The notes under the pieces are model-generated. The model was not told where the DNA came from, made no database searches, and worked only from the letters and a program-made list of their open reading frames with translations. 64,000 nucleotides of DNA from Adineta ricciae (lineage: Eukaryota; Rotifera; Eurotatoria; Adinetida; Adinetidae). Every line of letters starts with the position of its first letter. Position 1 is the first letter of the stretch. The translations under genes were made by a program, and so were the position numbers. Of the stretch, positions 1 through 64,000 are shown piece after piece. The stretch is from assembly GCA_905250025.1 (NCBI GenBank), contig CAJNOJ010000363.1:27933-91932 (forward strand). The letters are read 5' to 3'.

Positions 1-24
1 GATCGAATTAATATTAATTAATCA

Positions 25-444
25 ATGCAATCTGTGGAAACAGTTGCTCCGTCGTCGCTGCCTCGTAAGAAATTTAAATCTTTTACAACACAATTTGAGG
101 ATGATACCAGCTTTAATCAAATAAACTGTGACTCGACAAATACGATGCGAGCTCGCCGTGAATTAGATGCTTACTTGCAATTAGATTTGTTGAAGACTAC
201 CTATTCTGCAGAGCAGTATGATAGTCCATTATTGGTCTGGGAGGAACATTAACGTATTTTGCCTAACTTGTCAAAATTATGGAAAATGGTATTTAGTATT
301 CCTGCCTCATCTGCTGCTGTAGAAAGGTCATTTAGTGCTGCTAGCTTTATCATATCCCAAAGAAGAGCCAATCTCAATCCATTAACAGTCAATGACATGA
401 TGCTAGTGCGATCAGCTGCTGCTCATTTGAAGAGTGCAGTTTGA
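25..444 (+). pseudogene. hAT-family transposase, C-terminal dimerisation fragment
   Basis: The reading frame from 25 runs to a TAA at 250-252 and continues in the same frame to 444. Past the stop it encodes the typical hAT C-terminal dimerisation region: LPNLSKLWKM, then SIPASSAAVERSFSAA, then IISQRRANLNP and a final leucine/valine-rich helix. In the hAT superfamily this region pairs transposase subunits in the nucleus. The zinc-finger and RNase H-like catalytic parts are not present; the window begins inside the element. The in-frame TAA and the missing 5' part make this a dead remnant. Identification is firm; the exact hAT subfamily is not. Confidence 0.85.
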
Positions 445-2850
445 ATTTTTCTTCTTTTTCTCTATTATAAGCTATTTGGTTATGTTTGAGAAATGATTCA
501 AAATAAATTAGATCATAAATTCAAAGATCTTCGGGTTTGTGCGGGGCGGGGTGCGCTTTGAAGTGCTCACGAGGCACGAGCCGAGCGAGTTGGTATTTCG
601 GACAAGGCAGATCACGCGGATCATCGTAATTCCATGCCCCGCCCATCTCTGACCGAAATAGGAATAGACTTCTGCTCTGTGAGATGTCGTCAAGGCTGAG
701 ATGAAAGAAAAACTACGATTCCAGTCCATCCGTCTTTTTCAGGTATTCAACTTTGACACAGAATCAATAGCAGCATCATATTCGCATATATTTTCTACAT
801 CTACCTGCATTCATGATTTCCAGTAGTACTTCTACAGCATAACAGCTTTATGCCTCACAGATATACCATGATACTCTCTGTGAAATACAATACGGACGTG
901 CTTGTAAGATTTTTGTCAATATTTGATTTTTCAGATATGTAGAGAGAAAAAAGAATCCTTTTCTCTCACTTTCCAAACCACGGACAGTGTTGTCGAGATG
1001 GACCTATGCAGAGAACTTCTGTTGAGTACCCTGTGGGTTGGATTTACAACACACTTCACTTTATTTAAGTATAACGACGATGCGTTCTTGATATTGTATT
1101 TTCTGTTTGTATCGAGACCCGAAATAGCCAGAAATTCGTTCAAACTTCAATCGACTCACCGTGTCAGACTCTATTTGCACCATAAAAGTGACTTGTTTTC
1201 AACAGACGACTCTCGAGTTTCTAGAAAAGTCTTTTGACTGTGTAATAGTGTTACATACAGAGCCTCTCATTGTGTAATGTTTATCAATTATCTCTGACTT
1301 CTGGCCAAACTGTCATACGAAAAAAATCACCGTCTTGGTGCAAGACAACTATTTTATCAGCCACTTTTGGTATTCTTGGTACGGTTGAAATGGTTTGAAT
1401 TTTTGAATTATCAAGTCATATGAGTTGCTGGGTACATGTTAAAACGAATCAGATCCATCCATCGAAATGAAACAAGATAATCCCTAAAAAAAAGTGGAGC
1501 TATTTGCAGAAATACTCAACAGTCTTCGGCGTCAAACTAATGTGCTAGTGACGTTGTTTGTTGAAAATGATATTCGGCATCAAACTATGATTCTTAATGC
1601 ACTTTAAAACATTTTCTTGCTGAGAAAGATCAAAATCTGATTCTGATTCTTCTCTGAAAGTGGAGACCGATTTGTTATCAGTGGCAAAAGTACATTGAGA
1701 AACATTTGAGTGTTTTACCCAGGAATAAAATTACTTTTTCGAAACTTGATGGTCAAGATGTTATTTTATGTAGGCAAATCGACTTCTGTTGAGCACACAA
1801 AGAGAATCAACTATATGTTATTAGATGTCTTTGGTCTTTCTTTACTTTTTACTGTATTGACTTAGAATGTATCTGCTTGTGAACAGAAGCCAAGGTTTTA
1901 TTTTTATAGATAAAAACACCACAAAAACAGCTCGTTATTCCGGAGTTTGTTCGTTTCTCTATTTCTTTTACATCATGTGAAGTTTTGCGTATCAAATATT
2001 TTATCATACACACAAGCTGATAGGTAATTAGACATAAAGGTGATCACTCTTCTGTGTCGTATTTTATCGTTGGGGATTGACGTCAAAGATATTTCTATAC
2101 CTATATATTTATATTTTTCTTTGTTCGTATTCTAAGGACAATCAAGAAAGGTAAAAACGAAGGATATAATTGATCGAGCATATATATACATACATACATA
2201 CGAAGAGAAAGTAGTATTATAAGCGTAACAAATTCGTCCTTCGCAATATTTGTGCTTGTGAAGGATTCAATCACTACGAAAGACACTAAATATTAACATC
2301 GTTTCATACTGCTCTGACGAAACAACTGGATCACTGGAAATCGATCATCGCTCAGCGCCACGAGTGCGACAGTACAAATAGAACTTACATTATCTGTCGA
2401 CAGCGCTCAAATCTTTCGCAAAAAGTTGAATACCAATAACGAAGTAAACTCTGCTTCAGCAAGAACATCAACTACAGAGACGATGGTTGCATCATAATGT
2501 TTTATCCGACATCGTTTCAAAGTGGTCTCATACGAGATAGATTCAATACTTCAAATATCGAGGAAAACAGTGATGAGTCGGACAAGTATGGCCCAGTATT
2601 AAAAAGCAGTTATCCCAAACACAATGAGACGCATACTCCGTGTAGTATCCAGCGAAGCTGTTCAGTCCCTGGCTACTTTCCCTAATATTCTTCACCTCTT
2701 TCATTGGGCATCGTATAACTCAATCCATGGACAATGATGTGTAGGGACCTAATTTTTGTTGAACCGCTGAAATACATTCATTGGAGACCAATCACTTACG
2801 CGAAAAGCTGTTTTATTTACAGGTATGTAAAATCTTCTACCTGTTGTCTT
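445..2850. other. no recognisable gene
   Basis: AT-rich DNA with only short open frames that resemble no family I know. A short GC-richer patch lies near 530-660. There is a small (TACA)n/(TA)n simple repeat near 2178-2202. Nothing else can be supported. Confidence 0.5.
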
Positions 2851-3055
2851 GCATTCAATTTTGGGAAACCGAAGTTGGGGTATTGCTAAGATGTAGCAAG
2901 ACTTGAACCGGGACAACAGTTTCCTTCCCTCTTTCTCGTTGTTCGGCTTGCAACTTTGGGAAACCGAAATTGCGGTCTTGCTAAGATGTAGCAAGACTTC
3001 AACCGAAACAACACCCTCATCTTCCTATCTCTCTCTTTCTCTTTCGTCGATTTGC
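2851..3055. repeat. two-copy tandem repeat, period 95 bp
   Basis: The block starting TTGGGAAACCGAA at 2861 recurs at 2956, including the internal GCTAAGATGTAGCAAGACTT and a following pyrimidine-rich tract. The copies differ at several bases, so the duplication is not recent. No coding potential is evident. Confidence 0.8.
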
Positions 3056-4194
3056 TGGAATATTTTGGAGAGACAAACGGATGGTTAAGTGCGCTAACCG
3101 TGCATGTAGATACATCTGGGACGCAAATGAATGGTTAATGAGAAGACAAGCTCTTCCATCAGCTGTATATGTCCTATCAAGGCGCATCATATGCAACCAT
3201 TGAGGAAGTGTTCATTCCCGATTGGTGCTTTTGGCGAGAGCACCGTATTTCAAATTGCATGCGCTGGTTCGATAATAATGTTGCGGATGATGCATGAAGC
3301 GTTAATTATGACAAATCGTGTCATTTGGAGACTTCCTGAACGTTAATATCAAAAGGGTGTTAGAACTGTTTTCTTCAGTGCCACTACCATGGAAGTGACA
3401 ACGACGAGAAATAAACACATGTATGAACACAGAGCATATTTTTTGTTTTACGTGTATGTCAGATGTTAAAAATACAGATGAATAGAAGTGTGGGTGAGAA
3501 TGTGGGACCGAGAAAGAGGTGATCGGGGGCAAGCAAGAGTAGACGGATGTACAACTTTATACGTCAAACCGAAGATAAGTCAGGGAGCATTTCAAGCTTT
3601 GCGTCTGCCGCTTTGCTACCCAGCTGCTCTCCCACCATCAAATGCTTGTGAAGGAGAGGGTTCCTTATGAACTACTTCGTTTTTCTTTGAAGTTAAAAAG
3701 GTTCCACATAATACAATGACCGAGCAAACAATCCAGTATGGCTTTGCCCGACGCTAACACAGATGTCGTGTGAACCGCCAAGATTTTCTTTACTCTAGAA
3801 GCATTTCGTACAATATCATTGACATCTTTAATAGCCTGATAATTAATGTTTAACAGCAGTATCAATTCAGATTAACGAAAAAAATTTTCCGAACGAAAAT
3901 TCACCCGATTCCTCTCCATGATCATCACTAACTGATCATGCATCTAGCAGTCACGAATCATCAATGGAAAAGCAACAAATAACAACATCATCTTCATCAG
4001 CTGATTTTCCATACTCCATCGATATCTTACCAGCAGAAAAACAAAAATTAGCCACATTCGCTTTACCACCTTTGAAAGGCAGAACAACGTGTTGCACGAA
4101 TAAGGAGTGACAAGCATCGTCGAAATCAACAACCCAGTCGTCTTCTGTCCTGATGAAAAAGAATTCTGAAGTACGAAAACGTCCTGCTCGCCAG
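3056..4194. other. no recognisable gene
   Basis: Short overlapping open frames on both strands, none with a family signature. I see no splice-consistent coding series. Confidence 0.45.
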
Positions 4195-4488
4195 AACCCC
4201 TCCCTGTAATAAAAGCCCCCCTGTTTTTTCAAAACTTTTTACAGAGTTTTTCGGGATTTTCATCTGCTTATTGCCGTAAAATTTGAGGAAACAGTAGATT
4301 TTGAGGTAAAGAAGTAGTAATAACCCCCACAAAGCTTATGATCGCATACAAATCTGTCAAAAAACCCTAAAAACTTAGGTACCTAAAATTTTCAAAAAAT
4401 GATGGGACATATTAGAAGCCCCCTTGAAAACCTTTTTACGCTTGCCAAGTTAGAGACCCCCGGGGGCTTCTATTACGGGGAGGGGTTT
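4195..4488. mobile_element. MITE family A, copy 1 (about 294 bp)
   Basis: The ends are inverted repeats of about 27 bp: AACCCCTCCCTGTAATAAAA at the left and its near reverse complement, ending TATTACGGGGAGGGGTT, at the right. The interior is AT-rich and non-coding. A second copy, in opposite orientation, lies at 15324-15789 and matches over the full length. Target-site duplication is not clear in this copy. Confidence 0.85.
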
Positions 4489-6056
4489 ATATGAATGAAT
4501 TGCTTCATGTTTAAAATTCTCTCGAGTTAAAAGACTTAATTGATCTGAAATCTTTTCAATACATTTTGTTCTAAACTTCTCGACACACACGTTTTTTTCA
4601 CTGGAATATTCTTATATAGTGTTTATTCAACGCAACTACAAGTTGCATCTTCGAAACAATTTGCCTTCAGCATTTCTTCTCTTTCAAAATAAAAGAAGGG
4701 CCAGATAAAGCTCATCGGGTCGTTAATTGAAGTCATAAGAATATCTTAAAACATCACTCTTCACGAGTGTTTCGAATTTCTCTAAAGATAAAAAGAATTA
4801 TGTATTGGGTAATAAGATAATAAGATGATAGATCATCGAATCAAAAGTCAATCCAACAATGGCTTTGTTTCTATTACGAATCTACATAGCCTCACGTCCG
4901 AGCTTATCTAACGAATCGATTTAGTTTTATAATATCAAGGCAGATGCGATAGATAAGTTAATTCGACGTAGATCGTCAGTGTCTGCATAATGTTAATTCT
5001 TTCCCTTTGGACGTTCTAGTTGGATAAAACAAAGAATTTTGCTATTGGATTATGATTTTCCTGTATACTAAAGCTATCCGTCTGCACTAAGAATAATCAA
5101 AAAATTGATATGAAAGGTATGTATCTTTTCGTTAATAAACAGATGTCATATTTTGTTTATTTTAAGTGTATGTTTATATTGGGTGGAAGGGTAGATTAGT
5201 TATCAGACACATCTATTCCGATTGCAAAACGAAATACGTTCCTTCTTTGATTCATACATCGGTCAACGTATAGGAATACTCATGTCAGATTGGTTCCCAA
5301 GAACGGGGGGAGGATAAGTAATGGGAAATGGGCCGCGGCAATTTTGGTGGAAATTCATTAACAATCTGTTCCAGAAAAGTGAAATGAGCTTTGTAGAAGC
5401 GAGCTGAGTGATAGCTATGCATATCGGACCTCCGTTTTAGGTGAGAGTATCACGAAGATTTTATGACCCGCAAGGTAAGGCTTTCATGGGCTGTAATTAC
5501 TTTTCTTCGTATTCATCATAGTTCAACTTTTGAGAATATTTATTCGCAATAGAAAGAGCAGGAAATTTCGCATCGTTTTGTATATAACTCATTCATTTTT
5601 TGAAAATTTTTCTAGTAACCATGCCCCCACTCTTACATTCAGCGTCATGTTAGCTTATTGTAGATAGGACCATTTGGATGCTTTTCGTCGACGAGCAAAT
5701 TTCTCGAATATGCCGTTCGACAGAGCGAAGTACGGACTACAACTTGATATATAAATCATTTCTTTCCACGCTGTTCCCACAGTTTATACCACTCAGAATC
5801 GTTTCAACAGGCATAAACGGTATTTTTCATCATATATCACGACGATTTTTATATATCTGTGTATCTAATACGAAATATGAAAAACCAACATAAATAATAT
5901 CCTGACGGATTTCTATTTGTGCCTCGCCCTGCGGGATGAGGAAGGAAACGGAGGTGCATGATACTTTTCTCTCAAAAAATGTAAAATTCTTAAAGATCGT
6001 CCATGGGCATGAATAGATATCTTTTCTTATACCGATTCTGAACCAAACAACCACCA
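4489..6056. other. no recognisable gene
   Basis: AT-rich sequence without a supported gene. Open frames at 5678-5893 (+) and 5830-6123 (-) have no recognisable composition or homology. Confidence 0.45.
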
Positions 6057-6419
6057 TGAAAACAATTTCTGGGGAAGGATATACTCTCAAAAAAGGTTTA
6101 TGACTAAAAAATTCGTTCGTCAATCTGCTCTACCCTTTGATAAACCCTTTTTGCATTAATCAATTAGTTCAACCCACAATTGCAGAGCTTATTATCGGCT
6201 ATACGAAACCACTTTGTAAGGGTTGAACTAGTTGATTAATGTAAAAAGGGTTTATCAAGTGAGAATCAACCCTTATATTTATCAGTTTGCAATGTGTGAC
6301 AACCCCTTGTGGGATTTCTGAAGAAAAAAGGGTTTATCAAAGGGTAGAGCAGATTGATGAACAAAATTTTCAGTCATAAACCTTTTTTGAGAGTGTATCA
6401 CTCCTCGGAAATTGTTTTC
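6057..6419. repeat. nested palindromes (fold-back element)
   Basis: The outer arms, 6057-6150 and 6316-6419, are imperfect reverse complements starting GAAAACAATTTC. Inside, 6138-6170 and 6215-6256 form a second inverted pair containing TTAATCAA.TAGTTCAACCC. The transcript could form a branched hairpin. No open frame spans it. Probably a non-autonomous DNA transposon with another inserted or nested in it. Confidence 0.75.
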
Positions 6420-6880
6420 AATACATATATGTCACACATTTACTTTTGAATTGAATCCCAGACTAATACCTTGCCGAAGTACGTACGGCACAAATAATAG
6501 TACACATCCAGGGAGAGACATCCCTACTCTCAACTGTAATACTCTTGGAAACATATTTTGTGTGTGCAGTTCTACGTGCTGATTGCGGGGCTGACCTCTG
6601 TTTATTTATATAAGAGACTTCGGTATCAGATAGGGGTGCTTTCGATGCCTAATTTTACCGCTCGATTACATCGTGTCTCGTGTTCGGCCAGGTTTCGAGT
6701 GTTTTCTAGTGTAATCATCTAATAAAGAAAAGATGGGTCTTCATTTTACGTTTCTCCACTGAAAAATTCAGCTTGGAACACTTCGACAGCGTGAGAAAAG
6801 CTCAGAATACTGAGATTTTGAAGGAACCCAAAATGAGAATTCTAGGAAGTTCTTGGCCATAGTTCTTGGAGCACCCTGTA
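6420..6880. other. non-coding; TATA-like and poly(A)-like motifs
   Basis: A TTTATATAAG motif near 6606 is followed about 110 bp later by AATAAAG near 6721, which could be a Pol II start and end, as in a solo LTR. No LTR ends or target duplication are visible, so this is only a hint. Confidence 0.2.
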
Positions 6881-7253
6881 TGCACTGTAAAAGATTCGCA
6901 GAATAACTAAGCCTTTTTTGAGGTTCATTAACCATATTAGCTTTAAGAAGGGTATTTTATACGTTACACTTTCATATACTCTCAAAGAACCTTTTAGCTC
7001 CATAAACCCTCAAAAACCGCTTTTCTTTCCTAACGTTCCTTGACAGGATGCATTCGCAAGTATTACGAGGGTATATTAATGCTCATCTATCCTAAAGGGT
7101 TTATCAAAGTGCAAAGGATAAGAATTTCTTACAAAGTTTATGAAAACTAGGATTTATGAGAGGATGCATTGTGTTCATAAACCAAAAGAGCGTTCATATT
7201 GCGACGATCAATCCTTTTCAATGACTCATAATTCGACCCCTTTTTTACAGTGC
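6881..7253. mobile_element. MITE family B, copy 1 (about 373 bp)
   Basis: The terminal inverted repeat TGCACTGTAAAA opens at 6881 and closes as TTTTACAGTGCA at 7253. The interior matches a diverged copy at about 49470-49800, for example GCTCATCTATCC followed by a GGTTTAT motif and AAGTGCAA. No protein is encoded. A fold-back element starts exactly at its right end. Confidence 0.65.
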
Positions 7254-7656
7254 AAACAAAGCAAGATAGAAATGTTAGATTAGATTGTTTACTTCAATTG
7301 TTTGTTTACTGTTTTCATTATTCTTCAATTTCACATCACTAACGGAATATTGTGACTTGACAGGGGATGTTATTCTATTTCAGCAATAAAGTTTCGATTG
7401 GCTTTGTTGGTAGAACCTTATCTCACAACCATTTATTCAATAGCCTTGTGCTCATGTGATTGAATCCGATGACCACTTGGTTGTAGGATAAGGTTCTACT
7501 AACAAAGCCAATCGAAACTTTATCGCTGAAATAGAATATCATCCACTGTCAAGTCACAATATTCCGTTAGTGATGCAAAATTGAAGAATAATGAAAACAA
7601 TAAACTAACAATTGAAGTAAACAACCTAATCTAACATTTCTATCTTGCTTTGTTTT
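7253..7656. repeat. fold-back element with about 180-bp arms
   Basis: The left arm (7253 to about 7430) and right arm (about 7478 to 7656) are about 95% reverse complements around a short loop; both contain CAAAGCCAATCGAAACTTTAT or its complement. No coding capacity. Likely a non-autonomous DNA transposon with long terminal inverted repeats. Confidence 0.85.
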
Positions 7657-7839
7657 GAATTTGTTGTAAAGTCGTACTTTGATGCATGTCGTTTGTGTTC
7701 AAAGTTAAAAATGATCGAATAAGGGTCGAAAACCTCCTAAAAAATTAAAAAATCCTACAAACCCCATCTGAGCTCTGAAATACCTTGTTTATGATTATTC
7801 TCGAGAATCTCATGTTCTCCATATGATAGCAGCATACAA

Positions 7840-10489
7840 GAGGGGTGGCATTAAGCGTTGAAATCGGCCCAGTACCCAAATGACTTTTTTCGCAACCATA
7901 CCCTAAGACTTAACTTTATTTGTTGATTGCTAGCTCAAAACAACTATTCTGCATACTTCTCTATGACTCAATGGCGTATTTTTTCGTACACGTCGTATAT
8001 GCTGACTTTTGTGCTCGTTCAAATATTAGCAGATCCTACAATGCGAAGGTTTAACATCCTGTAACTTTTCTTTTAGTATTGTTTCNAATCAGTGAAAAAT
8101 CAACAAAACCAGAAGATTTCTGATCAATTCAGGAGGTTTGGCAACCCTGTCCACAATCCAACGTATTTTGATGATGGATCTGAATTGATTCGATTCTTCG
8201 GGCGACAACTGTCGACGACTATTTAGAAACGGTGACATTGATACTTCTAAACCAAGTTCTTCCATCGCATCAATCAACTCTCTGAACCCTCTATCGACAA
8301 CGAGTGCGTCGTCCTAGATATGTGAACAGGGATAGTATGCTGTTTCAATGAACAATTGAGAAGCTGACCTTTCTCAACTAGTCGAGAATACCATCAGCAT
8401 TTCTAGCGATGATATTGTTCATGATGGTGGCGTCGTTGTTACTGTTGTTGGAGAAGAACGGTCCGAGACATCTAGTTATGTAGCTAGTGGTAGAAGCTAT
8501 CATCATTGGCTTCAACAACGATCTTTTTTTATGCAGATTGCATGATTTTCTTTGGAATTCGTTGCTGCTTGATTTCTAATGATTAAGAAGAAATGCGTGA
8601 AGAAGATGAAAAAAGATCAATTTTTCTTATCTGGATATAGATACAGGTACTGTCGACCACGACTACCACTACATCATCGTTTTTACAATGCATCAACTGC
8701 TTAACGATCACTGATGTATGTTCTTCGATTACTTGACGACGAGAAATATGTTTGAATCCAACATTGTATGACACATATGCGGACATCAATGTGTCTCTTA
8801 CACTGGTCAGAGCTCTGGATACTGTTTTCTTATCGGGTAATCCGAAAAATAAAGCGAGTAATTGATGTGACAAACCCAATCGTAATTTGCATAACAAAAT
8901 GGTAACCGCAGTTCGAATTTATCGATTTGAAGAACGCCGAATCTTGGTTCGAGAGATTTGTTCAACAAGATCCTCAAATTGACTTCTTGATAGACTGGTC
9001 CAGTTTCGATATTCATCATCGGACATAGCAGATCCATAATCGAAATCCAATCTTTCCTTACGTTCATACAAGATTTGCCATTTTCTTAACAATAAGTGAA
9101 CATCTGACGCCGGTAATTTCGTCGTGTGAAAGGAGAAAGGGGAAATTTGATCGATGGCTTCGGATGTTAGTTCGTTATCTATTACATGACTAGGACAATA
9201 CCCTGCACCTTCAAGAATAAACACGTTTTTCTTCAATAAAACCGAGTAAGGATCGTCAGAAGAAACAGTTTTACAACCGTTAGAGATGTTTTCCTGGCAG
9301 GCACAGTAAATTCTAACTAAAAAAGCTTCAGTCAGAACCGTTCCAGCGGAATGATTATGTACTTATGGATGACTTGATCGCGTACTGTTCATTTACAAAG
9401 CGATTGATTCCTCGACGAAAGCTGGATTTAGATCCACGACGGCCGAATTTGTTTGTATAGCCACGCTTTGTTGATCGATCTCTATTTCTCCACCTTAATG
9501 GAAATCATTAGTTCAGTTCATTGCTCTGAATGCGGTTCGTGAGTGCTCTTACCAAAGTTGAATCTTCATCATCGTTGTCATCTCTGGATAACTCAGTATC
9601 GATGCGGCATAACACATTACCCAAGTCAGGATTCATGCTTTTCCAAGTGTAATAAGCTGTTCGTCAAACATTACAGATCTTCGTGTCTGTAGACAAAGGC
9701 TTTATTATATTGATCGTCATGAATAATCGCAAACCGATTGGCTTCAGTGTTCGAACAGGTGAAGCTCGGCTCAGAGGTAATTCACATGGACAATAAGAGT
9801 GCGATATTTTTCAATAGCGAGAGTGTAAAGGAGAAACTAATCGAACTTGATTCGAAAAGAGAGACAAGTTTAATGCTCGTTTATCGATGCAACAGCGTTT
9901 TATATACTGAGAACGTGCAGAACGATCGAGAAAGATATCTATCGAATTTCTTTTTTTTCCTCTCTCCTGTATGCCCTTTCCGAATTTTCAACACCCCCCT
10001 CCTCGTTGTCATTCTCCGACGTCCTGGAATGCACTCCTTCTACATATTGCAACGCGATATCGATTGGCACTTCAGCTTCAAGAGTTCTCCTTCGGGTCTG
10101 AGACCTGGATATGCATCAATTATCACGATGTTTCTGCGAAAAAAAAACTCTTTTTCGAGAGTTCTTTAGGGTAATCGATATGCGGACCACGCATTTATAG
10201 ATCTTCTACCTACGCAGCTTTGTAGAGCTTCTCGAGTTCTATGAAACAATACTAAAAGAAAAGTTACAGGATGTTAAACCTTCGCATTGTAGGATCTGCT
10301 AATATTTGAACGAGCACAAAAGTCAGCATATACGACGTGTACGAAAAAATACGCCTTTTAGTCATAGAGAAGTGTGCAGAATAGTTGTTTTGAGCTAGCA
10401 ATCAACAAATAAAGTTAAGTCTTAGGGTATGGTTGCGAAAAAAGTCATTTGGGTACTGGGCCGATTTCAATGCTTAACGCCACCTCTCC
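7840..10489. mobile_element. DNA transposon with about 240-bp terminal inverted repeats
   Basis: The segment from about 7845 to 8085 is repeated as a near-perfect reverse complement at about 10249-10488; both carry CCAGTACCCAAATGACTTTT or its complement. Between them lies a decayed minus-strand transposase of the DDE_Tnp_4 type. The single N at 8086 sits where the left inverted repeat meets the 3' end of the transposase. About 2.65 kb, so a full-length but inactive copy. The superfamily name beyond DDE_Tnp_4 is not certain. Confidence 0.8.
8089..9636 (-). pseudogene. DDE_Tnp_4-type transposase (decayed, with introns)
   Basis: Coding pieces run right to left. A first exon at about 9636-9552 starts MNPDLGNVL, is acidic, and ends at a GTAAGA donor. 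A basic Arg/Ser-rich exon follows at about 9500-9370. A helical region follows at 9236-8922, then the helix-turn-helix segment LRLGLSHQLLALFFGLPDKK with the first catalytic aspartate in VVDSTCIYIQ near 8650. Next comes SSNEFQRKSCNLHKKRSLLK near 8570 and LGPFFSNNSNND near 8460. The end is DALVVDRGFREL with a second aspartate, then IDAMEELGLEV and a basic tail. An in-frame TAA at 8919-8921 and a frameshift after the first aspartate show it is dead. The role would be cut-and-paste transposition of the surrounding element. Confidence 0.8.
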
Positions 10490-12243
10490 TTTTACTTAGA
10501 GTTTTCACTGTTATAGAGGAAAACAATTAAGGCGCACGTAATTCAAAAATTAGGTAATTTTTTTCTCTTGATTTTTTTACGCGATTGAGTAGAGCTCGTC
10601 GTGCTCTACAAAACTACCTATTTCGCTCTTTTTCTTCGAGCCGTTTTCTTTGAGAAAAATCCTGACAATATTGACTATTTGACACGTTTTTGATTAAAAA
10701 GATAGCTTGTTTTTCACGAAAAATTCGATTTTTGGCGACCAGTTGAACGTTTTTCGAAGTGACAAAAGGTGTCCATACGACGCAGTTTTTCAAGCTGCAT
10801 CGAATGCGATAGTTTTTTTTTAGCTCTAGCGGGCGAAATTTTGATCTGACAATTTTCTCATGACAGAGAATCATGTCGATTCAATGAGGGGCTTCACTCC
10901 GTCGCAAAGACTTTAACTCGAGATAGATTCATGGTAAGCCTTACGATCTTATGCCACTTTGTTCCTTGGAGGATGGCAAACGAAAGTATGTATTAGTTTT
11001 TCTTAATGACTTTCTTTGGCGGAGAACGACCATCCCTACTATAAACCATTGACCTGAAAAAAAAGGTAATTTTTCTCGTTCGCAAGTAATTTTAATCCCA
11101 GTCTGCCAAAGACAGGTCGCTTTTAGATCGGTTCCTACTATATTTCATAGAATTAAGATATTTTATTGTATCTAAGGGTTAAGAAACGACATAAGATGGT
11201 AGCAATGCATGATTGCAGGATGATTCGAGCACGCAAAATAGAGTATGGACGTACTAGGGTTGACGAAATGCATATGATCAGTAGATATGTATTAGTTTCG
11301 TATGATTACAGCGTTATCAGAGGTGCTCATATAATGCTTTCTAGCAGTGCTATATCGGCTTCGAACTACGCTGGGTGGTAGACACTTCCTGCAAGAGGAG
11401 CGGTAATTATTCACTTCGAAGTATGAGTATCAGGTTGCGATGGCTTTCTGAGAAACTTCCTATTGAAATTTAGTTTTTGGATAAGAATGTATTCGAACGA
11501 GAGTGATCTATTGTAAACTGAAAACACTGGAATGGATGGTGCCAAATCATCGAGTTGCTCAAATTGCACACGTTACTGATGTTCATTTCTCGATAGAGAC
11601 TTTCGTTGTCTGCTAACACGTAGTTTCGAAGCTTTAAGAGCTAGCTATCGATCACCTCTTGAAAGTTGTATTTATACATATATTCCTGGACGAGTTGAAC
11701 TCTATAGAGAGTTTCTAGTGTCATCCTCAAGTATATGTAGGAAAATACTCTGATTAAACATCTATTGTCATGACATAGCTTATCAATCAATCTAGAAATG
11801 TTTTCTTTAGAAGGATATTTTGCTTAAATTATCTTGTCGATTTTGAAAGGCCATGAAAGTGTACGCTCAAGATCAGAGTTACAGTAATGCTTTGAAATTG
11901 TTCGTTAGTCTCTGCACTGGTGTCGCTATTTCGCACTATACGATGACAAAGTCATGTTTACATGTGGTGTGAGTTTTTGCTGACTGTGGCAGTCCATATT
12001 TTCATATTACCTTTGTTATCCTATGCTCTTCGAGGAAAAGATAGCGTAGCTTCATTGTAAAAGTAAATGGATGGTATCAGATCTCTAGCGCATTATCACA
12101 AATATCTGACAACTTCGTCAGTGATGACCGTTCGTCTTGTTACGAGAGACTACCCTTCGACATGGTTCAGAGAAAAAGTAGCACAGCTAGAAAGCATCAC
12201 AGATCCGTCTCGGTTAGTGTTATAACTGTACCAAACTCATAAC
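10490..12243. other. no recognisable gene
   Basis: AT-rich DNA. Frames at 10614-10874 (-) and 11166-11381 (+) show no family features. Nothing supportable. Confidence 0.45.
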
Positions 12244-12710
12244 GAGTGTCTCAGGAATAATGAGCCTCTCAGTATTTTGCTGATATATTTATCAAATCTG
12301 ATTCGTTCTAGGATTTTTTCTTTCAAACGATAGAGCTTTTCAAGCGCTACAAAATGACATATTTTTATTTTTTAATACACGCTGTAAACGAGTAGTTCAA
12401 GATGAACAACTTTGTAACATAACATCACGTCAAATTTTTTTAACAGCACGCTTTAATTCATTAATTAATGTGGATTTTAATGTCACTTTCTGCCAATTCA
12501 CACGCTACGCAAACTCATCCCAGATGTAATAGTCCAATGGATTTTAGTCTGGACTATTCGGTGGATATTGATCTTTATTTATGAACGATAGAAAATTATC
12601 CTGAAACCATTTTTCTCTCTACTGAAAGGATGGTAGTGCGTCGAGATGTTATCACCGAAAAAACCAGTTGATGTTCGCTCGTCCGTTCATTCAGTTTTCT
12701 TTCAATATTA
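12244..12710 (-). pseudogene. mariner-like transposase, 3' end fragment
   Basis: Read on the minus strand, 12620-12330 gives a decayed C-terminal mariner region: DQYPPNSPD, stop, NPLDYYIWDEF, then TLINELKRAVKKI and a short tail. Several stops interrupt it. The left end, GAGTGTCTCAGGAATAATGAGCC at 12245, is the same terminus type as the mariner end at 16430-16452. The catalytic PNSPD motif is the third acidic site of the DD(34)D mariner group. The upstream two thirds are absent here. Confidence 0.75.
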
Positions 12711-13830
12711 CCTAGCGGTAGTTGATAATAGTGAGGGTTGACCGAAGGGTAATCGGAGTCGAGGAGCTCGAATCTGAGGTCAATTTTGTCTTACCCATCG
12801 GTCTTTGATCTTTCCCTTTCTCTTTTCAAAGCAGAAATTTTTCTGTGTCTTTTTTAAAATCTTTTGTGGAAGGTAATGAGCTGAACGCTATTCCAATATG
12901 TGATGGGAGAGAAAATAATAGTTTAGAAGTTTACACGACAAGATTTTATGCGTATTGTATTATGATACTTATAACTCCAGAAATCAGAGAAAATGGCATG
13001 TGCGCAGAATCACTTTCGCGTCGTTAGCAACGACTGCGACACGTCAGGTGTTTTGTTAAGATTTTAGCGAAAGTACGTCACCAAAAGATATACCCCGTTA
13101 GTGGAGTTCCATCTTAATAGGTATATAAGAAAATCGACTGTACAAAAAGCAGTCTAAACATATGAAGCACTATGATGCGTGCTCGTTTCATGGCAAATCA
13201 TAAAATAAAACCTTTTGTCTATGTTGTTTGACAATCAAATGAATAGAAGATCACCATCTCGGAAGCGCTAACAAAACAAAACGTAGTTATTCACTTTGAA
13301 AGTCAACCAAAAGTGAATGGCACATTGGAGGTAGACATAGGAACAACTAGGCGTTTGTCTTCAGAGTTATTTGAAAGTTAAGGTATATAAGAGTCAAGAT
13401 AGTGTCCATCATTTTTTGAAAGAACATAATTGCTGTTTTTTCGAGCTTGGAGAGTAAGCAATGCGAATTACCAGCTTCTTGAATTTAAGAAAACAATAAA
13501 ATATCTAGGATGGATCACACAGTTATGAAAACTTTTGATAATTTCGACTGCAGAACAACTCAGTATGAATCGAACACTTTTTTCAATGAAAATATGAGAA
13601 GAATTTAGTATGTACCCGATATGTGACAACTCCATCTCCGGTCAATGAACTGGAGCTGTCTGAGAACATTTCTTTCGCTTGGATTGAAGCTAATGATCAG
13701 TTCTTTTCATTTGAACGGGAGCTAGTCACCAGTTCTTTTTGAAATTTTTCATGCGATGAATCCATGTATGAATAGTGTTCAGTATACCTTATATAGAGAC
13801 CTATGGTCTTTACTAATAATATCAATATAT
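12711..13830. other. no recognisable gene
   Basis: Non-coding AT-rich DNA. A short block, CAACTAGGCGTTTGTCT at about 13345, recurs near 14805, so part of this stretch belongs to a dispersed repeat. Confidence 0.4.
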
Positions 13831-13831
13831 A

Positions 13832-14051
13832 GGGTGCCCATAAAGTCCTTAGAGTTTGGAAAAATCCTTGTTGTAAAGTTTACTTATTCCATTAGAGAAA
13901 GTTTGCGTGTTCTATTTTCATGAATGGCCTGTTTTGTGATGAATAGATGCTTCTATGCACTTACTATGCTCAGAAAAAAAATCAGCTCATTTAGATAAAG
14001 AATGAAAAAAATAGTGAACATTTTCTGACTCTAAGAACTTTACGGACACCC
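13832..14051. mobile_element. Tc1/mariner-type MITE (about 220 bp)
   Basis: Terminal inverted repeats of about 23 bp: GGGTGCCCATAAAGTCCTTA on the left, and on the right the near reverse complement ending TAAGAACTTTACGGACACCC. Both ends sit in TATATA, consistent with TA target duplication. No coding sequence; it depends on a transposase elsewhere. Confidence 0.85.
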
Positions 14052-15095
14052 TATATATATATGATATGCCTAAATTCTTATATGACTAGGCTGCGAGACA
14101 CCTAATGTTTATCTCTCTAGTACTAACTTAATATCGAAATTAAAGCATCCCAACCAATCTTGGAAAGTTCAATGTGGTTTACTTGGTGTGTAAAATGTAT
14201 CGCCAGCATGAAAATACATTCTTTCGATTAGCTAATCATGTATTAGCATCGCGTGACATATAAGTAAAAATAAAATTCAACCATTGATGATTTTCAGTGG
14301 CTTTTCAAATAAAACGAGTAAAATTCTTTCAGAATACAGTATGAAGCGATTTACATCTAGCACATTAGATAAAGAAATTTTTACAAAACAGGATATAATA
14401 ATAACTCAGAGAAACATTGGCGGGCTAGAGGGGATGGAGGACAATCGCCTTCCTCTAAAAAGAATTTTTGACTAAAATGTTAAGATGAATGTAAAAATAT
14501 AAGCGTTTTTCACGGAAAATGCGTTTATTGCTTTGCCTGAAAAAAATTATCCGGCCCACCCACACAAGCGAAACAAGAACACAAAGCTGTCATATTCTCG
14601 TATGCTTATGTAGAGACCACTATTGAGCGCGCACAGCACAGGCTCTATGCTTCATACAAACAGTTCATTTCCAGCTTATTTGAGCGGAAAATAGAGAGCC
14701 AGTTCTTCAATTCAGTTCACACGAGCTGTTGAGCTTGAGTTGTCACATGCCTAGTATGTACTAACGGCTAGCCGTGAGTGACCGACCAGAGGGAGACCGA
14801 AGAACGACTAGGCGTTTGTCTGAGAAAATTTTAGGGTACCAAATGAATATGGGTGAAAGACAGACGCAAATCATCGAATAATTGCACCATCGAAATAAAA
14901 TAGTTTTTAGTTGTTTGGTTAGGCAAAAAGTTCTGCAGCAATTTCATTCTCGTCTTCATGTTAAAGTGTTGCAGAACGCTTTACCCAACTAGCATTTCTT
15001 TTAAAAAATAGATACTATTAGATGATATCCTTTCAGTAGAGGGTCAGGGGCTACTGAACCGCGTTACTTGTTGTGTTAGGTGATGGATGTGAAGT
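14052..15095. other. dispersed repeat fragments, no gene
   Basis: The block around 14762-14791 (CGGCTAGCCGTGAGTGACCG) recurs inverted at about 63541-63570 and in diverged form near 63150. GATGATATCCTTTCAGTAG at 15020 recurs inverted near 63000. These belong to one dispersed repeat family. An open frame at 14284-14475 is not recognisable. Confidence 0.5.
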
Positions 15096-15099
15096 TTCG

Positions 15100-16452
15100 C
15101 ACCGTCGTGTTGAAATGTCCAATGCTCTCCGAAGGTTTTATTTCCATATTCAAGTGCGATAGGAAGAACATTTTGGATATATCTAGCATGATCCATTGTT
15201 CCGTAGTAAAAAAATGACTAATGGTGTCACTCCTTTGGAGCAAACGCCTACCCAGACCGCAACGTTTTGCGGGAATTTCTGTTTCATTTTGATACCACCC
15301 TTTTCATCTGCTTCATCTCGACTAAACCCCTCCCCGTAATAGAAGCCCCCGGGGGTCTCTAACTTGGCAAGCGTAAAAAGGTTTTCCAGGGGGCTTCTAA
15401 TATGTCCCATCATTTTTTGAAAATTTTAGGTACCTAAGTTTTTAGGGTTTTTTGACAGATTTGTATGCGATCATAAGCTTTGTGGCGGTTATTACTACTT
15501 CTTTACCTCAAAATCTACTGTTTCCTNTCTAACTTGGCAAGCGTAAAAAGGTTTTCCAGGGGGCTTCTAATATGTCCCATCATTTTTTGAAAATTTTAGG
15601 TACCTAAGTTTTTAGGGTTTTTTGACAGATTTGTATGCGATCATAAGCTTTGTGGGGGTTATTACTACTTCTTTACCTCAAAATCTACTGTTTCCTCAAA
15701 TTTTACGGTAATAAGCAAATGAAAATCCCGAAAAACTCTGTAAAAGGTTTTGAAAAAATAGGGGGGCTTTTTATTACAGGGAGGGGTTTACCAGCCCAAA
15801 TACGTTGATTTTGGAAATTATATATTCCGTCGAGATCAAACATTTTTTCATCCGAAAACAAGATGCGCATCATGTTCTCTTTTCGAAAATTATTACCGTT
15901 CTAATTAACGAATTTTTCTCGTTTGATTTTGTGCTCTTCCGTAAGGTTTGGTTCGATGGTCATCTTGTAGGTATGAAGTTTCAGGTCTCCCCTTAATATT
16001 CGATGTGCACTTGATTCAGATATGGGATAATCCTTAGTCACACTTCGAACCGATAGCATCTTCTTCTGGTCGAGTTTGTGCTTGCTTTTTTTAATCGTTT
16101 TACTAGTTCGAGCAAAACGTGGACAGCCAGGTAGTTTCAATAGCTGGACAGAACCGGTTTCACGGATAATCTTACACGATCTTTTCAAGCTGGCTAATCC
16201 TAACGTGCCATTTAAATCACGAAAGATTTCGGTAGGATTATCACCATCTTCATATTTATGAAAAACTACTTGTTGAAGATCTTTGTTTTTCATTATATGC
16301 TGAGTAAAAGATACGTACGAATAAAAATTTGAAGTATAGATTCTTGTAGCGGATGAAAAGACGAATTTCTTGAAAAAAAATTGCCCCGAATGAATAAATT
16401 TTGACACAGATGTCGGTAAAACACTGATAGGCTCATTACTCCTGGGACACCC
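15100..16452 (-). pseudogene. mariner-like transposase, 5' two thirds, split by a MITE
   Basis: From 16305 leftward the frame starts MKNKDLQQVVFHKYEDGDNP, a paired helix-turn-helix DNA-binding region of the Tc1/mariner type (ISESSAHRILRGDL about 100 residues in). It continues to EEHKIKREKFVN at 15901. Stop-containing catalytic sequence follows to 15790, where MITE family A is inserted. Coding resumes at 15323 with DEADEKGGIKMKQKFPQNVA, then VWVGVCSKGVTPLV, and ends near 15100 with HWTFQHDGAKLH, which holds the second catalytic aspartate. The outer terminus AGGGTGTCCCAGGAGTAATG is at 16452. The 3' third is missing. Confidence 0.85.
15324..15789. mobile_element. MITE family A, copy 2, with internal duplication at an N
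   Basis: Inverted relative to the copy at 4195-4488, with matching ends (AAACCCCTCCCCGTAATAG at the left, TATTACAGGGAGGGGTTT at the right). It lies inside the mariner transposase. The segment 15356-15526 is repeated almost exactly at 15528-15700 on either side of the N at 15527, so the extra length is probably a contig-join artefact and the true element is about 294 bp. Confidence 0.85.
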
Positions 16453-16656
16453 TTTAGAGCTTTTTAAGCTCTATCATCCACGATATCGAAGAAAGGGGGC
16501 GTTGCTTCTATTGAATCACTATTTGATCCGCAAAAGCGATGTTTCACTCAACTATTAAGTAGACTATAACATTTGCATTGACTGCAATCAGGACAAAGAT
16601 TATTTTACCTAACTATTCTGGTATGAAAATGAAGCTTGAACAATGGCCTATCCAGA

Positions 16657-16925
16657 GACTTCAATGAATCAGTAGATATTTTGACTGTTTTTCTTATACA
16701 ATGAGGCTAACCGTACTCACTGGTGAATGGCTTTTCCAGGCATTTAATACATAGTGAAGATAGGTGTTGTGTAGTGTGCACCTATAGCCCACTGAAAGTA
16801 CTTCATATTTAGTATCAAAATGATAAGTAACTTCTAATCTTTTAACGCGTGAAGTATGGAAGTGGATGCAATGTGAAAATGATAAGGGCGAAAATGGGCA
16901 CTGATACATCCCTCTCCTTTACAAC
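16657..16925. repeat. dispersed repeat R, copy 1, just upstream of ABC transporter start
   Basis: About 265 bp, about 95% identical and in the same orientation as 32696-32958. It ends about 40 bp before the putative ATG of the ABC gene, so it may contribute its promoter or 5' leader. Non-coding. Confidence 0.85.
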
Positions 16926-16967
16926 TGTTTTCTATGTGTAAAACACTTTTCAGAGAAAAAAAATACA

Positions 16968-17250
16968 ATGAGCGACAAAGAACCTTTACTACAGACATCA
17001 TTGCAATCAGCCGTCAGTAGTGACGATGGAAATCATGGTAATCAAGACGGTAAACAAACGTTATCGGGCAGGTATGATTCAATGAGCGCGATGTGATATT
17101 CGTCGTCATAGTTATTTGACTTATTGTAGTGTATCCAATTGGCTTCGAAGTCTTTATGCTCGAGAAGATGTGCGAAAACATGACCAACTAGTTGATAATA
17201 CTGAAGCAGATGATGTTGACGAGAATTCTTTAATGGGAATTATCCAACTA
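16968..17250 (+). CDS. possible first two exons of ABCB-type transporter
   Basis: ATG at 16968 opens [20 protein letters not shown]. The exon ends at 17071 (GCAG|GTATG); the next exon, 17130-17250, reads [14 protein letters not shown] and ends NSLMGIIQL before GTAAGT. Total 75 codons, ending in phase 0, which matches the next recognised exon at 23812. An acidic, Ser-rich cytosolic leader just before the first membrane helix is normal for full-size ABCB proteins. The first two to three helices should follow but are not found before 23812, so linkage to the transporter is an inference from phase, direction and position. Confidence 0.5.
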
Positions 17251-20200
17251 GTAAGTTTCTTCAAAGTGGAGGACACTTACGCGTAGCCTTCCGTCATATT
17301 CATAGGTCTTGCGCTAGAACCTATAGACATTTTTCTAAAACTTCAACAAAGAGTTAAAATCAGATTAACTGTTTCCTCCAGTCTTTACAAAAGCACGTTG
17401 ATTAGAATAAAAACCAAACTTTTTTTTAACAGGAATGAATTGTTCAAACTAATAGAAATACAACGTTTGCGAGAATATCTTTTGAGCTTTCACTTCTATC
17501 CGTCACAATACTTCAAAGAAAATGCGGAGAAATTTTATTTTTATGAGAAAAACCTTGAAAACAAGTATAATTTTTAAACATTATTAATCTGTAAAAATAA
17601 CGTTTTCACCGAGCCCATTTTGCTTTTGGTCCAATTAAACAAACTCCAATTCTGCTTTAACTCAATTGATGCCATACAGAACGCAGGAATGATATTTGTC
17701 GCTCTTTCGCCTTCTTAGAAGACGAAAATCACACAATGTCCAACTAAGTTACAAGATATTGCTCCTTTTAAATCAGCAAGTTCTTTTTATCCCTTATGTT
17801 TTAATTACCAGGATAGGTTCAAACACCAGCTGATTGAACGCAAGAAAATTTCAGGATTAAAATAGTTGACATATAACAGAATATATCGTAAAAAGAGGGA
17901 GCATCATGTTTTGATCTGAAATTTTGTCCACAGAAAAATCTGCTAATCGGCTCAATATTCGCAAAATTTCAACTCTATAGAATTCTTTTCTAAGAATGTT
18001 AAGCCGCTTAAAAACTGCCCATATTTAGGTATGTACCAAGTTGAGTTCCATTCAAATCCAATTCTTATATTTGATCGGAGCTCAGTGGGGCTTAATTTGG
18101 GTTTGAAATAGATTCGAGCACATTTCGGTTTGAGTTTGATCAGATTTGATTGTCGAATCCAATCAAGTCTACATTGTCTTTAAATAATAGGAGATCGCCA
18201 ACACAACTCTGGAAAAACTAAATGAAATTCTATTCAAGATTTAATCGTATTCAAGTCTTTTCATGAAGAAATTCAGAGAGCTCTATGAACACGTTATATC
18301 CTCATTCATTCTAGTTTGTTATCAGTTCGTATTGAAATGAAATTCAAGAAAGCTTGAATTTAAACATAATCGATATTGCGAGCGATTCCAGTTAAATATA
18401 ATCAACTTCAAATCCAAATCTTGCCGAGCCCAAACTCAGCTCTAATCAAATCCGGTGAAATCTAGCTATATAATTAGATATAAATTTTACTGAAGTTGAA
18501 TTTGATGCATACATCCCCATATTCCACTATTTTCTGGCTCTTTAGACTAACATCTTGGAAAGAAAACGTTTTTTTAGACTTGAATGCTTGAGAAAATCGC
18601 ATGCATTATCAGACTCCACCACAAACAATGTTTTAAATCGCAATATGATCACTTCATTTTTTTACTGTATATCCTAATGCATAATCCTGTTGCAAAGTCT
18701 TAGCACAAAATATTTGTTCTTTTTCTAGCCCCTTAGAAGCAATCTGTGAATTGATGTGCTTTCTAAACATAAGTTTGGAGTAATTTTGTAAACTGAGATC
18801 GAATTATTGGAGACGAATCTTTGATAAGGAATGAAAACAATTTTTTTACAGGATACCGTACGAACTACAGCTTTGTGTTTTGATTAAAATCGCTTAAATC
18901 GAACTGTTAATACAACACTTTTGCCGAATGAAGTTTGTTCGATAAGATACGTGATTTATTTTGCTTTCAATCATTTCTTATATTTCATACAAAAATTCGC
19001 TAAAATCTCTTTATACAGAATACCCAATTATGTAAATAGTGACATCTCAAAAGAATCTTTTCTCGTTTTGACTGTTTTGAGCTTTCTTTTCGTAGATTCC
19101 ATGATGTTGTAGAGCATTAAAATCTGCTCAAGACAGAGACTTCAAACAATACCTGAGTATTGTTGAAATGAATTATAAATCAGCAGAGAAGATTTATCAT
19201 GTTATCTGTATGTCACTTTTTTATCCGTTCAAACGTGTTCTCTCACAACTAACTAACTATCAATCAAATGAAAACTTCAAAGGTATATTCAAACAGAGCA
19301 TCAAAGGACGGGGCGTATAAGACCGTAAATCGGCCCATTTCCAAATCAGCTTGATAAATACCAAAAACGATGCAGAATGAGACTGAGAATCTTTCTACAC
19401 CAAACTCAAATCAATCTGGAACCATATGAAAGGTTTCCGATGGCCAATACTATCCGGTAATTGCACTCATTTCTTCCCCTATTATGCTAGTGTCTTTTCA
19501 GACATATCATAACAAAAATTCTTTCGTATCATCTGCCCAATAGTTTCATTAGAAAGAGCAGAAAATTCTGCACAAAATCAAATATGAACCATCACGAAAA
19601 AGTACATATAGGGCGAAGTTATGATGACTGAATATTCAGTCATCATAACTTCGCCCTATATGTACTTTTTCGTGATGGTTCATATTTGATTTTGTGCAGA
19701 ATTTTCTGCTCTTTCTAATGAAACTATTGGGCAGATGANNNNNNNNNNNNNNNNNNNNNNNNNNNNNNNNNNNNNNNNNNNNNNNNNNNNNNNAGATGCG
19801 CCAAGTCACGACTCAAAAGTGAATGATCACCGGGGAATGTTTCCTTGTGAGAACTTTTCCAACTATGTCGATTAACTAGGGTCAACCAGCGCTACAAGAT
19901 CATAGGACACGGAGGAGAAAAGGATTCCTCTCCGTTCGGGCATGAGGCGCAAAGAGTCAAAGGGTGCACCGCAGCTCACAGCAACTGTAGAGAGACTTGT
20001 TTTTCTGCGCTTCCCTTCTAAAGTCCAATTGTTCCTCGAAGATTTGCAGATTTATTTTCAATACCTTAACCTACGGCCCTCAGATTGGTATAGACACTGT
20101 CGGTTCGCTTTCACTTTCGACCTTACCCATAGAAGGCTATAATCACGTGGCCAAGCCTATCTGATAAATTTGCGTTAACACGTACTGTCATGTACTGACT

Positions 20201-23200
20201 CTACTTTATATCCCAAAACCTAGAATCGGTTAACTTGTACTAGCATGTTTTGATCTACAGTGTGGTGTATAATTATAAGACCACAACAAAAGACGTAGAA
20301 AAAAGAAGAACGAAAGTAACAATCAATATTTGGTTTCTGCTCCATTTAACTTAATCATCTCAAATAATCTATCTGGCATCGAATGAACTAAATTCCAAAG
20401 CTGATCAGCACTTATTTCTTCCCATGATTTTAATACAGCAGTTTTTAACTACTCTTTGGTTCGAAATTGTTTGCATCCTGCAAAAACCTTTCTTGCTAGT
20501 ATTCCCCCACATATTTTCGATAGGGCTTAAGTCAGTAGATAATGGTGGCCAGGGTAAAAATTTGGTTTTTTAGACTTGACCCAAGCGATATTGACCTTCG
20601 CCCGATGAACAGCAGCATTATCTCGCTGAAAAAAATCCAATCAGATTCACCAATATTGGGACCAATGTTGACTAGATGATTCTTTAGCACATCGTGATAT
20701 CCCTTTGAATTCATTCGCCCGTTAATAAAGCATATTGAGCTTTTACCACCCCAACCAAAAGATGCCCAAATCATAACACTCCCATCACCTTGAGTCCGAA
20801 ATGAAAAAATTTCTTCCTCTTTATGCAGATCATGCCAGTAGTAAGGAAAGCCATCAGGACCATCAAGATTAAATTTCTTCTCGTCCGACCACACAACTTT
20901 ACGCCATTCTTCATTCCAGAACATATGATCTTTAGCTCATTGTAATCGTAATTCTTTGTGTGACTTTGTTAAAAGTGGAGAACGCTTCTTTTTCTTTTTT
21001 CTTCAAGATTTTTTACTTTTTGATAACCCGATTTATGGTCCATCTTGACAGTTTCAAGTTTAAATCGTGAATAATATCGGCACAAGATATTGATTTGTTA
21101 CTAGCAGTTCTTAAAATATGTCGTTTAGTGCGTTCTTCAACCTTTCTTCTACGACCAGTTCGTTTTATTAATCCATACTTAAGTGGATCTTTCAAAAAAT
21201 TTGTTGCCACGGTTTTGGATTGATTGATTTCTCGATACGGATAGTTTTCCTTCTGCAAGTCTAGAATACGTCTTTTCTCGTCTTCAGTCAGTTGTATTGC
21301 TTTAGGCATTTCTCTATTTGTATCCAGGTGCCAATTTAGTATGCTTGTTTACGAAAATGTCGCTGAGAAAAGAAGTATTATAATAAATATACCACGCGGT
21401 CTTATATTTATGCATAAAAAAAACAGAGAAAGTTCTATATATAAAAAGGAAAGCCAAAGGATATGTGCTCGAAAATTTTATATATATATTCTTGTCATTC
21501 ACCTGTACTAATTGACTAAGTATCATATTCATTTGATTTATCTTATTGGTAAAACAAGTGACCTCATAATTATGCACCACACTGTAACTTTGTTGGTAAA
21601 GCATTTAAAATCGATTGCTGCTTAGCTAGATTCAGTAAGTTCATATCCTAGATGTTTGCACTACGCTGCCTCAGAGAACACCACATTAGTATATCATTCG
21701 GATCTTTCGTTGCATCCATATCATATCACGTCGAGACGCTGAGAAGAACTAGAGTATTTCAAATGAAAAACTAAAGCATCCCATTTCTCCATCTTGCTCG
21801 CTCTCATCTGCGAATGCGATTGATGCTGAACTGCACAGATATCCTCATTTTACTATCTTGCTCGTTCTTTCATGCAGATGCTGCTGATGATGAGCGCTCA
21901 GACAACCTCAAGACGCTTCAAATTTTCCTTGTACGCCCAGATTTTGAGTCTATCGACCTTTTCTACAGAATAAATTCAAGCAACAGTTCGCAAAAGCTTA
22001 TGTGGAAATCCAAATCCGCATTCAAGTTGCCTAAGACCTTAAACTGTAGGATAAACTTTCTTGTTAGCATAAAGCTTGCTTGTGAACATTTTAGTGTATC
22101 TCCAGTCGATCACACAGAGATATGTATTCGATACAGATGATGTTCGTGCTTCGAGTCTGCTTTTTTCGCGCCGAAGATGTTAACTGCAGACAACTGCCAT
22201 CTGGGTCTTCCTACATATCAGTAACCAATAACTGATTCTGTATTTTCCAGACCCAAAGTAGCTCCAATACATGATTAGAAAAGCTCATCAGCGTAATCCC
22301 TTTGGGGCTGAAATGTGGAACTCATGTGCTCGTGTTTTCAGAATGAAACTATGAATAAGAATAGAACATTTATAAATTAAACTTATTTTTAGAACCCGTG
22401 CACTCAAGCTCGCGATGTTTGTACTAGTCACACAGGATGTAGTCAGTTGATTCGATTAAAGAAGTCAATCTACGGTTGATTGTTGAGTTTAATAAGGAAA
22501 TGCTAGCCGAAAAAACGTTTAAAGTTTTTTATAAGGTGAGATTTTCCTGAATACAATGCGCGTTGAGTCTTTTCCTCATGAATTGAATAATAAAGAATAA
22601 AATTCACGCAGTAGAGCGCACATAAATGAAGTTGAATTTGAAAAGGAAAGATTCTCGGTCTGATAACAAATAATACAATTTTGAACATGTTGATAACAAT
22701 TCTTCATGTGCTGTATCCTCAATCCTCTCTACATTCAAAGTACTCGTGACATTCCCTAGAATCTCTTAGCGGCTATAGCCCTTAGCACTTACAGCTGGGA
22801 CACCTGTACATGATCTTAGGGTGAGGGAAGATCATAGAATTTCTCGACTTAAAACTTACACTCACTTATTTTTCTTGGAAAAACAATGTGAGTTCCACAA
22901 AAGTCAGGAGATGAGAAGTGAGGTCAGTGCGAGCTGAAGTGTGTCAGGTTTTTCAGTGGAAAGTTGAGCCTGTACTTGAGAAGAAAGGTTCTATCTGGAT
23001 AAGAAATAGGAGTACAAATTTTACTGGTATTCGCGCAACCCTCGCAAAACCTATTGTTTTGGGCATTCAAAAATGTCCACTTTGTAGAGGTTCAGATGCA
23101 ATAAAAAGTAGTCCATCGAACCCTAACGTGTCTACTACGGGGGAATACCCATTATAGAATGTCTACTGTGAGAGATTTTACTGTAGCATTAAATGCCTGA

Positions 23201-26200
23201 TTATTTCTAAACAAGCACATAAAAGATTTCTATTAAATGGTCCCTTTGCTTAGTCGAATGAATAAATAATATTCTCAAGGCCGAAAATAGCTTCTTTTAA
23301 AGCTGTGAGATTTCTTTAAGTTTCGATGTATTTCCATAGGATTTTAATTAGTTCTAGTGATTCAGAAATGTACTATCACCAGAAATCTTCTTCATTTTAC
23401 ATGAGAATTCTTATTTATGGGAACGAATTATGGTGCGGTTGAAACTATGATGTTTTTAAAGATTTAGAAGGGCTTCAATAGTTCAAAAAAAGATTCTAAA
23501 GAGCTCTGATGGATGCCGATATCCAGAATCATCGATTTTCTCGCTCAAATTTTGAGAGTCCTACATTATTTAGGCGGATTCTAGCCATTCTATATGATTG
23601 ACTTGATTATACCGTATTCTAATGTACGCTCAGTCACATTGATGTGGCTCTGTTGACTGTAAAGCCATATAATTAGCTATTTTGTCGTCTTGAATATTCG
23701 TATATATGATTTTATAGATGTGGTAGTAACCGGACTCGATGTCTCTTGAAAAAAGGATTCATTATAAGTGCTCAGATAGCGTTTTAATTATCATTAGATC
23801 TTATTGTTTAGAACATGACATATTTGGATACTAATTCAATCAGTGAACTAATTTCGAAACTATTTAAGTAAGTACATTTCATCTTTAGTACAAAAGAGCG
23901 TGTTAATAATTATCCAATTGCTTTATAGCAACATTTCAAAGATTGAATTGGGTATTAATATGGATTTTCTAATATATATTGCGATTGTAATCACCATGGT
24001 CGGCAGTGTAGTTGTTTCATTCGTTATTAACTGGAAGTTATCATTTATTCTCTCGTGCCTTTCACCTGTGGTTGCTATTGCTTCCGTGATCTTTGCCCGA
24101 GTAGGAATCTATCAATTTAAATTAGTTAATTTTAGTAGCTCAATTATTGCAGGTAATCAGTACTGAGACAGTTAATGAATTAGCAACATATACCAGTGCT
24201 GGAAAGATCGTTCAAGAAGTGTTCAGTTCATTGCGAACTGTCTATTCACTGAATGGTGCTCAATTTGAGCAGAAAAGGTAATTATATACGCAGGCAAGCA
24301 TGGCCTACATTTTTAAAGAACCATTTAGCGTAACTCCTTCAGACTTAAAAATATTGAAGGCGATGAGGGTGAGCATTCTTTTAACACATAAGATTGCATG
24401 AGCATAATGCGATGACATTTTAGCCGTACCTCGTTTGATCTTTCTCAAGGGCAGCATCAACTAGATAGTTCATTTTTTATTGAAATTTGTATCTACGTTA
24501 GCCCCATATCTTCTAAAAAGATCTGCTTTCTAAAGAGAATCGTTCAATAATAAACGCGAAAATGAATGACGTGATACGATGGCAAAAAAAGTACCATAGA
24601 CATAAGGGTCTTCTATTTTCTTCTTATTTTTTTTGCGAAGCTGTACCTCATATATGAAAACGGTCAGCATTAGATTTGTAGCCAACAGTTTAATGCATCT
24701 GATGGAGGACGAAATATTTCCTAAATCCTTCGAATTTTCAAGCGGCACCGTTTGCATTAAGGTAACGCGATCACACTTGATTTTCTTAAAAGAGTTTATT
24801 CTGACATTTTCTCCTAATTCCCTCGACTGTAGAGAGGGTCATATGAAATAAAATAGTTTGTCTGTCTATTTGTGCCAGGGTCAAAGGTCGAAAAAACATT
24901 TTCCCCCTCAAAATCATTCAGCACATTGAAAACTTCTATTGTACTGACGGTAGAACGAGTGCGGGTTAAGGGGGAGAGGGTCTAGAATGAAGCCATGAGT
25001 GGGTGTATGAGCGTGGGTGGGGGCCTTGGGTCAACACATTGGTGGATGAATGGGTGTGAGTGTGGGTCTTAGGCGAAACTATGGGCGGATGGATGAAAGT
25101 AAGTCGTTGATTGGTTCTTTTGGGGTTGGTGTCTGGACATAGGTGATTGGAATCGATGATCGGCGAATCTGTTCCCTGAGTTCAGGATTTTATGTAGGTT
25201 AGGTGTTCAGTTCTTGTCGATTTGTTCATAATGGAATATGAAGGTTATGCTGGGTTGGGATGGCTGGGACTAGTGTCAGAAGACAGTTGAAGTCGCTAGT
25301 ATGTTCCAACTTTTATGCGACTGCAACTGATCTTAGGAGTAATAAAAGAGCGACAAACAAGCGTATGTATCACTGTAGCTAAATTCACTAAAGGCGAAAA
25401 TACAGATATCAAAAGATACGTTTTCTAGAATCAGACGTGTCAAATGTAATCCTAATCCATTGAGTTAAACCTATTGAATATATGGGAATTTGAGAAAGAC
25501 AAAGAAATACAACTTCTGCGAGTAAGCGATGAGTATTGTTGGTGTTCGTAGTAAATTTGGATTAACAGTAAAAATATTCTTTTTTGATTGAGTGTTTGTT
25601 CCAGTTGAATTCATAAATTGGAGTTAGAGTTGCTTTTTCGCGGATTTGCCGATTTCTGGATGGAATAGCGTCTTGTATCGTGGTAGTGAAGTTGATTGGC
25701 TGAAGTATTTAGATGAGGGACAGGATGTCTGGAAAGTGACATTGACTTTGAGCCAACTAAGATTAATGTTTGATGATCTATATTTTTGACTCTTATATAT
25801 GCTTCGTGGCGCATTTGATTGGTTGTGTATGGTGGTGATGTCGTTCGATTGAGGTGGCTCTAGTGCTTATTGTATTGCGTCATCGTTTGTTTCTTCTTAT
25901 TGCATATTGCATTGTTAGTATAAAATTTAGGCTTTTATATGCCTCTCCAAAAAGAGTAGGAAAAATTGAGTATTTTATTTTACTTTCGAAAGTCACTAAA
26001 TATATCTGCGCCAAAACATTTGAATTGTTTTTTCGTGTAGAAAATTGTTAGATCAATTTGTCTCACTGTGGGGTCACGAAAAAAATACCTGTCCTCCACA
26101 GTCAAGGGTTAAGTGAGTCGGCACGGCGAGCGCCGCTTGTTTATATTTGATATTACAAGTGGCCAATGATGAACTTTCGATATTAACAACAATAGTATCT

Positions 26201-29200
26201 TTAACATACTATTTAGTGACAAAGGACCCCGCCGGAAAAGATGGGAAGTCTATCACCCCTCCAGATTCTAATTTCAATACGCTAGTAAGGTAGAACTTGA
26301 TATTCTGAACCTTTTTGACAATTTTCTAGAATGTTTTTTTTCAATAAAACAGAAATATGGCAGGCTAAGTGACCTTTAACAGATGCATAAAAATTGTGCA
26401 TTTCGAACTTGAAAGATAGTGCTGGCTGTTGTTTCCCTGTAGCCTGATATGATCGGTAATAGTATAGACTTGCTCGGTTTTTGACGCTCTATCAAAATAA
26501 CATATACATCATGTATGCAAAAATTACTCATTCGGATGTATAGTATGAATTATGTAGATGTCGACGGAAGGAAGTGAAACATATGTTGACTAGTTGAATT
26601 TTTCATGCTGATTCCGAAGATGACGTTGGTTTCGCCAGAAACCGAGCTTGAGTAAAGAGCGAAGGCTAAGCTCAGCTTTACATAGCATAAAAATAGTGGA
26701 TATTTCACCGTTTTTCGATGAAAAGAGCCTTTCGGAGAATTTGAATCGTCATGAAAAACTAGATGGATCGATGGACTGTGAGACAGCGCAATTTTTTATG
26801 ACAGAGAGAAGTTTGGTGAACGCATCATTTCCGTTACGTGACAGTCCACAAGATCGATAATAAAGCCAGGGAACTAATAATATGGTACATAATTCACACT
26901 ATACATCCGAATGAGTAACTTTTGCATACATGATGTATATGTTATTTTGATAGAGTGTCAAAAACCGAGCAAGTCTATACTATTACCGATCATATCAGGA
27001 TACAGGGAAACAACAACCAGCACTATCTTTCAAGTTCAAAATGCAAATTTTTTATGCATCTGTTAAAGGTCACTTAACCTGCCATATTTCTGTTTTATTG
27101 AAAAAAAAACATTCTAGAAAATTGTCAGAAAGGTTCAGAATATCAAGTTCTACCTTACTGGCTGTGACGATTTCAGATACAACAGATCATATGTGTTGAG
27201 TGTATCGTTTATTCAATCCAAGGAAATCGCGCCTATGCTATACTTTCCGCGTCCTTACATAGTTTTCGGTTCATATAGCATCACGCTACAGAAAAATACC
27301 AAACTCTTTGAAATAATATCTACGATGATCTATCGCTATCACTCGGTGAGGTATTAGGTCAACCGAGAAAGTCAAAAATATCCTGTATAGATGTAAAGCT
27401 GAAAGGCCAACATCCAGACTCAAAGGTTGACATCCAAGCCCAAAGGGCAACAATCAGGTCTAAAGGCTGGCATCTAATTACACGCAGAAAGGAAGAAAAC
27501 AAACGATAGTTGTATATGCGAAGAGGAGAGGAAAGAAAAGGAGAAGAGGAGGAAAGAAGAAGAGGTGTACAATCATAGATTGACACGCTAGCGTATTGAA
27601 ATTAGAATCTGGAGGGGTGGCAGATTCCCCATCTTTTCTGGCGGGATCCTGCAACAAAATTAATTCTACGAAAATTTGAGAGTATGAGTAATTATAGGCA
27701 GGGACGTGGAGAAGTGTTGATGAGAGTGTAAGAGTAAATTATTTGCATTCGTACTGATCTACGTTCACATGCTCGTACAGATCTCCAAACCCTCATCCGC
27801 ATGTATGCTCATATCCATCTCTTCGCTCTGCGCTTAACCATGAATTTTGATTGCGATTTCGCAAAATTTAATATATATCGCATGAATTCAAACGCCCTAT
27901 TTTTTTATCTCTTAGGATTAAATTGAGTCTTCTCGCAAGTTATAAATGAGACATGTGATAAAAATATCGCCTAAAACAATACTGTCATGTTGCCACATGG
28001 GGAAAAGATTTTATCCTTAGAATAGAGTTTGACTGATATCAATCCATAGGATGCTCCGATTGGATTCGCTTTTCCTAGCACTATGCTTTCTTAGTATAGA
28101 CCAATCGGTCCTATTTTATGTTAATTTATCATTCATCATTTCTACAGTATAATACTATAAAAATTCTGAAATGGCTGAGTCTAACCATTGCACCGAAACA
28201 GTTTCTCGCCAGATAGGAAAAATAAAATCGTCGAAAAATCGTCATCGCATTAGGAAATATTATAGGAAAAAATGAATTATTTTTGAATAGAAATATCTCT
28301 GTTACATAGCTCACAAAAAGTTAGCTTTGTCAAACTAGTTCTTATAAAAAAATGAAAAGACTTGATGAACAGTAAAAAACAATAACTCATTTTTCGTAAA
28401 GAGATCACATCACAAAAAGAGACATTTTGTCGATTACCGCCAAGACAGATAACCCACTATTAGAAACTAAGCATTTTCTGGAAAGATATTCTTACTAATG
28501 CAGGATTCCTTGATAATAAATAACTTCATACCCGTCAGCTTATTTCAATATAAAGGTCTTATAAATTAGAAGGCCAAATATCTATGTTTTTCACAACATA
28601 TTGGTGACATCTTTGCCACTAGCTACCAGTCGCGATTCTCTTAGGAAGCTTATATCACAAAATCACTTTCTCTGTATTTTCGACTGTTCTCCACAACAAA
28701 TTGGCAATGGTTTATTTATGTGTTGATCTCGAACTGGCGGTACTAAAGTTGTGCGACACGCGTATTAGCTGATATACATATAAAATATCCCTAGTTTTCA
28801 ACCTATACTAGCCTGTGATGATTTATAAATTGCGATAAATGTTTACAGCAATGTGAAAATACTTTTAATAGTTTAAAATGGTTGTATTAAGGACCATTTT
28901 GTTTATGCATCTCTACACTTATAGAAAGTAATGTGAGCATAGGTCCCACTTATTATTCTGCTGGGATTTTTTCAATTTACACTATAAGGATATTCAAAGC
29001 TTAATTTGATGCACAAGGTGAAGTAAAAGATTTCTTCATTAAAATTTGGAAAAAGCATCAAAACAGGTTGAGGTCGGAATTTTGACTTGGAAAAAACTAC
29101 GATATAGATGAACTATAAAGGATATTTACATCATGATCTAAAGCCAGCGAAGCCTGCAGTTGCTCAAAGTTTCAGGTTTATCGGTGAAGGCCATCGTATA

Positions 29201-32200
29201 TGAGAGAGATCTATGATGGAACTACCCAAACACAGAATTAACTCTAGTGCTAAGAAAGCCTGTTGAATGACGCGTTGTTTAGAAAATTGAAACTATTTTT
29301 TAGAAGAACCAATAAATAAATAAAACTTGATTATGATCCAACCCAAGACCATTCCCTCTAAAAACGTTGACTTTCAACGAAATTTTTGAAGTTGAAATAA
29401 TTGCACGAGCAGATAGCATGCTTTCAAATCTTTACAATGTTATGTGTTTTTTATCCGATATGACTTTTTGCCTGGAAACTTTGATGATTTCTGTGACGAC
29501 TATATGAAAAAAGTGGTTTGAGTTTTTTTCCTGGCAAATCAATATTTTAATCGAAACTAAGTGTATATAATCAATTTTTTAATTTATTCTGAAAATAATT
29601 ACGGTTCATAAAACGTAAAACAAGAAATCAATCAACTAATAGTGAAGGAGAGCCTTATTTAAGCAGTCTTGAGTCGGGTAAAGTTCACCAAAAAAGTAAT
29701 TTAAAACACTTTGGCGCCTTCTTCTTCATTCCACCATCTTCTTTTATCGGTATGCCACTAAAGCTACCAAAGTGTTTTTTTTTACTTTTCTCACCTGATG
29801 TTTTTTTGCGTATTCGTTCCGAGATTTTTTGATTTTTTGCTTCGAACTTTTTTAGTGATTGAGTCTCTAACACTTTTTCGCTAATAAAGCAAGAATTAAA
29901 AAAATGACTCTATACTGTACTGCATCCTGAGACACTACTTCGAACGAAAAAAATTTTAAATACACTAAAAGGATCTAGACTAAGAAATCATAGAACGAAA
30001 GATCAGCTGTTTTTACTCTTGCTTAGTTTTATATCTCTGTTACACAGTGGTCAATCTGGTTGAAATTTTATCATAGACTTCTCACCTCAATCCCAACATG
30101 CGCTACCAATTTCACTTCAATTGAAAAGTCCTGAGACTGAAATTAGTTTTCGGAGGACAAGTTGCTTTAAAGGACTCTGAAAATGCTATTCAGATTTAAA
30201 ATCATGTATTGCTTACTATAACATCTTTTTTATAGAGTATATTGCTATAACTCGAACTATAGCTACTTTTGGTATTTTTTTGTTCTTGATTTTCAACTTT
30301 CAGAGAATTGATTTTACTTTGAACACTGATTTAGGTACGACAAGGAACTGGATCCAACTCATCGGAGTAACATTCGTAAAGGTGTTGCATTTGGTGCTTA
30401 TAAAGGTTGGATGTCTTTCGTCACCTACTTAGTTTATGCGGTTGGTTTCCTTTTTGGTGCCATTCTCATGTCATCTGAGGGTCGTCCTGCTGTGAGCATA
30501 AATCACATTCTTGTCGTAAGTCATTGTGAAAATGAAGCCATCGAAAAAATTCCACATAACTGAAAGGGTCTTTTTTTCTATAGATTGTTACACTCTTTGC
30601 ACAGTGCGTTCAGTTCTTAGCCTTTGTTGGTCCACTCACTCAGTCATTTTCAGAAGGGCGAGCTGCAGCACCACCTGTACTTCAATTGATTAAACAAGTA
30701 GAAAGATACAATAACGATCTCGCGATCATAATTGTTATGATACTATTTTATTATATTAGGAACAGAATAAAAGTGTCAATGAGCACGATGTATTGAGAGA
30801 AGAAAAATCGGAAGGCGAATCATTTATGGATCTTATCGGTGATATAGAATTTCACAACGTCAGTTTAGTATATCCATCTCGAAAGGATGCAACAGTTTTG
30901 GATGACCTCAAAATTATATTTCGTCCTAATCAAACGACTGCGCTAGTTGGCTTGAGTGGTTCTGGTAAATATATACGATGAATGAGTAGATTTCTCGTCG
31001 AAATGCTGTGATTTCTTGCTGCTAGGAAAAAGTACGTGTATCTCTCTTCTCCTTCGTCTATATGAGCCTTCATCTGGTAAAATAACTATCAATAAACGAC
31101 CACTTCCAGATTATGATATCAGAAGATTGCGACAAAGCATTGGTGTTGTTGCCCAGGAGCCTGTATGCTTTCATCAACTTCTTCTATTCTGCTTGCTTTT
31201 CATGTTGGTTTTGAATAGATTTTGTTTAGTATGACTATTTATGAGAATATTCGTTTGGGTAAGCTCAATGCAACCTGTCAAGAGATTGAAGCAGCAGCTA
31301 AGGAAGCCAATGCACATAATTTCATTATGAAATTACCCGATGTTCGTATTCTGTTTTCCCAAGTGTGTGTCGTATAATGTGTATCTTTTAGAAATACGGA
31401 ACGGTAGTTGGCGAACATGGTATACAATTAAGTGGAGGTGAAAAACAACGTATTGCTTTAGCTCGTGCGCTAGTGAAACAGCCTCGCATTTTATTGTTGG
31501 ATGAAGCAACAAGTGCTCTTGATAATACTAGTGAAAAAATCGTCCAAGAAGCACTTGACCGAGCATCGAGAAGTAATATTTCTTTATTTCTTTCGTTCCT
31601 TATTGTTTCATTGAGATTATAAACAACAGATAAGAATTCTTAACGAGATTTGTGTAACGAACTTTTTTGTGCTTTACGTATTACTTGAGAACGTTCTTTT
31701 GTAACCAGAGGTTTAACGAAAACACTCAAAATAACAACGGATAATGGCCGACTCTCTCTCTCTGAAAATGGTTGTAAGAAAGTTACAAGTTTAGAAATGT
31801 ATTATAAATAGAGATAGAACCAGCCGCGTTTCTAGAAACCGCGTAGAAGTGTCTTAATTTTAACTACTGTGATCACAATTCACTCGTGCCAATGTGTGAG
31901 AGTCTGAATTCTTTTAACTACTATCACCTTTAGTAGACACTTCCGAGTATTCTCTCTCGCTGTCTTCTTATAATTCGATCGTGCTATTTTGTCGTTTTGA
32001 GCTACAAGAAATCGACCAAATCATTAAAGTTGTCCAATATTTCAGTCTTATTCTTTTCATTTATGATTTCGTCAAACATTTAGGCAGTCTATATACTTGC
32101 AAGTTCGTCATTTACGTCATTCGATTTGATTCTTGAACTAATGGTGAAAAACATTAAAGAGAGTCTGGTAAAAGTGATAGTAGTTAAAAGAATTCAGACT

Positions 32201-35200
32201 CTCACACATTGGCACGAGTGAATTGTGATCACAGTAGTTAAAATTAAGACACTTCTACGCGGTTTCTAGAAACNAGAGAGAGAGGCGGCCATTATCCGTT
32301 GTTATTTTGAGTGTTTTCGTTAAACCTCTGGTTACAAAAGAACGTTCTCAAGTAATACGTAAAGCACAAAAAAGTTCGTTACACAAATCTCGTTAAGAAT
32401 GGTGGCTTACATGGTAGGATACTACGAGGCAGTTTGCAAGACTTTTCACCTGAAATCAGCACGTAGCCAACCACGAAACCGTTTACTGTCACTATTGAAA
32501 TGGCTAATTCATCTGCCGCTGCTTCAGAGTTGGAACCGATTGAACTATTTACCAGTCGGTCTTCATCGTACCCGTCTCTCCTAAATGGTTCAGTGAAAAA
32601 AAGGAGGGGGCGTATGAGTGCCAATTTTCGCCCCTATCATTTTCACATTGCATCCACTTCCATACTTCACGCGTTAAAAGATTAGAAGTTACTGNGACTT
32701 CAATGAATCAGTAGATATTTTGACTGTTTTTCTTATACAATGAGGCTAACCGTACTCACTGGTGAATGGCTTTTCCAGGCATTTAATACATAGTGAAGAT
32801 AGGTGTCGTGTAGTGTGCACCTATAGTCCACTGAAAGTACTTCATATTTAGTATCAAAGTGATCAGTAACTTCTAATCTTTTAACGCGTGAAGTATGGAA
32901 GTGGATGCAATGTGAAAATGATAGGGGCGAAAATTGGCACTGATACACCCCTCTCCTATATTTCCTACTTGCCACACTTGCTATTTTCTGCGATCTATGG
33001 AGCAAAATACCATGAAACTTTGATTTTAATAACAACCATTCCATTTCATAAAATAGTCGTAGGTCCATATGTTTATTGGAATATTTTCAATTTCCAACGG
33101 TACTTATTTCGGTCGATCTCCTACTGAAGCGTCTTTCTTCGAAAACAAAACAGTGCCCGTTTTTGCTAGGCCCGGAAAATACTTTTAAACCGTGTAGTAA
33201 CCGACCACATCGAAGTGATGGGGAAAATGTGTCGATATCTATGCTGGACGGTTCTAGTCTGCTGCTTACATTTTATATGTATGTATAGATCGTACTACTA
33301 TTGTCATTGCTCATCGTCTGAGTACAATTCAAAATGCTGATCATATCTATGTACTTGACAAAGGTAGTGTCATCGAAGAAGGCACTCATGAAACTTTGAT
33401 GAGCAAAGAAGATGGAAGATACAAAACAATGTTGAAAACTCAAGAAATGACGAGAATAACTGATCAAGATCAAGATGATTTGATGAATATAGGTACAGCG
33501 ATAGCTACAGATGGAAAACAACTGTGTACGTAAAATCTGAGCAAAAATTATTCCATTTTTGTTGAATATTTTATTTATTGTATAGCACAGCGAGCTGATG
33601 CATCGAAGATAGACATAGGCTCCGTTGCAGATCAAGTAAATATACATCAATTAATCATAGGAGAATATATTAGAACTAAAGATTTCTTTTCCAGAGAGAG
33701 ATCAGATCAAACGAACGAAAAAATATATTTGGAAGACTTTTAGCAATGAATAAACCTGAATGCGTTGCTATCGTAGTTGGTTGTCTTTTGTGTGCGTTCG
33801 GTGGTTTTGCTCAGCCAAGAGTTGCTTTACTATTAACTAAAATCATCAATGTGAGCATCCCATCGATTTGTATAAAGAAGTGCAAAAAGAAACTATATTT
33901 ATGTGTATGTGTAGACATTTAATAATTGTGAATATGGAGATGTTCGATTTCAAGTGTTTGTGGCTTGTTTATTTTTTCTACTTTTGGGTGTGATACTCAT
34001 GTTGCTGGTTTTTTTTCAAGTAGGTATTGCATTTGTCAAAAATCTAACCAATTAGAATTATTTTGTTAAAATGGTTGTTATTGCCTTTTTCTCTTGTTCA
34101 GTTTGTGTGTTTTACCATAACTGGATCGAAATTAGTCCGACGTATTCGTTCGCAAGCATTTGCATGTCTGCTTCGTCAAGAAGTAGCTTACTTTGATCGA
34201 TCAGAAAATAGTTCGGGTGCTATATATGCTCGTCTAGCTTCCAATGCAACAGCTCTGCAAGATATGATTGGAACTCGATTGGGTGCCATCTGCGAAGCTT
34301 TGGCTTTGTCTGGTTTTGGTCTCCTCTTTGGTTTTACTTTCAGTTGGCAATTAACTCTGATTTCTGTACTCTTATTTAGTATTCAACTTACTGTTAGTGG
34401 CATCTGTATACACCTAAGTGCACAGTTAAAAGAAAAATGCGATCAATATAGTAGTCGAGCAAATTCAGTAGGTCCTTCACTATTTGAACCTTTTTGATAT
34501 CACGGACGTTGATATCTATTGTTTCTTGATTTCAGCTTGTTGTGGAAGTGATTCACAATATACGCACCATCAAACAATTATCAATTGAAACTGAAGTTTT
34601 ACGGCGGTTTAACGATTTGGTTAAGCAAATATTAGGGTACGTCACGGGACGCANCATATTCACAATTATTAAATGTCTACACATACACATAAATATAGTT
34701 TCTTTTTGCACTTCTTTATACAAATCGATGGGATGCTCACATTGATGATTTTAGTTAATAGTAAAGCAAATATTGGCTGAGCAAAACCACTGAACGCACA
34801 CAAAAGACAACCAACTACGATAGCAACGCATTCAGGTAATAGCAGTTCTCTATTGGTGTACTGTTGTCCTTGTTGAAAATCACGAACTACCTTTGAACAA
34901 GATCGTAACGTAATAAAAATTAATAGCTGAGTCAAGCAGATAAAAAAAGCTATTCGATATCTGAACTTTTCTAGCGTTTTTGCTTTTGTAACGTTTACAT
35001 TACGCTCGATTATGATAATTAGCATGCTGTAAGTGAAAAGATCATCTATTTTATCATTGAATTGTATGTATATCTAATCTTAGGTCAGGTCGTATTGGAC
35101 AATCGATTTCTGCTGCACAAATCTTTTTTAATTTATTTGATCGAATACCATCTATTGATAATGCGTCTACCCAAGGACAGGAATTAGTGAGTGAACTCTT

Positions 35201-36284
35201 CATTAATCGATTACCCAATATGTTTCGCTTAGAGTAATTTTCGCGGAGATGTAAACTTCGATCACGTGAAATTTGTTTATCCCACCAGACCAGCATCTAC
35301 TATTCTTAACAACTTCCAGTTGAATATCAAGTCTGGTAAGTGGATCAAAAGAGACTTACTTGCAGAGTTCTTTTCGTTTTTATTTTAAATATTTATCTAG
35401 GTCAAAGTATCGCTCTAATTGGTAAGTTAAACTTTGTTTCAGTAGTTTTCAATGCAGAACATTATTCATATAGGAACATCGGGATGTGGAAAATCAACTG
35501 TTATTCAGCTGTTGGAACGATTCTACGACACTACACAAGGACAACTAGTAAGTTAGAAGATTGTGGCTAGCATCTAGTCATATTGGATTGTTACGTATTT
35601 AGCTTCTGGATGGAGTTGATATTCGTCAATTGAATATACAGTGGCTTCGCTCTCGTCTTGGTCTTGTTAGTCAAGAATCTGTTTTATTTGACATGACTAT
35701 AGCAGAGAATATCACATATGGATTAGAAAATATTCCCATGGAAGATGTCATCAACGCTGCAAACAAAGCAAACATTCATGAATTTATTTTACAGCTACCA
35801 CAGGTTAAGAGCTACAAAATGATACTGTTAATTGTTTAAAAATGTCTAATACGATAATGTGTATGTAGGGCTATGAGACAAGAGTTGGTGTTAAAGGTAG
35901 CATGATGTCTGGCGGACAAAAACAACGTATTGCCATTGCAAGAGTACTTGTTCGTCGACCCAAAATCTTGTTACTAGATGAAGCAACAAGTGCCATGGAT
36001 CCGCTTAATGAAGAAGTGAGCAGTTTTAGTTATTTTGTTGATTAGCTTCCTTTATTTTATTGTTCTAGATTGTTCAAGAAGCACTTAATAACACTCAGAA
36101 AGAAGATTCAAACCGAACATCGATTATCATTGCACATCGCTTGTCGACTATTCGTTCATGCGATGCAATCTATGTACTTGATCAGGGTCATATTGTCGAA
36201 GTTGGTAATCATAATGAATTGATGCAACGACGTGGAATCTACTATAAAATGCTTCTGGCACAAAATAATCGACCAAAACTATGA
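16968..36284 (+). CDS. P-glycoprotein-like full ABC exporter (ABCB family), interrupted
   Basis: Exports hydrophobic or peptide substrates across a membrane using ATP. Recognised exons: 23812-23867, 23929-24100, 24153-24277, 30335-30515, 30584-30697, 30760-30964, 31026-31162, 31219-31341, 31392-31572, 33289-33525, 33586-33635, 33695-33850, 33915-34019, 34102-34467, 34536-34636, 35084-35186, 35233-35335, 35401-35421, 35474-35547, 35603-35803, 35869-36015, 36069-36284; phases agree except where noted. First nucleotide-binding domain: Walker A GLSGSGKST split by an intron, signature LSGGEKQR, Walker [14 protein letters not shown]-loop IAHRLST. Second: GTSGCGKST, signature [27 protein letters not shown]. 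The membrane helices before 23812 and the last pair before 35084 are missing. Introns are otherwise 50-65 bp; those holding transposons are kilobases long. Either a decayed copy or an assembly chimaera. Confidence 0.9.
17251..19528. other. intron-like AT-rich DNA, no exon found
   Basis: Very AT-rich sequence where the first membrane helices of the ABC protein ought to be encoded. I found no splice-flanked hydrophobic coding segment on the plus strand and no other gene. Confidence 0.45.
19529..19738. repeat. perfect zero-spacer palindrome abutting a gap
   Basis: The two 105-bp arms are exact reverse complements centred between 19633 and 19634 (core TGAATATTCA). The right arm runs directly into the N gap. 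A perfect hairpin with no spacer at a gap is typical of a sequencing or assembly artefact. Confidence 0.9.
19739..19793. other. assembly gap, 55 N
   Basis: A run of N. True length is unknown; missing ABC transporter exons could lie here or in a collapsed contig. Confidence 0.99.
20258..21584. mobile_element. Tc1-like transposon, 1327 bp
   Basis: The terminal inverted repeat CAGTGTGGTGTATAATTATA at 20258 is mirrored at 21584 (TATGCACCACACTG). TA flanks both ends. The uninterrupted paralogue at about 61608 carries only one TA at the same place, so the insertion and its TA duplication can be read directly. It encodes a single transposase on the minus strand. Confidence 0.93.
20380..21309 (-). 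pseudogene. Tc1-family transposase (frameshifted)
   Basis: Starts [20 protein letters not shown] at 21309, a helix-turn-helix DNA-binding domain, with a second one ending [10 protein letters not shown] at 21013. A short damaged linker follows, then the catalytic domain from 20924: [16 protein letters not shown] with the first Asp, [11 protein letters not shown] with the second Asp, and LSPIENMWG near 20500 with the Glu, giving a complete DDE triad. A stop between the halves and two frame changes around 20640-20540 inactivate it. It would cut and join at the element's own ends. Confidence 0.88.
22261..23811. other. intron-like DNA, no exon found
   Basis: AT-rich. The open frame 22918-23157 (+) lacks hydrophobic segments and does not fit the ABC protein. 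No other feature. Confidence 0.45.
24278..26223. other. intron-like DNA with a G-rich stretch
   Basis: Begins with a GTAATT donor. Between about 24955 and 25160 the plus strand is G-rich with loose GTGGGT/GAGTGTGGG motifs. No exon or transposase is recognised. Part of a 6-kb interval between two exons of a gene whose other introns are about 60 bp. Confidence 0.45.
26284..27159. mobile_element. nested element with about 275-bp inverted repeats
   Basis: The left arm (26284 to about 26556) and right arm (about 26884 to 27159) are about 95% reverse complements, opening AGTAAGGTAGAAC and closing GTTCTACCTTACT. The centre has a 70-codon open frame (26648-26860) of unknown nature. It is inserted just inside the left repeat of the surrounding element. 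Confidence 0.85.
27403..27477. repeat. 20-bp tandem repeat, four diverged units
   Basis: Units begin AAAGG and contain ACATCCAG-like cores: AAAGGCCAACATCCAGACTC, then three variants at 20-bp steps. Non-coding. Confidence 0.75.
27650..30334. other. intron-like AT-rich DNA, diverged repeats
   Basis: No exon of the ABC gene is visible. The stretch from about 29890 to 30150 looks like a strongly diverged copy of about 58465-58725 (similar order of tracts such as CCTGAGACA versus TCTGAGATG, then ATATCTCTG versus AGAGATATC), but identity is low. The minus open frame 29685-29873 is lysine-rich and not recognised. Confidence 0.4.
31636..32400. repeat. fold-back element inside an ABC gene intron
   Basis: Arms about 31636-31935 and 32165-32400 are reverse complements starting ATTCTTAACGAGATTTGTGT. 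The right arm lacks about 65 bp present in the left, exactly at the N at 32274, so the difference is probably a join artefact. It separates the first nucleotide-binding domain from its H-loop exon. Confidence 0.88.
32592..32694. repeat. inverted partial copy of repeat R, ending at an N
   Basis: The segment up to the N at 32695 is the reverse complement of about 32870-32960, so repeat R copy 2 is preceded by its own inverted end. Either terminal inverted repeats of an element or a palindromic join artefact. The first copy at 16657 lacks this arm. Confidence 0.7.
32696..32958. repeat. dispersed repeat R, copy 2
   Basis: About 95% identical to 16657-16925, same orientation. Lies in the ABC gene intron between 31572 and 33289. 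Non-coding. Confidence 0.9.
34655..34834 (-). pseudogene. inverted second copy of an ABC transporter exon
   Basis: The minus strand encodes [20 protein letters not shown] and the following donor and intron, nearly identical to the plus-strand exon 33695-33850 and its intron. Two residues differ (GFAQPIFA versus GFAQPRVA). It begins right after the N at 34654. Upstream on the minus strand the sequence diverges into a hydrophobic frame up to 35025 ([17 protein letters not shown]) that I cannot place. It occupies the position where the last membrane-helix exon should be. Probably a contig from a paralogous or allelic copy joined in reverse. Confidence 0.8.
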
Positions 36285-36333
36285 TTCGATAAGAATTCAT
36301 TTAACTATTCTTCATTTTCGGTTTTTGTAGTAT

Positions 36334-36339
36334 AATAAA
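36334..36339 (+). terminator. poly(A) signal of the ABC gene
   Basis: AATAAA 50 bp after the TGA at 36282-36284, the usual spacing for 3' end formation. Confidence 0.6.
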
Positions 36340-37793
36340 AGATAACCAGCATAATTTAGCAGTAACAACACTTAATATTGCATCAAATTTTGAGGGTCCA
36401 TTACTATTTTATGACACGATACCAAGCTTGCTATGTAAAAATCCTGTTCTAACGGTTATGAAACAGAATTTATTTTGATTTAGAAAGCTTGAAAAGACTT
36501 TTACTTCGCATGTGATGGCTAACAAACATTTAAAGTGATGTCCCAATAGAATCAAGAAAATGTTAAAGTCGAACCTGTAAAATTTTTTAAAATTTGACTC
36601 AAGGGAGGATGTATAAGAAAAAAGTGAGAATAGTACGTTTTGCTATTGATCGATCGTACCCTAATACCCATAACGAGACTAGTTTCTATTTTGATAATCC
36701 TACCTTTGTATGGAAAAAGAAATAGCTTGATATTTCATCTATCTCAATTACACCTATCTGTACTCCAAGATTTTTTGGTGCAGTTTCAGTGCGCTACAGG
36801 TTACATATGAATCACGTACTGTACGATTGCGATGAAATGTATTGATGAAACAATTCGAAGATCATGTATAAAGAAACGTATTCACATCATAAACTCATTC
36901 AGACACTTCTCGTCGGTAATTAAGTCACGTGTTCGTGGACAATTTTTTGGGTTTACACCTTGTCAGGAATGTCGTAGAAAGCATGGCGTTAGTCATTGTC
37001 AATTTATCTTCCGCTTCTACCAAAAGACCTTGATAAATTTCATCTTAGTNCACCTTGTCTTGATAGCTTTCCTATAGCTTTATAGTAAAGCCCTTCTAAG
37101 GAGTCAGCAACATACGGGTATACGTACCGATAAGTACAGTTTTGGCCGGACCTACGCTATTCTATATTACACTTCACGCGATTTTATAGAGAAACTGATG
37201 TAAATCAGTCCACACATTTGCTTATGATATCTTCGGCAATCTATCAGAGTGTCAATCGCCTTCCCACGAATGCCGAGGAGCACTGCAGATGCGATGCGCT
37301 GGTGAATCGAAATCGGTCGATCTGACGAGCAGGAAAGCGTCCATGCAGTGACTAAAACCCACGATTTTGAAAAAATTTGTGCTAAATAAGGGGCTAGTGA
37401 GTTGTGATGAAAAATGGCACTTTTGCTCGTTGAACAAGGCTGAAAAATTTATGGATAGTACCCCATGATAAATTCTATCACTGGCATAAATATCAAGACA
37501 AACGGCTGTTGACACTTCGAGTACGATAAGTTGAGATTTTGGCCAAGAATTCAACTTTCGAAGCTTCCAGTGTCTCAAAGAATCGTATGGAAGCCCTGCG
37601 ACTTTCTATACAGAAGCACCACACCTCGGTAGGTATGATTCAAAAAGCAAAAGATCTAAAAATGGAAAAAAAAGACAAAAGGTAGATTTTACTGACAAAA
37701 GTCACCTTCGTGAATTTTCGAAAAAATGGGATCTTGTACAGAGTTTTTGACTGGGAAAAAGTAGTCAGTTAGGACTGAAGTTTTTGTAGGATA
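36340..37793. other. intergenic, no recognisable gene
   Basis: Contains an N at 37050. The open frames 36832-37077 (+) and 37252-37578 (-) match no family I recognise and have no splice or context support. Confidence 0.4.
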
Positions 37794-40076
37794 CAGTAAA
37801 ATCTCTCTAATGTGAACACCAACGGGGCCAAGCGAAAGCGTTCACATTAATAAGGTGATCATATTGGAGAGGGATTGTGTAAATATGAAAAAACCTAGAC
37901 TTTTCAAGTAGATTCTTTCTCATTTAATTATTGAGCTATGGTTTATTCACTTTAAACTGCTGTTAATACACTCTGATTACAAAAAAAGAATCTTTTTAAT
38001 ATTTCATTGAAGTTCACATCGAATCTTACAGATTTAAAGGTTTAAAATAATCATAGATTGATCGTTGTCTCGCAACGTTCCAATCTAATAAGATATCAGT
38101 AAGTTTTGACTGCATTTGAATTACAAGTCGATGTAAATCAGGTTGTTGTGTAGTGGATAATAAACGAAGTCGACGAATCATCTCGCGAGACTCTGCTAAT
38201 GATGGTGGATCTTCAGTTGGTGCATCTTCACTGTTGTCTGACTCACTGGCATCAAGATCATTGATCATCACAATCTTCTCAACTGAATCGTTCCATTCAT
38301 TAAAAACTGGTATGTCCTCATGAATATTCTAAAATAAAACAACTATGAGGATTAAGATTCTGTCGAGTTTTTCTTTTAACAGCTTACCACAAAATCGTTT
38401 GCTGAGATAACCTTTCCATCGATTGACAAGTATTTCAGCACCTTGTCGAGTTCATCAATTGGTTTATCTTTCGATGGTAAATCACCATCACTCATTTCTA
38501 TTGCATCCACTGGAATCAAATCATTAGCACCAGTAGGTTTTTTAAATCCTGCTGAAGTGAATATATTTTGTATTGTTTCTTGTGTTACCGATTCCCATGC
38601 AGATCCAATTCAATACACAGCATCTAATGCATTGATTTGAATGTCATCAATAGCTTTTGCAGCACTTGCACTTGCAATGATATGTTTAACTAAATTACGT
38701 TTGTAGTGGGCTTTGAATGCACGAATTACACCTTGGTCCATGAGTTGAATTTTCGCTGTTGTATTAGCTGGAAAGAATTTCAATTTGATATTCTATAGTG
38801 CAACATCAGGTGGATGTACTGGTGCATTGTCAAGAAACAGAAGTATATGACGTTTCTGTTTTTGCATATTCAAATCTGATTGTTCCAACCATTCGATAAA
38901 GATCTTACTATTCATCCAAGCCGCTCGATTACTGTACCATGAGACAGGTAGTTTTGTCATATCGATGTTTTTGAAACATCGGAGTCTTGCAGATTTGCCT
39001 AGAACGAGAATTGAATCTAATGTTTGAATTTTGCAAAATAATCAAAATTTATTTACCTATAACAATTGGTTTTAACTTTTCATTACCTAACCAGTTCGCA
39101 CACAACATCACTGTGTATCGATCTTTCGATTTCTTTCCACCTTTGCAATCGTTTTTGTCTAAAGTCAATGATCGATCAGGCATGAGCTTGTAAAACAAAC
39201 CAGTTTCATCAAAGTTGAAAACATAACTGGGATTATAATGTTCAATAATATTTGGTAACCGAATTTTCCAATCTTCTACCACGTTTACATCGACTGATCG
39301 ACTTTCACCGCAAATAAGACGAAACTGAATATTGTATCTCGTTCGAAATCTGTCCAGCCAGCCATTAGTAGCTTTAAATGTACCTGTTGTATCACCAAGT
39401 TGTTCGGCTATGTTTCGAGCATATTCCTGAATTATTGGTCCAGATATAGGAATATTCTTTGACCGTTGAATAACAAACCAATCGAAGACTTGATCATTTA
39501 ATTCTTGACTAAATTCACCTTTAATTTTTCTCTTCACGTTTCTACTTTGATTAGCTTCATAATCATTCATATATTCGTACTTTCGTTTGAGAATATTGGA
39601 TACACCACCGAGAGATAAACTGAACTTATTACTAAGTTCTCGATGTGATAAGCCACGATCTTTAGCTTTTCTAAGATCAACCTTCTGTTCAAGAGTTAGA
39701 TCATTACGACGTGACGTATTCATTAATGTACAATTTATTACAAGGAAACAAACAAAATACAAACAGAAAATTGATTGTTTTCTCTCTCTTTAGTCATTTT
39801 TCTCTCTTATAGTCTTTTCTCGCTTATTCAGTCCGACAGAATGAGCCAATAACACGTGTGATATTATTCTTTGATAGATGGTGCCAGATATTAATGTTCA
39901 CATAAGAGAGGTAATTGACACAATCCGGACCGAAAAAAAGCGTTCACTTTCAGAATCACGAGGTGATCATAAAGGAGGGGGTCAAAATCAGCAAAATTCG
40001 TTCGGTGGGACCGGAGAGCGTTCAGTATAACAGGTTGATCACAATATAGGGGTGTTCACTAACAGAGGTTTTACTG
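37794..40076. mobile_element. Tigger/pogo-type transposon, 2283 bp
   Basis: Ends are CAGTAAAATCTCTCTAATGT at 37794 and the mirrored TTAGTGAACACC-type end closing GGTTTTACTG at 40076, with TA on each side (37792-37793, 40077-40078). Subterminal motifs resembling GCGTTCAC...GTGATCA occur once on the left (about 37846) and twice on the right (about 39949 and 40018), candidate transposase-binding sites. Carries one transposase gene on the minus strand. Confidence 0.92.
38026..39723 (-). pseudogene. Tigger/pogo transposase (CENP-B-like), three exons
   Basis: Exons 39723-39057, 38998-38388 and 38328-38026 with GTAAAT and GTAAGC donors. Start MNTSRRNDLTLEQKVDLRKA gives the CENP-B N-terminal helix-turn-helix; a second DNA-binding part ends near GWLDRFRTRYNI. 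The DDE_1 domain has VFNFDETGLFYK (first Asp), ILLFLDNAPVHP (second) and IQLMDQGVIRAFKAHYKR (third). The acidic C-terminal exon ends DYFKPLNL. TAG at 38793-38795 stands where families have Gln, and TGA at 38610-38612 where a Trp is usual; each is one transition from sense. Otherwise intact, so a recent death. An upstream ATG at 39762 is possible, but the 39723 start fits the family. Confidence 0.9.
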
Positions 40077-41429
40077 TACTTACATCGATACCCCCTACCA
40101 CATACGAAGTAATCAGCAAAATCTGAGACATGATTGTGTCACGACCGTCTAAGTTTATCAGAAACTCACTCTTAAAATACAGTTTCAATTAGTATCGCAT
40201 CGTTATAGTATATAGAATAAACTGCTATACCTTATGAATTTCTGATAAGATCCGTTTATTGTTAAGAAAACATTAGTATCGGGTATTATTTTGATGAGAA
40301 GTATGAAGTATCTAGTTATTTTTGTTCAATCTGTTTTACCGCATATCATGGATCTTTGTAGAAATGTGTTGGACCTTAGACATGCTTACTTCTCTCTTTA
40401 TCTGTACATTATGTTAATCTCGTTACGACTAATGAATTACACGAGTGATTACTTGCGCGATACATTATCATGGTAACGAATTATCCGTCCACCATATAAG
40501 TGCGTGTTGTTATATGTAAAAGACGCGATTTATGGTAGGAAGAATAAATAAAGACATGGTTCCATCGGATATACATTTTTTCCATCAAAAATCGTTGCAA
40601 TTAGCAAAATGCCTCGTCTTGTAAGAATAAATATTTAAAAGTATAAGAACGTATTGATCAACCTATGTAGAACCAATAAGTGTCTCTGCCGTTGATCTAC
40701 ACTACGGCTCCTGAAAGGACAATTTGAGGGTAATGAGAGTTTTCATGCCATATTGTCACACCAGAATTTGGCTAAAATTCGAAGATGAAATTGTTTGAAC
40801 GAGTGGTTCCTGAGTTATTGGAAAACTATTGATATTTCTCTATGACTTCTTATGTACTCCATCCGATACACTTGTTGCAGTACACCTAATTTTCAGATAA
40901 AATCCGAAGTTTCCGTATTTATTTCAACATGTCGACACATTTGGAAACGTTGGACATTTACGGAACTTCTTTGATGGGTTTGGTAGAAAATATTACTTTT
41001 TAGTGTGCTATGTCGAAAATTTGAGCGCAATCTGATTTTTCTATCGAAATTTATCCTGTGAACAAACAGGCGGACGGACAGACACACTGACCGAGTCTGG
41101 TAGCGTACTCACTTTTTCAGTACACAAAAAGTTCCTTAGCGCAAAATTCTACTGTTCTGTAAACAGAATTTTCATGATTGAAGAGTTATTTCGGTGTAAG
41201 ATCGAGCAAAGCGCTCTCAACGAGTCCAATTTATATGTATTAATAAGATTTTTAATATCTTTTTCTTTTTCAACTCTCTTTATGTTAAATTAAAATAAGT
41301 CTTAGAAGTATGTCTTTAAATGAAAAAACATTTTTGATAAGATCGCACTGAAAAATGATAAACATCGAGGAAAACACTGAAAAACAGTGAATAATATATA
41401 TTAACTGATGATGAGTTAATTAGAAAGCA
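40077..41429. other. intergenic between Tigger and the NRPS 3' end
   Basis: AT-rich, with no convincing gene. The open frame 40291-40476 (+) is short and hydrophobic without family marks. No clear AATAAA follows the NRPS stop on the minus strand. Confidence 0.45.
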
Positions 41430-44400
41430 TCATTTAACTTTTTGTGCCGGTACACCAGACCAATTTGTATTATGTTCTAGTTGGTCATTTTTCATCACAA
41501 GCGTCAGTGGTAAAATACGATTTTTGCCGCCAAGTGTTGCTCCAGAAAATATTGCTGTACGACTCATAAGTACGGCAGAATCATTGACAGTGACGCGAGC
41601 GAATTTCATCAACCGTTGTTCAAATGAATGACACTTAGAATATAAATTTAGAAAAGTTTTTTATGGAAGTCTAGAATAATAAAACGGTTTCTTACCAAAA
41701 TATGCGTACCCATATGTAGGCGAACATGATTGCCTATTGTTGTAAGAAAAGGATCAGTAATACATAATATACCATTCAGAATGACGTCACATCCAATTTT
41801 AGCGCCCATAATACGGAACACGAACACGAGCAATTGTGTTCCTGACAGATATGGCATAAAGAATATCCAATAGTCAACTACAAATTTAAGTATTATAACA
41901 TTGATCAGAGTGATAAAGTCTGAAGATTTGTGTTTGATTGCGAAAGCAATAAAAATAAAATAGCGACATGCTATACAAAAAAGAACGAAAAGCATAAGTG
42001 TCGCAGAGGAAGGTTGTAGTAGTACGTATAGACTGAGAACTGTGCACCTAATTATGAAAAAAATAATGCTGTGAAGTAATAGAGCAGACATTGAGAACGA
42101 ATTCGAATAAAATGATAAATCATTTTCAGTAGACACATTATCAACTAGTGCAAAAGGCATCTCACGAGCTGGAATACCGAGGAGCACCTTCTTAGTATCC
42201 CGACTAACTGTTTCTCGTGTTACTAAAGAAAGACTACTAATTATAATTTCAGATGGAACTTGTGCACCAGGCATGATTGTACACCAATTACCAAGGGTTG
42301 TATTTGTGTCAAGATGTATACGATCAAAACAACAAAGGCCCTCCCTTGTCATTTCATAGGGATGAAGTTTAGCTTCTAAAAACGTTGTGACACCACTGCC
42401 AACAGTAAAAAGATTTGATGGAAAATATAATATTTTTCGAAAGTCACTGAATTTAACATCATTTTCAATACGAGCACCTAACCACCGAAAAATAACGGGC
42501 GCAAAAGCTTCGTACGCTGGCACACGATCTAGTGAATGAGAAAATGATGTTATAATCAATTGACGCAGCCACGATTTATGAAGATAATAGTAGGAATTAA
42601 GTTGGTAATGTCCAGTATCAATGGGACCCACTAAAAATTTTAATAAAAGCAGTGCAGTAGAAATGCACATTAATATCCAAATGAACCAAGTTAATGTAAG
42701 TCGAATAGGCAATGGTAATGACATTATAACAAAACAGTGGTAAACACCATATGCTGAAAATAAAAGTATATTATGAACAAGGAAAAGGCCAGCCAGGTGA
42801 ATAAACTGATATATTGTTTGATTCATCGATATTGACCGATCTTTTATAACTATTCGGTCAGAGGACGCTACAAGACGGCCTGTAACGGCAGACATTGGTT
42901 CTACATAGACATGATCTTCAATAATCACTTTGTCATATAGTACACTGCGTGTATTAACAGAACAACACGATCCAATATAGATTGGATAAAGTTCATAAGT
43001 ATGATCTTGATAAGATAAATTTGAAAATATAACTTCTTCGTCGATAAATGTTGATTCACCGATCTCAATCAACCAAGGTGCGTCGATCAACGTTGTGTAA
43101 ATATGTGTATGACGTCCAATTTTAGCTCCACATAATCGTAAATAAAAATTGTAGAATGGTGTTCCTATTATGTGGTGCAACCAATAGGAATTATTTGTTA
43201 ACCATAAACTATTTAAAAACCACCAACGATAGTATCGCCAGGAATAAAGTTTATCTTTCTGATTTATAATCCCTTGTGGAAGAAACATCAAACGCTGACA
43301 AACAACGTACGATAAAAGATGAAAGACAGGAATGAAAATAAGAGCAGTAGGCAAGTTGAAGTAATAAAGTGACCATAGAGGGCATAATCCATGAGTTACA
43401 ATCAAAAGAATGCCTATTATCTCAATACACAAGGACGGTTTAGGTCTTTCCTTCTCGTTGATAGACTCTACAATCTCCGATTTTATAGATGTTTCGTCTG
43501 ATTTGATAACCGATAGTTCAATAGCTTGAGCGAGTTGTCGAACTGTTGGATTTGAAAATAATGTGACGGCATCAATTTTACCAGAAATTTCTTTTCGTAT
43601 AAGCCAGAGCGCTTTTATAGCATCTAGTGATGTGCCACCCATCTGGCCAAATGACATATTTACGTCAGGTGAATTATTGTGAAATGCTTCGCTAAAAATA
43701 CGACACAAATGTTCTTCCAAGGGTGTTACTGGTACTGTGCCACTAGTGCAGTTATCAGACTGAATGAAGTCGTGAGGTGCTGGCAACCGTTTCCGATCTA
43801 CTTTTCCGTTGGCGTTTAATGGTAGTTGTTCAAGAATGATGAATTTAGATGGAATCATGTGGGACGGTAAATAAGTCTGACAGTGTTTCCGTATTTGATT
43901 GTCATCGATTGTAGAGCTTTGGACATAAGCAATCAGCTGACTATCATTCCATTTCGTAACAATACAAGCAGAAATAGATGTGTTCAGCAAGCATTTTTCG
44001 ATTTCTTCCAGTTCAATCCGCTGCCCATACAATTTGACTTGATAGTCTTTTCTCCCTCGGTAATGAAGAAGGCCATTATTATCCACAGTAGCTAGATCAC
44101 CTGTTCGATAAAATATCTGGCCATTGATCGATAATTGTGCTTTTCCTGTCAACTCTCTATGTCTTAAATAGCCAGCAAAGACACCAATACCTCCAACATA
44201 TAATTCACCATCTCGATTGATGGGAACGTGTTGTAAAAGCTCGTCTAAGACCATACAAGTATAGTTAGGAAGTAAGCGACCAATTGGCGCACTTGATTTA
44301 TCGAGTTGCATATCGACACAGTGATACGTACAATCAATGGTCGTTTCTGCTGGTCCATACAAATGCACTATTCTAGTATTTTCTAATATGTGTTTGTACA

Positions 44401-46917
44401 ATTTCTCAAATAGTTGAACTGTACTTTTGTCGCCTAGAAAACATTAGTGGATAGTTTCTGACTATATATGCAAACATCTTACCGCCGATATCAAGAGTTC
44501 GTAATGTTTCCAATTTTGGATGATCATTTTTCAGGAGAAAATCGCACATATTGTTGAGATACGCTGGAACACTTTGCATGTATGTAATTTGCTTCTCCTT
44601 CAAAATTTTTACAACGTATTCTACATCCATGTTTCCTTCAGGGTGTAGAAATACAAGATTCGCACCGAGGATTAATGTTCCTAATACTTCTTGCACATGA
44701 ACATCGTATGAACAGCTTGCCATCTGTATTACTGTGTCTTGAAATGTATATAAACCAATATGAAGTAGGGATCGAATACATCCAATAAAATTACGATGCT
44801 GAATTTCAACCTTAATGAAAAGATAATGTTTAAAACCATGTTACATACGACAAAAAATTTACCGCTTTTGGTATTCCGGTTGAACCACTAGTAAAAATAA
44901 CATAGGCACGATTGCTTAGCGTCACGGTTACATTTGATAATTGCTCAAAATCAATATTAGTTTCCATGTGACTGTCAACAAAGGTCGCATCAATATCTAT
45001 TGAAGTGACGTCATTATGAAATTTATTCGCAGTGAGAGAATGAACGAGGACGATATTCGCTTGAGTCTGTTGTAGAAGTGAGGCCAGACGGTGTTGTGGA
45101 TCTTTAGTTGATAGTGGGCAATAGACACAACCAACCATTTCAATCGCCATCATACCAATGACCTAAAAATGTGAATATTTATGGAAAAGATGAAAACACT
45201 GAATGGTAAAATAGACTTACCATCGATAAACTTCTATCGACACATTGACAAATTATATCATCTGATTTTACAGAGTATTTCTTCAAAAGATATAAAGATA
45301 ATATTTGAGCATAATGTAATAATTCAGCATATGTCAACGATTGTTCATCAAGTTCGACTGATAATTTTTGTGGATACTTTACTACTTGATATGAAAACTC
45401 TTGGTGTACGCAATTCATAGAAGAAAATAGTGTTTGTGTATGGTTTATAGATTGTGTGAGGATTTGCTCGTCTGGCAGTTGTAAGGACAATTCACAAACG
45501 GATATGTTCAATTTTTGATCATTAATAGATGCAAATAGTCGCTTCAACATGGAATGATACTGTTGTCCAATGATATGAACTGTTTCTACTTTGAATACAT
45601 CACGTGATGCGTTGATTGTACATGAAACTTGATTAGTATCGCGAGCATGTTCAATTTTGAAAACTAAATCAAACTTTCTCATCATTTCATTATCATACAT
45701 TTGCATGGTAAGGGGCATCAAAGAAAGTCGACTATTATTAATGATTGGTTCATTTTCGACCACATTCAATGTGTGTGATAGAAACTGGAATGCTGTGTTA
45801 AGAGTTGCGGGCTCCGAAACACTGGAATGCTGATTAAAAATACGTTGCAGAGGAAAATAAGAGAATTTCATACTATTTGTTAACATCTCTTTAACATATT
45901 CGATTAGTTGATGACAAGATCCATAAGGACAGAGTTTACATCGTAGAGGAATAATACTATCAAATGTCCCAATGATTGATTTTAATTCATTCCTATATCG
46001 GCCATCGATACTTTTTCCAATACATAGATCGTTTTCGCTGTTAGTTATTTTAAATAAAAAAGCATAATACATAGCAAGTACTAGTTGTTCTAGTGTAACA
46101 TTATATAACGATGCGTATGTGAGAAAATGATATGATAAATCTTGATCAAAATCAAAAGAAATGGATACTGTATGATTTGTTCGATCTTCATCCATAAGTC
46201 GATGCTGGTCATATGGTAATGATAAAGGCTGATCAAGTTTACAATCACAAAGAGCATCAAACCAAAAACTACTAGCGCCATTCATTGACATTTGCTGTTC
46301 GATGATGGCATCTAAAATGATGAGAAAGCTACATGTTGTGAAACGGAATTATTATAAATGTTTATAATTACAATCAAGATAACGTAAAGTATTATTATCA
46401 TTTGTTGGTAGTTGGCCTGTTGTATAAGCTTGATTAAGATCATCAAGAAACAAATTCATTGATTGAAGATCAAACACAGCATGGTGAAAATTGAAAATAA
46501 GAACATCATTGTGAGAAAGATATTCATTGGAAGACCTTTCTTTGTGATAAACAACGTGACAACGAAAGACAAGTCCACGTGTAAGATGAAAAAGTTGTGA
46601 ATTATATTTTTCTTCATGTATAGTATTATCTAGTTGTTCCTCTGTTTCATAAGTACTTTCGATGAACGCAAACAATCGATTGTGGTTCTCATGCAAATCT
46701 GTAACTCGTTGTATTAGTTGATCTTTTTCTGTGTCGAAGTTCAGTGATGTATGAAGTGACTGATGTCTCATAACACATACTTGAAGAGCATTTTCGAGTT
46801 GTTTAGTTGATATTGTACTAGACGTAGCTAAACGATAGACGAAGGGTATGTGATGAGTTGCAATTTCTGATTTTGTGTCTTCGAGCCAAATGCGTGCTTG
46901 TGCAGACGATGCGGGTG
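41430..46917 (-). CDS. NRPS: condensation-adenylation-thiolation plus Pls/PosA-like terminal membrane domain
   Basis: Exons (minus): 46917-46372, 46311-45221, 45162-44863, 44810-44483, 44433-41696, 41633-41430; 1734 codons plus stop in one phase-consistent frame. Condensation domain with FHHAVFD near residue 145. Adenylation domain about 450-950: YVIFTSGSTGIPKA, LYGPAETTIDCTYH, FYRTGDLA, GRKDYQVKLYGQRIEL, LNANGKVDRK. Thiolation site MGGTSLDAI near 1020, Ser being the phosphopantetheine attachment. From about 1090 several membrane helices alternate with hexapeptide (left-handed beta-helix) blocks such as GAKIGRHTHIY, GARIENDVKF and GAKIGCDVIL, ending WSGVPAQKVK. This matches the terminal domain of epsilon-poly-lysine-type synthetases. 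The first exon starts at an acceptor in phase 1, so an upstream exon is required; none is seen before 52.5 kb. Likely the 3' part of a larger gene of bacterial or fungal origin. Product unknown. Confidence 0.93.
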
Positions 46918-47192
46918 CTATAACAAAAAGAAGTAATACTAAAATACAACTAACAAAATTCCTTATGAAACGTTTTTAGATTTTTTGTTGACTATTGCTA
47001 CTTCCGAAGCGAGGAAAAGAAAATAGGGTTTGTCTATTGAAAAAAAATTTAGTCATTTCATTAATCATCGCGACCTAATATTCTTTGAATCTTTTGTGCT
47101 TACCACGATGATAAGCTCTTAGCCCACATTAAATATAATAATACGCGGAAAAATGAAGTAATGTTTGTCCAATTATGCGAGATAAGTACATA
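46918..47192. other. upstream intron-like DNA of the terminal NRPS module
   Basis: Begins, on the minus strand, with a pyrimidine-rich acceptor (TTTTTGTTATAG) for the exon at 46917. No coding exon is recognised. Confidence 0.5.
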
Positions 47193-49024
47193 GGGTATTC
47201 AATAAGCTCTCGTAGTTTTCTATATCTCTCTCGAATAATTGTAATTCCTGTCTTTTTTACACCATATATTCGAGTTAATTGTCGTGATATTACATAGAAA
47301 ATTTCATCAATCTAGCTGATTCTTTTGACATCCAACTGGGGTACGTATTGCATAAAAATGGCTCCTTGATTACTCACATTTGCCATAACGCACAGCTGAC
47401 TATTAGCTAGCATATCTTTTACTCGTTTTATCACCTACTATAGAGCACGACCAGCCATCGGTCACCCTACGCTATGAAAGATTTAAAACTATTAAACTAG
47501 CGAGAGGCCAACCTTTTTTGAAGCAACTCTGACGAGAAAACCTTTAGAATCTAGAGAACTACTGTCTCTTCCATCTATGATTTGCCAAAGGACAAAAATC
47601 TTTTCCCCCAAATTTCTGAGCATGAATATATTGAAAAATCGTAAAAATTTCGACGGTGACTGTGATACAGTGACGTCATTGGGATGTCTCCTTCTATAGA
47701 TATCATTGTTACCTTGTCTTTGTTCGAAATATTTTACAGGAATATTCCATGTGGTCATAGTCCTTCGGAAATATTCTGAGGATATTTCATTATTCTGACT
47801 CCATATATAATCACAGTTCTTTTTATATTGTTGTGTTTAGTTTTCGTTTATTTTCAAATAAACTCGTATACACCTCAAGACGTGACGATGACTTTTTGGC
47901 TTTTGCGAAAAAAATCAATAGGAATTACGGAGTCGATTCGAAAATACGGTTCAACCAGATCCTGATCTTTGAACACATCTGAGGTATGTTCCCGATGAAG
48001 TAGAAACCACAGCTGAATTCCAGCAAAAACGTAGGTATGGATCTCTCAAACTATCCACATAGAGCACGCAATTTTCGATAAAATTCCGAACGCTTGGCTG
48101 TGCTCTATACTAGATTTTAAGTCCAAGTTGAATATACTGTGTTAGCCATAACTTCATTGGATTGTATTCGGAGAAGATAGCAACACTGCTTATTATGTTG
48201 TTTAAAAACCATGAATTAGTCTTATCCACAAAAATACGGTTTTGTGAAAATACCTTTTGCATGGATGAACTTTCGTTCATTTAACTACTATAAATAGTTT
48301 TCCCCAGCTGCTTTACAAATTATCATGAAAGAAAAATTAGTCGGATTAAAATAAACTGTTAACACAGCCTTCTGTAGTTTGTACTATAGTCAGCAAAAAT
48401 CGTTTATACATATTTAGTTTCTCTGTCATTTCGCGACGATAATGATATTGAATTCAATATTGGAATATCAAAGCCCGATCCGATGTATGTGAATGCTATA
48501 ACGTTAAAGCTGTTTACGTTTTGATGCATTGTCACATAGCTATTATCTCTTTCCATCTCTTTCTTTCTCTCTTCGCATACTGGACTTTGTTCGTCCTTCA
48601 TTCTTCCATGTGTTCTCGTCGGTCTGGGTCAAATGTTTCTGAGTGATCTGAAACGTGGACGTACTTTTCGTACATTCATAAGCAGAAGTTCCTGATGACT
48701 TCTCCTTTGTTCTTGAGCCTTATAAAGACTCATCTCTTTCAAAATAAAGGCATTCGTCTTCGTCGTTTCGATTAGCCAATTTTTCACATTTTAACTTCAA
48801 TTCATCGAGATTTCATGACCGAAAAGGTCAGGAAAATCTCGTCAGTGGCCAAGGAGCCATTTTTATGCAATATGTACTCCAGTAGGATATCAAAAGAATC
48901 AGCTAGATTGATGAAATTTTCTATGTAATATCATGACAACTAACTCGAATATATGGTGTAAAAAATGGAGGAATTACAATTATTCGAGAGGAATATACAT
49001 AACTGCGCGAACTAACCGACACCC
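47193..49024. mobile_element. mariner-like element with about 180-bp inverted repeats
   Basis: 47193-47385 and 48840-49024 are imperfect reverse complements. The outer ends GGGTATTCAA and CCGACACCC are bordered by TA-rich sequence, like Tc1/mariner termini. The minus strand of the left arm and plus strand of the right arm read a similar peptide (GAIFMQYV and DEIFYVIS). The interior shows no transposase; the open frame 47492-47758 (-) is unrecognised. It sits in the gap between the two NRPS parts. Confidence 0.7.
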
Positions 49025-50877
49025 ATATATAAAAGGAAAATAACAGCACATAATTTCTCTTGAATATTCTATACATTTGAGACTACTGCTTTTCCTAAAT
49101 ATAAAGATCTTGATGTTAGTTACTTCCCTTCCGAGATACGAGAGTCTGCCACATTCACCGAAAAGAACAGTTTCAAATGTGTAGAATGTTATAGAGACAA
49201 TATCATATCTAATTTGCTTGCAGAACAGTGATTAAGAGGTATTCATCTCACGCTGCTTCATGGAATTTTCCAAGCGGAGTCCTCTTTTATACTGGACGAA
49301 CCACCTCCACAGGGTTATGAAAAACGCAATTAACGTTTGATGATAATTGGATGATTGAAGAATTTAGGTCAGGTAATTGACAGCGATTTTATGCTACAGG
49401 TGAATAAGTACGGAATTGATGATGAAAATTATGTTATACATAAGATGTAAAAAAATTGCAGATGAATGAACTCTTTTCAAGGGTTTATTAACCTTACAAA
49501 GTATAAGAAGGGTATCCTACACGCTATATTTTCATATACCATAAAAAGGTTCATTAGCCGCCTATACCCTTGAAAACCACTTTTCTTTTCTACCGTTCTT
49601 CTAAAGAGCACACACTCGAAAATCTTCTAAGGCTAAATCGATGCTCATCTATCCAAAATGGTTTATGAAAGTGCAACGTAAAAGAACTCTCTGCCAAGTT
49701 TATCAAAAAACACGGTTCATGAGAGCGTACATCACGTTCATAAATCTGAAAAAGGTTCGTAATTCGGCGATTCTTTCACAGCGTACACTATGTGAAAACC
49801 CCTTCAGTAAAACTAGATTTTCTCTAGAATACCTCAAGATTTGGTTACACAACTTCTACAGAAAGTTATCGAACATTCAGCTAAATAATACGAACAATAA
49901 ATAAACGTATTACTGAACTATTTGATACGCAATTCTATCCCTATTGTACGCCTAATTCAGCATATCGAAGAGACTTGTACAGGTTAAAGTCGAAAAAGCA
50001 ACGTTTTCAAAAAGTGTTGCCAATACATATAGGCTACTACCGCTTTATTTTTGAAGCAGGAACTCTTACCTTGTTTATGAATAAATCAATCTGCGATCAC
50101 AAATCAGACAGTTAATCTACGCCGTGTAACATCTAGTTACATTCTTTAATATGATCGTTCAAAATATTTAACATATGGGTATGTAAGATGCGTATGACAG
50201 TATATACACACAAAGTCTCATAACTTCGAAGCTTCTTATGAAAATGTAGTGCAATGCACAACATTATGTTGCTACCATCAATGATGGTCTCAAGGAAGAA
50301 AGAGTTGCATGAGTTAAAATTTATTGACACTATCATATCTAACTCTGGACTACATATCGGCAAGATTTAATTGGAATGTGAGGTATAAGTTGAGCACGGT
50401 GCTTCGTAGTTTTCATCCATTGACTCATACATCAAAATCTTCAAAACACACATAAGCTACATGACTAAAATCTAACTTAACACTGTAGCATCGCACATAA
50501 AACCGTCTAGGATGCAGTTAACTCAGAGCAGAAAACCAAATTGATTTTCAGTTTCATAAATAACCGCCATCCTAATCAGCTCCCAGAAATAACAGGCTAA
50601 ACATTAACTCGATTCCACAGCCTACAGTATTCAAATGGCTAAGAAGGAAAAGAATAATTTCTAGGACAAACATCAATGGAAATCAACAGTAACTATACTA
50701 CTTGCTGTATCCAGTTCCAGTATTTCTTATGGTTTCCCCATTGATTTCGTATAATTTCCAGCGATTCTTCACTTGAAAAATTTACCTCTTATCAATCATA
50801 AAAAGTCACGAGAAATCACAGAAATCGTTTTGTCCCTCTTGCAAATGACCCAATAAGTAAGCAATACGAATCGTTAC
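49025..50877. other. no gene; holds a diverged MITE family B copy
   Basis: About 49470-49800 is a diverged copy of the element at 6881-7253 (AAGAAGGGTAT, GCTCATCTATCC and GTTCATAAA in the same order). The remainder is AT-rich without coding evidence. Confidence 0.55.
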
Positions 50878-51162
50878 CTTCATTTATCACATCGTCTTGT
50901 CGACCAAACATAACATTATCGATTTCTCTTGCTTCTTCTGGTAGAATTAGATTAAATAATGATATAGACATGTCAAACATATTTCGTGTTTCCATTCCTT
51001 CTTGCGATGAAAACAATTGTTCGAAAAGATATTGAAATCGTTCACTTGTTTGTTTGATTGCATTTTCATCGAATAAATCAGCTGAGCAAATAAATACACA
51101 AGATAATTGTTTATCATCCGGTGTTGTACTATCGTACACGAAGTTCAATGAAAAATCGAATT
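50878..51162 (-). pseudogene. duplicate NRPS condensation-domain fragment
   Basis: 285 bp nearly identical to 52520-52804, encoding the end of a condensation domain and its linker (LSCVFICSADLFDEN through INEG), with a few substitutions. It starts at the N at 51163 and ends at the same splice position, but the donor is GTAACG rather than GTAAGT and the downstream intron differs. It therefore represents another allele or paralogue of the module, joined here, or a real partial duplication. Confidence 0.85.
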
Positions 51163-51839
51163 NATCCTTTACATTCTACCCTTAATCTGTTTCAACGTGA
51201 ACACAGAATCATGAGTTCTTGTTCATTATAACCTCTATACTCTGGCAACTTTTATCTATCTATGTATCTATATATACATAGATATATATAGATATGTACG
51301 CATATATATATATATATATATATATAAAGAAGAAAGTTTGTCTGTCTGTCTCTCTGTCTGTTTGTTGTTTGTTCGCTATGCAGTCAGTCTCTGTGATAGC
51401 TATCGGCCTGGAACTTTCCACAATGCTTCTATGAACGCAGCGGAAGATCAGCATCTACTTTTCCCCGAAACAAATGAACCAGGCGTTTGCTACAGGCAAT
51501 CTATGAAACTGGCCAATAGGATTGCAGTATTTTAACAGTGGATGAAATTGATAGCAAAGACGGCCGAAGACCCTCTGAGCGCTCATAGACAACAATATAC
51601 ATGTTGTCTATGTCTATGCTAGTTCTGTGCATGCTATAGGCTACATGCGAAACTCACCAATAGTACTACCGAGTTACAAAAGATTAAGATATACCTTAAG
51701 GGTGAATGCAAAGGATGTAAGATACGAAGTGACGTGTGAGTGTGAATGAGGTTCACAAGTGAACGAGTGGAATGTAGAATTAATATCAGAGAAAGAGGCA
51801 GTTCTAATCATTTGTCAGGTAGAAACCAGCTGCGGTAAC
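51163..51839. repeat. simple repeats: (TA)n and TGTC-rich tract
   Basis: After the N at 51163 there is TA/TATC-rich microsatellite at about 51250-51330, followed by (GTCT)n-like sequence to about 51370. The rest to 51839 is non-coding. Confidence 0.7.
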
Positions 51840-52222
51840 TAGGGTCCTGCATCGGGATTCTTCGGCGGCGATTGTTTTCAGAGCGGAGACTATAGCTTAG
51901 TTGTTGGATTCGTTAGAAAATGCACGATCGATAGAGCATTAGATTCTGTATCGGGTGACCATATTTTAAGATTTCACTGAAAATCTATCGCAGAATAATC
52001 GCCAACAGGATTCCGAAACCCGGTAAAACCTTCAAGTCGGGATTTTTCTATCCCGCTAGTAATTCTCTCATGACACACTTTCAGTGAGATCCAAAAGCAG
52101 AATGATCTGGCACAGAATTCAATTCTCTATTCATCGTACATCTTAAAAACTCGAAAAAATTACCTGTAGTCTCTGCTCTTGAAATACTGGATCCCGAAAA
52201 AATCCCGATGCAGGACTCTAGC
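51840..52222. mobile_element. MITE with about 26-bp inverted repeats
   Basis: AGGGTCCTGCATCGGGATTC near 51840 is mirrored near 52215 (AATCCCGATGCAGGACTCT). Non-coding interior of about 380 bp. GTAACT occurs outside both ends but not at identical spacing, so the target duplication is uncertain. Confidence 0.6.
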
Positions 52223-52519
52223 GTAACTCTTTTGCATTAAGAGATATAACTGAAACTTCCGTTTTACACAATGCACGGCGAGAAAAAGAAGAACTACAAG
52301 CATAGAAATTTCGATTATGCTGATTTTATATCTGCTGCAGCTTTTCAACACGTGATATGTTCGACATAGATATCTGTCATTTGCCACCGGGTACCCTCGC
52401 TAGTATTGAATAATCTTCAAAGAATCATCATTAATTATCTCAACTACGTACATTTTACCATTTTCTACATAGTAAATGTTTTTGCGTCACTCGTTAGTAC
52501 AGCATATACAAGTACTTAC

Positions 52520-55500
52520 CTTCATTTATCATATCGTCTTGTCGACCAAACATATCATTATCGATTTCTCTTGCTTCTTCTGGTAGAATAAGATTAAATA
52601 ATGATATAGACATGTCAAACATATTTCGTGTTTCCATTCCTTCTTGCGATGAAAACAATTGTTCGAAAAGATATTGAAATCGTTCACTTGTTTGTTTGAT
52701 TGTATTTTCATCGAATAAATCAGCTGAGCAAATAAATACACAAGATAATTGTTTATCATCCGGCGCTGTACTATCGTACGCGAAGTGCAATGAAAAATCG
52801 AATTTAGCCACTCGATACGATTGTTCCAATGATATTAGTTCTAATGGTGTTTCATCCAAACAAAATGAACTATGACCAGATGAAATAGTAATGAAATCAA
52901 ACATTATTTCAAGGAATGAAACACTTGATTGATTAAGATTTAAATCAGCTAGTAGATGTTGTAGTGGGTAATAAGAATGTGGAAGAATTGATAGACACTG
53001 ATGTTGAACTTGCCGAACAAGTTCACTGAATGAACAATTTTGATCAAATTGAAGACGATAGGGTAACGTTGCAACAAACATACCAATCATATCTTGTAAC
53101 TCAGATCTGTAGCGATTTGCATTAACCGAAGCAATACATAGATCAGTTCGGTAGTGAGATAACCGAAAAAGAAACACATAGAATGTTGCTAGAGCAAGTT
53201 GAAACAGTGTAAGATGTTGTTGAGATGCATAGTTGATAAATGATGTGGATAGTTGTTGGTTGAATGAAATTGAAGCAATTGTTGCCGAGCCCGATCGTTG
53301 ATTGAGAACAGTTGTTGACGACGATAGCCGCTTTCGATCTGCACATAATAAGAAAGGATTCTGATGGTGAAAATTGAATCCATGCAGGTGTGAAGACCAG
53401 AACTGTTGAGATGTCGTCATGTCGATGAGACACTCATGAACTGAATAATCGATGTATTGAAGTGTTGAGTCTTGACGTGAGGATAAAGGAGAAAAATTAT
53501 TTGTTGAATAAGCAAGAGAAAGATCACGAATAAAGATTGCTGTTGATGTTCCATCAAAGAATGCGTGATGAATAGTGAATAAGATCAGATCATTTGTATT
53601 CAACAGATCATCATTGTTCTCAGCGCTGTGATTATTGCTTTGACGGGCCGGCGATGATAATGATCGATGAGAACGGAGAATATGACAATTAATGATTTTG
53701 CCTGTTGATAAATCAAATAAACTTGATTGATCCATAATGCTTTTCACAACTTCATATATTGAACAACTTTTATATTGAAGAAGATCAACGATTGAAAATG
53801 AAAATGACTTTTTCTCAGAGCAATCTTGTATAAGAATTCCATTTGCGTCCAAATAAAGGGATGTTTGCAGAACACAATGTTTTGTAATGATATTTTGTAA
53901 GGCCTGATGCAACCGTGATAATGACACACGATGACTGGAAGACGAAATACGATATAACAATGGAATAGCATACATGTTATGATTATTCGTTTGCGACGTA
54001 AAACGAATTTGTTCATCTAAGAAGATGCGCTCTTGTGCATAGGATGCTTTTGCTAAAAAGAAGAACGAAAAGAAAGAAAGACCGAGAATAGTTCATACAT
54101 TCTGTCATGTGTGTGTGTCTCACCCTGAGTTAAATGGAGTGAAAGCCAAGCTGAGTCATGCGTTGTTTGTGTCATGTCCAGACTTTGATGAATGATTTGG
54201 CTATGGTGATAAATAGTTGGATATTGAAAAAGATCAATGATAGAAAACGAATTTGAACGTAATTGAAAGTGAGCTTTATATCGATGAAAGAGTTGCATCA
54301 CGAGTAGAGAATGAGCACCGAGCGTGAAAAGATTTGTATTGATCGAAATGCGTTTTTGTTGAAATATATTGCAGCAAATATTATGAATAATGGTTTCTAT
54401 TTCATTACTTGGTAGTTTGAATTCAACTTCGCCAGGAACAGATGATAAGGAAAACTGAGGTATAGGAAGACTCTTTCGATCAATTTTTCCGTTTGCATTC
54501 AATGGTAATTTATCAAGAACTATAAAATATGATGGAATCATGTGTGATGGAAGATGTGCTTGACAGTGATCACGGAGTCTTGCTTCATTAACAGATAAAC
54601 TTTGAATGTATGCAATAAGATGATCATCAGTCCATTTCGTGACAATACAAGCTGAAATCGATGAAATCAATAAAAGACAGTGTTCTATTTCTCCCAACTC
54701 AATACGTTGGCCATGCAGTTTGACTTGATGGTCCTTTCTTCCTCGATAATAAATAAAACCGTTGTGATCAAGATGCGCAAGGTCTCCTGTTCGATAGAAT
54801 AATTCATTATCAATGAAGATTAGTGCTTTCGAAGTTAAATCATCACGATGAAGATATCCAAGAAAAACACCAGTGCCGCCAACAATTAATTCTCCTTCTT
54901 CATTAATGGCAGCTGGTTGATGGAATTCGTCTAAGATCAAACATCGATATCCGGGAAGAGGTAGGCCAATCGGAACACTTTTGTAGTCTTCGATAAGATT
55001 AACAGCATGCCATGTACAAGCAATAGTTGTTTCGGCTGGACCGTAAAGATTCAGTACAACAAGTTGAGACATATCAAATTTTCTCAAAATATCAACTAAG
55101 TTGGTAGAGAACGGTTCACCTAGAGGAAATAACAATATGATGTACTTTGAAGAGCAACTTTTTCTGAATGCGTTAGTTACCAATGCTACATAATGTTCGG
55201 ATATAAAAGTAATCTTCCATGGTATCCGTCTGCTGCACATAAGCGAAAAAGCTATAGAGCAAACTGGGTACTGTATGCATATATGAGATTTGTTTTGCAT
55301 GTAAAACAACGTTCAGATAATGAAAATCCAACGTTCCATGCGGATGAAGCATCACTAAAGTTGCCCCAACGATCAGTAAGCCTAGTATTTCTTGCACATG
55401 AATGTCAAACGAACATCGCGCCATTTGGATGGCAGTGTCATTATTATTGAACGAATTGATCTGAGTTAATGATTTTATACACTCGATAAAATTCTTTTGA

Positions 55501-57672
55501 GAAACTTTGGCCTAGAAAGAAGATACTAGAGATTTATATTTACATAGAGACAATGACAACGAACTGCTTTTGGTATTCCTGTTGATCCACTTGTAAAGAT
55601 AACATAAGCTATATCGTCTGGCTTGACACCTATTTCCGATAATGAATCAAAATTCTCGTGATTTTCAACGTGAGCATTGCCTAGTAAGAGTGTCTCAATA
55701 TCTAATAAAGCAGTGTTCTTATCAAAGTTGTCCTTCGTCAACCAATGAACAAGAACAATGCGACTTGCTGTTTGTTTTGCAAGGGATTGTAGGCGACGAG
55801 GAGGATCTCGAGGCGACAAGGGGCAGTAAGCAACACCCACCATCTCTAGTGCTATTAAACCGATTACCTGCAATTGACGAAATAGTTCCAGTTTACGCAT
55901 ACATTTCTTTAATTATTTATTTGATATGCTTACCATTGTGATACTTCGTTCGACACATTGACAAACAATATCACCTACAACAACTGATTTATGATTAGTC
56001 AGATGTAATGATGCGACTTGAGCAGAATGTAACAATTCAGTGTATGTCAACGACTGTTCATCTAGTTCAACTGCTATTTTTTGCGGATGCTTCATCACTT
56101 GGTTGGCAAATATCTGATGAATACAAAGCTGAGTGAGAGTAGAAGACGGCAAGATTTGTGTGTTTTCCAATGATTGAAGAATAAGCTGTTCATAAGGCAT
56201 CGCTAATGGTAACTCACAGACGGGTATGTCGAGCCGATGAGCATCATCTGATGAAAATAAATTACTCAGCATGAAGTGAAATCGTTGTGTTATCATTTGA
56301 ATCGTTTCATGAGTGAATAAGTCAAGCGATGCATTGATTGTGCATGACAATTTATTTGTCATTGGATTATGTATAAAACTGCCAATGAAATCCAATTCAT
56401 TTATTGTTTCATTTTCTTTTGTATGAGTTGATAAAGGCATGAGTGAAAGTCGGCTATCGCCGACTATGATCTCACTTCCGTGCTTATTTTTGACAGAACA
56501 ATTCAGAAATTCGAATGATGTATGAAGAAATGCAAAATGTGATATATGAGAATGTTGCTTGAGAATGTGCTGAAGTGGATAATATGAATACTTAATTGAA
56601 TCCATTGCCGTCTTATACACATGATGAGCGAGTTGAATGAATGACCAATGAGCATGAAGTTGACATCGAAGAGGAATAATATTGCCAAACAATCCAATGA
56701 TTGAGTTGAGTTCAGGTCGATATCGACCATGTGTATCAATGGCAATGCAGAGCTCATTTTGTCTATTGGTGATTTTCAAGAGAAAGAGGAAATAGAGCGA
56801 AAGAATGAGGTGTTCGAGTGGAATATTTTCCCCTGAAGCATAGGTGCAAATCTCATGCGCAAGATATGGATCAAAGTCGAAAGTGAAAGATATTGCATGA
56901 TCCGTTCGCTGCTGATTGGAAAGGCGATATCGATCATAAGGTAATGCCAGAGGTTGATCCAGTTGACAATTATGAAGCGAATCAAGCCAAAAGAATCTTG
57001 CGCCACTCATTGGCATTTGCTGCTCAATGACAGCATCTATACAAGGAGCAACGAGAGAAATAAATAAGAGAATAACAGAATGATACTTACAATCAAGATA
57101 ACGAAAAGTAGTTTCATGGTTTTCATCACGCAAATATGATTGACTTTCAGCATATGCTTGGTTGAGATCATGTAAAAAGATATCCAACGATTGCAAATCA
57201 AAGAAAGCTTTATGAAAATGGAAAATGAGAAGATCTTTGTCTGACAGGAGCTCGTCATTGTCAGCTGGAGTATGTTGATAACAAATAAGGTGGCATCGAA
57301 AAACAAGACCTCGAGCTAAATCGAATAATTGCGGATTATTGTTTGCGCTGACGATGACCTCTAGCAGTTGTTGATCGTTTTCATAAGAACTTACGATGAA
57401 TGGGAAGTGCATTTGGTTGTTTCGATCATCGAGCGCAGTGATATGTTGCATAAGTTGCTGTTTTTCAGAGTGGAAGAAGAGTGCTGTATGAAGTGATGGA
57501 TGCTTTTGAATCATGAGTTGAAGTGCAAGAGAAAGTTTTTGTCTCGAAAGAGTGTGCTGTTGGTGCAAACGATAAACAAATGACATGTTATAGATAGGTA
57601 CTTGTGAATTGCCGATAGCTGATTTTGTGCACTCTGTAAGCCATAGACGTGTTTGAGTGTAGGATGCGGGTC
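52520..57672 (-). CDS. NRPS: condensation-adenylation-thiolation-condensation (partial at both ends)
   Basis: Exons (minus): 57672-57091, 57036-55934, 55867-55565, 55511-55181, 55119-54124, 54052-52520; about 1615 codons. First condensation domain begins PASYTQTRLWL and carries FHFHKAFFDLQS, where the second His of HHxxxDG is Lys. Adenylation: YVIFTSGSTGIPKA, MARCSFDIHVQEILG, LYGPAETTIACTWH, FYRTGDLA, GRKDHQVKLHGQRIELGEIE, LNANGKIDRKSL. Thiolation: LFTLGAHSLLVMQL, Ser for the phosphopantetheine arm. Second condensation domain begins KASYAQERIFLDEQ, with canonical IHHAFFDGTS. It ends at a good GTAAGT donor at 52519, but no adenylation-thiolation unit follows. It starts at an acceptor, so upstream exons are also missing. 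Probably part of the same assembly line as 41.4-46.9 kb. The donor GTTCGT at 55564 is weak. Confidence 0.93.
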
Positions 57673-60154
57673 CTGTGTACGAAAAGAGTTTGTGGTATAT
57701 AGTTGTTTGGCGTACAATTGTATCACCAGTAATGGTGCCTAAGGGTTGTTGTATGGAACCGAGAGAAATAATATAGGTGTTTTTCTAAAAGATGTGTGAT
57801 GGTGGCGCAGAGGTGCGACGGTGGTGGCTACGCATCCCACGGCAGCACACAAATAATGGGACTAAAGAAATAAGGGCGCATTAACGGGAAGCGTATGATC
57901 CTTTAAACAAGCTTCTCGAAAATTATTCTAATATTTAGGATTTGCCGTTGTGAACGAGCTGATTACTCTGTATAAAATCATTCTAGGTTTGCATCTAGTT
58001 TGGTCGAGAAACGTCGAAAAAGTATTTAATTTAGGCGCTTGTTTATAGTTTTCTCTGTATTTAATGCCCATTATTCAGCCGAAACTCACGTCCCTACATA
58101 CATATATATTCTGAAAGGCCGAGTTCCATTCTACTGAACCATATGTAAATGAAATGCTTAAAGGATCCCCAAAAAAGAGCCATCTTCTGCGAAAAGATTT
58201 CAGAATTTCTATTGAAAAACCATGTTCTTTAGTGGAAAATCCAAAATCGTTTTCGCTTTTTTCAGCTTGCGTTTTCTTATTGTCTTTGCAAGATTGCTCG
58301 GTATAGATCCATGGTATACTTTTCTGTTTTTTTGTTGGATAGAGCATGTCAAGATGCAGGGCGATACAAAGTTCTTTTTTTGAAATCAACGTTTGTTTTC
58401 TATTCAAGCATTCACCTGTTGGACACCCGTTTACTAGGTTATTGAACTTCTGATGCCTTTTTTCATTGAAAAAGCAAAGATTTTAAAAAGGACTCCGAAG
58501 TGCCCTGTATTCTGAGATGCTCTTTCCAACAAAAAGAAGGGGGAAAAGTATCACGCCTTGGAACCAAGAAATCTTGGAATCAAAATGACCGATTTTATAT
58601 TCCTGTTTGTTTCATATATCTGGAAAACAAAGAGATATCGACCTGAAATTTTTACCACTGGCTCCGCACTCAAGCCCTAGCGTATGCTACAAGTTTCAGC
58701 TTATTTGAAGTTTCCTGAGCCAAGTTTGACTTTTGAGTGGGGCGGGGGAAGGGAGCGGGAAGCTTAATCTTGATAGCTGAACCTTGTTACGATGCAAACC
58801 TTCATTAAGTTTGCTCCCAAAGCGGGTTACTACCGGATTCGAATGAATGGTGCTATAATGGGTCCTATAGAGCGTCACTTGCTCTATCTTCTGATATATT
58901 CGGAAGATCGGCTAGTTACAATTATGAACAGTTAGCAAATCTGAGGGCATACATGATAGTTTGCGACCTAATTTAGAATTTAGGTATGTATGGGCGTTGG
59001 CGATGATGAGGTGCACAATTCAAATCCATACTCCATATCAATCAGGCTCAATCATGATTCTGAATAATCGCGGTAAACTTGGAACGTTTCTCATGAACTT
59101 GTCCAAACCTTTTTAAACGAAAAGTAGTCAAATAAATACTGGTCTTACAGAAAGAGTGGTCAAAAGAAACCCGTGGGAGTGTTATCAATAGCCGGTACAA
59201 GTCGACGACCGTTACAGAATTGATTCCTGATAGGTGTTTAACAATAATATGATATGAGATCATGATTATTAACGTCTACATGGTGCTTTTTCTTATTTTT
59301 ATCAACGCTAAATTGAAGATATTATTCATAGTAGTTCAGTATTCTTCGATCATAAGAGAGTAATTGTCTTGAAGAATAACCATTACAATTTGTTACAATA
59401 TTATTTTGCTTATGTAAGAAGATAGATAGTACAAATAGTATACAAGTCGTTTTACAATCTACCGTGATGTATAGCACAGTAGTTAGACCAATACTCAAGA
59501 TAAGTACGAACAACTTCCTGAGAAAGGACCTATAAAGGAGGGGGTGCTTAACAGCTGAAACCCCCCCCCCCCCCCCTCAAAACTATCCCGAATTCACTGA
59601 AACCCGTCTAACTCAACCCATTGAATTCAAAATGAACGGATTAAGCACTCATTAAAGATCAATATCCATAGGTATCGCTTAGTTTCTTAGCTGGTAAATG
59701 CATGCTTTTCACCCTGCGTCGATCCTATCGTTAGGAGAAAATGATGCAGGTCCACTCTGGAAACTATATAGATCGATGCAACTCATTGAGACCTACAAAA
59801 TTATCTAGTTTCCTCTTTTGAAAAAGTTGTTCTATGCATTAAAATCCAGTCGTATGTTGTTTCAAAGCCTGTTTTCCATAGTTGTGATCGCCATTTTTTT
59901 ACTAAATTTCACCAAAAAAATGGTACTTTTCTTAAAATACACCTCACATTTGGAATCAGCGCTAAAAACTAAGTGAACCAGTATATATTTGATGTTGTCG
60001 CTGTAACTTTCCTTCTCGGTCAGCATCCTACTCTGGGGCCCCCTCAGCGGACTAGGAAAAACGATCGTCGTTGAAATCCAATGGAAACTACATGAAATCC
60101 AGCTTAGGATCGTCACATTCGTTTACCAGAAAGAATAATTGATATAGATATAAN
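57673..60154. other. no complete gene; includes poly-C run and diverged repeat
   Basis: Minus-strand acceptor TACACAG at 57673. No upstream NRPS exon is recognised before the N at 60154. A homopolymer of 17 or more C lies at about 59560-59576. The part at 58465-58725 is the weak repeat shared with about 29890-30150. The lysine-rich minus frame 58075-58407 is not recognised. Confidence 0.45.
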
Positions 60155-60449
60155 GCTTTCGAAGTTAAATCATCACGATGAAGATATCCAAGAAAAACAC
60201 CAGTGCCGCCAACAATTAATTCTCCTTCTTCATTAATGGCAGCTGGTTGATGGAATTCGTCTAAGATCAAACATCGATATCCGGGAAGAGGTAGGCCAAT
60301 CGGAACACTTTTGTAGTCTTCGATAAGATTAACAGCATGCCATGTACAAGCAATAGTTGTTTCGGCTGGACCGTACGAATTCCAAATGGTACAGAGTGAG
60401 CTATGTAGTCTCTTGAAGATATTCAATAGCTTTGTGGGAAAAGGTTCAC
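60155..60449 (-). pseudogene. NRPS adenylation-domain fragment
   Basis: After a TTGTAG acceptor the minus strand encodes GEPFPTKLLNIFKRLHSSLC, then SYGPAETTIACTWHAVNL and onward to LHRDDLTSK, where it is cut by the N at 60154. From ACTWH on it is identical in protein to the adenylation domain at 54.8-55.0 kb; before YGPAETT it is clearly different. It represents another NRPS module or a recombinant copy. Splice site and phase match the corresponding exon at 55119. Confidence 0.85.
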
Positions 60450-60572
60450 CTACAATGGATGATAGTATGGTAGTGTTACGTATTTTAGCACTTTCAGGTA
60501 AATTCATTCTAACGAGAATTGTAGAAAAGAATGTTACGGACTTCAAATTTGGCCGTCACAAAGGAGATATTA

Positions 60573-61434
60573 GGTTGTTTAAAAACTTCGTGCAACTCTT
60601 ATTTTGCTGCAAGCGCGAAACATTGTTTCTTCCGTTGAATAGAGCTTCCATTTTGAGAATGGTATATCAGCGTTGACCTAACTACTTCATTGCCTTCTTC
60701 GAGGAAAAAAAGGATGCTTTAAGGATTGGATAGGTTCATGTACCAGATGTCATACTCCGAAGTGAATTATCAACGAGCTGTATGTTTCAGAAATTGCATT
60801 TATACTGTTGTAGAGCTGATCCAAGGCTATAAGGTGCGCTATTTTTATTTGAATTTGCAGTGAGTTAAGAATAAAAAATCCCAGCTTTACTACGATGCGC
60901 TACGAAGTCTTGAAATCTTCAAAATCAAATGCGCATTTGTTTCCAAAATCTCTGCACACCGCTCCGAAATCTGCCGCGATCGCTCCAAAAACTCATCCAC
61001 ACATAGATTGTTCGCTACTGTTCCTACAGATCGTGTCGGAATTTCGAATTTCTATTATCAAATGTAGAAGGTTGTTTAGACGATCTCCGGAACACCTTCG
61101 ACACTTCTTCTGGCAGACTCGAAAATTTGAAACTAACAAATTTCCATTCTGATCATTACAGATTGTGCGCCATACGAAATTGTACCTATCCTATAATTCT
61201 CACTTTCCGATCCTATCTAAGTAATGATATGCATAGATAGTAAAGTATTGGCATCAGCACCATATTTGAAAATGGTACATTTTTTGTTAAAACATCTTTT
61301 TTTCTTCAAAAAGGCAATGAGGTAGTTAAGTCAACACTGGTATATCATCCTGAAATGGACGCTCTATTCAACGGAAGAAACCATATGTTTCGCGCTTGAG
61401 CAAAACAGTAGTTGCACGAACTTTTTTGACAACC
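60573..61434. mobile_element. MITE with about 145-bp inverted repeats and TTA target duplication
   Basis: 60573-60720 and 61290-61434 are reverse complements with modest divergence, opening GGTTGT and closing ACAACC. TTA flanks both ends (60570-60572 and 61435-61437), as in PIF/Harbinger insertions. An internal 85-codon frame (60895-61152) is unrecognised. Confidence 0.75.
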
Positions 61435-61542
61435 TTATAGCAGAGATATGCAAATTCAAATACAATTTGTACTCTGAATTTATTAGGAAATATTTTGATC
61501 TCTCAATACTGTATCTCATAAATTTTTGGTAAAATTCACTCT

Positions 61543-62335
61543 ACTGTACTGACTGTACTTTATGTTCCAAAAACCTAGAATCGGTTGGCTTGTACTGGCA
61601 TGTATTGACCTAACTTTGTGTGTAAATCATCTGAAATCGATTACTGCTCAGCTAGATATAGTTGCTTCGTCTCCTAACTGTTTGCACTACGCTGTGTCAG
61701 AGAAAACCTCAAAAGTATGTCTTTCTGATCTTTCTTCGCATAGCATATCACATCGAGACGCTTGGAACAACTAGAGGATTTGAAATAAGCACCTTAAGCA
61801 CCCACGTTTCTCCACCTTGCTCGTTCCTTCATGCGAATACCGTTGATGATGGACTCTCAGGCAACATTAAGATACTTTCGCTTTTTCTTGTATGCCGTAG
61901 TTTTGACTCTAATGACCTTGTTCCAGAGAAAAAAATTCGGCTGACAGTTCGCAATAACTTCGGTGAAAATTCAGAGCCGTATTCGAATTACCAGAAGCCT
62001 TGAACTCTGAGGTCAACTTTCTGATTAGCATAATGCTTGCTCTCGAAAGTAAATAGTGCATATCAATTCGATCATAGAAAGTTATATATTCAATATAGAT
62101 ACTGTTTGTTGCTTCGAATCTTCTGTTTCCACACCCAAGATCTTAACTGCAGACAAATGTGGTCTGGCTCTCACTACATATCAGTAACAAATAACCGATT
62201 CCATATTTTCCACAGTCAAAGCAGGGTCAGTACATGACAGTACATTACAATACATTACAATACATGAGAGTACAAGCGAGCCGATGTTAGGTTTTTGGGA
62301 CATAGAGAAGGGATAGTACATGACAATACATGTCA
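61543..62335. mobile_element. non-autonomous element family C, copy 2 (complete)
   Basis: Imperfect inverted ends of about 65 bp: GTTCCAAAAACCTAGAATCG near the left, and on the right the complement of TGTCCCAAAAACCTAACATC, both within TGTACT/ATGTATTG-rich sequence. Collinear with 20184-22260 minus the Tc1 insertion. Overlapping open frames at 61562-61774 and 61662-62003 resemble nothing known. Confidence 0.75.
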
Positions 62336-63758
62336 GTATAAGCTATACTGTCTTAGTTATGCCATATTGAATGTAGGAGCTAAAGATGGCCGAGGATACC
62401 TTTATTAATAGAAGAAATCAGAGCACAAAATGTACTAATATTCGCACAGACCTCCCTAATAGTGAACATGACAGAAAATCTAGAAACTCTTCATTATATC
62501 CATTATGTTGGAGATTTCAAAAACATTCACTAGATTCAACGGAAAATAATACTTTGTTATGCGTCTCGTTCAACCGATGTCGAAATAGGTTAAAAAAGCG
62601 TTAGATAATATATGTATTATACCATTCATCTGAATTTCATTTTCAAACGAAAATCATAAGTTTATTTTCTGAGTAAGCGTGTTTTGATGCTCGGTAAAGC
62701 TAACAACTACACATTAGAAGTAGATATGACACAAGAAATAGAAGTATTTTGTTACTGAATAGGCTGCAAGTATGCATTTGAAATTTAGGCAAGTGTTTGA
62801 TCCTCAAACGCCCATCTCAGATCTGCACGGTCCCCAACTAGTTTTATTCTAGTGTTTTACATATACGGTCGCAGATTATACTACACCACTCAATGTATGC
62901 TCTAGTGAAGACTAGTGTAGCATATCATAGAAAGCATTCACTTATCTTCTTTATCTGTCTGTGATACTAGTAATGTGACGCAGTAGCTGCTGATCCGCTA
63001 CTGAAAGGATATCATCAGATTCGTTATCCTTCTTCAAGAGAAGGACATCAAAACCATTTCATTTAAATGATCCAATCGTTCGATAGTTGATCTCAGGCTT
63101 TTCCTTACACTCAGTTTGCTTTCTAAAATCTTGTCAAACTGAATCCCAGTCGTCCGTCAGCCACTCACGGCCAGCTGTTGGTATATAATCAATTTCACTA
63201 TACTTTCACATTTAAAGTACCTCGTTTAAACTGAGTCGACATGTAACCGAATTTATTGAAACTCAACTTAAATGTACGATCTACAACACGTGTTTTATTG
63301 TTCTCTTCAACTTAAGAGTCTGTTAACGCGTACAGATTATTCTCGAATTTCGAAGAGACATTAGTTCTGTTCCTGCGAAAAAGCATTGACACTGCCTGAG
63401 GCTCTAGTAAATCTAATCATTCATATAACTTCGAAAATAAATGTCTAAGCGTTCGTGGATCTCTCTCCGGTCCAGAGCTGGGCAACTCAACTCAATTCAA
63501 TTTAGAGTTGAAAGGAATTGAGTTGAATTGCCCTGCTCTGCTCCGGTCGGTCACTCACGGCTAGCCGTTGCTATGGTTACCTCCGTTATACTTTTTATTA
63601 TTGATTAACTTTTAAACGGAATAACTACGTTTCTTTTTATTCTCCCTCACAAAGTGCTAATATTCCATTCATATCATTATCAAGAGAAGCCAGTTAAAAA
63701 GTTTTGTTTTTGTTAGCGTTTGTGTGGTTCACACAACGTTAAACTAGAGTTCAAGACG
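62336..63758. other. no gene; dispersed repeat fragments
   Basis: Contains inverted copies of pieces from 14760-15045: near 63000 (CTACTGAAAGGATATCATC) and 63541-63570 (GGTCACTCACGGCTAGCCG), plus a diverged version near 63150. A short local palindrome of TCAACTCAATTCAA type lies at 63485-63530. No coding evidence. Confidence 0.5.
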
Positions 63759-63832
63759 ATCCTTCTAGTTTAATTGGCTTAGGACATCTGCCCGGATAGC
63801 AGAAGGTGTGGGTTTGAGTCCTACGAAGGCCA
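63759..63832 (+). tRNA. tRNA-like sequence, probably a pseudogene
   Basis: A-box TAGTTTAATTGG, B-box GGTTTGAGTCC and a following TTTTT Pol III stop are all present. Anticodon stem TCTGC/GCAGA is perfect with loop CCGGATA; the T-stem GTGGG/CCTAC pairs. Only five of seven acceptor pairs form (CCTTC/GAAGG), and position 33 is C instead of the near-universal U. The loop would read GGA (Ser), yet there is no long variable arm. More likely a decayed or tRNA-derived copy than a working tRNA. Confidence 0.5.
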
Positions 63833-64000
63833 CTTTTTCTTCGTTCTTCTTTCCTTTGGCTGTTGTTCCTTTCATGGCTCGAATAGGAAGATAACAATTT
63901 TATAATTTAATTTGCGAAAACAGTGTTAATAATATCGATGCGTATGTTTAGGATATTATCTGTATAGTCGTTGTCGCTGTGCCTGGGGCGACGGGGTTGC

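Follow-up and report, generated by a model that had tools for sequence, protein, structure and literature searches.

A candidate make-and-export locus in a transposon-rich bdelloid region: a multimodular NRPS gene beside a P-glycoprotein-type ABCB gene

PKS-NRPS hybrid clusters of A. ricciae are flanked by ABCB1 genes that are co-induced, and NRP/PKS clusters are over-represented in subtelomeric regions (PMC11258130). The 64-kb stretch of DNA analyzed here (the window) holds an NRPS gene and an ABCB gene lying tail to tail, raising the question of whether the two form a make-and-export locus or are simply inherited neighbors. A make-and-export locus appears plausible from the sequence. Our best explanation, which as a whole we rate just short of an even chance, is that this transposon-rich bdelloid locus contains a multimodular NRPS, domesticated in the bdelloid genome, which would work together with the adjacent metazoan P-glycoprotein-type ABCB.

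Position of the genes and class of the exporter

The window is a scaffold with eight single Ns and one 55-N run. Seven of the eight single Ns directly adjoin an end of a self-match (80 bp or longer, 93% identity or higher); among eight random positions, a mean of 0.13 fell within 10 bp of such ends (maximum 3 in 20,000 draws). One single N lies inside the NRPS (51163) and three inside the ABC gene (32274, 32695, and 34654). The original prediction placed the end of minus-strand NRPS modules at 41430, where we indeed found a stop, the residues before it agreeing with the C-terminal end of the A. vaga relative, and the end of a full, plus-strand ABCB exporter at 36284. The latter end was borne out, the last residues resembling those of A. 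vaga I4U23_010787; "full" was not, since the stretch from 17259 to 23812 yielded no exons for TM1-TM2 and the join at N34654 interrupts the TM11 region. The predicted spacing of 5.1 kb was measured as 5,145 bp, and the 2.3-kb Tigger element expected between the genes is the Tigger/pogo transposon of Table 1, whose transposase reading frame is interrupted. Repeats and transposons occur both within and between the two genes. The "animal-like" genome could be narrowed to bdelloid, as all organism-named matches among the best 120 in each of three protein searches were bdelloid. A telomere within the window was considered and rejected: TGTGGG has 16 copies (expected, 12.05), a count also attained in 18 of 100 shuffles, and the doubled motif, with one mismatch allowed, has one (expected, 0.09), neither indicating a telomeric array.

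Table 1. Coordinates of the NRPS and ABCB genes and of associated features in the window.
Feature	Position	Strand	Remarks
ABCB exons 1-2 (MSDKEPLLQ..., N-terminal part)	16968..17259	+	weak single matches, E down to 0.001, in order, common to several bdelloid homologues
ABCB exons, middle of TMD1	23812..24278	+	
ABCB exons, TMD1 end and larger part of NBD1 ([29 protein letters not shown])	30333..31595	+	
ABCB exons, NBD1 end, linker, first TMD2 part	33288..34634	+	
ABCB exons, TMD2 end and NBD2 ([17 protein letters not shown]), stop at 36284	34868..36284	+	34868-35029 partly by eye
Single N, scaffold join between ABCB and NRPS genes	37050	.	only single N without adjoining repeat
Tigger/pogo DNA transposon, 2,283 bp, between the genes	37794..40076	-	terminal repeats, TA duplication, Tc5 HTH, DDE_1
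NRPS 3' exons (41430-41633, 41696-44443): second half of A3, PCP3 (GGTSL), Pls/PosA-like terminal domain, stop at 41430	41430..44443	-	profile matches, structure model, A. vaga relative
NRPS exons, first half of A3 (about 44483-44810, 44860-45162), FTSGSTG and SYDVHVQE	44483..45162	-	borders approximate
C'3, second-type condensation domain, HHAVFDL (exons about 46372-46949, 45221-46311)	45221..46949	-	
Interval C2 to C'3: single N at 51163, second copy of C2 3' end (50816-51175), inverted repeats 47187-47377/48841-49031	46990..52495	-	
C2, first-type condensation domain, HHAFFDG	52520..54052	-	
A1 (minus its start) and PCP1 (GAHSL), about three exons	54124..55867	-	borders approximate
C'1, second-type condensation domain, HKAFFDL, and A1 start	55934..57712	-	
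A-domain fragment containing single N 60154	60088..60555	-	

Both NBDs of the exporter contain Walker A, signature, and H-loop motifs. The usual ABC signature starts with Leu, whereas that of NBD2 starts with Met. Like metazoan ABCB1/ABCB4 P-glycoproteins, the protein has a two-half ABCB layout, and its closest solved structures are ABCB4 and ABCB1; the failure to find TM1-2 in this scaffold and the Met of the NBD2 signature set it apart from them. By its closest structures, the exporter belongs to the ordinary metazoan ABCB class, and the alternative offered with the original prediction, an ordinary metazoan ABCB gene, was right in this respect. All of the best 120 ABC matches were bdelloid, with many bdelloid paralogues.

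The synthetase and its terminal domain

Pfam profile matches to PF00668 (Condensation), PF00501 (AMP-binding), and PF00550 (PP-binding) place C, A, and PCP domains within one gene, a multimodular NRPS with the order C'-A-PCP-C-C'-A-PCP-terminal domain, whose exons extend to about 57712, past 57672. By what we take to be the defining motifs (A core motifs, PCP Ser, and C HHxxxDG), those of A and PCP are retained in both modules, as judged by eye. We take the gene to continue across N51163 from the scaffold and from the identical C-C' order in relatives. No A or PCP match was found in the interval between C2 and C'3 (46990..52495), and a missing A-PCP module was considered there. In the fetched proteins, however, 99 of the 104 pairs of condensation domains less than 120 residues apart were C-C' without an intervening A, and neither 46990-50830 nor 51164-52500 contained a match to these proteins at E ≤ 0.01. 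On these two counts we rejected this reading; the window NRPS shares the tandem C-C' arrangement with its bdelloid relatives. An epimerization domain in the place of C2 is not supported, none of 35 solved-structure matches being so titled (titles only). PKS families were absent from the Pfam matches of 20 scanned ORFs, the longer ones in the window; NCBIfam gave some matches named NRPS/PKS, but these are located in A-PCP or C parts.

The introns of the gene models measure 32-121 bp, the main bdelloid class being 30-100 bp (PMC5916493), and the GC content of the coding sequence (0.362) is similar to that of the window. According to PMC3846280, the NRPS genes of A. vaga number about 50 copies, contain introns, as does the window NRPS, and derive from bacteria, and transposons move copies of them in that genome; the bacterial ancestry presumed for the window NRPS is taken from the literature. 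The copy described there was moved by a Penelope element and is flanked by Penelope pseudo-LTRs.

At its C-terminus the NRPS appears to have a Pls/PosA-like terminal domain in place of the expected thioesterase. The structure model of the C-terminal ORF (mean pLDDT 78.4, pTM 0.64) contains three long helix pairs (338-362/365-386, 540-573/578-605, and 785-808/811-835), with strand-rich blocks after the first two; the third block is cut, since the ORF was modelled without the last exon. The terminal domain is thus predicted to have six helices in three pairs, as in the layout of Pls/PosA synthetases, where helices in three pairs together with strand-rich blocks, three left-handed beta-helices, take the place of a thioesterase (PMC10522769). 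Profile scores were below their cut-offs, both for the hexapeptide repeat PF00132 (24.9 bits; cut-off 27) and for TIGR02353 (110.8 bits; curated cut-off 423.1). All 50 matches listed in a fold search were NRPS or adenylation-type structures, and so have no bearing on the terminal domain. A profile of the terminal domain matched no ORF of at least 150 aa at E ≤ 1e-5 in the best 80 of 573 bacterial loci (two weak matches at E ≤ 1); the best segments in these loci lay within query residues 1-391, and the absence of terminal-domain matches says little about origin.

The likeness to Pls/PosA does not extend to the rest of the protein. In Pls/PosA, Glu at A-domain position 239 binds the side-chain amine (PMC10522769), and a single A-PCP occurs without a condensation domain. 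The window NRPS, in contrast, is multimodular with three condensation domains, and position 239, mapped by motif spacing, is Gln in both A1 (SFDIHVQE) and A3 (SYDVHVQE). With Gln in place of Glu239 and with C domains in the protein, the sequence indicates that this is not a canonical polycation synthetase. A cationic homopolymer as product is not supported, given Gln at position 239.

Linkage in other Adineta genomes

Conserved linkage in a related genome was found in one species, A. vaga. The C-terminal NRPS ORF (41649-44443) is 79% identical over 98% to A. vaga I4U23_010781, and the nearest relative of the ABC gene is I4U23_010787, six tags away on a contig of equal size (16,274,841 bp); that the contig is the same is read from this size, and closeness from the tag numbers. 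A gene picked at random would have a tag no more than 6 away from that of a given gene with a probability of about 12 in 27,000 (largest tag seen, 027303). Quick trees of both families agree, pairing the window NRPS with I4U23_010781 (SH-aLRT 100) and the window ABC with I4U23_010787 (SH-aLRT 98), with A. vaga copy 021849 outside. The end branch of the window ABC is longer (0.31 vs. 0.12), to which the rough gene model may contribute. With the N-terminal part of the NRPS as query, no A. vaga match among the best 120 exceeded 54% identity and none lay on the 16,274,841-bp contig (candidates about 880-2812 aa).

Among dozens of listed ABC and NRPS matches in A. steineri, three shared contig sizes were seen by eye (1,322,951; 452,188; and 169,084), and no general tight ABC-NRPS association is evident among these matches. 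In A. ricciae, the best NRPS match (P0014) and the best ABC match (P0124) share the contig size 542,432. However, P0014 groups with another A. vaga gene, I4U23_025187, and P0188, the A. ricciae copy that the tree places closest to the window ABC, lies on a contig of 42,342. Therefore, the A. ricciae pairing is only a lead. On the A. vaga comparison, the ABCB-NRPS pairing looks real.

Explanations of the pairing

As a make-and-export locus, the pair would operate as follows. The A domains would load two or more amino acids onto the PCPs, the C domains would join them, and the peptide would leave through the Pls/PosA-like membrane domain, by release or oligomerization, rather than through a thioesterase. 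Synthesis would thus end at a membrane, and the ABCB pump would remove the product or have a protective role for the cell. The metazoan class of the ABCB is compatible with make-and-export if a native pump was recruited. Counting against this explanation are the loss of the second His in C'1, the longer end branch of the window ABC and the failure to find its TM1-2, the outcome of the N-terminal NRPS search in A. vaga, and the contigs of the A. steineri and A. ricciae matches. A more specific form, which we consider speculative and rather unlikely to hold in every part, is an animal make-and-export unit in which an acquired NRPS, anchored to the membrane by its Pls/PosA-like domain, and a recruited native P-glycoprotein form a pair that predates the divergence of two Adineta-like lineages, with a peptide or an oligomer distinct from polylysine-type polymers as product. 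If the two genes do work together, they would show how an animal can provide an acquired bacterial-type enzyme with a pump of its own, which a single gene transfer need not supply. With the PKS-NRPS hybrid clusters of Adineta, which have ABCB1, MFS, and P450 genes at their flanks (PMC11258130), the locus shares a bdelloid NRP/PKS gene neighboring ABCB1-type transporters and a subtelomeric tendency. It differs from them in that they are hybrids with measured induction, in a clade induced by a fungal pathogen, while the window has no PKS domain seen in the scanned ORFs, a Pls/PosA-like terminal domain, and one ABCB gene. It could offer a second synthetase type, beside the published hybrids, for testing the cluster organization of bdelloid antimicrobial synthesis.

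Inheritance of the neighborhood accounts for the linkage nearly as well as make-and-export. Here the genes would have remained close together ever since the ancestor shared with A. vaga, by inheritance of local gene order only, with the ABCB serving general detoxification, a reading that we regard as a serious possibility though on balance doubtful. It fits an ABCB of an ordinary metazoan class with many bdelloid paralogues, and homologous copies within the A. vaga genome keep their gene order (PMC5916493). However, repeats abound in the region, which in A. vaga probably lies close to the end of a contig, and PMC11258130 both calls subtelomeric, NRP/PKS-enriched regions highly dynamic and reports co-induced ABCB1 neighbors for other clusters.

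That one or both genes are decaying pseudogenes in a transposon-rich region is improbable. Transposons and repeats within and between the genes are consistent with decay, as are the C'1 motif HKAFFDL, in which Lys replaces the second His, and the A-domain fragment at 60.1-60.6 kb, 221 nt of which (60155-60375) are identical to 54825-55045 and which represents either repeat collapse or another module. The failure to find TM1-2 of the ABC gene points the same way, as does the start of the two nearest A. vaga models, which likewise comes after that part. Although the spliced NRPS model was built stop-free by construction and is not evidence of intactness, NRPS frames of 931, 623, 532, 419, and 389 codons are open, 19 of 20 ABC blocks are stop-free (the lone stop lies in a presumed intron end), and the A, PCP, Walker A, signature, and H-loop motifs are retained. 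The identity of the C-terminal NRPS ORF to its A. vaga counterpart likewise argues against decay. Wrong joining of the genes at N37050 is very improbable: seven of the eight single-N joins are next to duplicated segments and an inverted copy of an ABC exon (34655-34837) adjoins N34654, but the tags of the two nearest A. vaga genes differ by six, on a contig of equal size, in an independent assembly.

Layout of the NRPS and ABC genes

The minus-strand NRPS gene was traced from C'1 (from ~57712) to a stop after the terminal domain at 41430, and in the sense of transcription its domains run C'1-A1-PCP1-C2, a 5.5-kb repeat-holding interval, C'3-A3-PCP3 and the terminal domain. It was modeled with a spliced-model script trained on long ORFs and by tblastn with bdelloid relatives; the script bars stops by construction, and some exon borders are approximate. 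Model introns measured 32-121 bp with GT-AG ends, and published medians for two Adineta species are 55 and 58 bp, with a main class of 30-100 bp (excerpts of PMC5916493). Coding GC was 0.362 and that of the window 0.32-0.40 in 2-kb steps. By eye, the A and PCP core motifs are retained in both modules. Inverted repeats within 47187-49031 of the interval (191 nt, 85%, 1.46 kb apart) may be transposon ends. A protein search with the C-terminal ORF (41649-44443, minus strand) matched Adineta vaga I4U23_010781 at 79% identity over 98%. All organism-named matches among the best 120 in each of three protein searches were bdelloid, and no near-identical protein was among those listed. The sole RNA-family match in the window at gathering scores was a tRNA-Ser (GGA) at 63759-63833.

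Twenty blocks of the ABC gene (16968-36284) match bdelloid ABCB proteins. ABCB4 and ABCB1 are its nearest matches among solved structures, so the gene is of the metazoan ABCB class. Motifs are retained in NBD1 and NBD2, and the one stop, at the start of a block, was read as an intron end. TM1-TM2 were not found by matching to bdelloid ABCB proteins; the two nearest A. vaga models likewise begin past them. The TM11 region is interrupted at N34654, next to an inverted copy of an exon from further upstream.

Mobile elements, joins and tandem domains in the window
Feature	Position	Remark
Tigger/pogo element	37794-40076	Terminal repeats, TA duplications; transposase frame interrupted
Tc3-type element	20533-21348	PF21517 at 21014-21348
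Second mariner/Tc-like element	15076-16470	By eye; no family match within 15902-16470
Single Ns (n = 8)	8086, 15527, 32274, 32695, 34654, 37050, 51163, 60154	
55-N run	19739-19793	
Tandem C then C' pairs	45221-57712	Also in fetched bdelloid proteins P0241-P0357

A self-match (≥80 bp, ≥93% identity; duplicated or inverted segments included) ends one base away from seven of the eight single Ns. When eight positions were sampled at random 20,000 times, 0.13 on average fell within 10 bp of such an end, and never more than 3. We read the single Ns as scaffold joins at which contig ends overlap or are repeated. The one lacking an adjoining self-match, N37050, sits between the NRPS and ABC genes. Gene and exon order across these joins is scaffold evidence only, and joins at repeat ends can mimic palindromes and module duplications. 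A perfect palindrome (19529-19738, two 105-nt arms) abuts the 55-N run, and DNA adjoining the second mariner/Tc-like element recurs inverted at 4195-4489.

Tandem condensation domains

The window's three condensation domains (motifs HKAFFDL in C'1, HHAFFDG in C2 and HHAVFDL in C'3) were used as probes against 357 fetched proteins, 120 of them ABC proteins. Results showed 334 matches, a redundant set with many A. steineri copies, of which 174 were nearest C'1/C'3 and 160 nearest C2 (42 do not span the motif). Among 104 neighboring pairs <120 residues apart, a C2-type domain preceded a C'-type domain in 99 (C'-C', 4; C'-C2, 1); among the 89 pairs further apart, 87 ran from C'-type to C2-type and two were C'-C'. 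From these orders, the repeating unit of the bdelloid NRPS family appears to be A-PCP-C-C', which would make the window's C2-C'3 order normal for the family. The motif ended in DG in at least 87 of 154 C2-type cases; this ending was absent from the 25 most frequent C'-type strings, where F or Y is usual, mostly replacing Gly. A narrow literature search for "tandem condensation domains" with NRPS returned only the PosA paper, excerpts of which use the phrase in another sense (PMC10522769).

Terminal domain and Pls/PosA

The Pls/PosA family model TIGR02353 (NCBIfam) scored 110.8 bits on the window NRPS, against a cut-off of 423.1, and 173.9 bits on I4U23_010781. An AlphaFold2 model of the C-terminal ORF from 33 sequences (mean pLDDT 78.4, pTM 0.64) predicted three long helix pairs (338-362/365-386, 540-573/578-605, 785-808/811-835), with strand-rich blocks after the first two; the third strand block is incomplete because the modeled ORF lacks the last exon. 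These predicted features resemble PosA and Pls, which have a similar layout with three left-handed beta-helices; excerpts of the same paper state that Glu221 (position 239) is conserved in every polycation synthetase compared, that some Metazoa carry homologues of these enzymes and that poly-ornithine has antifungal activity (PMC10522769). Position 239 is Gln in both A domains of the window. Considering this residue, the sub-threshold score and the model together, the terminal domain probably functions like that of Pls/PosA, yet the gene itself falls outside the family as it is defined. In A. steineri, the fetched proteins P0034, P0035 and P0044 combine methyltransferase-type PF13847 and PF08241 with the NRPS terminal part.

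Linkage in relatives and a possible export route

The ABC gene matched A. vaga I4U23_010787 at 71% over 84%, and this gene and I4U23_010781 are both listed with a contig size of 16,274,841; we assume that equal size means the same contig and that near tag numbers mean closeness. The window gene paired with I4U23_010787 in a quick-method ABC tree (38 rows out of 121; SH-aLRT 98), in which the A. vaga copy I4U23_021849 branched outside the pair (100), and with I4U23_010781 in the NRPS tree (50 rows out of 121; SH-aLRT 100). Since other A. vaga NRPS genes (tags 010866-010870) are on a contig of size 20,354,754, the pair lies at most 79 tags from the end of its contig if tags are positional, in line with the subtelomeric tendency of NRP/PKS genes (excerpts of PMC11258130). 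Against a wider linkage rule, a by-eye count found only three contig sizes common to the listed ABC and NRPS matches in A. steineri. For the NRPS portion further upstream, the matches listed (best 120) included no close A. vaga relative.

The analysis shows gene anatomy, bdelloid kinship and, judged by tags, near-adjacent A. vaga relatives. In the likeliest reading, a peptide would be assembled on the PCPs, the terminal domain would release or oligomerize it at a membrane, and the ABCB pump would export the product. The export step is suggested by gene proximity and by A. ricciae PKS-NRPS clusters flanked by ABCB1 and MFS genes, also induced (excerpts of PMC11258130). Nearly as likely, the two genes are neighbors simply because gene order was inherited. 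For bdelloids, NRPS genes of bacterial origin, their association with transposons and their ABCB1 neighbors are already known; in open-licence papers (supplements excluded), we found no report of an NRPS with a Pls/PosA-like terminal domain beside an ABCB gene. In A. ricciae, the best NRPS match (P0014) and best ABC match (P0124) are on contigs of equal size, 542,432, and may form another linked pair in which the NRPS is a paralogue.
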